A program made the translations under genes and the position numbers. This document shows, in pieces, positions 1-64,000 of a stretch of 64,000 nucleotides of DNA (the first letter of the stretch is position 1; each line of letters begins with the position of its first letter). Below the pieces are notes generated by a model. It ran no database searches and was not told the DNA's origin. It saw nothing but the letters and a program-made list of their open reading frames with translations. Source of the DNA: Polycladomyces zharkentensis (GTDB lineage: Bacteria > Bacillota > Bacilli > Thermoactinomycetales > JIR-001); the NCBI RefSeq assembly GCF_016938855.1, contig NZ_JAFHAP010000006.1, forward strand, positions 160,143 through 224,142. The letters are read 5' to 3'.

Positions 1-240
1 CCAAGGGTCACATTGCTTTCCCGGCTCGTTCCACCTGCGCCCTGCAGGACGCAGATGATAACCGTTCAGACCCGGTCAGCGCAGAGTGCGGGCAAAGTAC
101 GCTTCGCTTTGAGGAAATTGCCCGCGATTTCATCCTGCGCTTTCCGGGTCTGCGCTCAGCCGGGGCTTGGTAAGTCGCTCGCCTGGGGAAACATTGCTCT
201 CTTACTGAATGTCGAGACACCCTGGACTCCGGAATACGCA
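1..240. other. left edge, no gene recognised
   Basis: Open frames exist here on both strands, but none resembles a known protein, has a ribosome binding site, or keeps a plausible composition (the frames are rich in Arg and Ser). I see nothing I can support as a gene. Confidence 0.4.
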
Positions 241-243
241 AAA

Positions 244-273
244 CCCCCCTTGACTGTATCAAGTCAAGGGGGG
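244..273 (-). terminator. intrinsic terminator after the DUF1002 gene
   Basis: A 12-bp perfect stem (CCCCCCTTGACT at 244-255 pairing with AGTCAAGGGGGG at 262-273) lies just past the stop of the leftward DUF1002 gene. Only four T follow it on the minus strand, so it is stem-strong but T-poor. Confidence 0.7.
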
Positions 274-279
274 TGGGTT

Positions 280-1164
280 TCACCGGAACAGAGATTTGAT
301 CCATTCGATCAACTGCGTGAACCATTCAACCAACATTGCGAAGAAGCCTTCCGCTTCCTTGGAGTTCAGGACCTGCTGGAATTGATCCTGGAAGTTTTTC
401 AGTTGGTTGGTTACGTTGTCCCAGTTGATGTTCAGGTTGGACAAGTTTTGCGTAAACTGTGTCAGTTGGGTGATCTGTTGGTTGGTCAGATTGATATTGA
501 GATCACCCGCCACATTGATGACGATGTCGCGGAATTCTTCCGGTGTCTGCGGTTGCTGTTTGGCTACCTCTTCCTTCAATCTCAACATGAATTCGGTCGC
601 TTTTTCACTGCCGATCTGTTTGGCCAGTTCCGCAGTGCGCACGATTTCCTCGTTGGCGACCTGTTTTTGCTCTTCGCTGATCTTGGTACCGGTGGCCGCC
701 TCAAACGCCTTCAGGATACCGGTCAGCCCGGCCGTGCCCGATACCGGTTTCGGTGCGGTGACGTACACGTCCGCATCTTTGACGCCGGCGGTGATCAAGG
801 CATTGGCATACATCGTGTTGGTAATGGTTGTGATGTTGTGCGTTTGCACTTTGATACCCGACCCGGCGTCCGTCAACGTGATTTTCGCGGATGAGAGCGC
901 CCGCGAACCGATGGTCGCCTTGCTCAAGTATTTTCCGAGGTATTGATGCTCTTCCGCATTGGTGACTTCGATGATCTTCACATCATTGGACACGTTCATT
1001 TCATTGAGAATGGCCTGGCGCTCCTGTTGGGTGAGGTCTTGTCCCAGCGTGACCACCGTCTCTCCCACCACGGCGTCGGCGGACGCGACGGACGGGAGAA
1101 ACCAGGTGAATAAGAATATGCTCAGGATGCCAAGGCCGATGTTTCTCAGCCAAGTTTTCTTCAT
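280..1164 (-). CDS. secreted DUF1002 protein (YpuA-like)
   Basis: 294 aa. A signal peptide is visible at residues 1-29 (KK, then a hydrophobic run, then SVASADA), so the protein is probably exported. The body, starting at GETVVTLGQDLTQQERQ, matches the DUF1002 family typified by B. subtilis YpuA, whose biochemical role is unknown. The C-terminal third is rich in Asn and Gln and the tail is amphipathic (WFTQLIEWIKSLFR). It lies 88 bp downstream of the PBP gene in the same direction with its own RBS (aaggggg), so the two may be co-transcribed as envelope genes. The family call is firm; the function is not known. Confidence 0.85.
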   Translation of the reverse strand: MKKTWLRNIGLGILSIFLFTWFLPSVASADAVVGETVVTLGQDLTQQERQAILNEMNVSNDVKIIEVTNAEEHQYLGKYLSKATIGSRALSSAKITLTDAGSGIKVQTHNITTITNTMYANALITAGVKDADVYVTAPKPVSGTAGLTGILKAFEAATGTKISEEQKQVANEEIVRTAELAKQIGSEKATEFMLRLKEEVAKQQPQTPEEFRDIVINVAGDLNINLTNQQITQLTQFTQNLSNLNINWDNVTNQLKNFQDQFQQVLNSKEAEGFFAMLVEWFTQLIEWIKSLFR

Positions 1165-1252
1165 TTGCGTATAACCCCCTTCTCGTTATATATAGACGTA
1201 GTTTTCCCCGAAGATGTTTCGCTCATGGATGATTTTACATGGAAAGGAATAA

Positions 1253-3262
1253 TCAAGAGCCGCCGGACGCATAATGTTGCTGAATAAATGTTTTCATCAT
1301 CGGCTGGAGATAATGACTGCCGCCGCGATCCTTTACATCCTCCACAAACATGGTGGTGACGAGATCGGGTTGTTTGCCGGGTTTGCCGGTGATGGTGCAC
1401 AACCATCCGTATTCCGTTCCGTTTTTGTCGTCTTTGCTTTTTTTCAATTCGGCCGTTCCTGTTTTGGCGGCGATACGTACCCCTGAAACGGACATACTGT
1501 GGGCGGTTCCGTGCGGATCGGTGACGACGGAAGTCAAGAGATCACTCACTTGCTGGGCCACCTGCGGCTTGATGACACCCGCTTTCCACACTTTGGGCCG
1601 GACGGGCTGTTTACCGTCCATTATCAATACGGGCTGCATGATGTTCCCCTTGTTGGCAAATGCCGTGTACATCATGGCCAGATGGAACGGACTCACTTCG
1701 ATTTGCGCCTGTCCGTAGGAACTGTTGGCCAATTGCACCTCATTGTCGATTTTGCCGTTGGCGGCGATCTGAGAAGGCTCGATCGGGTAAGGGAAAGGGA
1801 TCTCCTTTTCAAAGCCGAATTTTTTCAGGTACAGGTTCATGTTGCGTACGCCGATCATCAAGCCTGCCCGCGCGAAATAGATGTTGTCGGACCAGGCCAA
1901 TCCTTTGCGAAGATCGATGGGGCCGCCCGGATTGTCAACCCGCGTGATATAAAAATCGCCCCAGCCGGGCTTTTGCCATTTGCCGGCGGAAGTATCAAAG
2001 GTGGTGTTGGGCTTTACTTTCCCCGTATCCAACCCGATGGCCGCCACGATGCTTTTCATCGTGGAACCGGGCGTGTAGGTGTATTTGAACCGGCTCATCA
2101 GCGGCATGGTCGGACCGTTGACCCGCTTCCATTCGGAAGAAGGAAACCCGTTGATGAACATATTGGGATCGTAGGAAGGTGCGCTCACCATGGCCAGCAC
2201 TTCGCCCGTTTTCGGGTTGATGGCGACGGCGGCGCCTTTGTCCTTCCGAATACCGTTGTACAATCGGCGTTGTGTGTTCACATCGATGGTAAGACGAAAA
2301 CTTTCGCCGTCTTGTCCCGGTCGTTGTGCCAACACTTTTTTCGTTTGTCCGTTCGCATCGACGATCAGCAAACGATGTCCGTGGCGGGGACGCAAACGTT
2401 CTTCCCACACTTGCTCCAAACCGCGTTGACCGACCCAGTCCCCTTGCTCATATCCCTGGTTTTTGAGTTTCTTCAACTGTTCGGAGGAGATGGGGCGTAT
2501 GTAACCGATCAAATGGGCGGTCGCCTCTTTTTGCGGGTAAACACGCTTGCTCTCCATACGGATATCCACACCGGGGATTGCTTTCAACGCCGGAATTTTT
2601 CCGCGGTCTGCCAAGTCCAACGTGCCCACTTCCACCCGGTCCGATTGCTTCGACTTCAGTTTTCCGGCCAACCGGGCTGGACTCAATCCCAACAGTTGGG
2701 CCAACTTTTGCTGGGTTTTGGTGTCCGTGATTTGTTTCGGAAGAACCGAAACATGGTATTTGACTTCGTTGATGGCGAGCGGTTCACCATTGCGGTCGTG
2801 GATTTCTCCTCGTAGGTTTTCATTGGTGCGCTCGATTTTGATCAGGTCGTTTTCGCCGAGTCCGGGGAGGAGGACAGCGGTTGTCCACTGAATTCGCCAT
2901 CCGGCCTCTTTTTCTTTCACCCATTGCGCAGCCGATTGAAACGTCAGATCACCGAACGCCTTGGTGGACCGGACCATCCGGAAGGGGATGACGTGTCCTT
3001 TCGGTTTGGCGGGTTCCAGTTGGATCTTTGTCTGACCGATCGAGGAAGCAACTTGACGGTGCTGCTTGACGAAATCCTGTTTGCTGATGCGCTTTTTGGA
3101 TGTGGCACTCAGCAGGTCGTACATTTTTTCATATTGTCCTTGTTCCCACAATGATAGATAGTCTTCCATCGCAGGCATGGGTCCCGGGTCCGTTTCACAA
3201 CCGAAAAGGAAACCGAAAGATAAGATACAAACGATAATGACAGAAAGCATGCTGGTACGCAT
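1253..3262 (-). CDS. pbpC: class B penicillin-binding protein, PbpC/PBP3-like lipoprotein
   Basis: 669 aa transpeptidase that cross-links peptidoglycan on the outer face of the membrane. It starts with a lipoprotein signal (FLFGC lipobox, Cys at about residue 22). An NTF2-like MecA_N domain follows (about 28-140), then a PBP dimerisation domain (about 150-310) and the transpeptidase domain. All three catalytic motifs are present: S-x-x-K as STMK in TPGSTMKS, SxN as SDN in WSDNIYFAR, and KTG in AAKTGTAEL. This architecture matches B. subtilis PbpC and the low-affinity PBP2a/PBP5 group. Nothing suggests acquired resistance. The symbol is by similarity of architecture. Confidence 0.9.
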   Translation of the reverse strand: MRTSMLSVIIVCILSFGFLFGCETDPGPMPAMEDYLSLWEQGQYEKMYDLLSATSKKRISKQDFVKQHRQVASSIGQTKIQLEPAKPKGHVIPFRMVRSTKAFGDLTFQSAAQWVKEKEAGWRIQWTTAVLLPGLGENDLIKIERTNENLRGEIHDRNGEPLAINEVKYHVSVLPKQITDTKTQQKLAQLLGLSPARLAGKLKSKQSDRVEVGTLDLADRGKIPALKAIPGVDIRMESKRVYPQKEATAHLIGYIRPISSEQLKKLKNQGYEQGDWVGQRGLEQVWEERLRPRHGHRLLIVDANGQTKKVLAQRPGQDGESFRLTIDVNTQRRLYNGIRKDKGAAVAINPKTGEVLAMVSAPSYDPNMFINGFPSSEWKRVNGPTMPLMSRFKYTYTPGSTMKSIVAAIGLDTGKVKPNTTFDTSAGKWQKPGWGDFYITRVDNPGGPIDLRKGLAWSDNIYFARAGLMIGVRNMNLYLKKFGFEKEIPFPYPIEPSQIAANGKIDNEVQLANSSYGQAQIEVSPFHLAMMYTAFANKGNIMQPVLIMDGKQPVRPKVWKAGVIKPQVAQQVSDLLTSVVTDPHGTAHSMSVSGVRIAAKTGTAELKKSKDDKNGTEYGWLCTITGKPGKQPDLVTTMFVEDVKDRGGSHYLQPMMKTFIQQHYASGGS

Positions 3263-3305
3263 GTGTGCTGTTCACCTCCGTCAGATGAAAATCGGGAAAG
3301 AGAAA

Positions 3306-3327
3306 GGGCGGCCGATTGGAACCGCCC
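3306..3327 (-). terminator. intrinsic terminator after fumarase
   Basis: GGGCGG (3306-3311) pairs with CCGCCC (3322-3327). Read leftward it is followed by TTTCTCTTT. It sits 15 bases past the stop of the leftward fumarase gene. Confidence 0.7.
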
Positions 3328-3341
3328 TGGTTTGTACGAGG

Positions 3342-4883
3342 TCAGACGAAAACGGGGTCTTTGAATTGCGCCAGTTTCTCCAGTGCGCTTTTCTCCACGT
3401 CTTTATGCAGGCTGTTGCCGTGGGCATCCATCGTGACGATGGCGGCAAAGTTTCGCACACGAAGATGCCACATGGCTTCCGGTATGCCGAACTCCAGAAA
3501 ATCGACGCCTTCAACGCCGGTGATGCAGTCCGCATAGTATTGAGCGGCGCCGCCGATGGCATTCAGGTAGACCGCCCCGTGTTCCTTCAGTGCGGACAGT
3601 GTTTTTTCACCCATGCCACCTTTCCCGATGACCGCGCGGATGCCGAATTTGCGGATGATATCCGCCTGATAGGGCTCCTCCCGGATGCTTGTGGTCGGTC
3701 CGGCGGCCTTCACTTGCCAATTGCCGTCCTTGTCTTTGAGCATCACCGGGCCGCAATGGTAGATCACGCCGCCGTTGAGATCCACCGGCGAATCGTGGTC
3801 AATCAGGTATTTGTGCAAGGCGTCCCGGCCGGTATGGATCAGCCCGTTGAGAATGACGATGTCACCTACACGCAGTTGCCGGATTTGTTCTTCCGTGATC
3901 GGCGTGGTGAGGGTGATTTCGCGGTTGCCCTTCTTTTCGCCGACCCATTCGCTCATTTCGGGTGCAGGAATATCCTCCACCTTCGGTGCGTCGGTATACA
4001 GCCATCGTTTGATCTCGCCGGTTTCGGGGTCCAGAACGACGCCTTGCCGACGAAACGCCCAACAGTTGTAAGCGACGGAGACGAAGAAGCTGGCCGGAAT
4101 CCGGTTGATGGCACCGATCTTGCAGCCCAACAGTGTGACATCGCCACCGAATCCCATCGTACCGATGCCCAGCTGGTTGGCCGCTTCCATGATGTACGCT
4201 TCCAGTTTGGCCAACTCTGGATTGGGGTTGACGTCGTGCACCGGACGGAACAGTTGCTCTTTGGCCAGTTGATATCCGGTCGTCCGGTCTCCGCCGATGC
4301 CCACTCCGATAAAACCGGCACTGCAACCTTGGCCTTGGGCTTGGTAGACGGCGTGCAGGATGCATTTGCGGATTCCATCCAAATCCCGTCCCGCTCGACC
4401 CAATCCTTCCAGTTCACAGGGGAGGCTGTATTGGATGTTTTTGTTTTCACAACCGCCGCCCTTCAGGATCAGGCGCACCTCGATTTCGTCTTTTTCCCAC
4501 TGCTCAAAATGAATCACCGGAATCCCCGGCCCCAGGTTGTCGCCGCTGTTTTTCCCGGTAAGTGAGTCCACGGAGTTGGGACGCAGTTTGCCCAAGCGGG
4601 TTGCTTCGGCAATCGCTTCGTGGATCGCTTCCTTCATGCGGATTTGGTTGATACCGACGGGGACCCGAATCTCAAACGTCGGCATCCCGGTGTCCTGACA
4701 AATCGGGGAAACGTTTTCTTCCGCCATCCGAATGTTGTCCGAGATGGTGGATAGCGCCAAACCTGCCCGTGTGCCCGCGTTTTCACGCATTTTGGCGCGT
4801 TGGATGGCGGCACGCACATCCGGGGGCAGATTGGTCGAGGTTTCCGTGATCAATTTCAGCATGGATTCCTTGAGCGCGCGCAT
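3342..4883 (-). CDS. fumA: class I fumarate hydratase, iron-sulfur
   Basis: 513 aa. Catalyses reversible hydration of fumarate to L-malate in the TCA cycle, in the cytoplasm. It is the single-chain class I enzyme, with alpha and beta parts fused. The alpha part shows the three cysteines expected to bind the [4Fe-4S] cluster, in the contexts CQDTGMP, GGGCENKN and QGCSAGFIGVGIGGDR. The beta part (about 320-513) has GDIVILNGLIHTGRD and the FGIRAVIGKGGM segment typical of the family. ATG start with an AAGGGG RBS. It is a single gene with its own terminator. Class I enzymes are oxygen-sensitive; no class II partner is in view. Confidence 0.95.
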   Translation of the reverse strand: MRALKESMLKLITETSTNLPPDVRAAIQRAKMRENAGTRAGLALSTISDNIRMAEENVSPICQDTGMPTFEIRVPVGINQIRMKEAIHEAIAEATRLGKLRPNSVDSLTGKNSGDNLGPGIPVIHFEQWEKDEIEVRLILKGGGCENKNIQYSLPCELEGLGRAGRDLDGIRKCILHAVYQAQGQGCSAGFIGVGIGGDRTTGYQLAKEQLFRPVHDVNPNPELAKLEAYIMEAANQLGIGTMGFGGDVTLLGCKIGAINRIPASFFVSVAYNCWAFRRQGVVLDPETGEIKRWLYTDAPKVEDIPAPEMSEWVGEKKGNREITLTTPITEEQIRQLRVGDIVILNGLIHTGRDALHKYLIDHDSPVDLNGGVIYHCGPVMLKDKDGNWQVKAAGPTTSIREEPYQADIIRKFGIRAVIGKGGMGEKTLSALKEHGAVYLNAIGGAAQYYADCITGVEGVDFLEFGIPEAMWHLRVRNFAAIVTMDAHGNSLHKDVEKSALEKLAQFKDPVFV

Positions 4884-5355
4884 GTTCGAAACCCCTTTTG
4901 CCTTGGATTTCTGTATCCTTTGATCCTATACTATCTTGACTTGCTCTGCACGGCAACGGCGCCAAAAGCACTCCTTGCCGCGGGCTTCTCGCTTCATCCG
5001 GTGTGGCAGATCCACATCCATCCACGAAGGCTTCGCCCAAGCCTTCTTCCGTTTCTCTCACGAAATCTCACCAGCATCGTGGTTTTCAGTGTTTCCGCAT
5101 TCCACAGATTGATTGTATCAAAATTCGGTCGGACTGACGAGAGGGCCAAGGCCCATCATATTCGACGATTATTTATCATCCCGACCAGAATAGAGTGAAC
5201 CGGATCGTGTCAGGTTGTCCCGCCAGCACCCAATCACACGAGCCGGATTTTCTTATGCAAATGAAAGAGGACGCGTTTCTTCCCTTTTCACACAGGGAGA
5301 TGACGCGCCCCGTTACATGATCATCCTCTCAACGCTATGGCGGGCAGTTAACCGA
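4884..5355. other. intergenic, no gene seen
   Basis: About 470 bases between the fumarase start and the zinc-ribbon gene stop. It should contain the fumarase promoter (leftward). The open frames here are shadows with no RBS. I see no RNA gene or strong hairpin. Confidence 0.4.
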
Positions 5356-5601
5356 TTACATCAGTCGGTTCCGTTCAGCGGCTTTGATAAACTGCTGTTC
5401 CGATTCGATCAATCCGCACACACCGCACTGCACGCGGACTTTTTCGCCACTATAGGGAATGTACAACGGATCGTCGGGATTGATGCTGCCCACGATCTCC
5501 CCCGTTTTCGGGTCCTTTCTCACCGAATGCGCCACTTGTTCGATCACATGAAACCGACTGCGGTTGGTCCCGCACGAGGGACAAAGGTAGGGAGTTTCCA
5601 T
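5356..5601 (-). CDS. small zinc-ribbon protein
   Basis: 81 aa. Two CxxC pairs (CPSCG near residue 7 and CGVCG near 61) would bind one zinc. I do not recognise a named family. The ATG at 5601 is chosen over the upstream GTG because an AGGAGGTG RBS lies six bases before it. It follows the YodB-like regulator by 45 bp in the same direction, so it is probably co-transcribed and may be linked to thiol or quinone stress, but that is inference from position only. Confidence 0.7.
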   Translation of the reverse strand: METPYLCPSCGTNRSRFHVIEQVAHSVRKDPKTGEIVGSINPDDPLYIPYSGEKVRVQCGVCGLIESEQQFIKAAERNRLM

Positions 5602-5646
5602 CCCCAACACCTCCTGTCCCTAGTAGGCTGCCCGCTTTGTCGACGA

Positions 5647-5979
5647 TCATACCTGTTCGGCTTCTTTGAACTCCACCCATTGATCAGCCCATTTTTCGAT
5701 GGACTGGATGACGGGAGACAGGTCTTCCCCTTTGGGAGTCAGACTGTACTCGATCCTGACAGGTGTCTCCGGATACACTTTGCGTTCCAGAATACCGTGT
5801 GCCTCCAGCTCCTTTAACCGTTCGGCCAGCATCCGTTCGCTCATTTGCGGAATCTGTTCACGGATGTCGCGAAAGCGGCGCGGGGCGTCCAACAATACGC
5901 GGATGATCAAACCGGTCCACTTCTTGGCCAGGATCTCCATCGCCGCTTCATATTTCGGACAGATGCAACGGTCTGCCAT
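5647..5979 (-). CDS. HxlR-family regulator, YodB-like redox repressor
   Basis: 110 aa winged-helix DNA-binding protein. It matches B. subtilis YodB closely across its length: CPKYEAAMEILAKKW aligns with CPKMESAFSLLGKRW, and SERMLAERLKELE aligns with SQKMLAERLKELE. YodB represses azoreductase and nitroreductase genes and senses diamide and quinones through Cys6. The aligned Cys here is Cys7, with a second Cys at 5. It is probably autoregulated and leads the two-gene unit with the zinc-ribbon gene. I could not see a clear YodB box upstream. Confidence 0.85.
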   Translation of the reverse strand: MADRCICPKYEAAMEILAKKWTGLIIRVLLDAPRRFRDIREQIPQMSERMLAERLKELEAHGILERKVYPETPVRIEYSLTPKGEDLSPVIQSIEKWADQWVEFKEAEQV

Positions 5980-6273
5980 GGTTGGCTCACCTCACTTCTA
6001 TTATTGTAACAAAGAGAAGCGAAAACGTCATTATATCGCGGTTTGTTTCAGTTTATATAAAGAAGTAACATATTTAATTTAAGTATAGCCAGTTATCCCC
6101 CTCGCTTACCCACGTCCGGTTAAAAAGGGAAATACAAGAGAGGGCGAGAACTAAGTTTACTGGGTGTGACTGCTCATCTGTCAGTCCGACATCAGAGATG
6201 CGGAGCAAAGTTGGCAGATTGCACATCGTGGATTGAAACCATTGAAAGGGCAACAGCTGAGAGGAGAGAGAGG

Positions 6274-7887
6274 ATGGACCAAGAGGCAAAAGCTTTTTTG
6301 CAGGAATGGGTTCCGCAATGGGAGCAGGCGGATCGACGCCTGAATAAAGCATATTGGAATGCAAATACGACCGGCGAAAAAAAGCATGAGGAGGCGCTTG
6401 CCGAAGCATTGCGGGAACGCATGCGGATGATGGCCGACCCTGAGCGGTTGGACCGGCTGGCAACGTTGCGGGAAGCGGAGATCGTCGATCCGTTGCTTCG
6501 CCGACAGTTGACCCTGTTATATAACGAAATGGCCATGAGCCCGAGCGATCCCCGGCAAATTGAAGAGATGGCCCGTCTGCAAACGGAAATCGAGGGGGCG
6601 TTTGTCAGGTTTCGTTCTGAGGTGGCGGGAAAAACGGTCACCGAAAATGAGATCAGGGAAATCCTTCGCACCGAAAAAGATCCGTACAAACGAAAAAAGG
6701 CGTGGCGCGCCAGTAAGCAGATTGGTGTGGTGGTGGCTGATTCCATCCGCAGATTGGCCGAACTGCGTAACGAACTGGCGGCAGAGAGAGGGTTCCGCGA
6801 TTACTATCATATGTCGCTCACATTGAACGAGATAGAGGAAGAGGAACTGTTTGCGGCTTTGGAAGCGATTCGTTCCCGGACGGATGGGCCGTACGCCGAC
6901 CTGAAAAAGGAGATGGACGCTGTATTGGCCAAACAGTATCCCAACCTGCGGCCGGAAGGGTTGCGTCCATGGCATTATACTGACCCGTTTTTTCAGGAAG
7001 CGCCGCCGGTGTTTGACGTGGATTTGGATTCCCATTTCCGTGAGCGGAAGCTGGAAGAGCTGGCGGTTCAAACCTTCCGCGGAATGGGATTGGACGTGGA
7101 GGACATCCTCAGGCGCAGCGATTTGTACGAGCGGGACGGAAAAAGCCAGCATGCGTTTTGTTTGGATATGGACCGGCGCGGGGATGTGCGGGTGCTGTGC
7201 AATTTGCGGCCCAACGCGAAATGGATGGAAATTTTGTTGCACGAGCTGGGCCATGCCGTCTACGATGCCAATCTGGATCGTAAGTTGCCCTATCTGCTCC
7301 GGCGTTATGCCCATATCGCGACAACGGAAGCGGTTGCCATGATGATGGGCCGGCTGATCCACGACCCGGTGTGGTTGATCGAAGTGGCCGGCATTCCTGA
7401 ATCATGGGTTGCGGAGAAAGAGGCGTCACTTCGCAAACAATCTGCATTGTCCATGCTGGTGTTCATTCGTTGGTGCTTGGTGATGATCCATTTTGAACGG
7501 GACCTCTATCGTGATCCGACGGGTGATCTGGACACGTTGTGGTGGGATTACGTCGAGCGGTTTCAATTTGTCCCCCGTCCGGAGGGACGCCGTGCTCCGG
7601 ACTGGGCGGCCAAGATTCATCTGGGCACCTCTCCGGTGTATTATCAGAACTATTTGTTGGGAGAATGGATGGCATCACAATTTTTCCATGCCTTGCAATC
7701 AAACGGGGGAGCGTCCCATCCACTGGTCAACAACGCTCATGCGGGTTCATTTTTGAGAGAGCGAATTTTTCTCCCCGGTGCACGGTATCATTGGCAGGAC
7801 CTGCTGGAGCAGGCAACCGGTGAACGGTTGAACGTCGAACGGTTCCTGGAGCCCTTTGTGGCTTCGGACGGGTCTGTGAGGAAATAG
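6274..7887 (+). CDS. M2-family zinc metallopeptidase (ACE-like)
   Basis: 537 aa cytoplasmic peptidase (no signal peptide). The zinc site is HELGH (in EILLHELGHAVYD, about residue 324), with the third ligand Glu in ATTEAVAMMMG 26 residues on, the gluzincin layout. The N-terminal motif AYWNANTTG and the C-terminal LRERIFLPG...ATGERL are typical of bacterial M2 peptidases, related to angiotensin-converting enzyme. The ATG at 6274 is chosen because GAGAGGAGAGAG precedes it; the frame opens 36 codons earlier without an RBS. It is a single gene; its natural substrate is unknown. Confidence 0.85.
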   Translation: MDQEAKAFLQEWVPQWEQADRRLNKAYWNANTTGEKKHEEALAEALRERMRMMADPERLDRLATLREAEIVDPLLRRQLTLLYNEMAMSPSDPRQIEEMARLQTEIEGAFVRFRSEVAGKTVTENEIREILRTEKDPYKRKKAWRASKQIGVVVADSIRRLAELRNELAAERGFRDYYHMSLTLNEIEEEELFAALEAIRSRTDGPYADLKKEMDAVLAKQYPNLRPEGLRPWHYTDPFFQEAPPVFDVDLDSHFRERKLEELAVQTFRGMGLDVEDILRRSDLYERDGKSQHAFCLDMDRRGDVRVLCNLRPNAKWMEILLHELGHAVYDANLDRKLPYLLRRYAHIATTEAVAMMMGRLIHDPVWLIEVAGIPESWVAEKEASLRKQSALSMLVFIRWCLVMIHFERDLYRDPTGDLDTLWWDYVERFQFVPRPEGRRAPDWAAKIHLGTSPVYYQNYLLGEWMASQFFHALQSNGGASHPLVNNAHAGSFLRERIFLPGARYHWQDLLEQATGERLNVERFLEPFVASDGSVRK

Positions 7888-7935
7888 AGAACATGACTGG
7901 ATGATTCAAGGGACCTTTGGATCATCGGTTTACCA

Positions 7936-8670
7936 TCACATTTTCTCGTCGCTTCCTTGTTCAGACTGAATCAACTTGTGATATCGTTGTTTCACATGTT
8001 GAAAGTGTTCGCGGATTTGGGTTTTGGACCATCCCTTTTCCATATATAACAGCAGATGGTCCAACAGGGTGGGATACCAGGACAAACCCAATGAACGCTG
8101 GGCAAAGGCATGGGCGGCGATTTCCCTGGTCTTCCCTACATAGTCCCTCCGCGTGAACGGTCCCCAACGTTTGACAGGGACTTTGGGCAGGGTGCGATCC
8201 GTACGGCCGATGGTGTGTATTTCCAGATGATGAAACCACTCGTGAGTGAGATGCAATGCCACCAGATCATCTGATGAGACACGGTATTCGAAGCGTTCAA
8301 AAAAATGAGCCAACTGCTTGATGGAAGGACGATAGATGTCGATGGTCGGGGGTTTGCCGCGATATTGGGCGCGCGTTTCGATGCGAGGAGAAGCATGGTC
8401 GAGAAAGCGCACCCGGATTCCGCCGGCGATCAGGCGATTGATCAGATCGATGAGCTGACCATCATAGGGATTTTTTTGGGCGGCCTGTTCACCCCATTCC
8501 ATGGATGAACGAATATACATACGCACGTCCGAGGGGGAGAGTTGGGAGAAGTATGCATCTTGTTCCAACTCCATGAAGGCCAAAACGGGTGCAGGAGGCA
8601 CAGGCCAGTGTTGTTCCAGGGGGACGGAAGCGAGAGAAATGGTCGACAATCCGGGTGTTTGGCGGATCAT
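7936..8670 (-). CDS. putative HEXXH zinc protease, unknown family
   Basis: 244 aa with no signal peptide or membrane segment. It holds HEWFHH (about residue 144), which fits HEXXH, followed about 40 residues later by TREIAAHAFAQ, whose Glu could be the third zinc ligand. Proteins with this spacing are gluzincin-like, but I do not recognise a named family. It is convergent with the M2 peptidase gene. ATG start with a GGAGGAAT RBS. Function unknown. Confidence 0.6.
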   Translation of the reverse strand: MIRQTPGLSTISLASVPLEQHWPVPPAPVLAFMELEQDAYFSQLSPSDVRMYIRSSMEWGEQAAQKNPYDGQLIDLINRLIAGGIRVRFLDHASPRIETRAQYRGKPPTIDIYRPSIKQLAHFFERFEYRVSSDDLVALHLTHEWFHHLEIHTIGRTDRTLPKVPVKRWGPFTRRDYVGKTREIAAHAFAQRSLGLSWYPTLLDHLLLYMEKGWSKTQIREHFQHVKQRYHKLIQSEQGSDEKM

Positions 8671-8749
8671 GGCGATTCCTCCGTCGAATGAGCTGAGCGT
8701 TCACTGCAACGTTATGTCGAATACGGCTTGGTTCATTCGCACAAACGAA

Positions 8750-8772
8750 CAACCCCCTGTAACAGGGGGTTG
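8750..8772. terminator. bidirectional terminator after SASP gene
   Basis: A 10-bp perfect stem CAACCCCCTG/CAGGGGGTTG with a 3-base loop lies just past the SASP stop (leftward). T-runs are weak on both sides. Confidence 0.6.
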
Positions 8773-8796
8773 TGTGGAAGAAAGAACCATGATTGT

Positions 8797-9006
8797 TTAT
8801 CGGCGAACCGCCGCAGCAGCTTGTCCGCTCATTTGTTGTTCAGCCAAAGCGACCAGACGTTTCGTGATTTCTCCACCAACGGAACCGTTGGCACGGGACG
8901 TTGTGTCGGGCCCCAGCTGAACACCAAATTCCTGGGCGATTTCGGCTTTCATCTGGTCCAGGGCTTGACGGGCCCCGGGAGCCAAAATACGGTTGTTACG
9001 TGGCAT
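8797..9006 (-). CDS. alpha/beta-type small acid-soluble spore protein
   Basis: 69 aa. SASPs of this type coat spore DNA and protect it from UV and heat; they are made in the forespore and degraded by GPR at germination. The family signature is plain: [35 protein letters not shown], with the GPR cleavage-type stretch near EIAQEFG. The ATG at 9006 is chosen because a GAGGTGGA RBS sits just upstream; the frame extends 27 codons further without support. A SigG-like promoter lies upstream. This shows that the host sporulates. Confidence 0.95.
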
Positions 9007-9050
9007 TCTTTCCACCTCTTCGTTATGGATTGGCTTGCAAGCTCTGTTTG

Positions 9051-9079
9051 TAGTTTGTGATACAAAGTCCGAATTATAC
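9051..9079 (-). promoter_or_regulatory. SigG-like promoter for the SASP gene
   Basis: Minus-strand GTATA (9075-9079), a 17-base spacer and CAAACTA (9051-9057), close to the SigG -35 and the CATnnTA-type -10. Its position 45 bases upstream of the SASP start fits. One -10 mismatch, so tentative. Confidence 0.4.
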
Positions 9080-9191
9080 CAATCCATCCGAAAAAATCCG
9101 ATGAGTAGACGAGTCTGTTGACAAAGTCGGAAAAACCCGTGTGAGACGGCTTTTCTCGGGTATGATAAACCGAGAGGAGTGATCGATACCC

Positions 9192-9605
9192 ATGTTTTTC
9201 CACGGGATTCCCTTTGTCCATCTGGTCAAGCAATTTCCGGTATTGCAAGCTTCCGATGGTCCGCGCAAATCTCCTGACAAACGGCAAGATGCCCGGCGTC
9301 TCATACGGCGTATCGGGTTTGAGCCGGTTCATCTGTTGCGGTCTTCGCCGGTATACTCGATCAGGCGTTGTTTGGAGGAATGTTTGCAGTACGGTGACAC
9401 GGTGTTTGCTTTTTCAACCGTACCATTTCCCCGTGTGCAGCTGAGTCAGCACGAATGGGGCGTTCGCCGTTTACCTCTTCACGCGGCGGATTGGGCCGTC
9501 ACGACGGACCGGCGGGCCATCAGATGGACGCGGGAGCATATTCCTTCCCTGCCCGTTCTGTTTTGTCAAGCAGGGAAGCCACCGTTTTTTCGCGAAAGGG
9601 GATAA
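9192..9605 (+). CDS. hypothetical protein
   Basis: 137 aa, ATG start with a GAGAGGAG RBS about 10 bases upstream, ending 27 bases before the M24 peptidase. No domain recognised. Rich in Arg and Pro, no signal peptide. A competing minus-strand frame covers 8949-9332 but has no RBS. Plausible as the first gene of a two-gene unit with the peptidase; moderate confidence only. Confidence 0.45.
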
Positions 9606-9632
9606 AGACAAGAAGGATTGGGAGGGATCGGG

Positions 9633-10835
9633 ATGGACAACCAACTACCACTTGTACCAGTGGAAGAGATCGAACGGCGTTACCGACGGTTTCAGCAGAC
9701 GTTGGACCGGATGGAACTGGACGGCGCCCTGATCGCTCAAAATATCGATTTGTACTATTTGACTGGAACGATGCAAAACGGTTTGCTTTTCGTTCCCCGG
9801 AAAGGTGAGCCGTGTCTATATGTGAAAAAAAGTGTCGCCCGTGCGAAGCGTGAATCTTCCGTGCCGGTGGAGCAGATGGGACGAATGCGGGAATTGCCGC
9901 AACGGATGGCGGAGCGCTTCGGACCTGTTCAACGCGTGGGAATGGAATTGGATGTACTGCCGTATGCACAGGCGACGTTCTACGCCGATAAATTGTTCCC
10001 GAAAGCCGAATTGACGGACATTTCATTTCCGCTTCGGCTGCAGCGGGCCGTCAAATCAGATTACGAACTGAACCAATTAAAACGAGCAGCGGGTTGTGTG
10101 CGGGAGATCGTGGAAGCGCTTCCGGAGATGTTGAAACCCGGTATGCGGGAAGTAGAGCTGGTTGCCGAAATCGAACGGCGTTTGCGGATGAAGGGGAATA
10201 TCAATCTATACCGTATGCGCGCCTTCAATCAAGAGCTTGTATTGGGTATGGTTGCCTCAGGAGCGGCTGCTGCTGCTCCCACTTACTTCGACGGGCCCGC
10301 TGGTGGGATGGGATTGAGTACCGCCAGCCCGCAGGGAGCCGGTTGGAAAGAAATCCGGGTGGGTGAGCCGATTCTGGTGGATATCAGCGCGGTGATCGAA
10401 GGATACATCATTGATCAAACGAGGCTGGCGGTCATCGGCGAGCTGGAAGACGATCTGGAACATGCCTACGGGGTTGCGCGTCAGATCCTGAAAGCAACGG
10501 AAGAAAAGGCGAAACCGGGAGTAACATGGGAATCGTTGTACATGGATGCGCTGAAAATGGCGGAAGAAGCCGGATTGGCGGATCATTTCATGGGATACGG
10601 CGAAGATCAGGCCAAATTTTTGGGACATGGCGTCGGATTGGAGCTGGATGAACTCCCGGTTTTGGCACGCGGGTTCGATCAACCGTTGGAAGAAGGCATG
10701 GTGATCGCGGTGGAGCCGAAATTCACCTTTCCCGGACGGGGTGTGATCGGTATCGAAAACACGTACGTCGTAACGGCGGATGGCTTGAAGTCGTTGACCA
10801 CCGCTTCCGAAGAGATTGTTCGGGTGCGGGCATGA
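9633..10835 (+). CDS. M24-family Xaa-Pro peptidase
   Basis: 400 aa with a pita-bread fold. Residues 1-135 form the creatinase-like N-terminal domain and about 140-400 the metal-binding catalytic domain. All five expected ligands are visible: Asp in LVDISAVIEG, Asp in IIDQTRLA, His in LGHGVGLELDELP, Glu in AVEPKFTFPG and Glu in GIENTYVVT. These enzymes remove N-terminal residues ahead of proline using two metal ions. The ATG at 9633 follows a GGGAGGGAT RBS; an earlier frame extension has none. A terminator follows at 11001. Confidence 0.88.
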   Translation: MDNQLPLVPVEEIERRYRRFQQTLDRMELDGALIAQNIDLYYLTGTMQNGLLFVPRKGEPCLYVKKSVARAKRESSVPVEQMGRMRELPQRMAERFGPVQRVGMELDVLPYAQATFYADKLFPKAELTDISFPLRLQRAVKSDYELNQLKRAAGCVREIVEALPEMLKPGMREVELVAEIERRLRMKGNINLYRMRAFNQELVLGMVASGAAAAAPTYFDGPAGGMGLSTASPQGAGWKEIRVGEPILVDISAVIEGYIIDQTRLAVIGELEDDLEHAYGVARQILKATEEKAKPGVTWESLYMDALKMAEEAGLADHFMGYGEDQAKFLGHGVGLELDELPVLARGFDQPLEEGMVIAVEPKFTFPGRGVIGIENTYVVTADGLKSLTTASEEIVRVRA

Positions 10836-11000
10836 CACGCCATCAGGATCATGTCCCTGAGGGACACTGCAACAGGTTGTTCCCGGATTGACCGTTCGAG
10901 GGAACAGGACACCCTCTTATGGGGGAACAAGTTCAAATTCCCCGTCGAATGCGGAGCTTCAGACGGAAAAATCAGGAGACACCAGACTTGGTCAGCAAGA

Positions 11001-11027
11001 GCCCTTCGTCTGTCACGAAGGGCTTTT
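11001..11027 (+). terminator. intrinsic terminator
   Basis: GCCCTTCG (11001-11008) pairs with CGAAGGGC (11016-11023), followed by TTTT. Lies 165 bases after the M24 peptidase. Confidence 0.75.
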
Positions 11028-11057
11028 GTGATGCTGCCGCAGGGAAAAGGAGTTGCA

Positions 11058-11186
11058 ATGGGTGACAGAGTGTTAAAAAATCGCTTGACAATGGGTTTTT
11101 ATCACTCACGGAAAGAAGACGATATGCATACGATGACACCGTGTCGAGGGTTTCAGGCTGAACAACCGGATGATCGCCTATTTTAA
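11058..11186 (+). CDS. possible small ORF
   Basis: 42 codons starting at ATG 11058 behind an AAAAGGAGTTGCA RBS. The peptide (MGDRVLKNRLTMGFYHSRK...) is unlike anything I know. Supported only by the RBS, so it may be chance. Confidence 0.3.
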   Translation: MGDRVLKNRLTMGFYHSRKEDDMHTMTPCRGFQAEQPDDRLF

Positions 11187-11197
11187 CCTCTCCCCAT

Positions 11198-11226
11198 CAC
11201 CCGCGAATAAGCCTGTTCATACAATA
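11198..11226 (+). promoter_or_regulatory. SigK-type promoter of gerE
   Basis: AC (11199-11200), a 17-base spacer and CATACAATA (11218-11226) fit the SigK consensus (AC, 16-17 bases, CATAnnnTA) with no mismatch. It lies 60 bases upstream of the gerE start. In B. subtilis gerE is transcribed by SigK in the mother cell, so the match supports both gene identity and late timing. Confidence 0.7.
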
Positions 11227-11285
11227 ATCTGACTGAGTCCCGACCCTCGTGTTCTAAGAGCTCGAGCAAAGAGGGGTGGCATATT

Positions 11286-11474
11286 TTGACCAACCAGAAG
11301 GGGAAGCCCCTGTTGACCAACAGGGAGAGGGAAGTGTTCGAGTTACTGGTCCAAGACAAGACCACCAAGGACATTGCTCAACAACTGTTTATCAGCGAAA
11401 AAACCGTCCGCAATCATATTTCGAACCTCATATGTACCTATTGCAGAAAAGTGTTTATGTTCTTCAACAAGTGA
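11286..11474 (+). CDS. gerE: gerE, 5' segment of a split gene (codons 1-47)
   Basis: GerE is the small LuxR-type regulator acting with SigK in the mother cell to switch on late coat genes. Codons 1-47 (11286-11426) match it closely: KPLLTNREREVFELLVQDKTT, then FISEKTVRNHISN of the recognition helix region. TTG start behind AGAGGGGTGG, which follows the SigK promoter. Homology ends abruptly after Asn47 at GAAC (11423-11426); the frame then runs 15 unrelated codons to a stop at 11474. The rest of gerE (VMQKLNVKGRSQAVVELV...) is at 57355-57432. As it stands this half lacks the last helix of the HTH domain and should be inactive. Confidence 0.93.
   Translation: MTNQKGKPLLTNREREVFELLVQDKTTKDIAQQLFISEKTVRNHISNLICTYCRKVFMFFNK
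11423..11445. other. attL of the gerE prophage
   Basis: GAAC core (11423-11426) where gerE homology stops, followed by CTCATATGTACCTATTGCA (11427-11445). That 19-mer is the reverse complement, with one mismatch, of the 19-mer preceding the core at attR (57332-57350). So the site is half gerE (attB) and half phage (attP). Confidence 0.88.
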
Positions 11475-11550
11475 CCTTGAGCGCGATGGTGACACACTAT
11501 ATATGACTTAAGAATGGGGACAAAAATGCGCTTTTCAAAAAGCACAGTAA

Positions 11551-11576
11551 GAAACCACCGGCAGGTGGTTTCTTTT
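11551..11576 (+). terminator. terminator inside left end of prophage
   Basis: GAAACCACC (11551-11559) pairs with GGTGGTTTC (11564-11572), followed by TTTT. It would stop transcripts that enter the prophage from the gerE promoter before excision. Confidence 0.75.
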
Positions 11577-11579
11577 ACG

Positions 11580-12320
11580 ATGCTCCAGAGTGGCTCCAAA
11601 TTCCGCGAATCGTTGCCGGCCCCCTAAATAAAGCTGAATGCTGTATATGAAAAGAAATGAACAAAATCACTTTGCTAAAATATTCGTTAATCGAACATTT
11701 TCAATCTCAAAACTCCCATTCGCTAGGTCTTCATTGGTAGTTGCGGCTAGTGCTTCGTCGGAAAGTCTCAAAAAGGATCGTTTTTGAGACTAAGGTCTAC
11801 TGTGGTCAGGCATACTGTCAAACAAAAAACGCCATCTCGGTGGGATAAGGTAGTTTGCGGTGAGGCTCGGTTGTTCTGATAAGAAAGCCGGTATCAGAAG
11901 TTAGACGGATTCACGAAAAGTCCCATCAATAACGATTACAAAAGGGAAGTAACCGAGGAAGAGGGGGATACCAGAGCCGAGTTGGATTTTTTTACCCAGC
12001 GTTTTGTAGGGTTTTTCTTTTTGGCGAGTTTTATTTCCAATAATTTACAGTATATAATGTGTGAAGAAGCACGCCGACGGGGTGTGGTTCCCACACCAGA
12101 TTACGCATTACGCAAAACTCCTTCAAGCTTACCATTTGGATATTTTACACATACGAAAGGATATCTAGTTTGTGTTTACACTGTACGTTGCAATTCCTTA
12201 ATCACGATTTCCCCAGGTTCATTCCTACTAAAATAATATCTCTTTATAGCTACCTCCTCTTAACAAATTTATATCATCGCCGTGATTCCCTTTGTAGTCC
12301 ATCTTTCCCTCCCAAGTGAC
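11580..12320. other. gene-poor left arm of the prophage
   Basis: No supported gene. A perfect 10-bp inverted repeat GTCTCAAAAA/TTTTTGAGAC (11765-11774 and 11781-11790) is present. One frame at 11982-12236 has no RBS and an odd composition. Could hold regulatory DNA for integration or excision, but I see no proof. Confidence 0.4.
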
Positions 12321-12322
12321 GG

Positions 12323-12352
12323 ATGACAATTTTATAAGACGTAGGTTATAAT
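12323..12352 (+). promoter_or_regulatory. SigA-type promoter at the left end
   Basis: ATGACA (12323-12328), an 18-base spacer and a perfect TATAAT (12347-12352), reading into the small ORF at 12412. Likely active in the lysogen. Confidence 0.55.
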
Positions 12353-12411
12353 GAGAACATACATTCGCATTAATACGAAATTCCTAAAAACACGAAAGGG
12401 GGGAGGGTATA

Positions 12412-12681
12412 TTGGGGGAAACAAGAAAAAACCACCCGGCGGCGGGTGGTTCTGTGGAACATTATAGAAAGGATATATCCGCACTAAGTCTACTACATAT
12501 TGATACGTGTGCCAATAGTGAAGATGAAGAAACGCTAGAAGAAACCTTGGAAAGGGCAGCGCGTTACTTTGGGTTCGGTCCAACAATGGATGCATATAAA
12601 GTATGTGTATGGTTACGGGACAACAAGAAATTGACCGATCATGATATTCAAGAAATTGAACGGGTTATTCGGTATGAGTAG
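12412..12681 (+). CDS. small acidic protein, first gene of the prophage
   Basis: 89 aa if the TTG at 12412 (behind AAAGGGGGGAGG) is used; 75 aa if the GTG at 12454 is used. Between them lies a hairpin (ACCACCC/GGGTGGT, 12431-12450) that could attenuate transcription or hide the RBS. The peptide is acidic (EDEETLEETLERAARYFG) and ends convergently with the CI-like gene, overlapping it by 17 bp. No family recognised. Its place beside attL and its own SigA promoter make it one candidate for an excision-control factor or an immunity accessory; neither is shown. Confidence 0.55.
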   Translation: MGETRKNHPAAGGSVEHYRKDISALSLLHIDTCANSEDEETLEETLERAARYFGFGPTMDAYKVCVWLRDNKKLTDHDIQEIERVIRYE

Positions 12682-13057
12682 CCGATTCTTCCCGTTCAAT
12701 GGCAGCTTGGATAATTCTTTGGATAAGCTTCCGTTCTTCCTCGGTTAGCTCACGCCCACCCCAATGGGCCCTTTTTTTGTTTAACACTTCTTTTAAGTCA
12801 GCGTATTCGGTTTCACTGGTGTTTTCATTGATTTTTACATTTGGATCATCAATTCGACCTAGAAGATAGTCAGTGGTGGTGTGAAGTTCGTCTGCCAGTT
12901 TCAGTAGCATCTCATTGGAAGGTGTACTGTATCCATTCTCATAGTTTGAGATCGTTCCCTTTGTCGTATTTACTCGTCTTGCCAATTCTTCTTGAGAAAG
13001 CCCTCGTGCTTTTCTAATAGATCTTAGACGAACCTTTATCATCGACGTCTTTGACAT
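12665..13057 (-). CDS. CI-like phage repressor, XRE family
   Basis: 130 aa. HTH at about residues 12-66 (RKARGLSQEELARRVNTTKGTISNYENGYSTPS), the classical XRE helix-turn-helix with following helices (LLKLADELHTTTDYLLGR). The tail (67-130) is charged and may oligomerise; no Ser-Lys autocleavage domain is seen, so induction may depend on an external antirepressor or protease, as in ImmR-type systems. ATG at 13057 behind an AAAAGGGGGG RBS. Divergent from the Cro-like gene, with shared 17-bp operators between them. Most likely the lysogeny repressor. Confidence 0.85.
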   Translation of the reverse strand: MSKTSMIKVRLRSIRKARGLSQEELARRVNTTKGTISNYENGYSTPSNEMLLKLADELHTTTDYLLGRIDDPNVKINENTSETEYADLKEVLNKKRAHWGGRELTEEERKLIQRIIQAAIEREESATHTE

Positions 13058-13094
13058 TTTTGTTCCCCCCTTTTGTGGGGCGGTTTGTCCCAAT

Positions 13095-13222
13095 GTACAA
13101 GTAAATTGTACACATAATCGGATTTGAATAAAACAATCGTACAAGAAAAACATACAAAAAGGGTTGACGTACAAGAAACTTGTATGTTACAGTTGGGTTG
13201 TGGTTGTTCAAGAAACTTGTAC
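13095..13222. promoter_or_regulatory. immunity-region operators (four 17-bp sites)
   Basis: Four related 17-mers with the palindromic consensus GTACAAGAAACTTGTAC: 13095-13111 (GTACAAGTAAATTGTAC), 13139-13155 (GTACAAGAAAAACATAC), 13169-13185 (GTACAAGAAACTTGTAT) and 13206-13222 (GTTCAAGAAACTTGTAC). The first covers a leftward TACAAT -10; the third starts at the end of a rightward TTGACG -35 (13164-13169). This is a typical divergent CI/Cro switch. Confidence 0.8.
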
Positions 13223-13237
13223 CGAGAGGTGAAGCTG

Positions 13238-13525
13238 ATGAAAAACATTGCTCTAAGATCAGCACGTCTTGAAAAGGGATTGACTCAAGACGAATTAGCC
13301 AAAATGCTTGGATACAAGGGAAGACAGTCGATTTCAAACTGGGAAAACGGTTATGTAGAACCACCACTAAAAGTCGCAATCAAAGTGTCAAAAATCCTTG
13401 GAAAAGATCTAGAGTATCTTTTTTCATGCTACAAAGTACAAGAAACTCATACAAATAATGTGACTCAGGATGAATCCCTCGATAGTGGTCCCGTACAACT
13501 GTCCAACGTGCATAGCATACCTTGA
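13238..13525 (+). CDS. Cro-like XRE regulator
   Basis: 95 aa. HTH at about 5-58 (LRSARLEKGLTQDELAKMLGYKGRQSISNWENGYVEPP). The ATG at 13238 is chosen because GAGAGGTGAAGCTG precedes it; the frame opens further up inside the operators, which cannot be coding start. Divergent from the CI-like gene, so it probably plays the Cro or antirepressor role in lytic choice. A fifth operator copy lies inside the gene at 13436-13452. Confidence 0.8.
   Translation: MKNIALRSARLEKGLTQDELAKMLGYKGRQSISNWENGYVEPPLKVAIKVSKILGKDLEYLFSCYKVQETHTNNVTQDESLDSGPVQLSNVHSIP
13436..13452. promoter_or_regulatory. fifth operator copy, inside the Cro-like gene
   Basis: GTACAAGAAACTCATAC, 15 of 17 bases as in the consensus of the intergenic operators, 214 bases downstream of the nearest one. 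Could allow DNA looping by the repressor. Confidence 0.6.
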
Positions 13526-13535
13526 GGTGGTCTAT

Positions 13536-13670
13536 ATGCCATCGACTAAGCGGGCCATCCTCCGGATCGGCAAGGAGACATACGGGACGAAAAAGCTGGA
13601 GGAAGCATTCCGCGAAGCGCTCGCACCTTACTTCTCCGAAGCCGAGAAGGAGAATGAGTCCAAGAACTAA
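13536..13670 (+). CDS. small phage protein, unknown
   Basis: 44 aa (MPSTKRAILRIGKETYGTKK...). The ATG at 13536 follows a GAGGTGG RBS; an upstream in-frame ATG at 13470 lacks one. Basic N-terminal half, acidic tail. Unrecognised; in line with the early operon. Confidence 0.55.
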   Translation: MPSTKRAILRIGKETYGTKKLEEAFREALAPYFSEAEKENESKN

Positions 13671-13823
13671 CACGGGCATCACCTGCGAGGCGGGTTGGTT
13701 CCCGCCTGGAGGAAAGACAAGCCCGAAGTGGGACAAGTAGTACTCATTTTATCCATTAGAACCGTACCACAAAAGTCAGTGACACAGAACAATGTGAATG
13801 TCACAAGGAGGCGACATGATGAC

Positions 13824-14339
13824 ATGAGTGTGGGGATTGTCCAGAGAGAAGCCAGAATGGGAGCGGGAGTGACACAAAAAGAGCTCGGACGAAGACTGCA
13901 TCTAAGTCGATCGATGATTGCAGAGATCGAAGCTGGAAGGAAGCGATTACCACGGGATGTTGCTAAAAAAGCGGTTGAGACCCTCAACTGTGGATTCTAC
14001 GCCTTGGAGGTTGCAGCGGAACTCACCGGGATAGGTATCGGAAAGTTGGACGGCGACAGTATCGACCTACATCGATCCGCATTAAAGGAAAAGTCTTTGG
14101 AAGAGCTTCAGGAAGCAATATCCCAAATCTCCGCAACCAGCTTGTCAAGAAAACCCGACCGTTTGGACCAAATGGCCCGCAACGAGATTTCCAAAGTTAT
14201 TGAGGAGTCAATGGATGCGGTGGTGGTGTTGATGAACTTCATCGCTTCCATCTGTCAGGAGTACGGCTTTAGCTGGAATGATGTGTGGCAAAAAGAACGC
14301 CGAAAGCTGGAGGCGAAGGGCTACAAAAAAGCCCGCTGA
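13824..14339 (+). CDS. XRE-family regulator, early operon
   Basis: 171 aa. An HTH at about 8-60 (QREARMGAGVTQKELGRRLHLSRSMIAEIEAGRKRLP) is followed by a helical region of unknown role. The RBS AAGGAGG (13805-13811) is 12 bases from the ATG at 13824; a nearer ATG at 13816 leads to a stop after three codons, so the longer spacing is accepted. Third XRE protein in the region, likely an early-gene regulator. Confidence 0.75.
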   Translation: MSVGIVQREARMGAGVTQKELGRRLHLSRSMIAEIEAGRKRLPRDVAKKAVETLNCGFYALEVAAELTGIGIGKLDGDSIDLHRSALKEKSLEELQEAISQISATSLSRKPDRLDQMARNEISKVIEESMDAVVVLMNFIASICQEYGFSWNDVWQKERRKLEAKGYKKAR

Positions 14340-14351
14340 GGAGGTGAAACG

Positions 14352-14465
14352 ATGAAGGTCAAGGTTGGTGACTGGCTTAAAAAACCGTTGTTAAGCCGAT
14401 GGATTATCCTTCTTAACTGTGCAGCGGTGCAAAAGCATCAGAGACAAATAAAAAAAGCCCATTAA
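14352..14465 (+). CDS. short ORF, unknown
   Basis: 37 aa (MKVKVGDWLKKPLLSRWIILLN...). ATG behind GAGGTGAAACG, 12 bases after the preceding stop. Hydrophobic middle and basic ends could insert in a membrane. Small and unmatched; supported by RBS and operon position. Confidence 0.45.
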   Translation: MKVKVGDWLKKPLLSRWIILLNCAAVQKHQRQIKKAH

Positions 14466-14536
14466 TAGGGCCAAATCACTCACTACCCTCAGCTTACCAG
14501 ATCGGGAGGCTGAGGGCAACCAGGAGGATACCAAAA

Positions 14537-14902
14537 GTGAAACCATACCATAAGCGATTGGCGGAGCTTTACGCCAAATACAAACAAGGTCACTGGTTGT
14601 CAGTAATGGAGATCCGGGATTGGAAGGAATCACTTGATGCTATTTACCACCAGTCCCCTAAAAGCTTCGAGTTTGAACAGCGACTCGCCGACGTTTGGAA
14701 GGTGATTAAGGATAATGGGCAAATGACCGGGAACATCATGACCGCTCTACGGAAAGCACTGGATGACAATCTGGACCACTGTTTCCGGATGAGTATGTTG
14801 GGTGAGATATCCTTTATCGCCTATGAGATGCAAGATATCGACTGGCAACACGAGATCTGTACGAAGATCGACAAAACCCTGGGAGGAACGATCCCATCAT
14901 GA
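14537..14902 (+). CDS. phage early protein, unknown
   Basis: 121 aa. GTG start behind AGGAGGATACCAAAA. The opening (PYHKRLAELYAKY...) resembles short phage proteins of the DUF7667 kind, but I am not sure. No enzymatic motif. Overlaps the next gene by ATGA, so translation is coupled. Confidence 0.6.
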   Translation: MKPYHKRLAELYAKYKQGHWLSVMEIRDWKESLDAIYHQSPKSFEFEQRLADVWKVIKDNGQMTGNIMTALRKALDDNLDHCFRMSMLGEISFIAYEMQDIDWQHEICTKIDKTLGGTIPS

Positions 14903-15153
14903 TGGTGGATGTGATAAAGGTTCTTGACCACGAAAAAAGTCGGGACACCTTGTCATACAGTCACCGAGCAACGGTGGAGATGAAAAATCCAGTGAATCTG
15001 GCTGATCCGCAGGCAGTTTCTCGCTTTGCGTTTGAGACGGCGATCCGGGTGCATTATCATCCTGCCGGCTACGGGATGTGGCACGTGGGTGTAAAACAAG
15101 TTGCCGATGGGTTGTATGAGGTCAGTTGGTGTTCAATGACATCCTGCGATTAA
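14899..15153 (+). CDS. phage early protein, unknown
   Basis: 84 aa. Its start overlaps the previous stop (ATGA). Contains AFETAIRVHYHPAGYGMW, no known motif. Precedes the ERF annealing gene by 11 bases. Confidence 0.6.
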   Translation: MMVDVIKVLDHEKSRDTLSYSHRATVEMKNPVNLADPQAVSRFAFETAIRVHYHPAGYGMWHVGVKQVADGLYEVSWCSMTSCD

Positions 15154-15163
15154 GGGGTGACCA

Positions 15164-15991
15164 ATGATGAAAATCACTGATAGCATTGCAAACATCTCCA
15201 TGGCACTCAGTAAGTTTCAGGCTGCCGTAACCAATCCAAAAAAAGAATCGGTGAACCCTCATTTCAAATCCAAGTATGCCGATCTTGACTCCATTATCAA
15301 CGCCATTCGGCCGGCATTGAATGAGTGTGATCTAGCGTTTATACAAAACCCCGTCAAAGATGAAAACGGAATAGGCGTCTATACAATCCTCCTTCACAAA
15401 TCAGGCGAGTACATTCAATTCGATCCGGTATATATCCCGATCAAAGCGGAGACACCCCACCAAGTAGGAGCCGCGATGACATACGCCCGCCGTTACTCAT
15501 TGGGTGCAGCTCTCGGGATCGCCACAGATGAAGACGATGATGCAAACTCTATCCAACCGATGACCGGAAGAGAGACGACTCAACAAGCGAAACGGCCAGT
15601 CAGACAGGAAACGAAAGGTCACCAGGCTGGACAACGAGCGGAACGGAACCTGAATCAGTGGAAGCAGTTGGCCAAGGCCAATGAACACACCCAATCGGAA
15701 GACAGCGAACGTAAACGGTTTTTCGCCATATGCGCCAAGAAGAAAATCACTGAAAAGGCACAAAAGGCTTTAGTCTTCGGTTTCACTGGAAAAGAGAGCC
15801 GGAAAGATGTCACGAACGAGGAGTTTAAGGTGATCTCTGATTTCTTAGAAAAAGCCACAAGGCAAGAGATCGAAAAAGCGATCAATGAAGCGATTGAGTC
15901 AGTAAAGAGACAAAACACTCCAGACATGAGTGGTATCTCCGATGAAGAGATCATGAATCTTTTGGGTGATCCTGATAAACAAGCGGTATAA
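15164..15991 (+). CDS. erf: ERF-superfamily single-strand annealing protein
   Basis: 275 aa. ERF proteins anneal homologous single strands in phage recombination and genome circularisation. The family core is clear: VNPHFKSKYADLDSIINAIRPAL, then HKSGEYIQFDPV and GAAMTYARRYSLGAALGIATDEDDDAN at about 103-130. The C-terminal half is charged and variable, as usual, and may bind SSB or partners. AAGGGGTG RBS. No exonuclease partner is seen next to it. Confidence 0.9.
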   Translation: MMKITDSIANISMALSKFQAAVTNPKKESVNPHFKSKYADLDSIINAIRPALNECDLAFIQNPVKDENGIGVYTILLHKSGEYIQFDPVYIPIKAETPHQVGAAMTYARRYSLGAALGIATDEDDDANSIQPMTGRETTQQAKRPVRQETKGHQAGQRAERNLNQWKQLAKANEHTQSEDSERKRFFAICAKKKITEKAQKALVFGFTGKESRKDVTNEEFKVISDFLEKATRQEIEKAINEAIESVKRQNTPDMSGISDEEIMNLLGDPDKQAV

Positions 15992-16008
15992 CAGGAGGAT
16001 GATTTCCG

Positions 16009-16200
16009 ATGGCATTGGAGGCAAAACGGTTGCAGAAATTGTGGCCGATTAAGGAACGGATCGACTTCCACCTGGATGATCTGGAGAACGATTTGCGTGG
16101 GTTGAACCAAGCAATTGAGTTGGGGCACTACGAAGCTGTTCGGCAGATTGCGAACGATATGAGCTGGACCATTGAGAAACTGAGAGAGCTGAATGGATAA
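16009..16200 (+). CDS. small helical phage protein
   Basis: 63 aa, probably all helix (LQKLWPIKERIDFHLDDLENDLRGLNQAIELG), AGGAGGATG RBS. Unrecognised. Follows erf by 17 bases in the same operon. Confidence 0.6.
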   Translation: MALEAKRLQKLWPIKERIDFHLDDLENDLRGLNQAIELGHYEAVRQIANDMSWTIEKLRELNG

Positions 16201-16272
16201 AGGCACTCCGGGCCAGACAAAAAACATCTCTCTGGGAACTGGCAGAACTCACTCTTGAATGAGGTGATAACG

Positions 16273-16467
16273 ATGGCGGTATATCAAGCGGAGTATTTCT
16301 TTGAAGGCAATTATGGCATGGACTATTTGAATCATGGTGATTTGGTGCAACTTCCAAACGGAACACGGTTCCGTGTTCTTTGGACCAAGAAGCACGGCAA
16401 AGAGTTAGTTTACAACACCGATACCTTAGGTCTGATCTACGCACGTGAATTGAAACGAATTGGCTAA
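16273..16467 (+). CDS. small phage protein, unknown
   Basis: 64 aa. ATG at 16273 preferred over an upstream ATG because GAGGTGATAACG is spaced correctly. Beta-rich composition with GDLVQLPNGTRFRVLW, reminiscent of small barrel folds. No family assigned. Confidence 0.6.
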   Translation: MAVYQAEYFFEGNYGMDYLNHGDLVQLPNGTRFRVLWTKKHGKELVYNTDTLGLIYARELKRIG

Positions 16468-16514
16468 CGGGCGGCCACTGCCGCCCATCCAAACCAACAG
16501 GGGAGTGATTGAAT

Positions 16515-17453
16515 ATGGCAAGACGCCGGATGGTTGACCCAAATTTTTGGGAGTCCGAGGATGTAGCCGCATTGACCCATCGCCAACGGTTGCTGTTGAT
16601 TGGCCTTTTTTCTAATGCTGATGACCACGGGCGTGGTCGTGCCCATCCCTCCTATGTTCGGTCGAAGGTATTTCCCTATGATGACATCACTTTACGGGAG
16701 ATCCAGCAAGACCTTGATTGTATTGCTCAACGAATCAATATTCGTTTCTACACCGTAAATGAAAGCCGCTATTACGCCTTCATGAACTGGGATAAATGGC
16801 AGACCGTCCAGAAACCGCAACCCAGTAAGATTCCGGAGCCACCAACTGAAGTAGTCCAAGAGATTAAACAAGATGAGACCGAGGGCGTACCAGAACCAGA
16901 ACCTTTTGAGAATCATTCCGGAACGAGTCTGGAACAAGTCGAGAATGATTCCGGAATGGGTCAAGAATCATTCCGGAACGATTCTCTCCTAAAAGAAAAG
17001 AAAGGAAAAGAAGTAGTAGTAGTAAACGCTGCTGCTACTGACGGTGATGATTGGTTCGAGAATGATTACTCCCCTGAACAACAGGAAGATATCAAGAGAG
17101 TGTCCGATCACTGGAGAAAGAAACGGGCGATCCTTCACATCTCTCCTGATGATCTTACCGCCATTGAGGACTTGGTGGTAAGGGAAAAGGTTCCGGCTGA
17201 CGAGATCATCCAGGGTATTGATCGGATCTTTGATGAGTTTGCCAAGCGAAAGAAATACCGTGGTCAGAAGATCAACACTTTCCGGTATTGTGTACCAGCG
17301 ATTCTGGAGGGCTTTGATCGTAAGCAGGCGGGGGCTAATGTCCGACCATTCCGCAATGCGTATCCTGAGCCGGCACGGCCTAATGTGATTGATGAAGGTG
17401 CGGTGGCTAAATACCGGGCGATCCTTGACAAGCAGAAAAAACAACGCGCTTAG
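16515..17453 (+). CDS. DnaD-like replisome organizer / phage initiator
   Basis: 312 aa. The N-terminal 100 residues (RRRMVDPNFWESEDVAALTHRQRLLLIGLFS) are the winged-helix start typical of phage replisome organizers that bind the origin and bring in helicase. A variable Pro/Glu/Asn linker (about 112-165) is followed by a C-terminal DnaD/DnaB_2-like region (ILHISPDDLTAIEDLV...). The ATG at 16515 suits the GGGAGTGA RBS; a TTG six bases earlier is possible. The linker is encoded by three repeated 15-mers, which look like origin iterons. The replicative helicase gene follows directly. Confidence 0.75.
   Translation: MARRRMVDPNFWESEDVAALTHRQRLLLIGLFSNADDHGRGRAHPSYVRSKVFPYDDITLREIQQDLDCIAQRINIRFYTVNESRYYAFMNWDKWQTVQKPQPSKIPEPPTEVVQEIKQDETEGVPEPEPFENHSGTSLEQVENDSGMGQESFRNDSLLKEKKGKEVVVVNAAATDGDDWFENDYSPEQQEDIKRVSDHWRKKRAILHISPDDLTAIEDLVVREKVPADEIIQGIDRIFDEFAKRKKYRGQKINTFRYCVPAILEGFDRKQAGANVRPFRNAYPEPARPNVIDEGAVAKYRAILDKQKKQRA
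16910..16979. repeat. three iterons inside the initiator gene, putative replication origin
   Basis: Near-identical 15-mers on the same strand: 16910-16924 GAATCATTCCGGAAC, 16943-16957 GAATGATTCCGGAAT, 16965-16979 GAATCATTCCGGAAC. Offsets are 33 and 22 bases, about three and two helical turns. A purine-rich run (about 16986-17015) follows on one side. This matches the known habit of phage origins to lie inside the initiator gene. Confidence 0.6.
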
Positions 17454-17467
17454 TGGGAGGGGCCACA

Positions 17468-18784
17468 GTGGAGGAGTTCGTGCCTTACGATGCCCGTTTG
17501 GAGCAGGAAATTATCGGGTGCATGATCTACGAGCCCACTTGTGTAGCGGATGTAATCGAAATGGTCAAACCACAGCACTTTTATATCCAGAAACACCGGG
17601 TACTTTGTCAGGAGATCTATCGATTATGGCAGCAGGATGAGAGCTTGGTCAATCTCACAGAGTTGGCTCCTTTCCTGCAGAAAGAGGGCATCAAAGTCAG
17701 CGATGTGGTAGCCATGGTTGATCTGGTGACCTCAACCAGGACTGTACGTCATCATGCTGAGCGCTTGAAGCTGATTGCCTCACTTCGGGCAGCCACGGAA
17801 TTGGGCCGGGAGATGGCATCCAACGTACACCTTCGGGATCGGACAGAGATCCGGGAGACGCTCAACCGGTTTGAGCAGCGCCTTTCGCAAATCACGGAAT
17901 CATCGACGAATATGCAGACGATGACCTGTATCAACGATGCCCTATTGCGGTTTAACGATTGGTTTGAACGCGTATGCGATCGAGGTGCAGGTGTAACGGG
18001 TATACCGACCGGATTTGATGACCTGGATGCTATCACGGCCGGATACCAGAAGCAGGACCTGATCATTTTGGCTGCTCGGCCATCCATGGGGAAAACAGCC
18101 TTTGCTCTTGCCTCCGCTATTCATATGGGCCAGAAAGTACCAGAACCCATCCTGTTCTTCGAGCTGGAGATGAAAGAAGAGGATTTGATCAAGCGAATGA
18201 TCGCAAACAAGGGTATGGTCGACATTCACCGGATCACGATGGGGGACGTGGATGAGGAATTGCTGGAGAAGGTCACCTTTGCCCAATCGGAGCTGTCCAA
18301 GTTGAATCTGGTGCTGGATACACAACCTAGCATCACGATCCAGGAGATGAAGGCCAAGGCACGGCGGTTGAAACGGGAACAGGGTCTTTCCTGTGTCATC
18401 GTGGACTATATTGGCCTAATCCCTGGGGAACGCGGAATGTCTCGATATGAGACGGTGTCCGAGAACACGCGGCAACTGAAAAACATGGCCCGGGAGTTGA
18501 ATGTTCCAGTAATTGCTCTTGCGCAATTGTCGCGTGGGGTGGAACAACGGCAGGACAAGCGACCGATGCTCTCTGATCTCAGGGAGTCTGGAGAGATCGA
18601 ACAGACGGCGGATTTGGTGATGTTCCTGTACCGGGACGATTACTATCATGCGGAATCTGAGAAGAAAAACGTTGCGGAAGTCATTGTGGCCAAGCATCGC
18701 AACGGGCCGACGGGCAAGGTGGAAATGTTGTTCCTGAAGGAATACGGGCAGTTTTTACCGCTCACATGGAGGGATGAACGGTGA
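17468..18784 (+). CDS. dnaB: replicative DNA helicase, DnaB family
   Basis: 438 aa hexameric 5'-3' helicase for phage replication. N-terminal DnaB domain (about 1-110, DARLEQEIIGCMIYEP), linker, RecA-like motor with Walker A PSMGKTAF (about 203-210), Walker B region SCVIVDYIGLI, and the later LAQLSRGVEQRQDKRPMLSDLRESG motif. GTG at 17468 behind GGGAGGGG; an earlier GTG at 17453 lies upstream of that RBS. It is not a phage-type loader; the DnaD-like protein upstream may load it. Confidence 0.9.
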   Translation: MEEFVPYDARLEQEIIGCMIYEPTCVADVIEMVKPQHFYIQKHRVLCQEIYRLWQQDESLVNLTELAPFLQKEGIKVSDVVAMVDLVTSTRTVRHHAERLKLIASLRAATELGREMASNVHLRDRTEIRETLNRFEQRLSQITESSTNMQTMTCINDALLRFNDWFERVCDRGAGVTGIPTGFDDLDAITAGYQKQDLIILAARPSMGKTAFALASAIHMGQKVPEPILFFELEMKEEDLIKRMIANKGMVDIHRITMGDVDEELLEKVTFAQSELSKLNLVLDTQPSITIQEMKAKARRLKREQGLSCVIVDYIGLIPGERGMSRYETVSENTRQLKNMARELNVPVIALAQLSRGVEQRQDKRPMLSDLRESGEIEQTADLVMFLYRDDYYHAESEKKNVAEVIVAKHRNGPTGKVEMLFLKEYGQFLPLTWRDER

Positions 18785-18945
18785 GAAACCGCTGGCACGT
18801 CTATGAGTTTATGAAGGCCGTCACCTTGGAAACCGGCAAGCCACCGCGCTGGGAGGACGTATTCGCGGCTTTCCCAGATGTATCCCGTGAGGAGATCGGC
18901 GAGGGAGTAGCCGAGTTTGAGGCGGTGATGACATGGGGGATGTAG
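18781..18945 (+). CDS. small phage protein
   Basis: 54 aa, GTG start overlapping the helicase stop (GTGA), so coupled. Sequence VRNRWHVYEFMKAVTLETGKPPRWEDVF... with acidic end. No known family. The next gene starts inside its last codons. Confidence 0.55.
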   Translation: MRNRWHVYEFMKAVTLETGKPPRWEDVFAAFPDVSREEIGEGVAEFEAVMTWGM

Positions 18946-19232
18946 TCAAGGTTAAGAAGTGGGCATATGATCCGGAAGTCTTGATCGAACGGATGCATAT
19001 GACCAGGAGGCGCCGGAAAGTATACGTTGCCCTGGAGGATCTGGACCTCATTTTTGATGAGCGGGATTTACCAGAGATTATCCGGATGTGGGAGGACGGT
19101 TTAGCTCTGACTGACATTGCACGTTCATTCAAGAGGGATCCCGATGAGATTACATGCCTGATCATGAGTCTTGCGAGAGAGAATCGAATCCGCCCACGAA
19201 TTGTCGGGGCATATGGGAGGCGGAGAAGATGA
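18933..19232 (+). CDS. phage protein with HTH-like segment
   Basis: 99 aa. The segment DLPEIIRMWEDGLALTDIARSFKRDPDEITCLIMSLARENRI (about 47-88) looks like a resolvase- or sigma-type helix-turn-helix with a following helix, so it may bind DNA. Overlaps the preceding and following genes. Function not known. Confidence 0.6.
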   Translation: MGDVVKVKKWAYDPEVLIERMHMTRRRRKVYVALEDLDLIFDERDLPEIIRMWEDGLALTDIARSFKRDPDEITCLIMSLARENRIRPRIVGAYGRRRR

Positions 19233-19606
19233 TCTGTTTCAGTGTACCAGGTCGACCGGTGCCGGCGGTGAGGATGACCCAGCGTAGTAAGTGGGTGAGT
19301 AAACAAGCTGGTCGGTACCTGGCATACAAAAATCAGGTAGCCTGGGCAGCTAAGGCGGCACGGATTCAGCGGATTGACGGACCGGTTGAGGTGGAGGCAG
19401 CGGCATATCTGTACGGCCGGCGAGAACCGGACGCGGACAACCTGGCAAAGGCTTTTCTAGATGGATTAAACGGTATTGCTTGGACAGATGATCGGCAAGT
19501 GAGGAAGCTAACAATTGAAAAGGTGAAAGTGGCCACTAGAGAAGAGGAACGAGCGGAAATCATCATCAAGAAGGCGGCCCAGGTTAGTGGAGGGATGCAT
19601 GAATGA
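19229..19606 (+). CDS. rusA: RusA-family Holliday junction resolvase
   Basis: 125 aa. RusA dimers cut Holliday junctions in phage recombination. The family signature GRREPDADNLAKAFLDGLNGIAWTDDRQV (about 64-93) carries the conserved aspartates (DADN, DD). The ATG at 19229 overlaps the upstream stop (ATGA); the longer frame is not used. Works downstream of ERF annealing. The next gene overlaps by four bases. Confidence 0.88.
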   Translation: MICFSVPGRPVPAVRMTQRSKWVSKQAGRYLAYKNQVAWAAKAARIQRIDGPVEVEAAAYLYGRREPDADNLAKAFLDGLNGIAWTDDRQVRKLTIEKVKVATREEERAEIIIKKAAQVSGGMHE

Positions 19607-19824
19607 CGAGATGGGAATACAGGATCATTCAAAGAGAGCTGACTGAAGTGGAGTTGAACCGATTGGGAGAAGAGGGGTGGGAGCTTGTTGCAAAAGAGCG
19701 GTTCGTACAGAGAAAAATCCATCACAAATGGTATTTCAAACGACCAAAGGAAGAGTCGGAGGAGCGTGTCCGGGTAGAAGTCACCAATTACACACCCGAA
19801 AAAGAGGTGGCCGGAAGTGCTTAA
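19603..19824 (+). CDS. small protein, DUF4177-like
   Basis: 73 aa. WEYRIIQRELTEVELNRLGEEGWELVAK resembles the DUF4177 pattern (WEY...L..LNxLGxxGWELV). Start overlaps rusA by ATGA. Role unknown. Confidence 0.6.
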   Translation: MTRWEYRIIQRELTEVELNRLGEEGWELVAKERFVQRKIHHKWYFKRPKEESEERVRVEVTNYTPEKEVAGSA

Positions 19825-19939
19825 AGTCTTGTCCCTTTTGGTTTTCATTGGTGGAGCGTTGATGTGGATCAACAATGATGTTGAATTAGCAGCTACTCTG
19901 ATGGCTTTCGGGTATTTGTTCGCGATGCTTGCAGATTAA
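19817..19939 (+). CDS. small membrane peptide
   Basis: 40 aa, GTG start behind AGAGGTGGCC, overlapping the previous gene by eight bases. Almost wholly hydrophobic (VLKVLSLLVFIGGALMW, LAATLMAFGYLFAMLA) with two short membrane spans. Unrecognised. Confidence 0.5.
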   Translation: MLKVLSLLVFIGGALMWINNDVELAATLMAFGYLFAMLAD

Positions 19940-19951
19940 GGAGGCCACTGG

Positions 19952-20158
19952 ATGAAGGACAGATACCCATGTCAAAAACTTATGCAGTTGATGGGACGGC
20001 GGCGGTATCTGGAAGAGTTCCTGCTTGAACCGATTCGGATTAGACGGGGGTTGTCCCGACGTGAATTTTTGGACCAAGCAACCGAAGGGCTTTTTAAAGA
20101 GATGAGGCGGAAAGTGGCAGAAAGGCATAAGAAATATTTTGGGAAGGAAATTTTGTGA
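19952..20158 (+). CDS. small basic phage protein
   Basis: 68 aa, ATG behind AAGGAGGCCACTGG. Basic and helical (RRRYLEEFLLEPIRIRRGLSRREF). Last gene of the early operon before the gene-poor zone. No family known. Confidence 0.55.
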   Translation: MKDRYPCQKLMQLMGRRRYLEEFLLEPIRIRRGLSRREFLDQATEGLFKEMRRKVAERHKKYFGKEIL

Positions 20159-20317
20159 TCAAGCGAGGGGGCAGCGAAATGAGTAAGAGCGCGAACGAAG
20201 AAGGTAGGAGGCAGGTATGATGAAAAAAACCTACCGAGGATGGTAGGCGAGGGGTTGTCATGGGCCATACAACAGGATATGTGGTGAAAAGATGTTGTTG
20301 ATAAAAATAAAAAGTTT

Positions 20318-20339
20318 CCCCCGCCAATCGGGCAGGGGG
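20318..20339 (-). terminator. leftward terminator-like hairpin
   Basis: Stem CCCCCGCC/GGGCaGGGGG; on the minus strand it is followed by a T-rich run (complement of 20301-20313). It implies a minus-strand transcript for which I see no gene. Confidence 0.45.
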
Positions 20340-20423
20340 TCGCCTTTACATCGAGGCCTTAACAATGTACTTTTAGCCCCGTTAATGTGTTGCCCAATTC
20401 AATGAAAAAAAATTCATTACCAC

Positions 20424-20790
20424 AGAAAAAACCGATCGTCGAGATCGGCTCATAGAAGCTATAGGGAAGCACCGGGGGTTACTAGCCCTGAGAATAAAGT
20501 ATTCATCCTATGCTCTAATTAGTACAAAGCTGTATATAAAATGTGAATAATTTGTGGATAAGCTCACCTAAAGGTGAGCAAAAAGAGGTGTGACCGTATG
20601 TGACAATATATATGTTGGTTTGGATCATGGGATGACAAAAATGGGCTTAGCCTAAGGTAAGAATAACTGACGAGACCACACATTAGTGTAGCCTCGTCCT
20701 CAAGAAGGTGAAACTAGCGGCACTACCCAGGTAGGTGGGTAACCTAGGTGTGCATTATTATCATATATTAAACCCCTTTTGGAGATTCGT
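20424..20790. repeat. diverged repeat, copy 1 of a paired non-coding segment
   Basis: Shares order and sequence with 23778-23990: ACCGATCGTC near the start, GGAAGCACCGGG, a hairpin of the type CCACACATTAGTGT, CTCAA, AAGGTG, GGGTAACCT and TGTGCATTAT. The first part also matches the ORF at 23088 (KNRSS...YREAP), so it includes a decayed copy of that ORF. Confidence 0.55.
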
Positions 20791-20856
20791 GTCGCAAAGG
20801 CTGAAATCGATGTGCTAGGTGAAAGCATGAGCCAGAAAGGGCTTTATAGCAAAAAA

Positions 20857-20881
20857 ATGGACCCGCATCTCGTGGGTCCAT
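20857..20881 (-). terminator. leftward terminator-like hairpin
   Basis: ATGGACCC (20857-20864) pairs with GGGTCCAT (20874-20881), and on the minus strand seven T follow (complement of 20851-20857). No minus-strand gene feeds into it, so an antisense RNA is possible. Confidence 0.5.
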
Positions 20882-21037
20882 CAATCGGCAGAACGTGAAA
20901 CAAGTTATGGAGTGAACATCACGTATTATTTTACAAATAATGTAAATCTAGATCAAGGTACATGATTCAATTTCACCGTTACGTAAAAAATGGCTGGTCA
21001 TGTAGCCAGTAGCCAATCACAAAAAGGAGTGAGAGAA

Positions 21038-21487
21038 GTGGGAGCAGTACCAAAGAACGTGCCTGTTATTAAATATAAAAAGCCGTCTTACCGGCGTCAG
21101 GTAGAGCATTTGTTACGGGAGTACCCGGTCCTAAAAGCGGCTATTGAAAACGAACGACAATTGGAGCGGGAGGGCCTTGGGAATCTGTTCCCCACCTGCA
21201 CTCCGATGTATGAGGAGTCGGTGAGCCGTGGGCATAGCGAGTACCAATCCACCACGGAACGATATGCCATCATCCGGGCTACCAAGATGGTCAGACTCCA
21301 ACAGATTGAGCGGGCATTGTTGGTTTTGAATCTGGATGAGCGGTATTTAATCGAAAAGCGGTACATGGATCAATCTCCTGCAGACGATATGATTGTTTGT
21401 GATGAACTTGGGTGGAGTAAGCGAACCTATTACCGGATCAAAAGACGGGCATTGGATAAACTGGCTATAGCGTTGAATTTAATTTAA
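21038..21487 (+). CDS. ArpU/sigma-like late transcription regulator
   Basis: 149 aa. The C-terminal segment (VLNLDERYLIEKRYMDQSPADDMIVCDELGWSKRTYYRIKRRALDKLAIAL) has the sigma region 4-like HTH seen in ArpU-type phage regulators, which switch on late genes. The GTG at 21038 is chosen because AAGGAGTG lies eight bases upstream. It is isolated between two gene-poor zones and precedes the late block, as such regulators often do. Confidence 0.7.
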   Translation: MGAVPKNVPVIKYKKPSYRRQVEHLLREYPVLKAAIENERQLEREGLGNLFPTCTPMYEESVSRGHSEYQSTTERYAIIRATKMVRLQQIERALLVLNLDERYLIEKRYMDQSPADDMIVCDELGWSKRTYYRIKRRALDKLAIALNLI

Positions 21488-21735
21488 ACGGCCGGGCACT
21501 ACTTCCCGTACTTAGTTAGGAAAGAAAATCGCATATCCCGCGATTAGAAAAAAACCTAAGTTGGAAAAGGAAAATCACCAATTCAAAAAATCTACTTTTA
21601 CCCTAGTTAAGAAACCTAATCAGGTGTTGATTCACCGAATAGAATATAGCACAAGATACAGGAGTTCACTTTGTTGTTGTTTCTTTGAAGAGAATACTAG
21701 TAAATCTAGTTCAAAAACGACTAGGAGGTGATATC

Positions 21736-21945
21736 ATGGAATTTTGGAATACTGATTGGAAAAAAGATGATGATCGGAAAGATCATGATCGGAAAGATCA
21801 TGATAGGAAAGATCGGAGAAAAGATTTTTTCAAAAGACACGATGATGACAATGACAACAAAAACAAAAACACCAACATTATTGACATTGAAATTGATATT
21901 GATGTCAGAAAAAAACATGATCACAGAAAGAAAAAAGACGACTAA
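21736..21945 (+). CDS. low-complexity charged protein
   Basis: 69 aa behind a perfect AGGAGGTGAT RBS. The middle is a tandem repeat of DRKDH units, followed by an Asp/Asn/Lys stretch, then IIDIEIDIDV and a His/Lys tail. No family, but this composition is common among small spore-coat-associated proteins, and other small spore-type genes lie nearby. A terminator follows at 21982. Confidence 0.6.
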   Translation: MEFWNTDWKKDDDRKDHDRKDHDRKDRRKDFFKRHDDDNDNKNKNTNIIDIEIDIDVRKKHDHRKKKDD

Positions 21946-21981
21946 GACTAATTAAGGTTTCACCAATCTCCTGTATCTAAC

Positions 21982-22005
21982 GACCGCAATTAGCGGTCTT
22001 TTTTT
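21982..22005 (+). terminator. strong intrinsic terminator
   Basis: GACCGC (21982-21987) pairs with GCGGTC (21993-21998), then seven T. Confidence 0.85.
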
Positions 22006-22024
22006 AGTAATAAAGACCGTTTGG

Positions 22025-22257
22025 CAACTTTTTGGCAACCTTATGGCACCAATTGACCGTTTTTCGGTGTTAACATGGTATTGGGGTTAGTTGCAACACC
22101 ATCGCAATATGTAGGTGGTTGGAGCGGGGACAAATCAAATTATCAACGGAGGTGAAATCCTCCGTTACTGACGCTCATCACTTCCCCGCTTCATTCTAAA
22201 GTTCGGAGTTTCCCGGAAGAGGGTGCAACCGAGTGAACAACACCTATTACACCCTCA
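22025..22257 (+). ncRNA. structured RNA-like segment with partial pseudoknot (copy D)
   Basis: Contains nested stems: AGCGGGG near 22122 with CCCCGCT near 22190, enclosing ACGGAGG/CCTCCGT. Then a pseudoknot of the kind seen in copies A and C: CCCGG (22212-22216) with CCGAG (22229-22233, one mismatch), and loop GAGGGTG (22219-22225) with CACCCTC (22250-22256). The first 90 bases (CACCAATTGACCGTTT, TATGTAGGTG) recur at about 23705-23770. No promoter identified. Confidence 0.4.
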
Positions 22258-22272
22258 TTTGATTCTTTACAA

Positions 22273-22425
22273 TTACTCGTTTTGATTGTCCATGTTCTCA
22301 AAGTGGTCAGTAGGTTGGATGATTGTTCCACAGTTAGGGCATTGGATTAAGCTGTTAAGATACTGTTTTTTGTCGACTTGAAATACATTACCACATTGAC
22401 AGGCTATGGTTACGATTTCGTCCAA
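22273..22425 (-). CDS. small zinc-ribbon protein
   Basis: 50 aa. Two Cys pairs (CQCG and CPNCG) in TIACQCGNVFQVDKKQYLNSLIQCPNCGTII form a zinc ribbon. TTG start at 22425 behind AGGTGG; a longer frame exists but overlaps the upstream gene. Second gene of a two-gene leftward unit. Function unknown. Confidence 0.55.
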   Translation of the reverse strand: MDEIVTIACQCGNVFQVDKKQYLNSLIQCPNCGTIIQPTDHFENMDNQNE

Positions 22426-22450
22426 TGGCTTCACCCACCTTACGCCTACT

Positions 22451-22621
22451 TTAGTTTTTTGTCTCTTTAAAGTCAGAAGTAGAAGATAACTGTTTGATAA
22501 AATTGATAATCCCATTTTTTGTTTGTGGATCTAGGTACTTCTCATATAAATTGATATTAACCGGAGGATAATTATGTTGCTCTTCTTTGTTGTTTGAATA
22601 ACTTATTTGTTGAGCTTTCAT
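22451..22621 (-). CDS. small hydrophilic protein
   Basis: 56 aa (MKAQQISYSNNKEEQHNYPPVNINLY...), ATG behind a strong AGGAGGACACACATT RBS. It is followed 25 bases later by the zinc-ribbon gene. Unrecognised. Upstream (minus strand) TATACT just before the RBS may be a -10 box. It would run against the rightward phage transcription, so it is probably expressed in the lysogen or during sporulation. Confidence 0.55.
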   Translation of the reverse strand: MKAQQISYSNNKEEQHNYPPVNINLYEKYLDPQTKNGIINFIKQLSSTSDFKETKN

Positions 22622-22790
22622 AATGTGTGTCCTCCTATATAGTATAGTTAATATAAAAGTGTATAAGCGGTGTATCTAATTAGACGTGAAAATCCTTATC
22701 CCTTTTTTGGTTTTTGAACACTTTATAAATCCAGTGTAATCCAAACATATTAATAGATTGTCATTTCTATTAGTGATTAGAAAGATTACT

Positions 22791-22962
22791 TCCCGGATGA
22801 GGGTACAACCGGGTAAACAACACCCTCCCAGGGCAACATGCCCAAAATACTACGCCGATCCAATCTCAAATGACCCGGACTTAGGTTGATGATCTGGATT
22901 GTTGGCACAAAACCACGGAGCGACGGTGAGCCATGATTGCGGACCCATAGGGGTCTTTTTTT
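22791..22962 (+). ncRNA. structured RNA candidate, copy A, with terminator
   Basis: Begins with an H-type pseudoknot: CCCGG (22792-22796) pairs with CCGGG (22809-22813), and GAGGGT (22799-22804) pairs with ACCCTC (22822-22827). Then hairpin GGGCA-ACA-TGCCC (22831-22843), conserved AAAATACTA, a longer stem (CAATC/GATTG), conserved GAGCCATGATT, and a terminator GACCC-ATAG-GGGTC with seven T (22942-22962). Copy C at 24627-24840 preserves the pairings with compensatory changes. No known family recognised. Confidence 0.55.
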
Positions 22963-22967
22963 ATTAT

Positions 22968-23029
22968 GGGTTGCATGGAGGGGTAAAGATGCCCAACGAT
23001 CACAGGTTCGAATCCCGTGCAACCCACCA
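22968..23029 (+). ncRNA. truncated tRNA-like element
   Basis: GGGTTGC (22968-22974) pairs with GCAACCC (23019-23025), then A and CCA. A T-arm is clear: ACAGG-TTCGAAT-CCCGT (one A-C mismatch). Only 27 bases lie between acceptor and T-arm, so D and anticodon arms cannot both be present; total 62 nt. It follows the copy A terminator directly. A relative lies at 61697-61753. Probably a tRNA relic or mimic, not a decoding tRNA. Confidence 0.6.
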
Positions 23030-23087
23030 AAAAGAAATGGCCTAAAAAGTTAATCCCCGACTATGGGCAAGGGGTTTTGCCTTTGCA

Positions 23088-23303
23088 ATGAGGCACAAAC
23101 AAAAACGAAAAAACCGATCGTCTGATCGGTTAATTGAAGCTTATAGAGAAGCACCAAGAGCTGACAAGCCGGATTTAACTCCATTTAAAAAAGCTAAGGA
23201 ACCTCTTACATATATTCCATATCGGTTGGATTTTTTTCCAAAAACCCATTATCGATTGAATCGCCTTGGGCATGGGAATGAAATTCAACAATTGTGCCAT
23301 TAA
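23088..23303 (+). CDS. possible small protein, decaying
   Basis: 71 codons, MRHKQKRKNRSSDRLIEAYREAPRADKP... basic N-terminus. No RBS before the ATG. Related, broken copies occur at 20424 and 23778, so the family was once coding, but this copy may not be expressed. Confidence 0.35.
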   Translation: MRHKQKRKNRSSDRLIEAYREAPRADKPDLTPFKKAKEPLTYIPYRLDFFPKTHYRLNRLGHGNEIQQLCH

Positions 23304-23448
23304 ACCGCTGATATTAATTCCTCTCAAAGTAGGCAAAGAAGTGGTGGACATTTTTTTAAAAATCCCCCTTTCGTTTTCTGAGGATAAGTTATTCCGATGT
23401 TCTATTTGTGGAAGGGCAATAGTTTACAGTCATATGTGCATTTTTTGA
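23272..23448 (+). CDS. possible small Cys-motif protein
   Basis: 59 codons, ending RCSICGRAIVYSHMCIF, with a CxxC that could be half a zinc site. It overlaps the previous frame and has no RBS. Weak; could be a fragment. Confidence 0.25.
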   Translation: MGMKFNNCAIKPLILIPLKVGKEVVDIFLKIPLSFSEDKLFRCSICGRAIVYSHMCIF

Positions 23449-23564
23449 AAAGGTAAATATCCTAAACATAATTATGTACTTGACTATTTAAAAATAATGA
23501 CATTAGCGGTTTCCTAAAGAAAAGAAGATGAATAATGTGTTTTGGAGGAAAGGAGGGAGATGGG

Positions 23565-23678
23565 ATGAGCTTTGGTTTCGGTGGTGGTTTTAGTAGTATT
23601 GGGCTGCGTCGTCTTTTGATTTTCCTGCTGGTCATCGCTACGATCTTTGTCTTTGCTGGAGTTGGATTTGGTTACTAG
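23565..23678 (+). CDS. YjcZ/SscA-like small spore membrane protein
   Basis: 37 aa: a Gly/Phe-rich start (MSFGFGGGFSS) and then one hydrophobic span (LLIFLLVIATIFVFAGVGF) ending in GY. This layout fits the YjcZ family of tiny proteins seen only in spore formers; some affect spore assembly or germination. RBS AAAGGAGGGAGA is strong. Lies among non-coding repeats, so it is a stand-alone cargo gene. Confidence 0.65.
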   Translation: MSFGFGGGFSSIGLRRLLIFLLVIATIFVFAGVGFGY

Positions 23679-23704
23679 GGTGTGTCTTACAAATTAGGAG
23701 CACA

Positions 23705-23990
23705 TAATGGCCCTATTTGGCCAACTTTGTGACACCAATTGACCGTTTCATCGCAGTATGTAGGTGTTAGTATGAAAACCGATCATCCGATCGGTTTTTC
23801 AAATAGCCCTGAGGCGAAATAGGAAGCACCGGGATAGTTCATCCAAATAGGTTAGACACGTTACCATGACAATGCTGGATTAACCGTTAAGAGGGAGGCC
23901 ACACATCAGTGTGGCCTCTACCTCAATAAGGTGCTCAATCAAGGTATGGTGGGGATAACCTGGCTTGTGCATTATAATTGTTTTCTAATC
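23705..23990. repeat. diverged repeat, copy 2 of paired non-coding segments
   Basis: 23705-23770 matches 22030-22115 (CACCAATTGACCGTTT, TATGTAGGTG). 23778-23990 matches 20424-20790 in the same order, including a perfect hairpin GAGGCCACAC-ATCA-GTGTGGCCTC (about 23893-23917), AAGGTG, TAACCT and TGTGCATTAT. No gene inside. Confidence 0.55.
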
Positions 23991-24071
23991 GTTTTGCAAA
24001 GCTGTACAGAGTAAACATTTGATTCAGATTATAGGGATAATTGGGTAACAGTTTCACAACGTAGCTGTTGA

Positions 24072-24329
24072 TCAGGAACTACTATCCCTCCAATAAGAAC
24101 TGCTAGAGGAACTATCCCAATGTGCGCTGTCCCAGTAATGGCGATGATGATGCTTTAGCATGTGTTTCAAAATCTTGCTGGCTTTTTTACAATGTCGATG
24201 CGCTTTGCGCAATTTGTGGTAATCCATCATTGTGTGATCCGGATAATCAAACATCGGATACATAGGAGACATTGGGTCCGTAGGCATTGGATACATAGGA
24301 ATTGGCATTGGAGGTATTACGTGTTCCAT
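24072..24329 (-). CDS. Met/Pro/His-rich coat-like protein
   Basis: 85 aa. Repeats of MYPMP/DPMSPMYPM (about 6-30), a helical His/Lys block (HRHCKKASKILKHMLKHHHRHYW) and a Ser-rich tail. The composition is that of small spore coat or outer-layer proteins; no named family. The ATG at 24329 is chosen because AAAAGGAGTGG precedes it; the longer frame lacks an RBS. A coat role is inference from composition and from its neighbours. Confidence 0.55.
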   Translation of the reverse strand: MEHVIPPMPIPMYPMPTDPMSPMYPMFDYPDHTMMDYHKLRKAHRHCKKASKILKHMLKHHHRHYWDSAHWDSSSSSSYWRDSSS

Positions 24330-24626
24330 AAAATCCACTCCTTTTAAGCCGGTTAGCAATGATATCGTATGACCGTCTATCCGCATTGGAACTAGGTTAT
24401 TTGCCTAAATTTCGTGTCTTAACGAAATTTTGGAGTCACCATTATTAATCAGGGAATAATATGCTGACAAATTGGTCTGGAGGTTATTCACATGGGTTAT
24501 TTGTTCTACTGATGTTATTTCCCAAGACCTCCTTGGTTATTGGTGGTATATGTTTTAAGGAAATCCTGTAGGACCGGTCGTGGTTGTCGTAACCTCAAGG
24601 ACTCCAACGGCTTCCATATACCGATA

Positions 24627-24840
24627 AGGTGATTCTATGCAAATCACCGCCCGGATGAGAGGAAAACCGGGTAAACAACCCTCTCCCAGGGTCACAGGCT
24701 CAAAATACTATGCCAATTTCTCTGATAACGACCAAGTGCCATCGAGTTTCTCCTCGAATGACGGTGATTGAGGATGTACTCAAAACCACAAGACGTGAGC
24801 CATGATTTCATGATTTGCGGACCCATAGGAGTTTTTTTAT
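24627..24840 (+). ncRNA. structured RNA candidate, copy C
   Basis: Starts with hairpin GGTGATT/AATCACC (24627-24647), then the pseudoknot: CCCGG (24650-24654) with CCGGG (24667-24671), GAGAGG (24657-24662) with CCTCTC (24680-24685). Next GGGTC-ACA-GGCTC (24689-24701), then conserved AAAATACTA and GAGCCATGATT, and a weakened terminator before TTTTTTT (24832-24838). Compared with copy A both S2 and the small hairpin change on both sides, which supports the fold. Confidence 0.55.
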
Positions 24841-24904
24841 TGCCAGTGACCTAAAATTTGTCACCCTAAAGCAGTAAGGGATATGTGTTATTGGACGTTT
24901 TCTT

Positions 24905-24932
24905 TTGACAAATGAATGAAAAAAGCTATTAA
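24905..24932 (+). promoter_or_regulatory. SigA-type promoter for the GNAT gene
   Basis: A perfect TTGACA (24905-24910), 16 bases, TATTAA (24927-24932). Lies 107 bases before the GNAT start in AT-rich DNA. Confidence 0.6.
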
Positions 24933-25003
24933 ATACATTTACACGAACAAGAGTTCGGACTATAATAAAACCATCACCTATGTTCAGGTACAGGAAAATA
25001 AAT

Positions 25004-25038
25004 ACTTCCCACGAATATTAAAGTGGGAGGTGTTTTTT
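25004..25038 (+). promoter_or_regulatory. terminator-like hairpin overlapping the RBS of the GNAT gene
   Basis: A 9-bp stem ACTTCCCAC (25004-25012) / GTGGGAGGT (25023-25031) is followed by GTTTTTT and directly by the ATG at 25039. The right arm contains the GGGAGG RBS. The hairpin could both end transcription and hide the RBS, so expression probably needs something that opens it. Confidence 0.6.
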
Positions 25039-26121
25039 ATGGATTCTATTATCAAATTAAAAAGATTTTCCGAAATAGACCTAAATGATCCATTTTTTGA
25101 TTCGTTAAAGGAAGATTATCAAGGGTTTGTCAATTGGTTTAATAAAAAAAGTGAAAAAGGAGAAAAAGCTTATGTATTAGAGGATAATGGGATTCAAGCT
25201 TTTTTATACTTGAAAATAGAAAAGGAAAAAGATGACCAAATTAAGCCTCCTCTTGAGAGTGGGACTAGAGTAAAAATAGGTACTATGAAAGTTAATCCAC
25301 ATGGAACTAGATTAGGAGAAAGGTTCATTAAAAAAGCTTTTGATTACGCCTTGTCAAACAATATTCCAGAATTATATGTTACCGTATTTCCTAAGCATGT
25401 GGCTTTGATCAATCTATATAAAAGATATGGGTTTAAATTACATGGGAAGAAAATTACAAGTGATGGCGAAGAATTTGTTTTTAAAAAATCATTTTTAGAA
25501 AAGCAAAATGATGTTTTGTTAGATTATCCAGTTGTCAATCATTTAGGTCGAAAAAAATACCTTTTGGGCATTTACCCAGTATTTCATACTAAACTATTCC
25601 CTGATTCAAAACTACATAATGAAAGCTTTGATATGATCGAAGATGTCTCGCATACTAATAGTATTCATAAAATCTATGTATGCAGAATGAAAGACGTATC
25701 AAAATTAGACAAAGGTGATGTTCTAGTTATTTACAGAACATCAGATGGTCGAGGCCCTGCATATTATAGATCCGTCGCAACATCAGTTTGTGTGGTTGAA
25801 GAAATTAGGGATATTCGCCAGTTCAGTAACTTAAAAGATTACCTGAAATATTGTGAACCCTATAGTGTCTTCGATACAAATGATTTGCGGCGTTTTTACT
25901 ATAACAAAAAGTATAAATATATAATTAAAATGACATATAATATTGCCTTGCGTAAAAGACTAAATAGGAAAACGTTGATTGAGGAAGTTGGTCTAAATAG
26001 GTCTGAGTATTGGGGATTCATAAAATTGAATGATGATCATTTCGAGAAGATACTAAAGTTAGGTGGTATTTATGAAAGTCTTGCTATCAATCAAACCAGA
26101 GTTCGTGAAAAAAATCTTTAG
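25039..26121 (+). CDS. GNAT acetyltransferase fused to a C-terminal PUA/EVE-like region
   Basis: 360 aa. GNAT part about 60-165: the acetyl-CoA region (TRVKIGTMKVNPHGTRLGERFIKKAF) and LYKRYGFK. The C-terminal part (about 180-360, ending GLNRSEYWGFIKLNDDHFEKIL) resembles PUA/EVE-type RNA- or modified-base-binding folds. The next gene is an ASCH protein overlapping by 50 bases, so the pair likely acts together, perhaps acetylating an RNA or a protein bound to RNA. AT-rich composition unlike the neighbours points to separate acquisition. Start at ATG 25039. Confidence 0.7.
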   Translation: MDSIIKLKRFSEIDLNDPFFDSLKEDYQGFVNWFNKKSEKGEKAYVLEDNGIQAFLYLKIEKEKDDQIKPPLESGTRVKIGTMKVNPHGTRLGERFIKKAFDYALSNNIPELYVTVFPKHVALINLYKRYGFKLHGKKITSDGEEFVFKKSFLEKQNDVLLDYPVVNHLGRKKYLLGIYPVFHTKLFPDSKLHNESFDMIEDVSHTNSIHKIYVCRMKDVSKLDKGDVLVIYRTSDGRGPAYYRSVATSVCVVEEIRDIRQFSNLKDYLKYCEPYSVFDTNDLRRFYYNKKYKYIIKMTYNIALRKRLNRKTLIEEVGLNRSEYWGFIKLNDDHFEKILKLGGIYESLAINQTRVREKNL

Positions 26122-26500
26122 TGGTGAGAAGAAATATGAATATAGAAAGGTGATATTTAAAAAAGCAGTAAGCAAAATCGTTGTTTATTCAACTAAACCC
26201 GAAGCAAAATTAATCGGAGAATTTAGTATAGAGGATATTCTGTGTGATACCCCTGAAGAAATATGGAAGGAAACCAAAAAGGAATCTGGGATTAGTTATT
26301 CATTTTTTAAATCTTACTTCCAAAACCATGATGAAGGATATGCAATTAAAATTGGGGATATTCACTTATATAGCGAACCTATCGACCCGAAACTAATTGA
26401 CCATAATTTTAGACCTCCTCAGTCGTTTTGTTATGTTGATGATGATTTTGGTGAACAGAAAATTAGAAGTCGGTTGGGTGTGTCGTCTTGTATTAATTAA
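26072..26500 (+). CDS. ASCH-domain protein
   Basis: 142 aa. MKVLLSIKPEFVKKIFSGEKKYEYRKVIF is the opening of ASCH domains (PUA-like fold, predicted RNA binding; some are nucleases or deacetylases). Starts within the GNAT gene, behind AGGTGG, in another frame. AT-rich like its partner. Confidence 0.8.
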   Translation: MKVLLSIKPEFVKKIFSGEKKYEYRKVIFKKAVSKIVVYSTKPEAKLIGEFSIEDILCDTPEEIWKETKKESGISYSFFKSYFQNHDEGYAIKIGDIHLYSEPIDPKLIDHNFRPPQSFCYVDDDFGEQKIRSRLGVSSCIN

Positions 26501-26562
26501 GCAGTTTGCAATCTTTTATAACAAAAACATCTCACACAGGATCTTTTTCTTTTGACGACATA

Positions 26563-26599
26563 GAAAACCGGTGGGGTTGAAACCTACCGGTTTTCTTTC
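26563..26599. terminator. bidirectional terminator before the late block
   Basis: GAAAACCGGT (26563-26572) pairs with ACCGGTTTTC (26586-26595), with an inner GGTT/AACC. T-runs on both strands. Separates the cargo pair from the packaging genes. Confidence 0.85.
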
Positions 26600-26606
26600 A
26601 TTCTTA

Positions 26607-26936
26607 ATGACGCTTGGAGGTGGGGGAAATGGGAAGAAGGCATTGCCATTCTACAACAGTCCATCATGGAGAAAAACAAGGAAAGCAGTATTAGCAAGGG
26701 ATCATTACCTATGCCAGATATGCCTGAAACGTGGTGTCTTGGAACCTGCCGTAATCGTTCACCACATCGACCATCTGAAGGAAAGACCGGACAAAGCATT
26801 GGATGAGGATAACTTGCAAAGCGTATGCGCTGTATGCCATAACCGATTACATCCGGAAAAGGGGAAACAGCAGGAAGAACTCAAGCAAAGGAAAGCGCGC
26901 GTCATCCAGGCGAGGGCGAATCCTGAGATCATATAG
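26607..26936 (+). CDS. HNH endonuclease of the packaging module
   Basis: 109 aa. HNH core: CQICLKRG, VHHIDHLKERPD, DNLQSVCAVCHNRLH, with the two Cys pairs and catalytic HH. In HK97-type cos phages this protein works with the terminase in genome cleavage. The start is uncertain: ATG 26607 is the first after the terminator; the nicely placed RBS (GGAGGTGGGGG) precedes an out-of-frame ATG. First gene of the late operon. Confidence 0.85.
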   Translation: MTLGGGGNGKKALPFYNSPSWRKTRKAVLARDHYLCQICLKRGVLEPAVIVHHIDHLKERPDKALDEDNLQSVCAVCHNRLHPEKGKQQEELKQRKARVIQARANPEII

Positions 26937-27033
26937 CCCCCCTACCCTGAAAGTTGGAAGGAGGGGGCTGGTGACCGGCGCGGCCCCTTCGTTTACAGCG
27001 CGGGGCAATTTCATACGCGAGGGGGGGTGCAAG

Positions 27034-27387
27034 GTGTACAAACCAAAGAAGATAATCAAGCACAAAGAAGCCAAGAAACTGTTCCAGATCATCACGCAGG
27101 AACTGGAAAAAGAGGGGAACCTCAATGACCGGACGATGATCATCGTTGATAATATGGTGTTGCTGGAACAGTTGAAACAGGAACACATGGACGATATCAA
27201 GGAACGTGGCGTGGTGGAACTGTTCAAAAACGGCTCCCAGGAGATGTTTCGGGAAAACAAATCGGTTGACAAAATCCTGAAGATCGTGGAGCAACAACGG
27301 AAATTGCAAGCTGAGCTGAAACTAACACCCGCCTCTGACAAGCGGATCGCGGAGGTGGTGACAGTGGATGAGTTCGAAGCGTTCTGA
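27034..27387 (+). CDS. terS: terminase small subunit, P27 family
   Basis: 117 aa. Recognises phage DNA for packaging. NLNDRTMIIVDNMVLLEQLKQ and ELKLTPASDKRI fit the P27 family, whose C-terminal LTPxS-R signature is visible. GTG at 27034 behind GAGGGGGGG; the longer frame begins inside the HNH gene. The large subunit starts within its last codons. Confidence 0.8.
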   Translation: MYKPKKIIKHKEAKKLFQIITQELEKEGNLNDRTMIIVDNMVLLEQLKQEHMDDIKERGVVELFKNGSQEMFRENKSVDKILKIVEQQRKLQAELKLTPASDKRIAEVVTVDEFEAF

Positions 27388-29059
27388 TCTGCTTACCACC
27401 CCATACGCCAAGGATGTCATTGCCGGCCGAATTATCGTTTCCAGGAAGGTCCGGCAGGCTTGTGAACGCCATTTAAGAGATTTGCAGCGCCAAGGAACAG
27501 ATGATTTTCCCTATGTATTCGATGAGGAAAAAGCCTTGCGGCCGATTACGTTCATCCAACGGTTTTGCAAGCCATCCAAAGGTAACTACAAGCGCTTGGA
27601 GCTTCAGTCGTGGCAACACTTCGTGATCGGCTCCCTATACGGTTGGGTTCATAAAGACACCAAGCTCCGTCGATTCAAAGAGGGGCTTATTTTTGTTGCT
27701 AGGAAAAACGGTAAAAGTACCATGGTTAGCGGTCTGGCCAACTATGGATGTTCCAAGGATGGTGAGAAAGGCGCAGATGTTTACCTTTTGGCCAACAGTA
27801 TGAAGCAGGCACGGGTCATCTTTGACGAGTGCCAAAAGATGATAAAGTCATCTCCACTTCTGTTCAAACACTTCAGGACGTTACGGGACGCAATCCATTT
27901 TGATCAGACGTTCTCGAAGATTGAACCGCAAGCGTCCGACAGTGAGAAGCTGGACGGTTTGAATACTCATCTCGCCATATTTGATGAAATCCACGAGTAC
28001 AAGGACTACAAGCTGATTAATGTCATTAAAAACAGTACCGGTGCCCGGACACAACCACTCATCCTGTACATCACAACCGCCGGGTATCAGTTGGATGGGC
28101 CGCTGATGGACTATTACGAAAAGGCGGCTGACGTGCTAGAAGGCGTGATTCAGGATGAACGGTCCTTTTATTTTATAGCCGAATTGGATGAGGACGACGA
28201 TATCGACAATCCGCACAATTGGGTAAAACCGAACCCGAACCTGGGTGTAACCATCGACCTTGACACCATGATCGAGGAGTGGAATGCCCGGAAGAGCATC
28301 CCGGCGGAGCGAAACGACTTCATCACCAAGCGACTGAACCTATTCGTTCAGTCCGATGAGCAGTCTTTCATCGACTACGAAGTGATCAAGCGGAATGATG
28401 GATGGGTGGACCTTGCCAAGTTGTCTGGCCGGAACTGTGTGGGTGGATTTGACCTGTCCCAGACCGAGGATTTTACTGCTGCATGTCTGGAGTTTCCGCT
28501 CGATGATGGGCGGGTTTTTGTGTTGTCACATTCTTTTGTGCCACGAAGGAAAGTAGAGTTGGACAATGAGAAACTGCCTTTTCGAGAGTGGGCAAAGGAA
28601 GGATTGCTGACGATTTGTCCGGGAGACTATGTGGATTATAAATATGTCCTTGATTGGTTTTTAAAGCAGTCGGAGCGGTTTGCTATCGATCTGATCACCT
28701 ACGATCCGGCCAATGCTTACCGGTTGGTAGAAGATTTGAAAGTGCACGGGTTTCAAACACAGGTTGTCCGACAAGGGGCGTTGACACTCAGTCCAGCGAT
28801 GAAGGACATGAAGGAACTTCTGCTTGATGGAAAGGTGGTATACAACCGGAACAAGCTTTTCCGCTGGTACCTCAACAACGTGAAACTGGTGGAAGACCGT
28901 AATGGCAACTGGATGCCGACCAAACAAAACCGGTATCGGAAGATCGACGGATTCGCCGCCTGGCTAAATGCTCACACCGAAGTGATGAAGCGCATGGCAG
29001 TGCCGCAACCCAGCGGGGAAGTAGAATTTGTTTCGATCAATGACCTGTTAAGGGGGTGA
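27368..29059 (+). CDS. terL: terminase large subunit
   Basis: 563 aa packaging motor and nuclease. ATPase part: Walker A-like ARKNGKSTM (about 116-124) and Walker B IFDEIHEYK (about 206). Nuclease part begins near VGGFDLSQTEDFTAA (first Asp ligand). ATG start 20 bases inside terS. Grouping with HNH and P27 small subunit is typical of cos-type siphoviruses. Confidence 0.93.
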   Translation: MSSKRSDLLTTPYAKDVIAGRIIVSRKVRQACERHLRDLQRQGTDDFPYVFDEEKALRPITFIQRFCKPSKGNYKRLELQSWQHFVIGSLYGWVHKDTKLRRFKEGLIFVARKNGKSTMVSGLANYGCSKDGEKGADVYLLANSMKQARVIFDECQKMIKSSPLLFKHFRTLRDAIHFDQTFSKIEPQASDSEKLDGLNTHLAIFDEIHEYKDYKLINVIKNSTGARTQPLILYITTAGYQLDGPLMDYYEKAADVLEGVIQDERSFYFIAELDEDDDIDNPHNWVKPNPNLGVTIDLDTMIEEWNARKSIPAERNDFITKRLNLFVQSDEQSFIDYEVIKRNDGWVDLAKLSGRNCVGGFDLSQTEDFTAACLEFPLDDGRVFVLSHSFVPRRKVELDNEKLPFREWAKEGLLTICPGDYVDYKYVLDWFLKQSERFAIDLITYDPANAYRLVEDLKVHGFQTQVVRQGALTLSPAMKDMKELLLDGKVVYNRNKLFRWYLNNVKLVEDRNGNWMPTKQNRYRKIDGFAAWLNAHTEVMKRMAVPQPSGEVEFVSINDLLRG

Positions 29060-30324
29060 TGCAACTGAATCTACGGCAACGGCTCAAAGTCGCCTGGAAT
29101 GTTATACGGAACAAGTACAGCGAAGCTGGATACGATTTTGTGAAGTGGTTTTCACCGAGCAATATCTTTGCCAGTAGAACGGGGAACATACTTGCAACGA
29201 ACGAAACCATTTTCGCGGCGATCACCCGGCTTTCAAATGCCATGGCGAGTTTGCCTTTGAAGCTCTATAGGGATTTCACGCCGGTCAACAATCGGATCTC
29301 GGACATGATAGCGAACTCGCCGAATCCAAACATGACCAGTTTTGAGTTTATCCGAACCCTGGAAGTGATGCGCGATACCTTCGGGAACGGCTACGCGCTG
29401 AAGATGTATGACGGGAACTATCAAGTGGAATCGCTTCTGCTGTTGGACCCGTCCAGAGTTGAACCAGTCATCGAGGATAATACCTATGAACTTTGGTATG
29501 AGGTTCAAGGCAAAAACGGTCATTACTACGTTCACAACATGGACATGATTCACGTCAAACACATCGCCGTAACAGGTCAAACGATCGTCTATAACTCAGT
29601 CGGATACAAGGGAATCAGCCCGATCGATGTCCTTCGAAACACGGTGGATTATGACTGGAAAGTCCGGACTTTCAGCCTGGATCAGATGGACAGCGCCATC
29701 CGGGCGTCGTTCATCCTGAAGATGAACACGACCCTGTCGAAAGAGAAAAAGACTGAGATCCTGAACAACTTCAAGGAGTTTTACCAGGCCAACGGAGGCG
29801 TGATCATCCAAGAAGCCGGGACCGAGATCAACCCGATCGAGAGAAGTATCATCGACACGAAAGTGTTTGATGTTGAGAAGATCACCCGTTCCCGGGTGGC
29901 CACCGTCTTCAACATGCCAGTCCATATGCTGGGCGAAATAGAGGGTACGAGTTATTCCAGCATGGAACAATTGTACCTTGAGTTTGTACAGGGGACACTT
30001 TTACCGATCGTCCGGCAGTACGAACAAGAGTTCAATCGAAAGCTGCTAACGGAACAAGAGCGTTTGCGTGGACTTACTTTCAAGTTCAACGTGAACGCTC
30101 TTTTGCGTGGGGACATCAAAACACGCGGGGAGTTCTATTTCAAGGGGATCCGCTCCGGGTGGTTTACTCCTAACGAGGTACGAGCGTATGAAGAGCTTCC
30201 GCCACTTGATGGAGGCGAAAAGCTCTATATGAGCAAGGACTTGGCCCCGATCGATGATCCTACACGGACTGGAAAGGAGGTGAACGCGAAGAATGAGCCA
30301 AAAACCGACGCCGGTAGTGGATAA
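29059..30324 (+). CDS. portal protein, HK97 type
   Basis: 421 aa from ATG 29059 (a GTG three bases earlier is possible). Forms the dodecameric portal ring. Family features: LATNETIFAAITRLSNAMASLPLKLY near the start, GYKGISPI, and ITRSRVATVFNMPVHMLG with MEQLYLEFVQGTLLPIV. Translationally close to terL and overlapping the protease gene. Confidence 0.92.
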   Translation: MQLNLRQRLKVAWNVIRNKYSEAGYDFVKWFSPSNIFASRTGNILATNETIFAAITRLSNAMASLPLKLYRDFTPVNNRISDMIANSPNPNMTSFEFIRTLEVMRDTFGNGYALKMYDGNYQVESLLLLDPSRVEPVIEDNTYELWYEVQGKNGHYYVHNMDMIHVKHIAVTGQTIVYNSVGYKGISPIDVLRNTVDYDWKVRTFSLDQMDSAIRASFILKMNTTLSKEKKTEILNNFKEFYQANGGVIIQEAGTEINPIERSIIDTKVFDVEKITRSRVATVFNMPVHMLGEIEGTSYSSMEQLYLEFVQGTLLPIVRQYEQEFNRKLLTEQERLRGLTFKFNVNALLRGDIKTRGEFYFKGIRSGWFTPNEVRAYEELPPLDGGEKLYMSKDLAPIDDPTRTGKEVNAKNEPKTDAGSG

Positions 30325-30961
30325 AAACCAGAATGAGATCCGTACACTTCTTATCCAGAGCATCGAAACACGTTCTGTAGGCGAATCTGGGACCAAGATC
30401 ACCGGCTTAGCAGCCGTCTATGATGAGTTCACGCCGCTGGTAGATTGGTGGGGCGACACCTTCTATGAACGCATCCAAAAAGGTGCGATGAAGGACACCC
30501 TTGCGGATGGTCATGACATTTTCGCGCTGAAAAATCACGATTGGAGTGCCATTTTGGGGCGAACAGGGGCCAATTTGACGCTTTCTGACACCGAAAATGG
30601 CCTGTTTTTCGAGCTTACGCCTAATAATTCGACCCTTGGTCGCGATATTTTGGAGGATGTAAGAAGCGGGCTTATCAGGGGCTGCAGCATCGGATTTCGT
30701 ATCCTTGATCAGTATTGGGAGGAGCGGGATGGCGATTGGTTCCGCACCATCACAAAACTGGAACTGCGCGAAATTACGCTTACGCCGATCCCGGCATACA
30801 CGTCTACGAGCGCAGAAGTACGAAGTCTCACACCGGATACGGTCAAAAAAGGTGGGGAAATGCCTGAAATCAGCGCTTCTGAACAAGAAGAAAGGCAAAA
30901 AATCCTTTTGGAAGCCAATCGAGTCTATGAATTTTTGAAAAAACAAGGAGGTTATTACTGA
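30293..30961 (+). CDS. HK97-family prohead protease
   Basis: 222 aa. Matures the capsid by cleaving the scaffold-like delta domain. ITGLAAVYDEFTPL, DIFALKNHDWSAILGRT (catalytic His) and RGCSIGFRI (catalytic Ser) match the peptidase U35 fold. Overlaps the portal gene by 32 bases and the capsid gene by one. Confidence 0.9.
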   Translation: MSQKPTPVVDKNQNEIRTLLIQSIETRSVGESGTKITGLAAVYDEFTPLVDWWGDTFYERIQKGAMKDTLADGHDIFALKNHDWSAILGRTGANLTLSDTENGLFFELTPNNSTLGRDILEDVRSGLIRGCSIGFRILDQYWEERDGDWFRTITKLELREITLTPIPAYTSTSAEVRSLTPDTVKKGGEMPEISASEQEERQKILLEANRVYEFLKKQGGYY

Positions 30962-32121
30962 TGCCGACGATTTATCAAATGAAACAACAGCTTGCCGACC
31001 TGGGAGCAGAGTTAAAAGCAATCACGGATGAGATCCGTTCCAAAGCAGGCGACCCGGGAGCAAAACTTGAGGAATTGCGAGACTTGAAGCAGAAACAAGT
31101 AGACACCGAAGAGCGGTTTAAACTCTTGAAAGAGGAAATCGAGAAGCAAGAAAAGGAAGAACGGGCAAAATTGGAACTTCAGTTCAAGCAAAATCACCCC
31201 GTTCTCGGTACGGACAACAACAAACAGCGCATGATTGCAGCCAAAGCGGACCTGATTCGCTCGGCAATTCTAGGTCGCCAAATGTCTGAAGAAGCACGGA
31301 GCCTTTTGGGCGCGATCAAACAAACCACGTCTACAGGCGGAGAGAAATTCCTGCCGACCAACATGGCCAATGAGCTCGTTTCCGAGCCGTTTACGAGAAA
31401 TCCGTTGCGTGGAGTCATCCGGATGACGAACGTAAAAGGATTGGAAGTGCCGAAAATTGCATTTACCCTTGATGATGATGCTTTTATCGGTGATGAAGAC
31501 ACCGCAAAAGAGATCGATTTGACGGGGGATAAGGTTTCGTTCGGCCGCTTCAAGTTCAAGGTAAAAGCCCGAATCTCAGATACCGTTCTCCATGGCTCGG
31601 ACTTAAACCTGGTAAATTACGTGGAAAACGCCTTGCGCTCCGGTCTGGCTGCCAAGGAGAAGAAAGTATCCTTCGCTGCCACTCCGGCAACTGGTGAGGA
31701 GCATATGAGCTTTTATTCTACGCAAAATGCGGTTAAACATGTGACGGCTGCGGATAAATACAAGGCTATCAAAGCGTCTCTGGCTGATCTGCATGAGGAT
31801 TTCCGCGAAAATGCGAAGATCGTCATGACTTTCGCTGACTATATGGACATCATTGAAACGTTGGCCAACGGCAACACCACCCTTTACAACGCACAGCCGG
31901 AACAAGTTCTCGGTAAGCCGGTTATCTTTTGTGACTCCGCCGTTGACCCGATCATTGGCGAATTTAACTATGCCCATCTGAACTATGATGGCGATATGGT
32001 TTATGACTCAGATAAAGACGTAAACAAGGGGGAGTATCTGTTCGTCCTCACAGCATGGTTTGATATGCAGCTCTTGCTGAAATCCGCATTCCGCATTGCG
32101 AAAGTGGCACCCCAAGCGTAA
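30961..32121 (+). CDS. major capsid protein, HK97 family
   Basis: 386 aa. Residues 1-80 form a highly charged coiled coil, the expected scaffolding delta domain removed by the protease. The HK97 fold follows from about 110: GGEKFLPTNMANELVSEPFTRNPLRGVIR, EEHMSFYSTQ, and the C-terminal DSAVDPIIGEFNYAHLN region. RBS AAGGAGGTTATT. Confidence 0.93.
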   Translation: MPTIYQMKQQLADLGAELKAITDEIRSKAGDPGAKLEELRDLKQKQVDTEERFKLLKEEIEKQEKEERAKLELQFKQNHPVLGTDNNKQRMIAAKADLIRSAILGRQMSEEARSLLGAIKQTTSTGGEKFLPTNMANELVSEPFTRNPLRGVIRMTNVKGLEVPKIAFTLDDDAFIGDEDTAKEIDLTGDKVSFGRFKFKVKARISDTVLHGSDLNLVNYVENALRSGLAAKEKKVSFAATPATGEEHMSFYSTQNAVKHVTAADKYKAIKASLADLHEDFRENAKIVMTFADYMDIIETLANGNTTLYNAQPEQVLGKPVIFCDSAVDPIIGEFNYAHLNYDGDMVYDSDKDVNKGEYLFVLTAWFDMQLLLKSAFRIAKVAPQA

Positions 32122-32139
32122 GTGATGGGGGCGTGAAAC

Positions 32140-32394
32140 ATGGATCTGACACTTGATGAGCTGAAAACCTATCTTCGGATCGATGGGAGCCAGGATGATG
32201 GCATCCTCGCTCTCCTCATAGATAGCGCAAAGGAGTATCTGGCAAACGCGGGTGTTCCGGAATCCGACAGCAAACTGTACAAGCTGGCAGTGATGCTTTA
32301 TGTCGCGCTGCATTATGAAAATCGCGACCCTAGTGCGAAGATGGACAAATTCAACTTCGCGCTAGAGAGCATCATTTTGCAGTTGAAAGATTAA
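32140..32394 (+). CDS. head-tail connector, gp6-like
   Basis: 84 aa. DLTLDELKTYLRIDGSQDDGILALLIDSAKEYL is the standard opening of gp6/gp15-like connectors that sit below the portal. GGGGCG RBS. Position right after the capsid is as expected. Confidence 0.85.
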   Translation: MDLTLDELKTYLRIDGSQDDGILALLIDSAKEYLANAGVPESDSKLYKLAVMLYVALHYENRDPSAKMDKFNFALESIILQLKD

Positions 32395-32409
32395 AAAGGG
32401 GTGATACTC

Positions 32410-32640
32410 GTGCGGAAGTATCGCGTAACTGCTGACTTTATCGACAAAAACACAGGCAAATATCACCCAGTCGGTGGGGTTTATGAGACGAATGACGCCG
32501 ACCGCGTAGAGGAATTGAGAAAAGGAGGTTTTTTGGGGGACGAAGTCGCTGAACCCCATAAAGGAAAGGGAAAAGGAAAAGGCCATGAGAATAAACGATC
32601 TGCGGCACAGGGTAACGCTTCAAAAAAAGAACGTGATTAA
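32410..32640 (+). CDS. small head-region protein
   Basis: 76 aa. GTG at 32410 behind AAGGGGTG. RKYRVTADFIDKNTGKYHPVGGVYE suggests a small beta protein; the tail is a Lys/Gly-rich stretch. Overlaps the next gene by 56 bases. Similar small proteins appear at this place in many siphoviruses. Confidence 0.65.
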   Translation: MRKYRVTADFIDKNTGKYHPVGGVYETNDADRVEELRKGGFLGDEVAEPHKGKGKGKGHENKRSAAQGNASKKERD

Positions 32641-32908
32641 AGACAGTGAAGGCTTAGTGACTGAAACCTGGATCGATGTAGCCACTGTTTGGGCAGCAGT
32701 GGAGCCACTTCGCGGGCGGGAATACTTTGAAGCTGCAGTGGTCAATGCGGAGAACATCGTCAGGATCCGGATGCGGTACAGGGATGGAGTGAAACCGGAT
32801 ATGCGGGTTATTTACTCGGGACGTATCTTTAACATCACCTCCGTTATCGATATCGATGAACGGCATCGGGAAATGCACCTGATGTGCCGGGAGGTGACGG
32901 CGGGATGA
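32585..32908 (+). CDS. head-tail adaptor / stopper protein
   Basis: 107 aa. INDLRHRVTLQKKN...VWAAVEPLRGREYFEA is the hallmark of the phage head-tail joining family (SPP1 gp16-like), which closes the head after packaging. Stop overlaps the next start (ATGA). Confidence 0.88.
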   Translation: MRINDLRHRVTLQKKNVIKDSEGLVTETWIDVATVWAAVEPLRGREYFEAAVVNAENIVRIRMRYRDGVKPDMRVIYSGRIFNITSVIDIDERHREMHLMCREVTAG

Positions 32909-33267
32909 TCAACGTCAAACCGGAAGTGTTACAAGCGCTGGAGAACAATCCGGCGCTTGTTGCTTTACTCGGTGGGAAACGGATTTACCAGATCAAAGCT
33001 CCCGATCCTGAAGAGTTCCCGCGCATTACTTTTTTCGAGTTGACGAATTTCGATCAAGATTTTGCTGATGATACTGCGATCAGCAGCGAAATCCACATTC
33101 AGATCGATATCTGGAGCAAGGAAAGTACATCCCCAATCGCGCTGGAAGTGGACAAAACCATGAAGAGCATCGGGTTTCAACGTAATTCGTCCCATGACTT
33201 TTATGAAGATGACACTCAAGTTTTCCATAAGGCGATGAGATATTCGACCATTAAGGAGGTTGGTTGA
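32905..33267 (+). CDS. tail completion protein (gp17-like/DUF3168-type)
   Basis: 120 aa from ATG 32905. LENNPALVALLGGKRIYQIKAPDPEEFPRITFFEL fits the tail terminator or completion proteins. The usual HK97-gp10 gene is not before it but after the major tail protein, a slightly unusual order. Confidence 0.75.
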   Translation: MINVKPEVLQALENNPALVALLGGKRIYQIKAPDPEEFPRITFFELTNFDQDFADDTAISSEIHIQIDIWSKESTSPIALEVDKTMKSIGFQRNSSHDFYEDDTQVFHKAMRYSTIKEVG

Positions 33268-33268
33268 A

Positions 33269-33832
33269 ATGGCAGTGCAAGTGGGTTTGCGGGACCTTTA
33301 TTATGCTGTGTTGACGAAAGACGATTCCACTGGAGTTACGTACCAAACGCCGAAAAAGATAGCGGCGGCGATCAATGCCAAGATTTCGCCCAAAACCAAC
33401 TCGGAAACGCTTTATGCAGATGACGGCCCCGTGGAAACCGCCTCGTCCCTCGGTGAGATTGAGGTGGAACTGGAGGTAAGCGATCTGCCATTGGACGTCC
33501 AAGCAGAGTTGTTGGGGCACACCGTAAGCCAGGGCGTCATTATTAAGAAATCCACGGATATTGCTCCCTATGTGGCGATTGGCTTCAAATCGGTCAAGTC
33601 GAACGGGAAATTCCGCTATGTCTGGCTTCTCAAAGGAAAATTTGAAGTGCCTGAATCGGAATACAAGACGATGGAAGATAAACCGGAGTTTCAAACGGCG
33701 ACAATCAAGGGAACCTTCATTCGCCGGGATTGGGATAATGCATGGCAGAAAATTGCTGATGAAGATCATCCCGACTATGTCCCCAATATCGGTCAGAACT
33801 GGTTCAGCGCCGTAGAACCACCCACAGCCTAA
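33269..33832 (+). CDS. major tail protein
   Basis: 188 aa from ATG 33269 behind AAGGAGGTTGG. VGLRDLYYAVLTKDDSTGVTYQTPKKIAAAINAKISP is the start of phi13-type major tail proteins that stack to form the tail tube. Confidence 0.88.
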   Translation: MAVQVGLRDLYYAVLTKDDSTGVTYQTPKKIAAAINAKISPKTNSETLYADDGPVETASSLGEIEVELEVSDLPLDVQAELLGHTVSQGVIIKKSTDIAPYVAIGFKSVKSNGKFRYVWLLKGKFEVPESEYKTMEDKPEFQTATIKGTFIRRDWDNAWQKIADEDHPDYVPNIGQNWFSAVEPPTA

Positions 33833-33865
33833 TACATTTTCGGTAACAAAACAGGGGGTGGCGGG

Positions 33866-34252
33866 ATGACAGATATCGACTGGTCCGGGGTCGAAGAAAT
33901 GCTTCTTAACATTCAGCGTCTGGGCCAGAAGGTATCCCGCCGGGAAAATCAGGCGCTCAGAGCTGGGGCGAAGGAGCTGCAGGAGACCATGGCCCGGAAT
34001 GCACCTGGACCCTCCTACAAGAAACGGGTTCACCTGAAGGACAATATCCAGATGAGCAACGTAAAAAGGAAAGAGTATGGTAAAGCGATTGAGGTGGGGC
34101 CGGGGAAAACATCTTTCTATGCTCGATTTTTGGAGTTTGGAACATCGAAGATGTCTCCGCATCCGTTTGTCGGTCCAAGTATCGTGGAATCCCGCGAACG
34201 GGTACTGAAAGCGATGGCCGATGAATTGCGGAGGGGAATGGGTTTAGGTTGA
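33866..34252 (+). CDS. HK97-gp10-like tail/neck protein
   Basis: 128 aa. DWSGVEEMLLNIQRLGQKVSRRENQALRAGAKEL and FYARFLEFGTSKMSPHPFVGPS are typical of HK97 gp10. GGGGGTGG RBS. Here it follows the major tail protein instead of preceding it. Confidence 0.85.
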   Translation: MTDIDWSGVEEMLLNIQRLGQKVSRRENQALRAGAKELQETMARNAPGPSYKKRVHLKDNIQMSNVKRKEYGKAIEVGPGKTSFYARFLEFGTSKMSPHPFVGPSIVESRERVLKAMADELRRGMGLG

Positions 34253-34280
34253 GGGCCGGATGACCGGCCCTTCCACTTTT
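34253..34280 (+). terminator. intra-operon terminator-like hairpin
   Basis: GGGCCGG-ATGA-CCGGCCC (34253-34270) followed by TTCCACTTTT. Probably lowers expression of downstream tail genes relative to the major tail protein. Confidence 0.55.
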
Positions 34281-34296
34281 ATTTATGGAGGGTTGT

Positions 34297-34686
34297 ATGA
34301 TGCTGAAAATCCAGCTTCGATTGCATGGCGAAACCAAAACTTACTGTCAGGACTTTATTTCCGGTTATCTGTTCCGTCGGGCACTTGATTTGGACGATAA
34401 GCGAAACAAGTTCCTGAAAAAGCTACTGGATCAGGAAAATGAACAGGATATGACCCAGGAGCAGGAGGAGCTGTTAAACGAGTTATACCATTTCGTTTCA
34501 GAGGTTTTTGGGGGGCAGTTCACACCTGAAGAATATGAGCGTGGAACCGATGCTCGGGAGATCATCGACCAGTCCTGGGCGATTGTTCATGGCATCATTA
34601 ATCAGGTAATGGAGCCACTAAAAGAGCTGGATGATGATGGAGATATCAAAAAAAAGAAACATCTGAAGCCGAACCGGCGGAAGTAG
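34297..34686 (+). CDS. tail assembly chaperone, gpG-type
   Basis: 129 aa from ATG 34297 behind GGAGGG. It helps the tape measure fold before tail tube assembly. QLRLHGETKTYCQDFISGYLFRRALDL matches the group. It ends in a Lys-rich stretch encoded over the slippery site A AAA AAG (34650-34656), from which a -1 shift makes the longer gpGT form. Confidence 0.8.
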   Translation: MMLKIQLRLHGETKTYCQDFISGYLFRRALDLDDKRNKFLKKLLDQENEQDMTQEQEELLNELYHFVSEVFGGQFTPEEYERGTDAREIIDQSWAIVHGIINQVMEPLKELDDDGDIKKKKHLKPNRRK

Positions 34687-34838
34687 TGAATGAATTGTAT
34701 CTGAATCTCATGCAACAAGGCTGGAAGCTCCATGAGATTGACCAAATGGATATGGTCTTTTATATACGGCTGTATGCCCATGTCGCGAAGAAGCAACAAA
34801 AAGAGGAAAAGGTCTACATTGACCAGATCCTCTTTTAG
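34297..34838 (+). CDS. gpGT fusion made by -1 frameshift
   Basis: At A AAA AAG (34650-34656) a -1 slip leads into an open frame of 60 more codons (ETSEAEPAEVVNELYLNLMQQGW...YIDQILF) ending at the TAG at 34836-34838. The extension reads like the T part of tail chaperones (IDQMDMVFYIRLYAH). The T frame has no start or RBS of its own. Programmed frameshifting here is a long-conserved feature of tailed phages. Confidence 0.75.
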
Positions 34839-34856
34839 GGAAGGGGGTGGAGCAGC

Positions 34857-37800
34857 ATGGCAGAATCGCTCGGCGAGATCAGGGGTCAGGTCAAACTGGA
34901 AACCAAGGGATTTGAGCAAGGGATTTCACAAATCAACCGTCAATTGAGGCTGGTCAAAAGTGAAATGGACACCAGCTCAGCAAAAATGCGGGCATTTGGG
35001 CAATCGCAGGACCAATTGAGGCTCCATGCTAATTTGCTGGCCAAACAGATCGATCTTCAAAAACAAAAAGTCTCTCTGCTTTCTCAAATTCATGAGGCAT
35101 ATAACCAAAAACTCGGTGCTAATGCCACTGAAACGGAGAAAATGGCGGTTCGATTGAATCGAGCTCAGGCTGAATTGGCCAATATGGAAGGGGCACTCAG
35201 GCGTGTAAATACCCAAATGGACCAGCAACGCTCGTTGTTTGGCCGCTTTGGTCAAAATATGTTCCACATCCGGGAACAGGCGATTGAGACGGGGATTGCC
35301 CTCGGTGCAATGTCGGGCGGATTGGCGGTTGCATTGGGGAGCGCGGTCAAGAAAGCGGCGGACTTCGAGGCCCAACTATCCAGTGTAAAAGCGGTGACAG
35401 GGGCTTCCAATACAGAAATGGAGCAGTTTCGCCAACTGGCGATCCAAATGGGGGCCAATACCAAGTTTAGTGCGTTGGAAGCCCTCCAAGCCATCGAGGA
35501 ACTGGCGAAGGCGGGTGTTTCCATCAGCGACATTTTAAATGGTGGTTTGAAGGGAGCCCTCGATTTGGCGTCGGCTGGCGAGTTGAATCTGGCTGAAGCG
35601 GCGGAAATCGCCTCCACTGCACTGAATGCCTTTAAGGCGGATCATCTGTCTGTTGCACAAGCGGCTAACATCCTGGCAGGTGCGGCAAATGCATCGGCAA
35701 CAGATGTTCAGGAACTGCGCTACGGTCTGGCCGCCTCTGCAGCGGTTGCTTCAGGCGCTGGCCTGTCCTTCCGTGATACGGCCACTGCATTGGCGGTGTT
35801 TGCGCAAAACGGCTTAAAAGGTTCTGATGCGGGCACGTCACTCAAAACAATGTTGCTGAACCTCACCCCGTCATCAAAGCAAGCCGCCGAGGAAATGAAA
35901 AAGCTCGGCATCATCACCGAGGACGGGAAAAACCAGTTCTTTGACGCCCATGGCAAGGTGAAATCCTTTGCAGAGATTGCTGGGGTTCTCCGGGATAAAT
36001 TGAGGAACTTATCCGAAGAACAGCGGAACCAAGCACTAAAAACGATGTTCGGGACCGATGCGATCCGGGCGGCCAATATCGCCTTTAAGGAAGGAGCGGA
36101 AGGCGTCCGACAAATGGCCCAGGAGATGTCCAAAACCACGGCGGCGGAAGTGGCCCGCCAGCGGATGGACAACCTCAAAGGGACGATGGAGCAACTGCGT
36201 GGCGCTTTTGAAACAGCCCAGATCGAAATGGGAACCATGTTTTTGCCGGTTTTACGTAGCCTTGCCAACGGAGTTCAGAGTGTGGTGGATTGGTTCTCTC
36301 AATTGAGTCCGACCACTAAGGAAGCCATCGGGATTTTTGCGGGTGTTACTTCTGGTGTCCTGGCACTTGGTGCCGCCATTGCGGGGATTATTGCCATTGC
36401 GAACCCCTTCACAGCAGCAATTGTCGGGGCGGGCGTGGCCATCGGCGGGCTGGCGGCATTGTCTCACAAACTATCCGCAGACATGAAACAAGCGGAAACG
36501 GATGCCAGACGGTTCGGTGTTGGTGTCTCGCAAGGGACGATCCAGGCGGCCAAGGGCTATGTGGATTTGCGGGATAAAGCGATGGTCAACCTTGCACGGT
36601 TGCGAATCGCTTCCGGTACCGAGGCAAAGAAAATCGTTCAGGAAACGGTGACGATATTTGCCCAAATGGGGGATAAAATCGTCGCCGAGCTGAACAGGGA
36701 CAAAATCAATGTCCAGAAGGCCACGGCCACCATGCTGTCCCAGGTGCCCAACGCACTGAAGCCTGCGGTTCAAAAAGTGGCGGATGATGCCATCAAGAAA
36801 ATTGACGCCCAGATCAAGAAAATCCAACAGGCCAATCAGATCGTCCGAAAAGGATTGCTGGAGTATGGTGGGAATCTCGCCAAAATGCCGAAGAAGTTTG
36901 CAGCCGAATACCAGCAAGCATTTCAGGCCCTGGACAAAGGGTCACAAACCTTTGTCAAGAAAATCGGCGATCTGAACAGCTATATGAAGAAGTTTGAATC
37001 AGAGCGGGGGAAAATCTCGGTTGAAGGTGTCAAGCAGTGGATGTCCACGATCGAGAAAACATACCAGCATGCTGTCAATGCGGCAAAACAGACATCCAAA
37101 GAGCTGAAGGCTATTTGGGAGGAACAACTGGCCAATGGAAACATTACACGGGAACAGTATAATCAACAAATCGCGATTATCAACCAAATGGAACAGGAAA
37201 AGATCGCAGCTGCACAACAAAAACGCGCCCAAGCAATCCAGGAATTGCGAAAGAGTATGTCGGAGGAAGCGCAGCAATACCAACTCGCAACCGGAGAAAT
37301 GCTGGATAGTTACATGGGATATGTGACAGCCAAGGCCGGATTGATGAAATCCGATGCCCAGCTGAACGCGGAAGGGAAAAAGAACAACGAGGAATTTGTC
37401 AACAGTGTGAGCCAATCCGCCGATAAAGCGACGGCGGCAGCGCAAAAAGGGCGCGAGCGGTTAATCAAACTGTATGGCGATATGGGCATTGTGGCCATGG
37501 AATCCTTCACGAAAGGGCTGCGTTTCCAAAGCCCTGAGATCATCGCGCAGAAACTAGGCCTCGACTTGAAGTCGAAGATGAAGATCGATCTTGGACCCGA
37601 TGGAAAAGTCACTGCCGAATCGTTTGTCAAAGGTCTGGCAAATGGCACCTATGGCTTTAACCAGGTGGCCGCATACTTCAATAACCACTTAAAGCAAGGG
37701 ATGAAGGTGGACCTGTCTCCTGAAGGAAAGCAAAACATCGCGACACTTCGGGCAGGGATGCAGGCGGGAATCGTTGATGTAAACAAAGTGGCCAGCCTGC

Positions 37801-38681
37801 TCGGTCTGGACATCAAAAGCAAAGTGAAGGTCAATCTCGGGCCTCAGGGACAATATACCGTTCAAACGATGTTGAAAGGGTTACAGGACGGTAAGGTTGA
37901 TATTCAGACGTTCGCTAAAGGGATCGAGAAGTTGCTCAAAACCAATGCGAAAGCAAACCTCCATCCGGAAGGGAAAGCAGCAGGCGACTCCCATGCCAAG
38001 GGTCTGAAAGCCAGCCAACCCAATGTCCAGGCGGCGGCCATTGCCCTTAGATTGGGGGTTCAATCTCTATTAGGAAAGACAACGGATGGAGGCGGTGGTA
38101 ATAAGGCGGGCAGTCAATTCGCCAGCGGGATTTTAAGTAATAAGGGAAAAGCAGCGGGAAATGCCGCATCTGTAGCAAATACCGCCAAGGGTAACCTGCA
38201 GGTTGACGCATATGGACTGGGAGGAAATGTGTCCAGCAGTTTTGCCTCGGGGATCCTGGGCGGAAAATTTGGTGTTATCTCTGCCGCAGCGTCGATTGCC
38301 AGAGCGGCATGGAACAGCATTAAAAACACATTGGGGATAGCGTCACCGTCCAAAGAGATGATTAAGTTGGGGAAATTCACAACTGAGGGTTTTGAGCGGG
38401 GGATGAAATCCCGTCTGTATCAAGTCCAGCAGCTTAGTAAACTGATCGCTGAGACAGCCATGCCGTCTGTGAAACAATCCCCCATTTCCAATGCAAGTGG
38501 GAACACGATTCAAACCGCGAGTTCCAACGTAACGGTTCCTGTCTATGTTTCATTGCGATTTGACCAGCCCGTGTTTTTCAACGATCAATCGAGCATGCAG
38601 AAACTCGCCGACGGGCTAACTCCGTTAATTGCAAAAGCGGTTAATAAACAGGATATCCTGCTTAACCGGGCGAAAGGGTGA
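34857..38681 (+). CDS. tape measure protein
   Basis: 1274 aa. Sets tail length; by the usual 0.15 nm per residue the tail would be near 190 nm. N-terminal coiled coil, then the TMP core (QLSSVKAVTGASNTEMEQFRQLAIQMG), a hydrophobic segment (about 485-540), another long coiled coil and repeated blocks near 880-1040 (LGLDLKSKMKIDLGP..., LGLDIKSKVKVNLGP...) before the C-terminal domain with ASPSKEMIKLGKFTTEGF. ATG behind AAGGGGGTGG. Confidence 0.93.
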   Translation: MAESLGEIRGQVKLETKGFEQGISQINRQLRLVKSEMDTSSAKMRAFGQSQDQLRLHANLLAKQIDLQKQKVSLLSQIHEAYNQKLGANATETEKMAVRLNRAQAELANMEGALRRVNTQMDQQRSLFGRFGQNMFHIREQAIETGIALGAMSGGLAVALGSAVKKAADFEAQLSSVKAVTGASNTEMEQFRQLAIQMGANTKFSALEALQAIEELAKAGVSISDILNGGLKGALDLASAGELNLAEAAEIASTALNAFKADHLSVAQAANILAGAANASATDVQELRYGLAASAAVASGAGLSFRDTATALAVFAQNGLKGSDAGTSLKTMLLNLTPSSKQAAEEMKKLGIITEDGKNQFFDAHGKVKSFAEIAGVLRDKLRNLSEEQRNQALKTMFGTDAIRAANIAFKEGAEGVRQMAQEMSKTTAAEVARQRMDNLKGTMEQLRGAFETAQIEMGTMFLPVLRSLANGVQSVVDWFSQLSPTTKEAIGIFAGVTSGVLALGAAIAGIIAIANPFTAAIVGAGVAIGGLAALSHKLSADMKQAETDARRFGVGVSQGTIQAAKGYVDLRDKAMVNLARLRIASGTEAKKIVQETVTIFAQMGDKIVAELNRDKINVQKATATMLSQVPNALKPAVQKVADDAIKKIDAQIKKIQQANQIVRKGLLEYGGNLAKMPKKFAAEYQQAFQALDKGSQTFVKKIGDLNSYMKKFESERGKISVEGVKQWMSTIEKTYQHAVNAAKQTSKELKAIWEEQLANGNITREQYNQQIAIINQMEQEKIAAAQQKRAQAIQELRKSMSEEAQQYQLATGEMLDSYMGYVTAKAGLMKSDAQLNAEGKKNNEEFVNSVSQSADKATAAAQKGRERLIKLYGDMGIVAMESFTKGLRFQSPEIIAQKLGLDLKSKMKIDLGPDGKVTAESFVKGLANGTYGFNQVAAYFNNHLKQGMKVDLSPEGKQNIATLRAGMQAGIVDVNKVASLLGLDIKSKVKVNLGPQGQYTVQTMLKGLQDGKVDIQTFAKGIEKLLKTNAKANLHPEGKAAGDSHAKGLKASQPNVQAAAIALRLGVQSLLGKTTDGGGGNKAGSQFASGILSNKGKAAGNAASVANTAKGNLQVDAYGLGGNVSSSFASGILGGKFGVISAAASIARAAWNSIKNTLGIASPSKEMIKLGKFTTEGFERGMKSRLYQVQQLSKLIAETAMPSVKQSPISNASGNTIQTASSNVTVPVYVSLRFDQPVFFNDQSSMQKLADGLTPLIAKAVNKQDILLNRAKG

Positions 38682-38687
38682 TCCAAT

Positions 38688-40142
38688 TTGGCTAAATTGA
38701 TGCTGAACAACGTGGAGATCCCTTCTTTCGTCAAAGTGGGGAAAATCAAGAACCCTCCCCATCCACCAATTTCGTTAGTGACAACTAACATACCCGGGCG
38801 GGCGGGGAGCTATTATTTTGGCCAGAATCTCGGGGAAAGGACCATCACGGTTCCCCTGACTATTACCGCCGATTCTATTCTTGATATCCCCGCGAAGAAA
38901 AGGGCGCTGATGAGTTGGTTGTTTTATGATGATCCGATGCAGCTCATTTTGCCTGATGAGCCGGATAAGTACTACATGGCCAAAGCATCAGGAGAGACGA
39001 ATATAGATAAGATTCTCCGTGTGGGATTTGGAACAGTCACCTTTGTTTGTCCGGATCCCATCGCCTATGGAGTAACCGAAAAAACGGCCAATTTTGTTCC
39101 GGGTGACACCAACCCGCTTCAAGTAGTCAACAACGGAGATTTGGATGCGTACCCACAGCTCCACTTTGAATTTACCGGGAACACTACCGAGTTTGGAATC
39201 TTCTCCGCCGACGATTATATTTACTTTGGCCAAGCCGCCAACGTGGACACCCAGACGGCCGTAACCAAGAGGACGAAGGTTCTGGACGATGATTGTTCCA
39301 GTGTTGCGGGGTATACGGCTGGTGTTGGGGTAGACGGCGGGACGGTGGCTGGTACTTTGTCGTCAGACGGAACCAAAATCCGCGCCAGCGATTACGGAAG
39401 CGGCTCCACCTGGCACGGCCCGGCGGGGGTGAAATCCCTCGGACAGCAGATCCAGGACTTCACTGTTCAGGTGGAGGCAGGGTTTAAGGCCGGTTATGCC
39501 TACCAAGTGGGAAGGTTGGAAGTTTACCTGTTGGACATCAACAACGCGGTGATCGGTAAAATGGCGATCCGGGACAGCAGCGTTAGTCTGGACAACCCGT
39601 ATTTGGAGGCCCGTGCCGGGAACTTGTCGACCGGACGGGTCTTTGTCAATTTTACCGGGTCGGTAGGAAGCTGGAAGCAGTTCAACGGGCCTATTCGATT
39701 GACTCGGATCGGGAACCGATGGGAGTTCAGTGCCTCGCGGCGGGACAACAACGGAAAGCTGTATAAGACTTTTTCATACAGCTTCATCGACAAGGACAAT
39801 CTCTACAACCAAAAACTGGCCGCCATACAGGTCCATTTTGGGGTGTATGGGACACGGCAAGCGATATCCACCAACTATATTGAGCAGATCCAGGTGTGGA
39901 ATGAGAAGACACCGGCATCTACCGAAGTACCTTATGTATTTGAGGCAGGAGATATCCTGGACATCGACTGTTCTTCGGGGCAAATCATCAAGACCAGTAA
40001 CGGAAACCAAGAGGAATATTACTATGCAATGGATCCGGGAAGCAATTTCATCCGTTTGATGAAAGGAACCAACGCGCTTTCTGTCTATCCGTCCGACATC
40101 ATCACCAATTCGTATCTGAAGTATCGGGAGAGGTGGTTATAA
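38688..40142 (+). CDS. distal tail protein (Dit) with large insertion
   Basis: 484 aa, TTG start behind AAAGGGTGA (ATG 38700 also possible). N-terminal ring domain (PHPPISLVTTNIPGRAGSYYFGQNLGERTITVPLTI) typical of siphovirus Dit. Residues about 205-405 are an inserted beta-rich domain with the look of a carbohydrate-binding lectin fold, and the C-terminal part resumes the Dit pattern (DIDCSSGQIIKTSNG). Such evolved Dit proteins help bind the cell surface. Confidence 0.82.
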   Translation: MAKLMLNNVEIPSFVKVGKIKNPPHPPISLVTTNIPGRAGSYYFGQNLGERTITVPLTITADSILDIPAKKRALMSWLFYDDPMQLILPDEPDKYYMAKASGETNIDKILRVGFGTVTFVCPDPIAYGVTEKTANFVPGDTNPLQVVNNGDLDAYPQLHFEFTGNTTEFGIFSADDYIYFGQAANVDTQTAVTKRTKVLDDDCSSVAGYTAGVGVDGGTVAGTLSSDGTKIRASDYGSGSTWHGPAGVKSLGQQIQDFTVQVEAGFKAGYAYQVGRLEVYLLDINNAVIGKMAIRDSSVSLDNPYLEARAGNLSTGRVFVNFTGSVGSWKQFNGPIRLTRIGNRWEFSASRRDNNGKLYKTFSYSFIDKDNLYNQKLAAIQVHFGVYGTRQAISTNYIEQIQVWNEKTPASTEVPYVFEAGDILDIDCSSGQIIKTSNGNQEEYYYAMDPGSNFIRLMKGTNALSVYPSDIITNSYLKYRERWL

Positions 40143-43087
40143 TGGCCAAGATCCCCAATCTCTATATACTGGACCGGTTTGAAAAAGCCATCGGGGTCTT
40201 GAACCCTTCTCTCCCGAATGCATGTCCGTTTTTCGATGATGTCCGAACGGAACGAATCCAATATGCCTATCTTACGTATGAGTTTTCCGTTCCGGGTGAT
40301 CATCCTGCAGCGCATAATTTGGTCGTTGGCAATCTGATTGTCTATCCATTCAGACCGGGTGCCTACAATCTCTTTCGGATCGTGAACACGGAAGAAGATC
40401 ATTCCGAAGAGCGATATATTAAGCGGATTACGTGCGAAAATGCCGCCGTCGGAGACCTGATCAGCAACATCATCCTGCCGACCAAGTTGTCCAGCTACAC
40501 GCTTCCACAGGCCATTTCATATTTGCTCCAAGGCACCAACTGGCAGGCGGGTGAGGTGGAGCTCGCCGGGACCCAGGATATCGTTTTCGATGATGTGGCC
40601 ACCTCACTGGATGCACTTCACCAGGTAATGGACAAATTCGGAGCGGAAATCGAGTTTGTTGTGCAGTTTAACGGTTTGAAGGTGACCAACCGGCTTGTTC
40701 ATGCCAGACTCCAACGTGGTCGGCAATTGGACAAGCCGTTTGTTTATGGGTTGAATCTCAAGGGAGCCAAGCGGAAGGAAGATTATACCCAACTGGTCAC
40801 GGCACTCTATGGGATCGGGTCCAAAGATTCCGCCGGTAACCTGCTCACCTTTGACACCTACAACCCGACACTTTCTTATCCGTATGAGAAACCGGCAGGG
40901 GCCAAATGGGTCGGTGATCAGGATGCACTTCAGCGGTGGTCGAAGAACGGAAAGCACATCTTCGGCATCTACAAGGACGACAAAGCGACCAACGCGGTAG
41001 AGCTGTTCAACAATACGTTAGCGGAATTAATGCGGCGGACCCGGCCACAACTCACTTATGAAGTGGATATCGCGTTGCTCCCCGACGACGATATCCGGTT
41101 GTATGACACGATTCTGGTGAAGGATACCACCTTTGAGCCTGAGATGGTGCTGGAGGCTCGGATTGTTGAGGTGAAAGAGTCTCTTACCGATCCGAGTAAG
41201 AACCAAGTCACATTGGGGGACTATCAGCCGATCCAAATCACCCCGAATGATACGATCAAAGAGATTCAAAAGCAACTCAGAGATACATTGGATACGGCCA
41301 AGAGAGCGGCGGGAACGGGGGCACATGTCATTGCCAACACACCGAAACCGCTGGCCAATGGTGACTACGCGAACTTCAACCATTCCCTGACCATTCAGGT
41401 GACAGAGAATGTCCATTTGGGTTATGTCAGCGTTTTTTGCGACACGGCGGGACAGTCAGGAACGGTGGAACTGCGTGATGGTAGCGGAAATGCTATTGAG
41501 AAGCGTCAGTTCACAAACCTTGTTGCCGGCGAAAACCGTTTGAAGCTCGATTTCCTGTTACGTCAGGAAGTGGGTACCTATCAGTTGTATGGTGATTTCT
41601 CTGGCAACACTTACCGGACTACGAGCGGAGTTTCATTCCCGTATGATTCCGGTTCCTTTAAGGTCGTGGGTTCGAGCTCAACGTCGGGTTACTGGTATCA
41701 CTTCTATGACATTTCGGTTGGTGGTCCCGGCGTCAAAGGAGCTTATGGCCAGGAACTGCGTCTTGGGGATATCGGTAGCCGATACGGAAAGGTTGTAGCC
41801 TATGATTCCAACGGCGAAACGATTGCCATCATCGACGATACCCAGGTGACGTTTGGCACGGTTGTGGCTGAAAGCGTCCAGGCTCCGAACGTCGTGACCA
41901 CTGGGATTCCGGCAGGAACTACTATTACTTATTATGTGAACGCAAATACGGGAAGCGACGACAATGATGGGAGTAGCAGCGCACCGTTGGCTTCCGTGTA
42001 TGCCGTCATTAATCGACTACCACGTGTATTTGACGGCACAGTGAAAATCTACCTGCAATCCGACATCTACGAGGACATTATTCTGTCAGGGTTCATCGGC
42101 AGCGGCAAGATCGTCATCGTGATGAATGGATACACGATGACGGGAAGTTTTATATGCAAATCCGTCAAGATGCGGGTGGAACTATACGGTGGTACGGAAT
42201 ACACTTCGTATCTATATGGGCGGATCAACGCAAAGGCCAGCGAAAACATCGGCGTGATTCAGATATTTGAAAGTGATTATTTCTACGGAAGCTACCTTAA
42301 GGTATACGGCAACAGTAACTGTACGGGCGTCGTCACCACTTACGACAACAGTTTCGCCTATTACGCCAATTGTGAGTTCTACAATGCGAACAGTGCTTGT
42401 GTTTACTCTGGGTACGGTGCTACGACTATGCTCAAATCCTGCGTCGGAAGTGGCGCGACTTACGGGGTGATGGCGGACTATGCGGGATATATTGGCTGGA
42501 GCACCCTGATCCCAGATGGTGCGGGAAATCCAATCCGTGCTGTTAACGGTGGGATGGTGAACCCCTCATCTGTCGGACAGGGTCAGAGCGGTTCGGGAAC
42601 AGGGGGCTCGACGCCAACAGCACCGTCTGTTTATACATGGGATTCTACAAGCGGTGACTCGTGGCGCACCGTTTACAACTCGTGGCGGGGAGATGGAACA
42701 GTCCGCCAGGGCGACTGGCAAGGCTATGGTTTGCACACCGGCATCTGGCTGTTTTCGTCTGGGCTGTCTAGTACCGTTACAGGCAAGACAATTAAACGGA
42801 TTCGTGTATATCTGAAGCGGCTAAGAGGCGGGAACGACAAAGTAACCGTCACGCTTCGGATGCACAGCTACATGTCTAAGCCAGCGGGACAACCGTCTGT
42901 ACTATCGCCGACATACAACGTCACGTTTTCCGTCGGCGAAGCGAAATGGATCGACTTGCCTTCAAGCTGGTTTTCCTACTTCTCGAACGGTACCGCGAAG
43001 GGGATCGGTCTGTACACGTCCAATGACAGCGATGCTTACTACGCCGTGTTTGACGACAGCGCAAAGATAGAGATCACCTATGTCTGA
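40142..43087 (+). CDS. tail-associated protein (Tal) with beta-helix and C-terminal binding domain
   Basis: 981 aa. About 1-370 is the Tal/gp18-like baseplate domain (prophage endopeptidase tail type). About 600-790 looks like a right-handed beta-helix or pectate-lyase-like stalk (YYVNANTGSDDNDGSSSAPLASVYAVI). After a Gly/Ser/Thr linker the last 150 residues (TWDSTSGDSWRTVYNSWR...) look like a separate receptor-binding module. ATG overlaps the Dit stop by one base. Likely host-range determinant. Confidence 0.8.
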   Translation: MAKIPNLYILDRFEKAIGVLNPSLPNACPFFDDVRTERIQYAYLTYEFSVPGDHPAAHNLVVGNLIVYPFRPGAYNLFRIVNTEEDHSEERYIKRITCENAAVGDLISNIILPTKLSSYTLPQAISYLLQGTNWQAGEVELAGTQDIVFDDVATSLDALHQVMDKFGAEIEFVVQFNGLKVTNRLVHARLQRGRQLDKPFVYGLNLKGAKRKEDYTQLVTALYGIGSKDSAGNLLTFDTYNPTLSYPYEKPAGAKWVGDQDALQRWSKNGKHIFGIYKDDKATNAVELFNNTLAELMRRTRPQLTYEVDIALLPDDDIRLYDTILVKDTTFEPEMVLEARIVEVKESLTDPSKNQVTLGDYQPIQITPNDTIKEIQKQLRDTLDTAKRAAGTGAHVIANTPKPLANGDYANFNHSLTIQVTENVHLGYVSVFCDTAGQSGTVELRDGSGNAIEKRQFTNLVAGENRLKLDFLLRQEVGTYQLYGDFSGNTYRTTSGVSFPYDSGSFKVVGSSSTSGYWYHFYDISVGGPGVKGAYGQELRLGDIGSRYGKVVAYDSNGETIAIIDDTQVTFGTVVAESVQAPNVVTTGIPAGTTITYYVNANTGSDDNDGSSSAPLASVYAVINRLPRVFDGTVKIYLQSDIYEDIILSGFIGSGKIVIVMNGYTMTGSFICKSVKMRVELYGGTEYTSYLYGRINAKASENIGVIQIFESDYFYGSYLKVYGNSNCTGVVTTYDNSFAYYANCEFYNANSACVYSGYGATTMLKSCVGSGATYGVMADYAGYIGWSTLIPDGAGNPIRAVNGGMVNPSSVGQGQSGSGTGGSTPTAPSVYTWDSTSGDSWRTVYNSWRGDGTVRQGDWQGYGLHTGIWLFSSGLSSTVTGKTIKRIRVYLKRLRGGNDKVTVTLRMHSYMSKPAGQPSVLSPTYNVTFSVGEAKWIDLPSSWFSYFSNGTAKGIGLYTSNDSDAYYAVFDDSAKIEITYV

Positions 43088-43101
43088 TGGAGGAGGTTGC
43101 C

Positions 43102-43425
43102 ATGAAGTACGTCAGTTGTACGAGGGACGGTACCGTCGTAGAGGTGTTCGAAAACATCACCGAACCCGAATATGACGAAGAAAAGAATATAGTCCGATTT
43201 AAGGACAGTGCAGGAAATGGCGTCATGTTTTCCGGTATGGCGCTTTTTTTGTTTCTGCCTGACTCCGTTGCAATTGCCGAAGGGGACACGGTCACCCCCG
43301 AGCTACAGGCGCAGGACATTCGTCATGAGGTTGTGAAACAAGCGCTGCCATACAGACAGCAGATCGACCAAGATGAGACATTGGTTTATCTGTTTGAGAC
43401 ACTTCTCGCAAAGGGGGTGATCTGA
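43102..43425 (+). CDS. tail-region accessory protein
   Basis: 107 aa. ATG at 43102 behind GGAGGAGG. No family known; between Tal and XkdX, where small baseplate-linked genes are common. Confidence 0.6.
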   Translation: MKYVSCTRDGTVVEVFENITEPEYDEEKNIVRFKDSAGNGVMFSGMALFLFLPDSVAIAEGDTVTPELQAQDIRHEVVKQALPYRQQIDQDETLVYLFETLLAKGVI

Positions 43426-43565
43426 TGCACCCGTTGGCTCCGTCTTATGCCCGACTCATACTGGCGGGATTGAAGACGATCGATGATGTGCCTAATGTCG
43501 GTACACTTCGCCAGGATGTTCAAACATGTATTAATGAACAACAAACACAATCAGGGAGTGGGTGA
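43425..43565 (+). CDS. XkdX-family small protein
   Basis: 46 aa (MHPLAPSYARLILAGLKTIDDVPNVGTL...). The pattern Y-A-x-L-I-x-x-G-x-K-T-I-x-x-V-P is that of XkdX proteins found before holin and lysin genes. Its ATG overlaps the previous stop. Confidence 0.75.
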   Translation: MHPLAPSYARLILAGLKTIDDVPNVGTLRQDVQTCINEQQTQSGSG

Positions 43566-43571
43566 TACAAC

Positions 43572-43970
43572 ATGGAGACGACGTTTAAATTGTTTGTTGC
43601 CATGGGCGGCGCTGCCGCCTCTTTTTTATGGGGAGGGTGGTCATCGGCATTGCAAACACTACTTTTATTTGTCGCCCTCGATTACCTGACTGGATTCGCT
43701 GCAGCTTTTAAAGAGGGGATATTGGCGAGCCGGATCGGGTTTCAGGGAATCGCCATGAAGGTGGGAATTTTTGCGATCGTAGCCGTGGCCCATCAGGTGG
43801 ATGTCATGTTGGGTGATGGCCATATTTTCCGGGATGGGACAGTTACGTTCTACGTTGCTAATGAAGCCCTCTCCATCATCGAAAATGCTGGGAGGTTGGG
43901 TCTGCCCATCCCGCCGAGGATTCAGCAGGCAGTGGAGATATTACGTGGAAAGGAGAGCGTTCGTAAATGA
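43572..43970 (+). CDS. phage holin, holin 4 family
   Basis: 132 aa with about three membrane segments (AMGGAAASFLWGG, LLLFVALDYLTGFAAAF, GIFAIVAVAHQVDVM). LDYLTGFAAAFKEG...SRIGFQG is the signature of the toxin-secretion/lysis holins. Opens the membrane for the amidase. Confidence 0.9.
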   Translation: METTFKLFVAMGGAAASFLWGGWSSALQTLLLFVALDYLTGFAAAFKEGILASRIGFQGIAMKVGIFAIVAVAHQVDVMLGDGHIFRDGTVTFYVANEALSIIENAGRLGLPIPPRIQQAVEILRGKESVRK

Positions 43971-44725
43971 GCAAAGTTTTGATTTGCCTTGATCCTGGTC
44001 ATGGAGGCCCTGATAGCGGGGCGGTGTCGAAATCTGGTTTGCGTGAAGCGGATGTGGCCTTGACTTTGGCCGAGAAAGTGAGCGCGGCTCTCGGGAAATA
44101 TGACGGGGTTGCGGTCACGTTTACCCGCGACCGCAACAACAGCAAAAATTATCCTGCACCGCCTGAAGGCTTGCGGAAGCGGATCGCCTACGCGAACGCA
44201 AGCGGAGCGGATGCTTTTGTGTCTTTGCATTGCAACTCTGGAGGCGGCAAAGGTTTCGAGTCCTTTGTGGCTGGCAACTGTTCTGCCTTCTCCAAAAAAA
44301 TGCAGGCTGTGTTGAATGAACACATCCTTGCGTACCTGAAAGGCTACGGCATTGGTGCACACGGAACCGCGGCCAAGGTTGACAGCCAATCGGCCCGTGG
44401 TCGGATCGGTGTGTTGCGTGACACCAAAATGCCTGCGGTGTTGCTGGAATGCTTGTTCATCGACAACCCGAATGAAGAAAAATTGTTGCGTGACGGGAAT
44501 TTCCTTGATGGGTTGGCCCAATCGATCGCGGCAGGCGTGGCCTCCGCGTTTGGCCTGAAAAAGAAAGCGACACCCCAACCAGTTCAACCGCAAACGAAAC
44601 CGATGCATCGTGTCATTGTAGACGGCAAACCGGTTATTGATTCCGCCTATAAAGATAAATTGTTGGCGGCGTTGGCGAAGGCGTTGGACAAGTACCAAGA
44701 TAAAGTGGAGATTACCAGGAGGTAA
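43967..44725 (+). CDS. endolysin, N-acetylmuramoyl-L-alanine amidase (Amidase_3)
   Basis: 252 aa. Zinc amidase domain 1-180 with ligands in LDPGHGGPDSGA, READVALTLAEK, VSLHCNSG and the catalytic Glu in LLECLFIDN. Pro/Gln-rich linker, then a short C-terminal region (HRVIVDGKPVIDSAYKDKLLAAL), possibly wall binding. Start overlaps the holin stop. No signal peptide, so it depends on the holin. Confidence 0.92.
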   Translation: MSKVLICLDPGHGGPDSGAVSKSGLREADVALTLAEKVSAALGKYDGVAVTFTRDRNNSKNYPAPPEGLRKRIAYANASGADAFVSLHCNSGGGKGFESFVAGNCSAFSKKMQAVLNEHILAYLKGYGIGAHGTAAKVDSQSARGRIGVLRDTKMPAVLLECLFIDNPNEEKLLRDGNFLDGLAQSIAAGVASAFGLKKKATPQPVQPQTKPMHRVIVDGKPVIDSAYKDKLLAALAKALDKYQDKVEITRR

Positions 44726-44800
44726 CAGAAAGGGGATTGGTGGAAGAGGTCCAATGATTTAGAATAGGATTTGACCAAGACAGACTGAGTCTAATAAAAA

Positions 44801-44830
44801 CTTGGGCGGTGTTTTACTGCCCAGGTTTTT
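44801..44830 (+). terminator. terminator at end of the lysis operon
   Basis: CTTGGGC (44801-44807) pairs with GCCCAGG (44819-44825), followed by TTTTT. Marks the end of the phage late operon. Confidence 0.8.
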
Positions 44831-44857
44831 ACATCTCATCTAAGAAAGGGGAGAAAA

Positions 44858-45046
44858 ATGATGTTAAACCATAGTATTTTATTAAAGCAGCACATAAAGT
44901 TTGTTTTGTATTCTCAGATATCGGGCCTCGTGCAATTGAGACGTATTTCAAGTTTCAAGATTCCTACACGGAGCATAACTCGTCTAATAACGCTTAGCGT
45001 TAAACCTGACAAGAGGAAATTCGTCGTCATCTCGTTTCCATTTTGA
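44858..45046 (+). CDS. possible small ORF
   Basis: 62 codons behind AGAAAGGGGAGAAAA. Basic, Ile/Ser/Arg-rich peptide without relatives I know. Only the RBS supports it. Confidence 0.25.
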   Translation: MMLNHSILLKQHIKFVLYSQISGLVQLRRISSFKIPTRSITRLITLSVKPDKRKFVVISFPF

Positions 45047-45073
45047 GTGTAAATTTACGACGCATGATCCCAC

Positions 45074-45178
45074 TTATTCCGCCTCCTCTTCATCCTCTAA
45101 CAGCCATCCGGGAACTGGAGCAAACAGTGCCCAGAGAATCAGCAGACCCATCACCACAGGAAGCACCAACATTTCCAT
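45074..45178 (-). CDS. tiny membrane protein
   Basis: 34 aa: MEMLVLPVVMGLLILWALFA span, then PVPGWLL and an acidic tail (EDEEEAE). GAGGGGGG RBS on the minus strand. Resembles small single-span peptides of spore formers; no name. Confidence 0.45.
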   Translation of the reverse strand: MEMLVLPVVMGLLILWALFAPVPGWLLEDEEEAE

Positions 45179-45280
45179 CATTCCATGCCCCCCTCACTCA
45201 AAATTGGTTCAACCGCCCAGGTAAGAAACGCCCCATTTTCACGCCCTTTTTTAGTCCTAACAACGATTTCCCCGCCGCCC

Positions 45281-45434
45281 GAGAAACTCAAAGGGTTTGA
45301 CCTCCCGGTTCAGTTGGTCTTCCTCGGGAGGTATACACATTAATGGAATTGTATCCACAACTTCGTAGAGGCGGCCTAGTGTATAATACATTCCAATGCC
45401 GTATGAACCGCGGTAATACAAACGGACGATCTAA
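45281..45434 (+). pseudogene. fragment duplicating the 3' end of the SDH-type protease
   Basis: Matches 49034-49191 at about 85 percent by eye, including GGGAGGTATACACATTAATG and ATGCCGTATGA. It carries only the last 50 codons with small indels, has no start, and cannot be expressed as the enzyme. Remnant of a duplication within the cargo region. Confidence 0.75.
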
Positions 45435-45449
45435 CGAAAATGAGATCTT

Positions 45450-45480
45450 AACATCCACTTGGTTAGTGGATGTTTCTTTT
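45450..45480 (+). terminator. terminator, overlapping the methyltransferase stop
   Basis: AACATCCACT/AGTGGATGTT stem (45450-45474) then TCTTTT. Serves rightward transcripts; the leftward methyltransferase gene ends inside it. Confidence 0.65.
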
Positions 45481-46068
45481 ACGATTTGGTTGTGCACAAA
45501 AAAATAATTCGTGGTAAAAAAGACATTTCCGAAACCGTTTCAAAACCTGGCAACCATAGTGATGATGTTGAAACAGATGGAGATAGTCTTCTTCGTTACG
45601 TATATACTCTCCACGATCAAACCAGGTCATAAAACGGTTGGAGAGTGGTTTATCGGAAAATAAGCAGGGCTCAATCACGATAATAGTTCCAGTTGGTTTT
45701 AAAATTCGTGTAAACTCCTCCATATAGAGATGGATCTCTTCTGAAGCAATATGATGTAAAACAGCGACGATCAAGATATAATCCATGCTTTTATCTTCAA
45801 TAGGGAAATGATTATTTTGAAAAACATCAAAAGTGTACTCAGGATAAAGCTGTTTTGCAAAAGCAATACGTCGATGGTCAGGATCTAGGCCTATGTAACA
45901 TTCAGAAGAAAAGATCGGGCAATTAGCTCCTGTACCTGAACCAAAATCAAGAATATGCCTTCCTTGAACAGGAAAGTGGTCTAAAATTAAATTATGAATA
46001 TATTTTTTAGTAGACCATTTGGGACGAACCAGCCGATGGTATAGATATGGAGATAATTTGATGGTAAT
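45463..46068 (-). CDS. class I SAM-dependent methyltransferase with apparent ATT start
   Basis: 201 aa. The SAM-binding motif ILDFGSGTGAN (about residue 40), acidic loop YIGLDPDHRR and motif IPIE-type region DKSMDYILIVAVLHHI place it in the UbiE-like group; the substrate is unknown. The first ATG in frame (45786) lies after the SAM motif, so translation must begin earlier. The frame opens only three codons before ATT at 46066-46068, which follows AGGTG by six bases. So the start is either a rare AUU codon or a mutated ATG. AT-rich. Confidence 0.65.
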   Translation of the reverse strand: MTIKLSPYLYHRLVRPKWSTKKYIHNLILDHFPVQGRHILDFGSGTGANCPIFSSECYIGLDPDHRRIAFAKQLYPEYTFDVFQNNHFPIEDKSMDYILIVAVLHHIASEEIHLYMEEFTRILKPTGTIIVIEPCLFSDKPLSNRFMTWFDRGEYIRNEEDYLHLFQHHHYGCQVLKRFRKCLFYHELFFCAQPNRKRNIH

Positions 46069-46172
46069 ACCTGTTCACCTGCTTTCCTGTATAGATTTAC
46101 AGCTAATCTTCCCCGGTTTTCCGAAAATATGTATCAAAAAACTTCTAGTGCCCTTACTGAGGAGGGATTACC

Positions 46173-46367
46173 ATGGCTGACGTTGCAATAATCAGACCTG
46201 TAATCTGAGCTAGATCGGAAAAGACTAAACCCTGGTTGCAACAAGAGTTAGAAAAAAAGGGATACGAGGATATGGTGAACAGCAATGATTCGGGAGCATT
46301 TGGTGCATTGGTATTCAATCCATACTACTCCGCATTGTTCGCGGGCCTCCTGATAAAAAACAAATAA
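46173..46367 (+). pseudogene. short gene with an in-frame TGA
   Basis: Behind GAGGAGGGATTACC the frame reads MADVAIIRPVI, then TGA (46206-46208), then continues open for 52 codons (ARSEKTKPWLQQELEKKGYEDM...NPYYSALFAGLLIKNK) to TAA. The part after TGA looks like a real small membrane-ended protein. Most likely a nonsense mutation; stop readthrough cannot be excluded. Confidence 0.5.
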
Positions 46368-46396
46368 AGAGCACCTTTACAGAGAAAAGTGCTCTT
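46367..46396. terminator. bidirectional terminator
   Basis: AAGAGCAC/GTGCTCTT stem between the TGA-interrupted ORF and the gamma-SASP gene. Confidence 0.65.
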
Positions 46397-46403
46397 ATGA
46401 TCG

Positions 46404-46757
46404 TTATTGCTGCTTATTGTTAGCGGATTGTTGATTTTGTCGACGAACTTCTTGAACGTTAGTTTCACTTGCAAATTCAGTTCCAAAATTTTGGGGAGCG
46501 CTCCCAGTTAAACCATAACCCTGAACGGCTTGGCTAGCACCAAGAGATGATTGAAGTTGTTGAACAATTTGCTGAATCTGGTTCAATTGTTGGGCGGCAT
46601 TTTGCTCGCGTTGATCAAAGTTATTTACGGTGCTCCCTTGTTGAAACTGACGAGCATTTTGAAGTTCATTTTGTTCTAACTGTTGGGCAATTTGTCTGAT
46701 TTGTTGTAAGGCTTGCTGTGCTTGTTGGGCAGCCGTGTCAATTCGACGATATGGCAT
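46404..46757 (-). CDS. sspE: gamma-type small acid-soluble spore protein
   Basis: 117 aa. The C-terminal segment NFGTEFASETNVQEVRRQNQQSANNKQQ is the gamma-SASP signature (amino-acid storage protein of the spore core, cleaved by GPR at germination). The N-terminal 80 residues are a Gln-rich coiled coil (AAQQAQQALQQIRQIAQQLEQNE), longer than in B. subtilis SspE. ATG 46757 with GAGGAGTG RBS (a GTG nine bases earlier is possible). A spore gene carried inside a prophage is unusual. Confidence 0.85.
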   Translation of the reverse strand: MPYRRIDTAAQQAQQALQQIRQIAQQLEQNELQNARQFQQGSTVNNFDQREQNAAQQLNQIQQIVQQLQSSLGASQAVQGYGLTGSAPQNFGTEFASETNVQEVRRQNQQSANNKQQ

Positions 46758-46827
46758 TTTACTCACTCCTCATCTTAGTTTTAACCTAACCTTTTGGCCA
46801 CGATAACTTTGTATTTATCGCCCACGG

Positions 46828-47070
46828 TTATCGATCGCGACCGCGCAGGCCCAAGAGTCCTAACAGACCGGCTAATCCAATCCATCCCCAGTCACGATCG
46901 TTATCCTGGGTACCTGTGGCAGTCCGCTGGATGTTGTTCATCATACCCCGGTTATTGTTGTCATTCACTTGAACAACTTGACTAGCCATTTCCGCCGAAA
47001 CATGAGGAACCTGAAAAGCGAATGCGGTCAGCATTACGGTGGTCACAAACAATGCAAAGAACTTTTGCAT
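46828..47070 (-). CDS. WGxxGxxG-family exported protein, copy 1
   Basis: 80 aa. Signal peptide (FFALFVTTVMLTAFAFQVPHVSA), Asn-rich middle, and C-terminal WGWIGLAGLLGLLGLRGRDR, the anchor motif of WGxxGxxG proteins (Trp, Gly/Leu helix, basic end). Possibly kept in the membrane by this tail. RBS AAGGAAGG. Near-identical to the gene at 49956. Confidence 0.8.
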   Translation of the reverse strand: MQKFFALFVTTVMLTAFAFQVPHVSAEMASQVVQVNDNNNRGMMNNIQRTATGTQDNDRDWGWIGLAGLLGLLGLRGRDR

Positions 47071-47253
47071 GGTGATACCTTCCTTTCGGTTATGTTTGCT
47101 TTTAGATTCCCACCCTTAATGTTTTTTCATACAGATAATTTTGTATGGCTGTTTTAAATGTGATCTGAGGTTTATTTTTTGTTGAATCTTACATAATAAG
47201 CATATTGACGTTTTATTTCCCTCCTTAAAGTGGTCAAACAGACCATCTTTAAT

Positions 47254-47289
47254 CCACTCAGTTCACCGACTCGACTGAGTGGTTTTTTT
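47254..47289 (+). terminator. rightward terminator
   Basis: CCACTCAGT (47254-47262) pairs with ACTGAGTGG (47274-47282), then seven T. No rightward gene ends here, so it may guard against antisense transcription. Confidence 0.7.
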
Positions 47290-47466
47290 ATGTATAAAAT
47301 CATCTCATTTGAGAACTCTAATTATTCACAGTCGGAGGTCAAATTAACGAAGACATAATCGTAGCAGAAATGTTGTTGGCTCGCCATCGGCGGAAACGCC
47401 AAAATAGCTATTTATTTGTGAATCGTTGCCGTACCCCGTATAAGAAAATGGGGCTTTTCGGCGTGT

Positions 47467-48114
47467 TTATTCCCATAATCCCAATTGCATGTATTCAACC
47501 AACTTAATTTGAGCAGTTACCTTAAGACGGTGATCTCTTTGATACCTCTTTACCGCTTCTTCCAAGCCAGCTCCAAACAATCCATCCATTGGCCCGTGAT
47601 AGTATCCCGCCGCTCGTAGGCGGTTTTGAACCAAGAGGACCAATGATCCTCGGTCCCCACGAACCAGTGTTTTCGGAAGCCCTTCTCCCAGACCCAGAAT
47701 CGGACCCTCAATGTATACCCGGGTTCCCAGAGGAACTTTTGGAAACAGCGCCTTGATATCCGGATTCAGCAGGCGAATACAACCGTGGCTTGTGTGACGA
47801 CCGATGGAATGAGGCCGGTTTGTGCCGTGGATTCCGTACTTACCCCATGGAACATTTAGTCCCAACCATCGGGGACCAAAACCTCCCCCCCAATCTCTAG
47901 ACTTTTCGACCACTTTCCAGTTTCCGATGGGAGTGGGGGATTGTTCTTTTCCGACACCAACAGGAAAGGTATCGAGAATTTGATTCCCATCCATAAGGTA
48001 AAGCTTTCTTTTCCATAGGTCGATGTGAATCCAGAGGTCGTCCCCGGGTTGTATTGAACTAAAAACGCTTGAATGAAGAAACAGGCTCAAGACGAGAGTA
48101 ATGATCGGTTTCAA
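47467..48114 (-). CDS. L,D-transpeptidase (YkuD) with peptidoglycan-binding domain
   Basis: 215 aa. Signal peptide 1-20; YkuD catalytic domain about 25-135 with GIHGTNRPHSIGRHTSHGCIRL (His and the active Cys in SHGCIR); PG_binding_1 domain about 145-212 (GSLVLLVQNRLRAAGYYHGPMDGLFG). Makes 3-3 cross-links in the wall; some YkuD proteins are spore-specific. Cargo gene of the prophage. Confidence 0.9.
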   Translation of the reverse strand: MKPIITLVLSLFLHSSVFSSIQPGDDLWIHIDLWKRKLYLMDGNQILDTFPVGVGKEQSPTPIGNWKVVEKSRDWGGGFGPRWLGLNVPWGKYGIHGTNRPHSIGRHTSHGCIRLLNPDIKALFPKVPLGTRVYIEGPILGLGEGLPKTLVRGDRGSLVLLVQNRLRAAGYYHGPMDGLFGAGLEEAVKRYQRDHRLKVTAQIKLVEYMQLGLWE

Positions 48115-48364
48115 AGTGCTTCCACCTACTTAAAAGTGTATAAGCAAGATTTATCTTACCCTTTAGATCTTCGGAAATACGCCATGGCCAATCCCCTTGG
48201 GTATTTGAATTAAGGGTACTTTGTTTGGGAAAAATATCCAAAAGGGCTGTTAAGCGGAGTCCAGGATAAAAAATCCAAGGACAATAAAATATCCAAAATA
48301 TAGGTCAAAGAACTGACGCTGACAGGTTAGTCCCTGTTTCATTCAAATTCATGAGGTGTCGAGT

Positions 48365-49192
48365 ATGTGGTGGTTCTGGGTTATCCTCTTGATATGGACA
48401 CTCTTTCCTGTATGGCAACAATATTGGATCAATTCTCAACGCATACGGGTAATCCGGCAAATGGAGCGTCAACGGGGAACACGAGTGATCACGTTGATTC
48501 ATCGTCAAGAGACAATTAGATTTCTCGGGATTCCGCTCAGGAATTATATCTCGGTGGAGGACTCTGAACAACTTCTTCGTGCCATTCGTTTAACTCCCGA
48601 CTCAATGCCAATTGATCTCATCTTACATACACCGGGCGGGCTTGTTTTGGCATCGGAACAAATCGCACGTGCACTAAACCACCATCCGGCCAAAGTCACG
48701 GTATTCGTTCCACACTATGCGATGTCTGGTGGAACCATGATAGCACTCGCGGCCGATGAAATCGTTATCGATGAAAATGCGGTCTTGGGGCCTATTGATC
48801 CACAGATCGGACAGTACCCGGCTGCGTCACTTATCGAAGTGGTGGCACAGAAACCCATTGAAAAAGTGAAAGATAATACCTTGGTATTGGTTGATATCGC
48901 ACGAAAAGCGCTCAAACAAGTAGAAACCTTTTTGACGGAGCTCCTTAAGGACAAGATGGATTTGGCTAAAGCGCAGGAATTAGCCCATGTTTTGTCCTCT
49001 GGACTCTGGACACATGATTATCCAATCACTATAGAGAAACTCAAAGGGTTCGACCTCCCAATTCAAGTTGGCCTTCCTCGGGAGGTATACACATTAATGG
49101 AATTGTATCCACAACCTTCGCAGAGGAGGCCTAGTGTACAATACATCCCAATGCCGTATGAGAGTAGCGGTGATACAAACGGCCGATCCTAA
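48365..49192 (+). CDS. SDH-type membrane serine protease (ClpP/crotonase fold)
   Basis: 275 aa. One N-terminal membrane span (MWWFWVILLIWTLFPVW). Core: PIDLILHTPGGLVLASEQIARAL, VFVPHYAMSGGTMIALAADEIVIDENAVLGPIDPQIG, with the nucleophile Ser in MSGG, as in serine dehydrogenase proteinases. ATG at 48365 behind GAGGTGTCG. Its 3' end is duplicated at 45281-45434. Confidence 0.85.
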   Translation: MWWFWVILLIWTLFPVWQQYWINSQRIRVIRQMERQRGTRVITLIHRQETIRFLGIPLRNYISVEDSEQLLRAIRLTPDSMPIDLILHTPGGLVLASEQIARALNHHPAKVTVFVPHYAMSGGTMIALAADEIVIDENAVLGPIDPQIGQYPAASLIEVVAQKPIEKVKDNTLVLVDIARKALKQVETFLTELLKDKMDLAKAQELAHVLSSGLWTHDYPITIEKLKGFDLPIQVGLPREVYTLMELYPQPSQRRPSVQYIPMPYESSGDTNGRS

Positions 49193-49261
49193 TATGGTTT
49201 TTTACCAGCATCACTGGCCGTTCTACGACAAAAATTCCGGGAGATAATTTATCTGTTGATA

Positions 49262-49298
49262 CAAACCCGCCCAGGTTGTGAGGCACTGGGCGGGTTTG
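49262..49298 (+). terminator. terminator, repeated type
   Basis: CAAACCCGCCCAG/CTGGGCGGGTTTG with loop GTTGTGAGGCA. Related hairpins with the same loop occur near 51449 and at 63592-63630. Confidence 0.75.
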
Positions 49299-49466
49299 CT
49301 GAGGCTGGAAGAGGCACAGGAGGATGTGTGATATGTCCCCTTGCCTTGGGAAACATTTATTGATATAGAGTAAATGTTTTGATAAATGATAGTAGTTATT
49401 CCTCATATTCATCCTTGAACGTGATATATTTTAATTAGAATATTGCCAATAATAAGGGGATTACAA

Positions 49467-49884
49467 ATGAAACTCCTTCGCTCTCTTGTGATTGCTGTGG
49501 CGCTGGTAGTGTCGTCTATTACAGTTTTACCTTCTCATAGCACTAATGCTTATAGCAGCTACGACGTTGTACTTTATTTCCCGCTAGATCGATATCCAGA
49601 AACCGGTGATCATATTCGCGATGCCATTGCAGGCTGGCCAACCGGATGTTTGTACGATCGAACGGGATGGAGCGGATGAAAGACGGGAGGAATCGCTTGC
49701 TCCTTATCCGCCAATCAGTGGATATGATCGTGATGAGTGGCCAATGGCTATGTGCCTTGAAGGCGGTGCAGGAGCAGATGTTCGTTACATCAGCCCGAGT
49801 GATAACCGTGGAGCAGGCGCATGGGTGAGCAACCAACTTGAGGATTACCCGGACGGTACTCGGGTGAAATTTATTGTTCAATGA
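49467..49884 (+). pseudogene. nucB: nucB, sporulation-specific DNase, frameshifted
   Basis: Closely matches B. subtilis NucB, an extracellular DNase made by the mother cell: signal peptide, [26 protein letters not shown], then in another frame [43 protein letters not shown] and [15 protein letters not shown] to FIVQ. One extra base near 49631-49633 (GCAGGCTGG) breaks the frame between the two parts. All catalytic-type residues lie after the break. Either a true pseudogene or a sequencing error. Confidence 0.88.
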
Positions 49885-49892
49885 TAAAAAAG

Positions 49893-49918
49893 AGCTACCC
49901 TTAGCGGGTAGCTTTTTG
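49893..49918 (+). terminator. terminator after nucB
   Basis: AGCTACCC/GGGTAGCT stem (49893-49913) then TTTT. Confidence 0.75.
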
Positions 49919-49955
49919 TGTGTTCTGGGGAAACAGAATGGGCAAGTTTTATTAT

Positions 49956-50213
49956 TTATCGCCCTCGGTTATCGCGATCGCGACCGCGCAGGCCCAAGAG
50001 TCCTAACAGACCGGCTAATCCAATCCATCCCCAGTCAAAATCGTTATCTTGGGTACCTGTGGCAGTCCGCTGGATGTTGTTCATCATACCCCGGTTATTG
50101 TTGTCATTCACTTGAACAACTTGACCAGCCATTTCCGCCGAAACATGAGGAACCTGAAAAGCGAATGCGGTCAGCATTACGGTGGTCACAAACAATGCAA
50201 AGAACTTTTGCAT
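49956..50213 (-). CDS. WGxxGxxG-family exported protein, copy 2
   Basis: 85 aa. Same signal peptide and Asn-rich middle as copy 1, with FDWGWIGLAGLLGLLGLRGRDRDNRGR at the end. The duplication includes about 150 bases upstream (to near 50365), so promoter and RBS were copied as well. Confidence 0.8.
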   Translation of the reverse strand: MQKFFALFVTTVMLTAFAFQVPHVSAEMAGQVVQVNDNNNRGMMNNIQRTATGTQDNDFDWGWIGLAGLLGLLGLRGRDRDNRGR

Positions 50214-50376
50214 GGTGATACCTTCCTTTCGGTTATGTTTGCCTTTAGATTCCCACCCTTAATGTTTTTCATACAGTGAATTTGTGCTGTTTTGAGTGTG
50301 ATTTGAGGTTTATTTTTTGTTCGATCTGACAAAATAAGCATGTGATATATAATTTCCCTCCTTAAAGTGGTCAAAG

Positions 50377-50408
50377 AAAGACCCGGTAAAGATGTTACCG
50401 GGTCTTTT
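50377..50408 (-). terminator. terminator after the DUF3231 gene
   Basis: AAAGACCCGGTAA/TTACCGGGTCTTT perfect 13-bp stem (50377-50407); T-runs come from the stem ends on both strands. Confidence 0.75.
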
Positions 50409-50410
50409 TG

Positions 50411-50926
50411 TCAGACTGGTTCTGTTTGCTTCACTTGGAGTGGGGGCAAAACGAGCCACCCTTTATCTTTGTTCATCTTTAAGAGTTGGCCAGCATACTG
50501 GGCTTTCTTCATGTGAAAAGCACCAAACATGGCTGCGATGTCTTCCCGGGTGCATTGCCCCATGGCTTGACTGCAAGCAACCAATCCTGCGGCGTAGTCC
50601 ATGGACAGGGCGGCGGCGATTTCAGGATCATTGAACCGGGCTCCAGGAGGGATGTCCTCCAAATTTGCCTTTGGTCGTTCAGGTGGAGCCGGAGGGAGGG
50701 ACACCCCGTTTTCCTTCAACAGTTGGGTGGTTTGTTCGATTTCCGGTTGGATGACGTTTCGAATGGTATCTTGCAGAAAGGTCCGGAGATCTTGATCACC
50801 AGCATGGTTTAAGTAGGTTTGGTATCCCGCAAAAAAACCTTGTGCAGCTTGTGCAAAACTCCATACACTGAAGACTTCACCGTAGTGCATGGGCTCCTTC
50901 TGTTGATCACCACTTAAAATCCCCAT
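50411..50926 (-). CDS. DUF3231 ferritin-like protein, coat-F-like
   Basis: 171 aa. Two helical pairs (YGEVFSVWSFAQAAQGFFAGYQTYLNHAGDQDLRTFL, PEIAAALSMDYAAGLVACSQAMGQ) fit DUF3231 proteins, relatives of CotF-like coat proteins, common in spore formers. The ATG at 50926 is chosen because TAAGGAGGATGATC precedes it; 50 earlier codons in frame lack support. Confidence 0.75.
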   Translation of the reverse strand: MGILSGDQQKEPMHYGEVFSVWSFAQAAQGFFAGYQTYLNHAGDQDLRTFLQDTIRNVIQPEIEQTTQLLKENGVSLPPAPPERPKANLEDIPPGARFNDPEIAAALSMDYAAGLVACSQAMGQCTREDIAAMFGAFHMKKAQYAGQLLKMNKDKGWLVLPPLQVKQTEPV

Positions 50927-51185
50927 GATCATCCTCCTTAGTTGAATGTTAAATCCTGATACTCTAATGGGTATAAGAATGGGATCGACGGTTATAGGTT
51001 TTGATGGTTCCTGTTTTTTATACTGGCTTTTGTTGGGATAAGAAATTGGTGAGGTTAGTGACCATATTATTTCCATACTCGTTTTTAGATCATTCTCGCT
51101 GCAACTTGTAGATGATCCCTTTCAATGGCCCCAAAACATCTTCCGTGTTTTTATATGGTCGCTTCGTTCCGCTTTCTCCCCAAAA

Positions 51186-51415
51186 TAAATTTTGCCACCA
51201 TCAAAGTCCGAATGCTCTCCATAGACGCCCCTGAAACGAGCATCTGGAATCCCAATGATCCACTTGATGAATTGCCTTATGAATTTCGGCTGTTTGTCGG
51301 GTCACCGGCAACCCGACAAATACGCTGGTAACTATGAAACTGAAGAGTACGTGGAAGATCAATACAAGGATATTACCATAGAACAAAGGGTGTTCTTTTA
51401 GAAAGAGGAGGATAC
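51186..51415 (+). pseudogene. thermonuclease-like fragment (copy inside prophage)
   Basis: ATIKVRMLSIDAPETSIWNPNDPLDELPYEF matches the SNase fold motif region (KVRLxxIDAPE) without a start or the N-terminal part; the frame breaks afterwards and ends YKDITIEQRVFF. A related pseudogene is at 61468. Gene remnant. Confidence 0.6.
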
Positions 51416-51762
51416 CAAAAAAAGCTGGATATAAAGTAAAAAAAAGAAACCCGTCCAGGTTGTGAGGCCCTGGGCTCGGTCATAGTCCTTTTTGCGAAGA
51501 TAAATTTCTTGTGTGGTAAAGTAAATAAACTGGTCCCTTACTGTCAGAGACCTGTTTATCATTCATTTTATCCTCCAATAAAAAAGCACCTATAAGGGTG
51601 CTTTAAGATAATCATTTGACTTGGTTCTATTTACAGTGGCTACAAATCAGTGATTATGAGTGTTATCATCCTATGACGTGGCGTCAGCCGATGATGTACT
51701 ATCCTAATATATGATGAAACACCATTACTATTTGTTTTCCACACTGGACCGCATGCCAATGG
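51416..51762. other. intergenic, no gene seen
   Basis: Contains a weakened hairpin of the CCCGTCCAGGTTGTGAGG type (near 51449) and CACCTATAAGGGTG (51591-51604). No gene supported. Confidence 0.4.
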
Positions 51763-52800
51763 TCATGAGTTCTTTCCTTCCAGATATCGCTTGTCCTTCA
51801 TGAACAGGCGCCAAAATAACACAAAGCCTGGCAATAAAATCGCCAACCCGATTGTGAACACTTTCAACAAGGAGTAAAAGGTGTTGATCTGCGTGAACGC
51901 TTGATTGACGGTCAGATACGGATAAACGATATACGGCAGGTGTGACGCGCCATAGGCAAAAGTAGCCAATGCGTACTGGATGGCCACAAACACCACCGCC
52001 ACCCGCGGCCGCCCAATCTTTTTGTCCTTCGTTTTCCACCACAAGGCCACGTAACCGATGAGAAAAGCGATGATCGACCACACATACCAAGTATTGTACC
52101 GCAACAACCGGTCCAACAGCCAATCTGCTTCCGGTTCCAGTGTATAAAGCGTAAAAACCGCTACCAACAACGTGATCGGACCAAACGTAATCGCATATCG
52201 GCGGTACACCTCATACGCGCTATCATCGCCCGACTCCCTGGCATAATCGGCCAAGAAAAGCGAAGACAAAAAGAGCTCCGACGACAAACCGAACAAAATG
52301 TACAAATAGACAGACGGGCTGGTCAACCATTTGCCGAATAACAATTCTTCCTGCCCATGGATCATTTGCACAAATCCCCCCTGGGTGACGGGCAACGCAC
52401 TGATCAAAAGTGCGGGGATAAACAGAGCGGTCAGTCCCGACACCACTTGCAACGCCTTTCTGTACCGCTCGACTGAAAAGGCAAACACCATAAAGGCGCT
52501 GCGGATTGAAATTAAGAGCATAATGATGCTGACCGGCACAATCAGCACCGTACCCAACATATAAGCAGCCTTCGGGAAAAATCCGACGGTCATCACTACC
52601 AGGAGCACAAGGATGGTATTGGTCACTTCCCAAGTCGGCGACAGAAAACGGTTGGCGATTTTGCCCGCCTGCGTATGCTGGTTCGCATGAACCATCGCCC
52701 AAAAGCTGGCGCCAAAATCAATAGATCCGGCCAAGCTGTAAATATAGAGCACAACCCAGACCGTCAGGATGGCAATGGATGGTTCAATGGGCTGCACCAT
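51763..52800 (-). CDS. cydB: cytochrome bd quinol oxidase subunit II
   Basis: 345 aa with about nine membrane spans. Partner of CydA in the terminal oxidase that reduces oxygen with quinol at high affinity. Opening (IAILTVWVVLYIYSLAGSIDFGASFW) is typical of CydB with FG in the first span. ATG overlaps cydA by 17 bases; GAGGATACCC RBS. Carried inside the prophage, unlike usual chromosomal sites. Confidence 0.9.
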   Translation of the reverse strand: MVQPIEPSIAILTVWVVLYIYSLAGSIDFGASFWAMVHANQHTQAGKIANRFLSPTWEVTNTILVLLVVMTVGFFPKAAYMLGTVLIVPVSIIMLLISIRSAFMVFAFSVERYRKALQVVSGLTALFIPALLISALPVTQGGFVQMIHGQEELLFGKWLTSPSVYLYILFGLSSELFLSSLFLADYARESGDDSAYEVYRRYAITFGPITLLVAVFTLYTLEPEADWLLDRLLRYNTWYVWSIIAFLIGYVALWWKTKDKKIGRPRVAVVFVAIQYALATFAYGASHLPYIVYPYLTVNQAFTQINTFYSLLKVFTIGLAILLPGFVLFWRLFMKDKRYLEGKNS

Positions 52801-54151
52801 GGGTATCCTCTCCTAACGTTTCGTTTGACTTAAGATCCAAGGCAATCGGGTGGCGTTTGAAATAATGGGTGAGCACCAAGCAAACGAGCGTGCCAAGGAA
52901 AAGGTAAACAAGGGCAAACGCGACAAATAGCGCCCCCAAATGTTCCGCTTTCGTCGCCGCCTCCGCCGTAGTTTGGATATGGTAAATCGTCCAAGGTTGG
53001 CGTCCGCTACAACTGAAAATCCAGCCGAATTCAATCCCTAAGATGGACAAGGGGCCTGTCGGCAACAGAAGGTACAGCAGCCATTTCGGCCACCACGGTT
53101 GACCATTCCGTTTGCGCAACCACCAAACCAACAAGGCCAAGCCCGCCAAACCCAACAATAGAAAGCCAATACCGACCATGACGTTGAACAGGGTATGGGT
53201 ATAGGCTGGTGGCCACGTCCAGCGCGGAAATTCCTCCAAACCCTTCACCACGGTGTCGAAGCGATTGCCCGCCAAAAAGCTAAGCAGATAAGGAACTTCA
53301 ATCCCACCGATGATTTCCTTTTTTCGGTAATCTACATAACCACCAATCGCCAGCGGTGCATAACGCTGCGTTTTAAACAAGCCTTCCGCCGCCGCCAATT
53401 TCTCCGGGGTGTACTCATGCAACCCTTGCGCCGATTCATGGCCCGACAAGGCGGTGAGGAATGACATCGCCACCGCCACTACCAAAGACAGCATCAACGC
53501 TTTGGTGTGGATCAAACGTTCGGCCTGGCTGGTTTTCAGCAAGCGGTAAGCTGCAACGGAAGCAATCACAAAAGCGCCGGTCATCAACGCGCTGACCACA
53601 ACATGGTATGCAGTCTCATAAAAGCTGGGGTTAAAAAAGGCTTTCCACGGATCCACATCATAAATCGTCCCGTTGGGCTTGACTTTAAAGCCGGCCGGTG
53701 TATTCATCCAAGTATTGACGGAGGTGATCAAAACGGCTGACGCGGTCGCTCCCAATGTCACCAAAAACGCTGCAATCACCCGATAAGGCGGACGCAACCG
53801 GTCAGCGCCATAAACATAAATCGATAAAGCCAACGCTTCCAAGAAGAAGGCAAAAATTTCGACTTGAAAGGGAACGGCAATCACTTGGCCGACAATGCGC
53901 ATAAACCCAGGCCACAATAAGGACAGTTGCACTCCGACGATGGTGCCGCTGGGAATAGCTACTCCCAACAGGATGGCCACGCTTTTGGTCCAACGCTTGG
54001 CCAAAATACCAAAATCACGGTCTTTCTTCCAATAATGGATCAATTCGCTCAAAAAAACCATAGCAGACAAACCGATCGCCAACGTGGCAAAAATGATATG
54101 GAAAGCCAGCGACGTACCAAAAAACGCCCGTGCCAGCGTTACTGTGTCCAT
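52784..54151 (-). CDS. cydA: cytochrome bd quinol oxidase subunit I
   Basis: 455 aa. TVTLARAFFGTSLAFHIIFATLAIGLSAMVF start with the heme-ligand His in SLAFHIIF; further conserved SGTIVGVQLSLLWPGFM and a short Q-loop, as in Bacillus-type oxidases. ATG 54151 behind AAGGAGT. Two-gene operon with cydB, no regulator or cydCD in view. Confidence 0.92.
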   Translation of the reverse strand: MDTVTLARAFFGTSLAFHIIFATLAIGLSAMVFLSELIHYWKKDRDFGILAKRWTKSVAILLGVAIPSGTIVGVQLSLLWPGFMRIVGQVIAVPFQVEIFAFFLEALALSIYVYGADRLRPPYRVIAAFLVTLGATASAVLITSVNTWMNTPAGFKVKPNGTIYDVDPWKAFFNPSFYETAYHVVVSALMTGAFVIASVAAYRLLKTSQAERLIHTKALMLSLVVAVAMSFLTALSGHESAQGLHEYTPEKLAAAEGLFKTQRYAPLAIGGYVDYRKKEIIGGIEVPYLLSFLAGNRFDTVVKGLEEFPRWTWPPAYTHTLFNVMVGIGFLLLGLAGLALLVWWLRKRNGQPWWPKWLLYLLLPTGPLSILGIEFGWIFSCSGRQPWTIYHIQTTAEAATKAEHLGALFVAFALVYLFLGTLVCLVLTHYFKRHPIALDLKSNETLGEDTHGAAH

Positions 54152-54184
54152 AGGTAAACACTCCTTCGAGCAATTGAAATTCAA

Positions 54185-54676
54185 CTCTAGTGTCCGCCCA
54201 AAAGAGGGTTCTTAAACATAGAAAATCGCAAAGGACATCCCCGACGTCCTTTAGGCTTTCCCTTACCCGAGCGTTACTTACGTATCCGAGGTGGCCGACA
54301 CTTGGATATAGAAGATGGAGATCGGTACCGGAAAACAGAAACGGTCAGAGCAGGAAAAGGTGGTGAACATCGAATTGCATTTATGAATCACAAAGCGGTG
54401 AAGAGTAGTTTGAAGTGCGTGGGGAAGGATCGGTTTTTGTCGGAGACGGGCACACACGGATGACACGCCAGGCATCCACTACTTGGTTCGGCGATACTTG
54501 GATAAGTTTGGGCTGGAGGATTGTTCTTCTCATTTTCTCCGGCTCTCTTTTTGCCGTAGGAGCGGAACGCCTAAGGATAACTCCTAAAACCGTTTGTCCG
54601 GTGTTGGCCTTGTTTCAATATGCTTGCCCAACATGTCGTCATCCATTTTTGGGCACCCTTTAAAAGGGTGAGGCAA
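54185..54676. other. intergenic, no gene seen
   Basis: About 490 bases between the divergent cydA and uvsE starts. Open frames of 65-82 codons lack RBS and look like decayed coding DNA. Should contain the cydA promoter; I could not point to a Rex box. Confidence 0.4.
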
Positions 54677-55642
54677 ATGATCGTGCGCTTTGGGTTTGTG
54701 GCGATGAGCATGCGGGTAAAAAACGCGTCGCCCTCCAAAAACATGACGGAAAAAACATTAAAACAAATCGGTAATCGCGGGTTGGCTGCCAAAAAAGTGA
54801 TTCGCCTGGCCAAAGAAAACCTAAATAACACGAAGAGAATTTTGTATCATGCGCTTGCCCACGACATTCGACTTTATCGTTTTTCTTCCCGCTTAATCCC
54901 CCTGGCCGCCCATCCGGCTTTTCAAAAGGTAGACTTCGTGCGTGTGCTTGTGCCCCAGTTGCGGGAAATCGGCCAAATCGTTCGGGAAAACGGCATGCGG
55001 GTAGGCTTTCACCCCGAGCATTTCACGGTCCTCAATTCACCGCGCCCGGAAGTGATCCGTTCCTCCGTGAGAGACCTGATCCGCCAGATCCGTATGTTGC
55101 GCGCGATGGGGCTGGATGAGGCGTACAAATGTAATATTCATGTTGGCGGCGCGTACGGGGACAAAGACGTTTCAGCCGAACGGTTCATTACCACATTTCG
55201 GAAGTTGGACTCGCGCATCCAAGCCCATATTTGTCTGGAAAACGATGATACCACGTTCACGGCCCGTGAGACGTTGGAGATCGCACAGACGGTGGGGGTG
55301 CCGTGCGTTTTGGATTTGCATCATCATTGGTTAAATCACGGCAAGGAAACCTTGGAAGAATTATGGCCACAAATTGCCCAAACATGGGCAAAAGAAAGGT
55401 TTCCTCCCAAGATTCATGTTTCCAGCCCCCGCAGCGAATCGGACCCCAAAAGCCATGCAGATTATGTCCATCCGGGCGATTTGGTGCCTTTTTTGCGTTT
55501 GGCCGCTGGGTACGGAGAACGCTTGGATATCATGATTGAGGCTAAACGAAAAGATGAAGCTTTGTTTCGACTGATGGAGGAATTGGCAAAGATGCCGCGC
55601 ATCAATCGGATCGACCAGGCGACGATCGAGGTGGAGAAATGA
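54677..55642 (+). CDS. uvsE: UV damage endonuclease
   Basis: 321 aa, TIM-barrel UvdE/UvsE. Cuts DNA 5' of UV photoproducts for repair; in Bacillus it helps spores. Conserved MIVRFGFVAMS start, HDIRLYRFSSRLIPL, VGFHPEHFTVLNS, LENDDTTFT, LDLHHHW and KIHVSSPRS with metal-binding His/Glu/Asp. ATG 54677 behind AAGGGTGAGG; the upstream frame extension is not used. Cargo gene between cydAB and the integrase. Confidence 0.9.
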   Translation: MIVRFGFVAMSMRVKNASPSKNMTEKTLKQIGNRGLAAKKVIRLAKENLNNTKRILYHALAHDIRLYRFSSRLIPLAAHPAFQKVDFVRVLVPQLREIGQIVRENGMRVGFHPEHFTVLNSPRPEVIRSSVRDLIRQIRMLRAMGLDEAYKCNIHVGGAYGDKDVSAERFITTFRKLDSRIQAHICLENDDTTFTARETLEIAQTVGVPCVLDLHHHWLNHGKETLEELWPQIAQTWAKERFPPKIHVSSPRSESDPKSHADYVHPGDLVPFLRLAAGYGERLDIMIEAKRKDEALFRLMEELAKMPRINRIDQATIEVEK

Positions 55643-55718
55643 AAAAATTGGTGAGTCAAGCGATTAGCGGTTTCCCCATTTCCCGAATGACCAGACTGCC
55701 GGAGCAAGTGGCCAGTGT

Positions 55719-55787
55719 ACTCCTTGAATAACCGACATAATGTTCACTAAGGTTCAGATATGCTCGGGAAGCAATGTCCACTAAGGT
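55719..55787 (+). promoter_or_regulatory. control region of the integrase gene
   Basis: AC (55719-55720), 15 bases, CATAATGTT (55736-55744) is a near match to a SigK-type promoter (last base and spacing off). Two 15-bp direct repeats AATGTYCACTAAGGT (55739-55753 and 55773-55787, offset 34) overlap and follow it and may be operators. A sporulation promoter would be expected if excision is timed to the mother cell. Confidence 0.35.
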
Positions 55788-55861
55788 GACATCAAGATTG
55801 AAAACGGCCCTCTGTTCCGTCAAAATAGGTAATAGCAACCATTTTGCAAACGGAGGACGCT

Positions 55862-57325
55862 ATGAGCGCGAAATACGCCGTCTATGTCCGGGTATCCACG
55901 GATAAGGACGAACAGGTCTCCTCTGTGGAGAACCAGATCGACATCTGCCGGAACTGGTTGGAACGAAACGGGTACGAGTGGAATGAGCAGAACGTATACA
56001 AAGATGAAGGAATCAGCGGCACTGTGTTCCTGGATCGTCCGGCCATTCAGCTTCTTTTGGAAAAGGCGAAGCGTCGGGAGATCGATATGGTAGTGTTCAA
56101 GTCCATCAGTCGTTTAGCTCGGGACTTGAAAGATTCTCTTGAGATCCGGGAAGTGTTGATTTCCCACAACGTTCGGATCATCTCAGTGGAGGAAGGCTAC
56201 GACAGTCATAAGGCCGGCAAGAACGATATGGCCTTTGAGCTTTGGTCGCTGTTCTCGGCCCAGTACAGTCGGACGTTGTCTGCGGGGACGGCTGCTGCTT
56301 TGGCGGCCAAGGTCCGTCGTGGGGAGCACATTGGGCGAATCCCCTACGGATATCGAAGGGAGGATGGCTTTCTTGTGATCGATGAGGAGGAGGCCAAAGT
56401 GGTCCGACAGATTTACGACTGGTACAATTCCGGTTGGGGATACAAGCGGATCACCAATGAACTGAATGCCCGAGGGATCAAGCCCAAAGTAAAGAGTAAA
56501 TGGCAAGTCACATCCGTTCAACGCCTGATCCAAAATCCCATCTATTGCGGAGATTTCATTTTGAACCAGTACACAACAGTCAAGGTTGGCGGCCGACGGA
56601 AGCAGATCCGGAACCCCCGGGAGAAGTGGATTTATTTCAAGAACCACCATCCGGCAATTATCTCACGGGAGGAATGGCGTAAGGCCAACAAGAGCCAGGA
56701 AGAAGCCCTCCGCAGAAAGATCACCCCGTGGAATGAGTTCCGTGGATTAGCAAAGTGCAGTGAATGCGGATCAAATATGGTCATTAACTCCACGAGTCGC
56801 AAGCGCAGGGATGGAAATCGGTATTGGAACTATATGAAATGTAGCAGATACCGGCGTGGCGGCGGCTGTGTGAATCATGACCCCATTCTTTATGAAGACT
56901 TTCGGGCGCTCATCCTGAAGCAGCTTATGGAGAAAGGCCGGTCCGTTTCCCTGAATTTCACGAGCGACTTTGAGATCCGGAAGGAAGCTGAGTTACAGCA
57001 GTTGATGAAGACCCGGGAACAGGCAGAGAACCGAAAAAAGAACCTGGTGGATCTCTATCTTGATCAATTGATCAGCAAACAGGAGTTCGAGGAAAGGCGC
57101 CGCGAGATCGAGGAACAGATCCAAAGCCTGGAGGATCAAATTTTCTTATTGCGGAAAAGGGAGTATACGGAGAATAACATCCAGACCATCCAAGAGGCTT
57201 TTCAGTTACTTGAGGATCAAGATCAGGATCTGTATAAGGCTTTCCAAGTACTGATCGAAGAGATTCAGGTTCACCCCGATGGAACGATTGACATCGCCTA
57301 TACGTTTGAAAAGCCCGTGTCATAA
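55862..57325 (+). CDS. large serine recombinase (prophage integrase/excisionase)
   Basis: 487 aa. Resolvase domain about 4-150 with catalytic Ser12 in VYVRVSTDKDEQ and the SISRLARDL segment; recombinase domain about 165-270 (IPYGYRRE, ELNARGIKPKVKSKWQVTSVQRLIQNPIYCG); zinc ribbon about 298-340 (CSECG ... C near GGGC); coiled coil about 375-450. Same family as SpoIVCA (skin), SprA (SPbeta) and phiC31 Int. ATG 55862 behind ACGGAGGACGCT. It ends seven bases before the attR arm. Confidence 0.95.
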   Translation: MSAKYAVYVRVSTDKDEQVSSVENQIDICRNWLERNGYEWNEQNVYKDEGISGTVFLDRPAIQLLLEKAKRREIDMVVFKSISRLARDLKDSLEIREVLISHNVRIISVEEGYDSHKAGKNDMAFELWSLFSAQYSRTLSAGTAAALAAKVRRGEHIGRIPYGYRREDGFLVIDEEEAKVVRQIYDWYNSGWGYKRITNELNARGIKPKVKSKWQVTSVQRLIQNPIYCGDFILNQYTTVKVGGRRKQIRNPREKWIYFKNHHPAIISREEWRKANKSQEEALRRKITPWNEFRGLAKCSECGSNMVINSTSRKRRDGNRYWNYMKCSRYRRGGGCVNHDPILYEDFRALILKQLMEKGRSVSLNFTSDFEIRKEAELQQLMKTREQAENRKKNLVDLYLDQLISKQEFEERRREIEEQIQSLEDQIFLLRKREYTENNIQTIQEAFQLLEDQDQDLYKAFQVLIEEIQVHPDGTIDIAYTFEKPVS

Positions 57326-57331
57326 TGTCTT

Positions 57332-57354
57332 TGCAATAGGTACATATTAGGAAC
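57332..57354. other. attR of the gerE prophage
   Basis: TGCAATAGGTACATATTAG (57332-57350) followed by core GAAC (57351-57354), then gerE resumes. With attL this reconstructs attP as two 19-bp inverted arms (18 of 19 matching) around GAAC. Confidence 0.88.
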
Positions 57355-57432
57355 GTGATGCAGAAACTCAACGTAAAAGGACGGTCGCAGGCGGTTGTTG
57401 AACTTGTGCGATTAGGAGAGTTGAAAATCTGA
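57355..57432 (+). CDS. gerE: gerE, 3' segment of a split gene (codons 48-72)
   Basis: VMQKLNVKGRSQAVVELVRLGELKI then stop. Aligns with the end of B. subtilis GerE (MQKLGVKGRSQAVVELL, GELEL), the last HTH helices. It has no start codon of its own position-wise and no RBS. Joined to 11286-11426 at GAAC it gives a 72-codon GerE in frame, close to the usual 74. A terminator follows. Confidence 0.93.
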   Translation: MMQKLNVKGRSQAVVELVRLGELKI

Positions 57433-57444
57433 CCCTCGTCACGC

Positions 57445-57471
57445 AAAACCCTACGTAACGTAGGGTTTTTT
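57445..57471 (+). terminator. terminator of gerE
   Basis: AAAACCCTACG/CGTAGGGTTTT with loop TAA and a T-run. Lies 12 bases after the gerE stop. Confidence 0.85.
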
Positions 57472-57499
57472 GTCTGGGGGAAAGGAACCATCAACGGAA

Positions 57500-57866
57500 G
57501 GAAATCTTCTGTGTTCCTCTTCGGCCGGTCAAGTCAATGGTGGCAATTCCTTGGCTCGAAATGTTGTTTTCCCGGCAAACTTCCGATCCAAAAACGTAGA
57601 TGAGTTGAAGATAACTTACATATTTACATTAATATAACTACGCCGGTAACATTGTTCGAAGGTTTTTCCATCCGGAACCATGGGTGATCGAAGGAGTTAG
57701 ACGATTTAGAATAATCGTGGACCAAGATCGGATCTTTAGAATAAATCGGGTTCTTTTCTTTAAAGTTTCTGGAAGGCATTTAAAACTCGATTCACATCAA
57801 ATCATGGGCTGTCAAAAAGTTATCTCTGTGTAACGTCGCCGCATGCGCCTTAGCAAAAACAGACGT
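57500..57866. other. intergenic, no gene seen
   Basis: About 365 bases with no supported gene or clear RNA fold. Confidence 0.4.
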
Positions 57867-57900
57867 AGACCCGTCCATCAATTAGGAAAAGGACGGGTCT
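57867..57900. terminator. terminator downstream of the feo operon
   Basis: AGACCCGTCC (57867-57876) pairs with GGACGGGTCT (57891-57900); just past the leftward feo operon end. No clear T-run. Confidence 0.6.
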
Positions 57901-57934
57901 CAATCATTTGATTTGCAGATATCCCGAAAAAAAT

Positions 57935-58126
57935 TTATGGCGCTTGAGACAACGTTTGGTGCCCTCCATCTTTTGCAGCTCTGTCCTGTACTTTGTATTT
58001 TTTCAGCGAACAATCGCAACTGGCACAGTCACTAGTCGAGCAACAGCCTACGTTCATACGGCGCACAAATTTGTAGAGCTGCCAGCCGGCAAAGCCGAGC
58101 ACGGCCGCTATCACCACGTAGATCAT
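57935..58126 (-). CDS. FeoB-associated Cys-rich membrane protein
   Basis: 63 aa. One membrane span (IYVVIAAVLGFAGWQLY) then GCCSTSDCASCDCSLKK, the Cys cluster of small proteins that accompany FeoB, which may buffer iron or form a pore partner. Starts 16 bases after feoB. Confidence 0.85.
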   Translation of the reverse strand: MIYVVIAAVLGFAGWQLYKFVRRMNVGCCSTSDCASCDCSLKKYKVQDRAAKDGGHQTLSQAP

Positions 58127-58142
58127 GGTAATCTCCCCTTTC

Positions 58143-60134
58143 CTAAAGGATTAGCTGACTGACATGATAGACGGCAAATGCCACGACCCAGGCTATTGCC
58201 AAACTGTAACCAACCGAGATCAGTGTCCATTTTGAGGAGCCGGTCTCGCGCCACATCATCACCACGGTAGACACGCACGGTGTATAGAGTAGAACAAAGA
58301 ACAGAAACGCCAGTGCCACCGGCTGGGTAAAAGTATGGTGCAAGAGATCGCCGAGCTTGCCGTCGTCTCCGGCACCGTACACAATGCTCATTGTGGACAC
58401 GACCACCTCTTTCGCCAGAAAGCCAGTCACAAGCGACACCCCTGCCTGCCAAGTAGCAAAGCCGAGCGGCGCAAACAGCGGTGCGATCAAGCCGCCGATT
58501 GCGGCGAGCCAGCTATCCTCTATCGGGACAAATCCGTGCCAAGAAAAGTGGCCGAGGAACCAGATCAACACCGACATCCCAAAGATAATGGTGCCAGCCT
58601 TACGGACAAAACCTTTGGCTTTGTCCCAAGTATGCAGGAGCAGACTTTTCAACATCGGTGCACGGTAGGGTGGCATCTCCAGTAAAAAGGTACCTTCTTC
58701 GGTGTGTACAAATTTTTTCAGCAAAAACGCGGTTAGAATTGCCACCACGATCCCAGTGACGTAGAGTGTGAATACCACGGCAGCCCCGCCGTGTTTGAAG
58801 AAAGCGGCTACGAATAGAGAGTAGACCGATAGCCGTGCTGAGCAGGACATGAATGGTGAAATCAGGGCAGTGATCAGGCGGCTTTTCGGATCTTCCAACG
58901 TACGAGTTGCCATGATTGCCGGAACATTGCAGCCGAAGCCGAGAATCAACGGGATGAACGCTTTCCCATTCAGTCCGATCATTGACATGAAGCGATCCAT
59001 CAGCACGGCAGCCCGTGCCATGTAGCCGGAGTCCTCCAGAAAGGAAAGACAAAAGAACAGAATGCCGATCTGCGGCAAGAATACAAGCACTGAGCCGACA
59101 CCAGCCAGCACGCCGTCCGTCATCAGCTGAGTGAACCAGTTCGGACTGCCCATCGCGGTGAGGCCAGCCTTCAACCAGTCCGTAAGAGGGCCACTGAGCC
59201 ATTCGTCGAGTTGGTCAGACAGCGAAGTGCCGATCCAGCTGAAGGTGATTTGAAAAATAAGATACATGAATCCGAGAAAAATAGGAATCCCGAGTACAGG
59301 ATGCAGAAGAAGGTTGTCGATGCGGTCACTCCAGGTGCGACCCGCCAGATTTTCGCTTTGTTGTGTCACTTCGCAGATGATCTTTTCAATAAAGTCGTAA
59401 CGCGCGTTGCGGATACGGTGCTCGATATCTGCGGGACAAGCGGCGCGTACTGCCTTCATTTGCTGAATCAACCCAGCCGACAACAGGTGACGTAAGATTT
59501 CTTCTACTGTGTCGTTTCCTTCCAGCCACATCAAGGCCAGCCAGCGACGGCTCGGGTGAAAATTTAACGGAGACGAGGCCAGCAGAGTGTCCAGATCGCG
59601 GACGGCCGCTTCAACCTCGGTGGGATACGGTACGGTCAGTGTGGCGTCCTGCACACCCTCGCGGAGCAAATCGATCAGTTTGTCGTGTCCGTTTGCCTTG
59701 CGTGCGACCATTGGAACGACAGCGGCTCCCAGTTTCTGCGCAAGGGCAGCGACGTCGATCTGCAGGCCACGGTCTTTGGCGATATCCATCATGTTCAAAC
59801 AGACGACGCTCGGCAGCCCCATTTCAAGTAGCTGTACGGACAGGTAGAGATTGCGCTCCAGGTTAGAGGCGTCTACGATGTTGATCAGCGTGTGCGGCGA
59901 CTCTTTAAGCAGGTAAGTGACTGCCAGCTGTTCTTCCAGAGACTGAGCGGACAGGCTGTAGATGCCAGGCAGATCGACGAGTACATACTCAGGAAGTTTT
60001 TTGATCATGCCTTCTTTTTTCTCTACCGTTACGCCCGGCCAATTACCGACATATTGCCGTGTCCCGGTCAAAATATTGAAAAGCGACGTCTTTCCTGCGT
60101 TTGGGTTTCCAACCAACGCCAGTATCTTGTTCAT
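58143..60134 (-). CDS. feoB: ferrous iron transporter FeoB
   Basis: 663 aa. N-terminal G domain: GNPNAGKTSLFN (P-loop, about 8-19), DLPGIYSL (G3), CLNMMD (G4). Helical spacer, then eight or so membrane spans with the Gate motifs (LGFGCNVPAIMATRTLED and LYTPCVSTVVMM), each with the conserved Cys. Imports Fe2+ driven by GTP. Second gene of feoA-feoB-Cys operon. Confidence 0.95.
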   Translation of the reverse strand: MNKILALVGNPNAGKTSLFNILTGTRQYVGNWPGVTVEKKEGMIKKLPEYVLVDLPGIYSLSAQSLEEQLAVTYLLKESPHTLINIVDASNLERNLYLSVQLLEMGLPSVVCLNMMDIAKDRGLQIDVAALAQKLGAAVVPMVARKANGHDKLIDLLREGVQDATLTVPYPTEVEAAVRDLDTLLASSPLNFHPSRRWLALMWLEGNDTVEEILRHLLSAGLIQQMKAVRAACPADIEHRIRNARYDFIEKIICEVTQQSENLAGRTWSDRIDNLLLHPVLGIPIFLGFMYLIFQITFSWIGTSLSDQLDEWLSGPLTDWLKAGLTAMGSPNWFTQLMTDGVLAGVGSVLVFLPQIGILFFCLSFLEDSGYMARAAVLMDRFMSMIGLNGKAFIPLILGFGCNVPAIMATRTLEDPKSRLITALISPFMSCSARLSVYSLFVAAFFKHGGAAVVFTLYVTGIVVAILTAFLLKKFVHTEEGTFLLEMPPYRAPMLKSLLLHTWDKAKGFVRKAGTIIFGMSVLIWFLGHFSWHGFVPIEDSWLAAIGGLIAPLFAPLGFATWQAGVSLVTGFLAKEVVVSTMSIVYGAGDDGKLGDLLHHTFTQPVALAFLFFVLLYTPCVSTVVMMWRETGSSKWTLISVGYSLAIAWVVAFAVYHVSQLIL

Positions 60135-60158
60135 GGCCAGAACCTTCTCTCTACAAAC

Positions 60159-60386
60159 TCACGAGACGGACTCGATCTCGATGTTTTTTGCTTCGGTCAT
60201 CCTGATGCTGACCTGATAACCACGTACCTGCACGACAATCGGCCCCCCAAACGGAGCTTTCCGTACGATCTGTACTTCGGTGCCCGGAAGCATGCCGAGG
60301 TCGAGAATGCGCTTCTTGTATGTGGGGTTTACCATAAGGTCAATCACTTTTGCTTTTTTTCCTGGATTGCAATCGGAGAGACGCAT
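60159..60386 (-). CDS. feoA: FeoA SH3-like protein
   Basis: 75 aa. MRLSDCNPGKKAKVIDL...RILDLGMLPGTEVQIVRKAPFGGPIVVQVRGYQVSIR is the FeoA core (SH3-like barrel) that regulates FeoB. Leads the operon behind a Fur-like box. Confidence 0.92.
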   Translation of the reverse strand: MRLSDCNPGKKAKVIDLMVNPTYKKRILDLGMLPGTEVQIVRKAPFGGPIVVQVRGYQVSIRMTEAKNIEIESVS

Positions 60387-60428
60387 TGGCCCACACTTCC
60401 TTATCTATTAACTCTTTTCCACCAAAAA

Positions 60429-60449
60429 TGATAACGTTTCTCATTTTCA
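60429..60449 (-). promoter_or_regulatory. Fur-like box upstream of feoA
   Basis: TGATAACGTTTCTCA (60429-60443) fits the 7-1-7 Fur box (TGATAAT-n-ATTATCA) at 11 of 14 positions, with an overlapping half-site TTTTCA. 43 bases upstream of feoA, so iron repression is likely. Confidence 0.6.
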
Positions 60450-60582
60450 TTGTCTAGAACCTTTTTCTGGGGTGTAGCGAAAGTGATATATCACTAGCTT
60501 CTTGACAACCGGTGTCCTTGGATTGTAGTAGCAAATTCTAAACAGGCAAGTGAATTTAGCGCTAGTAATGTTTCAAGAATGA

Positions 60583-60753
60583 GCCCCTATTGCAATTCCT
60601 GAACAGTGGCATGGTGGACAGCGTAGTTATATACTTCATCATAGAAAAACTATTCATGATGGCGGAGACGTATATGACTTAGATAATTTAATTATTGTAA
60701 CACCTAAAATGTATCAGGAGATGCTAGATAAGTGTTATCATTTTGGACGTTAG
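60583..60753 (+). pseudogene. colicin-type HNH nuclease toxin, C-terminal remnant
   Basis: Open for 56 codons after an in-frame TGA: APIAIPEQWHGGQRSYILHHRKTIHDGGDVYDLDNLIIVTPKMY... This matches the H-N-H end of ColE/pyocin nucleases ([28 protein letters not shown]). The catalytic HH and Asn are there, but the last two zinc His (RHxxxH) are replaced by MYQEM. No start. An immunity gene follows at once, as in intact systems. Confidence 0.7.
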
Positions 60754-60762
60754 TTCTAAGAG

Positions 60763-61023
60763 GTGATTTTCATAAATGATTTTATTAGGACAAAAGAAGA
60801 ATTGATAAATGTAATTAAAAAGTTGATAAATGTTGAATACTCGGAGGAAGAAGAGGCTCAGATTCTTGAATTGATCGAAAAAACTGTTCCAGATTTTAAA
60901 AAGCTAATGACGTTGATTTATTGGAATGATAAAGAGCTTACACCTGAACAAATTGTTGAGGAAGCTCTTAGTTACCAACCAATTATCACTCCTCCGCCAA
61001 ATAATGATTTTGAGAGGTCCTAA
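60763..61023 (+). CDS. colicin/pyocin-type immunity protein
   Basis: 86 aa. Helical, acidic, with FIRTKEELINVIKKLINVEYSEEEEAQILELI and a later LTPEQIVEEA: the pattern of ColE-type immunity proteins. GTG start at 60763 only weakly supported (the RBS AAGAGGTG overlaps it). Ten bases after the toxin remnant; may act as orphan immunity. Confidence 0.6.
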   Translation: MIFINDFIRTKEELINVIKKLINVEYSEEEEAQILELIEKTVPDFKKLMTLIYWNDKELTPEQIVEEALSYQPIITPPPNNDFERS

Positions 61024-61467
61024 TGCTACCAAAAGAGCTGCACGGACTTCGCTTTGGAGGAGGTGATGTTCCAGAGTAACGGAGCAATTCCTCCTTACTT
61101 CCCAGTGCCAAAACATCAAGAAAATGATCTTGCTCCTTTGAATGAGGCCTGAAGGCAAGCCCTTTCTCCGAGATCTCCTTTTATTCCAACAACTATACAA
61201 AACCCAGCGGTTTTTTCGCTGGTTTTGTCATTTAGATCGGCTTTTAATAAGCCGGTTTTTGTTTAATCAATTTTTTACAATAATATCATTAGGTAGTAGA
61301 GTAGAGATACAACTTCTTCCAAGACGGCTGGTTAGAGGAAAGTGAACAGCTGACAAGGAACTCACTGCTTTAATAAGTGCGATTGTCGCTGTTGGTCGCC
61401 GCCTGATTCTTGAATGGCAAAAGAGCGCTTTCGGTTTGAAAAACATTCAGGTTAAGAGGGAAGGGAC
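61024..61467. other. decayed coding remnants
   Basis: Short coding-like pieces in different frames: LPKELHGLRFGGGDVPE (61024-), SNGAIPPYFPVPKHQENDLAPLNEA (61070-61152) and ADKELTALISAIVAVGRRLILEW (61348-) ending at the start of the next pseudogene. They look like fragments of toxin-region genes. Terminator at 61197-61227. Confidence 0.4.
61197..61227 (+). terminator. terminator
   Basis: AACCcAGCG paired with CGCTGGTTTT around a T-rich loop, followed by TTTTG. Confidence 0.55.
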
Positions 61468-61660
61468 ATGAAAAAGCTGTGGGTCCTTCTGTTTACTGTG
61501 GTGTTACTGGCCGGTTGTACCCCTCTCCGCCTGAGAAACCAAATCCACCGGATGATCAGCCCAAGGGTTATGAGTCATCAATTGATGACGTTGTGGACGG
61601 GGATACCGTTCATTTGAAAAATCCTGAGTTGGGAACTACCAAAGTCCGAATGCTTTCCAT
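61468..61660 (+). pseudogene. thermonuclease-like lipoprotein, frameshifted and cut
   Basis: Lipoprotein signal MKKLWVLLFTVVLLAGC, then a frameshift, then PEKPNPPDDQPKGYESSIDDVVDGDTVHLKNPELGTTKVRMLSM, the start of an SNase domain (VVDGDTxxL, KVRxLSxDAPE). The gene stops being nuclease at about 61660, exactly where the terminator/tRNA-like repeat begins. The equivalent next part (IDAPETS...) is found in the prophage copy at 51186. Confidence 0.7.
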
Positions 61661-61753
61661 GATTCGCGGACCCATAGGGGTCTTTTTTTATTACATGGGT
61701 TGCACGGAGGAGCCTATCCAACGATTACGGGTTCGATTTCCATGCAACCCACT
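61658..61753 (+). repeat. terminator plus truncated tRNA-like repeat, copy B
   Basis: CCATGATTcGCGGACCCATAG...GGGTC with seven T, then GGGTTGC (61697-61703), T-arm around TTCGATT, GCAACCC (61744-61750) and ACTA. About 85 percent identical to 22931-23029 in the prophage, with a 3-base gap in the middle. Only 23 bases between acceptor and T-arm, so no decoding tRNA. Confidence 0.65.
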
Positions 61754-61845
61754 AATTTTAGGAACTAAATCCATCCCCGGATCGTGAAATTTATTCAATT
61801 TATAAGGAGTAAGAGTACTCAAATGGGTTGAATCAATGAGACATA

Positions 61846-62067
61846 TCAATATGCTCCCATCACTGATAATTCTTCAGCGCTGTTTTTTACCTCATCAGGT
61901 ACTTGGATTTCTTCGGGGTGCTTGCCTTTCCAGATGGCTTTAAACTGGTGATCAAAGTTCTCTTCATAATGGAACCCGTCGATTTCAACCAGCAATATAG
62001 CCCGTAGTTCATACGAGATTTCCATGGGTACGAATGTGTGTTTGTCGATGGTGATTGTTTGGTTCAA
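61846..62067 (-). CDS. hypothetical protein
   Basis: 73 aa (MNQTITIDKHTFVPMEISYELRAILLVEIDGFHYEENF...), no RBS clearly placed. Downstream of the lipoprotein gene by 15 bases. Unknown. Confidence 0.4.
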   Translation of the reverse strand: MNQTITIDKHTFVPMEISYELRAILLVEIDGFHYEENFDHQFKAIWKGKHPEEIQVPDEVKNSAEELSVMGAY

Positions 62068-62082
62068 ACTCTTAATTTTGTA

Positions 62083-62751
62083 TTATTTAACATCTTCACC
62101 AAATTTATCTTTATATAAGCTTATAAACGGTTGAACTTCTTTCAAATAAATGTCATTTGTGGTCTCATCAGTATTTTCGTTCAACATCATTTTGATGATG
62201 TAAGATTGGTTTGTTTCGGTCATTTGAATCGCCTTGCTATTTTTCCATGTAGCTAATTGCTCGTTAACATCATCGAATTTGAAAAATGTAAAAGCGGGAT
62301 GGGGAGGGATAAATATCCGAACAGGGTTGTCCGAAGTAACCATTGATGTTCTCCAACCCTTGTCATTATATAGATAAAAGCGGTTACCGTCATCATACAC
62401 TTTGATAAGCTTTTCATCTTGATCCTCATTAGATTCCTCAATGTTTTTATAATGAAATGTCCCTTCCGCATAATAAGCCGGGGGATAATAGGTCATGTCG
62501 GTGTCTCCTTGAAACCCAATTGTTAAGGGGTTTCCATCAAAATCCGAACTGAGGGAGTGAGAAACTTGATAACGGGCGCCGTTCTGCTTCAGATGCTGTT
62601 TTGCGTTGGATAACACTTCTTCCAGTGTTAGTTTTTTTGGTTGCTGTTTAGTAGTAGACACTTGAGATTCGCTATTGAGGACAGGATTACATCCAACGAG
62701 TAGCAAAAAAAACAGCGTAAAAGACAAAAATATGTGCCACTTGGTGTTCAC
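62083..62751 (-). CDS. lipoprotein, DUF6612-like
   Basis: 222 aa. Lipobox LLVGC at 17-21. Body reads like the LolA/LppX-type lipoproteins of Bacillales (LEEVLSNAKQHLKQNGARYQVSHSLS..., TDMTYYPPAYYAEGTFHYKN) with beta strands facing a lipid-like pocket. Family name is tentative; function unknown. Confidence 0.65.
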   Translation of the reverse strand: MNTKWHIFLSFTLFFLLLVGCNPVLNSESQVSTTKQQPKKLTLEEVLSNAKQHLKQNGARYQVSHSLSSDFDGNPLTIGFQGDTDMTYYPPAYYAEGTFHYKNIEESNEDQDEKLIKVYDDGNRFYLYNDKGWRTSMVTSDNPVRIFIPPHPAFTFFKFDDVNEQLATWKNSKAIQMTETNQSYIIKMMLNENTDETTNDIYLKEVQPFISLYKDKFGEDVK

Positions 62752-63234
62752 TTGTACTCCCCTTTCTATGTTTTGGTGCTATTTATCTACGATACTATTT
62801 TTCCAAACTAAAAATAAAAGTAAAGAACTTTTGAGGAGCGACTTATCGGGCAGAATATAACGGTTATATGGTAAACGATCTGTAAACGCACAAAGATGGT
62901 TGTCTATGGTTTTTCCGTTGCGTTGTTCGGGCTGTTGGTCTTTTGGATTTATGCCGTGACTTATAGGGATTGAGGTGGTGGCCATGTAATGGGCAAGGGG
63001 GAGGAATGAATGAACAAGATTACTATCAAAATGAACGTCAAAGAAACGAATGCTAAGGAACTTTGAAAGAGGATAACGGAACAACAAAAAAGGATGAATG
63101 GCTTCTCTAACTTCCGATAAAGCGCTAGATAAAATTCAATTGGTCAAAACCAATATTCATGAGTTGTGCAACCATACAGGCGGACGTTAACTTTGGGGCG
63201 GTGGACGATGACAAAGACGAGGGGGGGATACAAA
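62752..63234. other. gene-poor with very small ORFs
   Basis: A 25-codon frame (MVVYGFSVALFGLLVFWIYAVTYRD, from 62896) would be a membrane peptide but has no RBS; a 29-codon frame starts at 63098 behind AAAAGGATGA. Neither is firmly supported. Confidence 0.35.
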
Positions 63235-63584
63235 ATGGATCAAAATACCCGAATGCTTGTTAAACAAGCTATTGATGAAGAACAAGAAGCGACGATCCAA
63301 AAGTTTCGATTTCTCATCCAGCTTGGGCATAATGCTTATGGAGATGTAGATGATGATATGCCAATGTCTACTCAAAATTAGATAAAGACTACTGGGACAT
63401 TGTTAATGATGAAGAATTAGTTGAAGAGATTGACGAGTTTGCAAAAAAGTACTTTGTTTCATTTTTCCAATGGTGTTTTAACGCAGCAGATGGAAAGAAA
63501 TCACCGATCCCCATTTACTTGTTTTACCCTAATTCCGGCAATGCCTATGATTTAAAGCAAGAAAAGTGGGTTGAAATGGTGTAA
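63235..63584 (+). pseudogene. hypothetical protein broken by a one-base deletion
   Basis: Starts at ATG behind GAGGGGGGGATACAAA: MDQNTRMLVKQAIDEEQEATIQKFRFLIQLGHNAYGDVDDDM. At about 63355-63362 the frame changes and the rest (ANVYSKLDKDYWDIVNDEELVEEIDEFAKKYFV...VEMV) continues in the -1 frame to TAA at 63584. It reads like a small immunity-type protein. One missing T would explain the break. Confidence 0.55.
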
Positions 63585-63591
63585 GCAATAA

Positions 63592-63630
63592 AAGAAACCC
63601 GTCCAGGTTGTGAGCCCTGGCGGGTTTCTT
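63592..63630 (+). terminator. terminator, repeated type
   Basis: AAGAAACCCG and CCAGG pair with CCTGG and CGGGTTTCTT around GTTGTGAGC; T-run after. Same loop type as 49262. Confidence 0.8.
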
Positions 63631-63767
63631 TGAGACGTTCGGGCAAACGGAAAAAAACTCCCTTTACCTCTATTTGTCCCAACATATTAATTGCCACATT
63701 AGGGATTAAAAAGGTGAAATCATCCTGGATAGGACCAATATGAAACTTGGAAAAAGGGAGATTGGAA

Positions 63768-64000
63768 ATGGTAATGAAGGAATGGATTCATCAATACCTT
63801 CAAGGTCAGCCAGCGGAAGCAATCGGAGGCCCTGTCCCCATGTCTGAGATTGAAGATGCCGAACAAGAATTGGGTGTTATCTTGCCTGATGACTATAAAG
63901 AATTTATCCACTTTTATGGGTCAGCAGGTTTACCTATTTATCAAATCCTGGGATTAAGGGAAGCACCGTTTGCTTATCTTACTAGGGCGTGTCTGGTGAA
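63768..64000 (+). CDS. SMI1/KNR4-family protein, cut by the window end
   Basis: 77 complete codons seen, then the window ends. MSEIEDAEQELGVILPDDYKEFIHFYGSAGLP is the SMI1/KNR4 motif (I-x-x-x-E-x-x-L-G-x-x-L-P-x-x-Y-x-x-F). Many are immunity proteins of polymorphic toxins, in keeping with the decayed toxin region here. ATG behind AAAGGGAGATTGG. Confidence 0.75.
   Translation, partial: MVMKEWIHQYLQGQPAEAIGGPVPMSEIEDAEQELGVILPDDYKEFIHFYGSAGLPIYQILGLREAPFAYLTRACLV

Follow-up and report, generated by a model that had tools for sequence, protein, structure and literature searches.

Within the window, by which we mean the whole 64,000-nucleotide stretch of Polycladomyces zharkentensis DNA that was analyzed, direct reading of the sequence placed an element of 45,928 bp inside gerE, which is interrupted at codon 47. 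The 5′ part (positions 11286 to 11426, plus strand) comprises codons 1 to 47, from a TTG start to the codon AAC, and the 3′ part (57355 to 57432, plus strand) comprises codons 48 to 72 and the stop. The four bases GAAC stand at both joints, forming the attL core at 11423 to 11426 and the attR core at 57351 to 57354, both on the plus strand. Adjoining them are the element sides of the two sites, identified from the sequence and by attP comparison: 11427 to 11450 in attL, which is the right arm of attP, and 57326 to 57350 in attR, which is the left arm (both on the plus strand). When the flanks were spliced at GAAC, a 72-codon GerE was obtained with no codon lost, and the joined protein shows 100% identity to the product of the intact gerE in both congeners examined (G001 and G002), whose DNA is collinear across the joint with one GAAC each, as expected of an empty site.

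The circle joint is palindromic at 22 of 30 arm positions. Its best center falls exactly in GAAC, the next center scores 13, and the palindrome of the element ends is centered on the AA of Asn47, which points to AA as the likely crossover dinucleotide. An alternative joint at a shared CATAT was rejected, as it introduces a stop into gerE and misses the palindrome center. The joined gerE is absent from the 22 contigs of the P. zharkentensis assembly. A sequence-only reading of this DNA had named an intact second gerE, with decay of the present copy, as a finding that would count against its interpretation; in this 22-contig draft no second full gerE was found, the next matches being 45 to 51% identical parts of longer open reading frames (ORFs), and the gerE halves are not decayed.

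Phage modules and an integrase gene between the gerE halves

The left end of the element encodes a phage repressor-like regulator (12665 to 13057, minus strand) and a Cro-like regulator (13238 to 13525, plus strand), both recognized with PHROGs. Genes for replication follow at 15164 to 18784 on the plus strand, where an Erf-like annealing protein, a replication initiator, and a DnaB-like helicase were scanned as 15476-15991, 16515-17453, and 17468-18784, respectively. On the same strand lie packaging and head genes (26643 to 34686; HNH, small and large terminase, portal, protease, capsid, and head closure, seven of these ORFs having been scanned), tail genes (34857 to 43087; tape measure, Dit, and a tail protein), and a holin and an amidase (43572 to 44725), the latter two modules coming from the ORF scan. 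The scan also revealed nonphage cargo at 46404 to 55642 (no strand assigned), including an L,D-transpeptidase, a ClpP-like SDH protease, a DUF3231 protein, cytochrome bd oxidase subunits, and the UV endonuclease UvdE. No RNA families or tRNAs were found within the window. With regulator, replication, packaging, head, tail, and lysis modules all found, the siphovirus gene set is near complete and, judged from its genes, the element is a temperate siphovirus-type prophage.

At the right end, a large serine integrase of 487 amino acids (aa) is encoded on the plus strand at 55862 to 57325, identified by its sequence, Pfam resolvase and recombinase domains, and homology. Its gene stops 25 bases short of the right GAAC and is the only serine recombinase gene in the subset of window ORFs scanned; a solved-structure search matched its domains only. 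The sequence-only reading had described the two gerE parts, a 45.9-kb prophage, GAAC at both joints, a splice that costs no codon, and a serine recombinase just before the right joint, and it had proposed that close relatives be searched for an unbroken gerE. Each of these observations was borne out, and the unbroken gene was found in both congeners.

Recurrence of the split gene

Of 42 genomes from the order Thermoactinomycetales, 14 have gerE split at the same codon, and integrase matches at E ≤ 1e-100 occur in exactly these 14. The chance of a random coincidence of the two sets is 1/C(42,14) = 1.9e-11 with relatedness ignored. In all 14 elements the attP palindrome is centered on the AA of codon 47. 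Identical unbroken gerE in the congeners, the GAAC-centered palindrome, and recurrence of the split in 13 further Thermoactinomycetales genomes together place the split and its joints beyond chance, and we regard a gerE split by a prophage with GAAC joints as confirmed. An assembly artifact or chimera might be suspected of a draft genome in 22 contigs, but this is hardly credible, since one contig spans both joints and independent genomes in the sampled set, some of them closed, show the same arrangement and the same core.

The elements of the order range from 5.1 to 49 kb, and several bear CRISPR-Cas, DISARM, CBASS, or restriction genes, according to a PADLOC run on 40 chosen proteins from eight elements and ten from the window. 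Both gerE halves are open and conserved in all 14 genomes. Pairwise differences in the 3′ half among Shimazuella genomes are 22 synonymous and 0 nonsynonymous, and the sequences indicate that this part is under purifying selection. This bears on the possibility that excision is unnecessary, GerE being replaced by a truncated 62-residue product or by another LuxR-type protein. Indeed, the 5′ part reads on as a 62-codon ORF in the element-bearing state, and the genome encodes other LuxR-type proteins. Yet the 3′ part, which lacks an independent start and supplies the final portion of the DNA-binding domain, is selectively maintained, and a truncated B. cereus GerE is described as inactive in B. 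subtilis (PMC5595907), so we consider such a replacement very unlikely.

A more serious alternative is that the prophage merely inactivates gerE, a convenient attB, with excision only on phage induction and spores coat defective or not formed. Both congeners lack the insertion, which may therefore be young in P. zharkentensis, and the intact halves in that species by themselves prove little; moreover, the phage gene set looks complete, and induction by itself could account for the integrase. The wider comparison argues otherwise. Three sister species carry one collinear element of 5.1 to 5.8 kb that is 83 to 87% identical, as diverged as its flanks (77 to 91%), indicating that the split gerE has long been inherited without decay, and in three genera an undecayed split gene outlasts species divergence. 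Elements shrunk to about 5 kb have lost the phage genes and still retain the integrase, a small protein, and the att arms. Sporulation genes are kept across the order, with spoIVA in 42 of 42 genomes and spoIIID above the cutoff in 41, and the homologous gin element is reported to excise during sporulation and not on mitomycin (PMC5595907). Simple inactivation thus appears improbable.

In the class Bacilli, 17 of 398 genomes were followed, chosen by eye for E values between those of full and half matches (families f8 and f50, with similar E values, were omitted). Among the 13 of these not already known to carry the split, ten have both gerE halves, split at the same codon and adjoining integrases of two other clusters that are about 30% identical to that of the window. 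Of the other three, G058 has the halves on separate contigs, G116 has the 5′ half only, and G066 has a full but divergent gerE. The assembly of one relative, Bacillus sp. SKDU12 (G260), contains attL, attR, and an unbroken gerE together. For free elements, two pattern scans for attP in IMG/VR gave 0 matches each. Contigs L151 (16/22) and L160 (17/22) support an intact attP without gerE downstream of their integrases; random 110-bp stretches attain a score of 16 in 0.6% of cases. A third contig, L135, was dropped for its score of only 11, and L119, L124, and L138 resemble attL joints, their integrase being directed toward the gerE 5′ half.

A small protein conserved with the integrase

Only two gene families are common to nearly all 14 elements, namely the integrase (14/14) and a small protein (13/14), the latter rising to 14/14 after the middle of the G033 element was read, where two copies lie, one of them broken. 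In the window, the small protein has 44 aa and is encoded at 13536 to 13670 on the plus strand. Its unannotated family, with the motif LxxGKExYGxxxxxEAFxxALxPYF, reaches 41- to 42-aa proteins of the B. cereus group in a profile search, and the contig of one 42-aa member is exactly as long as that of a 64%-identical integrase. PHROGs gave weak matches to families of unknown function, and a solved-structure search of the 44-aa protein gave no match. An AlphaFold model comprises two helices at moderate confidence (pLDDT 75) and played no part in our conclusions. The gene lies some 42 kb away from that of the integrase, among the early phage genes, a position in which one would expect lytic control as well. 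From its association with the integrase only, we consider the protein a likely candidate for a GirX-like recombination directionality factor.

A sigma-E-type promoter-like site, GTA-N15-CATA, lies ahead of this gene at 13493 to 13514 on the plus strand. By pattern counts, [AG]TA-N15-CATA precedes the small-protein gene in 9 of 14 elements versus 10 of 294 other ORFs, and ATA-N15-CATA, for which the window's site reads GTA, occurs in 30/30 spoIVA and 22/29 spoIIID upstream regions of the order. The site is missing ahead of the small gene in 5 of 14 elements (G011, G016, and three of Shimazuella), and none was found upstream of the window's integrase. These data suggest that a mother-cell sigma factor of the sigma-E type may control the 44-aa gene.

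Discussion

The explanation that we favor, and hold to be very probable, is that in the mother cell the prophage's own serine integrase, acting with the small directionality factor, cuts the element out of gerE and so rejoins the 72-codon gene. In vegetative cells, the repressor would hold the prophage, and gerE, dispensable for growth, would be silent. In the mother cell, a sigma-E-type factor is predicted to drive the 44-aa protein, which with the integrase would excise the prophage by crossover at AA; excision would presumably come late enough for the prophage to stay in the spore chromosome. Upon phage induction, the same integrase would excise it. Both excision in P. zharkentensis and its timing are deduced from sequence comparison.

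As in skin, SPbeta, vfbin, and gin, a sporulation gene is split and its frame restored on joining, a serine recombinase is encoded, and a short direct core is flanked by inverted repeats at the circle joint. The earlier proposal of a skin-like element in gerE is thus supported, given the unbroken gerE of the congeners, the lack of a second full gerE in the draft, the serine-integrase att anatomy, an insertion site homologous to the one used by gin, and the retention, with all 14 elements of the order, of both gerE halves, the integrase, the candidate directionality factor, and the att arms.

With less assurance, though we think it probable, the Asn47 codon can be seen as a convergent docking site, at which at least three integrase lineages, about 30% identical and with unrelated attP arms, cross at the same AA. 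About a third of Thermoactinomycetales species would then use the switch, with one integrase and one directionality-factor family under a sigma-E-type promoter. The cargo, be it a whole phage, CRISPR-Cas, DISARM, CBASS, a restriction island, or almost nothing, may be kept thanks to self-removal in the mother cell, which requires gerE and whose own chromosome will not be passed on.

The sequence-only reading had left open whether gerE elements had been reported. They had: gin has been published for B. cereus and B. toyonensis, and so has a B. glycinifermentans prophage in gerE, mentioned without an excision assay in that account (PMC5595907). The window's element is thus a prophage member of a known group, and the breadth is new, as a gene previously thought split in a few Bacillus strains is interrupted at a single codon in 14 of 42 Thermoactinomycetales genomes and in other Bacilli, by elements that in the order differ in almost everything but integrase, attP, and one small protein. 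What was a curiosity would become a recurrent life-history strategy, in which mobile DNA hides in a gene used solely by a cell about to die. The elements also supply a testable directionality-factor family and natural attB-attP pairs that share one highly conserved target, and they are a place to seek defense islands in spore formers.

The closest known system is gin of B. cereus ATCC 10987, for which excision in sporulation is proven, with integrase GirC and the 42-aa directionality factor GirX (PMC5595907). As described there, it likewise interrupts gerE in the Ile-Ser-Asn codons, with a palindromic att site and AA as predicted crossover dinucleotide. B. cereus-group integrases, standing in for GirC itself, are 63 to 68% identical to that of the window and 51.5 to 54.6% to that of B. 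glycinifermentans, to which GirC is reported to be 52% identical (PMC5595907); the small partner is of like size and of the same family by the profile of B. cereus-group proteins, used in place of GirX itself. In contrast to the window's element with its head, tail, and lysis genes, gin is not of phage origin and is described as 28.6 kb without phage genes, with three serine recombinases (girA, girB, and girC) and a shared core of 9 bp rather than 4 bp. The B. glycinifermentans BGLY prophage also lies inside gerE, in a host only distantly related, and the GO-13 integrase at gerE is 56% identical to ours. Caldibacillus phage CBP1 (MF595878), a reported phage, encodes an integrase 58.6% identical to ours together with a small protein of the same family; its record stops at the integrase and does not show the insertion site. 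Described in one strain, yin of C. botulinum is a prophage-like element with a recombinase and a predicted directionality factor in a different sporulation gene, yabG (PMC10747680). SPbeta and skin are likened here by their published descriptions (PMC6957869). SPbeta is a full prophage in a mother-cell gene of B. subtilis, spsM, with an integrase and a small directionality factor but another att site. The skin element of sigK in B. subtilis and C. difficile is defective and its target is a sigma factor; there too, a serine recombinase removes the element and rebuilds a late mother-cell regulator.

Split of gerE in the window

The gerE gene of P. zharkentensis lies in two parts, the 5' part at 11286-11426 and the 3' part at 57355-57432, and codon 47 is broken behind its opening bases. 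Each joint carries one GAAC core, with 45,928 bp between the two. This arrangement, claimed by the sequence-only reading, is borne out by the coordinates and by close relatives checked for an unbroken gene: in both congeners, the two other genomes of the genus, gerE is intact, its protein is identical to the joined window version at 72/72 residues, and the DNA runs continuously across the joint position with a single GAAC. A check of the strain's own genome for a second copy found no other full gerE. At the circle joint of the element (attP), a palindrome matches at 22 of 30 positions and is centered within GAAC. The gerE leader (11140-11285) is almost invariant among the three genomes of the genus, in surroundings that have diverged.

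The window element is a siphovirus with a nearly complete gene set. Its early part encodes a repressor, a Cro-like gene, an Erf-like protein, a replication initiator, and a helicase; terminase, portal, protease, capsid, head closure, tape measure, and tail proteins form the structural part, and a holin and an amidase serve lysis. The large serine integrase (487 aa; 55862-57325) is the final gene, separated from the amidase by about 10 kb of other genes, which include those for an L,D-transpeptidase, a ClpP-like protease, DUF3231, cytochrome bd oxidase subunits, and UvdE. Within this cargo zone (46300-55800), some parts match other DNA of the own and sister genomes at 81-90% identity. Identity to other places in congener G001 or the own genome is 88-90% near 46305-47238, 47470-47823, and 49342-49936, and a stretch of about 200 bp within 51240-51475 has many dispersed copies across all three genomes of the genus. 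Two small ORFs on the minus strand within the element, 46828-47070 and 49956-50213, share the near-identical start MQKFFALFVTTVMLTAFAFQVPHVSAEMA. The protein encoded at 25039-26121 matches the PADLOC candidate defense family PDC-M11A (E 2e-144).

A family of gerE elements

Across 42 genomes of the order Thermoactinomycetales, own genome included, gerE was full in 27 and split near codon 47 in 14; no gerE was found in the remaining genome, which is 67% complete. At E<=1e-100, the integrase occurred in exactly the 14 genomes with a split gerE, located near the gerE 3' half each time. In all 14 circle joints, the center of the best palindrome falls inside the AA dinucleotide of codon 47 (scores of 14-22 of 25 positions), and the elements range from 5,091 to 49,206 bp. 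Among 398 genomes sampled from the class, 19 carried the integrase (E<=1e-90), 12 of the order and 7 others; six of the latter have the gerE 3' half beside it, and in the seventh, G260, the contig terminates in that half. Among 25 named loci, a gerE half is visible in 22, and one more, L130, has it at the end of its contig; the integrase of L131 is broken, and L133 has a fragment. The IMG/VR loci are little informative, with gerE in only 3/35, most being cut at prophage ends. Split gerE with this integrase is thus a family of elements rather than a single case. One genome, G096, has an additional, broken integrase copy. In loci L119, L124, and L138, the integrase sits at the element's 5' end facing the gerE 5' half, with attP used in reverse.

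Ten more split gerE genes were found in other families of Bacilli (loci L265-L274 and L279), with integrases 28-34% identical to that of the window. These fall into two clusters, of seven genomes (47-91% identity within) and three (45-79%), with 29-37% between them; their attP arms are unlike those of the window family and unlike each other. Both ends were fetched for eight; seven of these have their best palindrome centered on the codon-47 AA, and in G264 the AA ties with another place. Palindrome scores (11-17 of 22) are below those of the window's family. The seven-member cluster shows 54% identity to integrases of Paenibacillus larvae phages, and the three-member cluster has no phage relative above 31%. 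This would be a convergence of different integrases on gerE codon 47.

Apparent excision, inheritance, and loss

The G260 assembly (Bacillus sp. SKDU12) has a contig that begins in gerE and covers the whole gene, another that stops at codon 47, and a 41,346-bp element contig with the 5' joint at its start and the 3' joint at its end. The simplest reading of this pattern, which may also come from mixed cultures, would be a DNA sample mixing inserted and empty chromosomes, i.e., excision in a relative. Two IMG/VR contigs of the family (L151 and L160) have an intact attP adjoining the integrase, without gerE, and appear to be free phage forms.

Both gerE halves are open in all 14 split genomes, and pN/pS over all pairs, pre-insertion time included, is 0.064 for the 5' half and 0.081 for the 3' half. 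In Shimazuella, gerE is split in 3/3 sampled species, and pairwise differences in the 3' half are 22 synonymous and 0 nonsynonymous. The shared elements of several genera would be inherited rather than repeatedly entered, because one collinear small element is common to Croceifilum, Baia, and a Thermoactinomyces at 83-87% identity (flanks, 77-91%) and two Laceyella have more than 11 kb in common at 94-95%. The integrase tree, built by a quick method with SH-aLRT support only, groups these genera together. The insertion may be recent in the genus of the window itself.

Genome G008 has a frame-shifted, attL-like gerE 5' half (L107, 1194-1307) 1.1 kb before an intact gerE, apparently the trace of a lost element. 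G038 combines an intact gerE with three attR-like 3' halves (L105, 8658-8765; L106, 775-858 and 18134-18217), one of them followed closely by an integrase remnant. From these footprints, insertion and loss have therefore both occurred.

A candidate directionality factor

When all ORFs of the 14 elements of the order were compared with one another, and the integrase and its overlapping frames were set aside, one family was shared by 13; the 14th element, of G033, has two copies, one intact in the central part and one broken at the left end. Small elements have the gene (13536-13670 in the window; 44 aa) immediately ahead of the integrase, and phage-like ones have it in their early region. From its distribution, the small protein is likely the directionality factor of these elements. 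A profile search retrieved 99 proteins (103 with a widened profile), hypothetical where named and with no Pfam domain. Outside the order, the DNA examined gave only five loci and phage CBP1, though 10-kb flanks may miss members. The family includes B. paranthracis P0258 (41 aa) and P0260 (42 aa); hhalign gave 97%, and the contig of P0260 has the same size, 123,217, as that with integrase P0087.

In B. subtilis, spoIVA and spoIIID are sigma-E dependent. ATA-N15-CATA was present upstream of spoIVA in 30/30 regions and of spoIIID in 22/29 usable ones. Upstream of the small gene, [AG]TA-N15-CATA occurs in 9/14 elements, which, being related, are fewer than nine independent cases, with GTA every time; it is absent in the other five. 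Controls had it in 10/294 other ORFs and 2.5% of shuffles. No such site precedes the window's integrase.

Cargo of the relatives and comparison with gin

A PADLOC scan of 40 selected proteins, drawn from eight elements, identified these defense genes: Cas9, Cas1, type I restriction, and a CBASS cyclase with phospholipase in G039 (L095); a type I-C set in G032 (L090), the same DNA being present in G033 at 92%; DISARM genes in G025 (L086); type I restriction in G024 (L084); and PD-Lambda-4, pPIWI-RE, and type II restriction in G030 (L088, L089). The two proteins from G034 and the one from G016 gave no match. The smallest elements carry PrnB-like, BacA-like, and GNAT genes.

In the open-access literature searched, we found no gerE element reported from Thermoactinomycetales, no multi-integrase convergence at gerE, and no motif for the directionality factor. 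PMC5595907 already describes gerE elements, which are cited in PMC6957869 and PMC10747680. GirX, the proven directionality factor of gin (the gerE element of Bacillus cereus ATCC 10987), is given as 42 aa without a conserved motif (PMC5595907). Restriction genes are a feature of gin in that text, as they are of several gerE elements in the order. The predicted cleavage site of gin is the AA that ends CATCTCAAA at its 3' side (PMC5595907), and this AA forms the first two bases of the Asn codon that is also hit in the window gerE.
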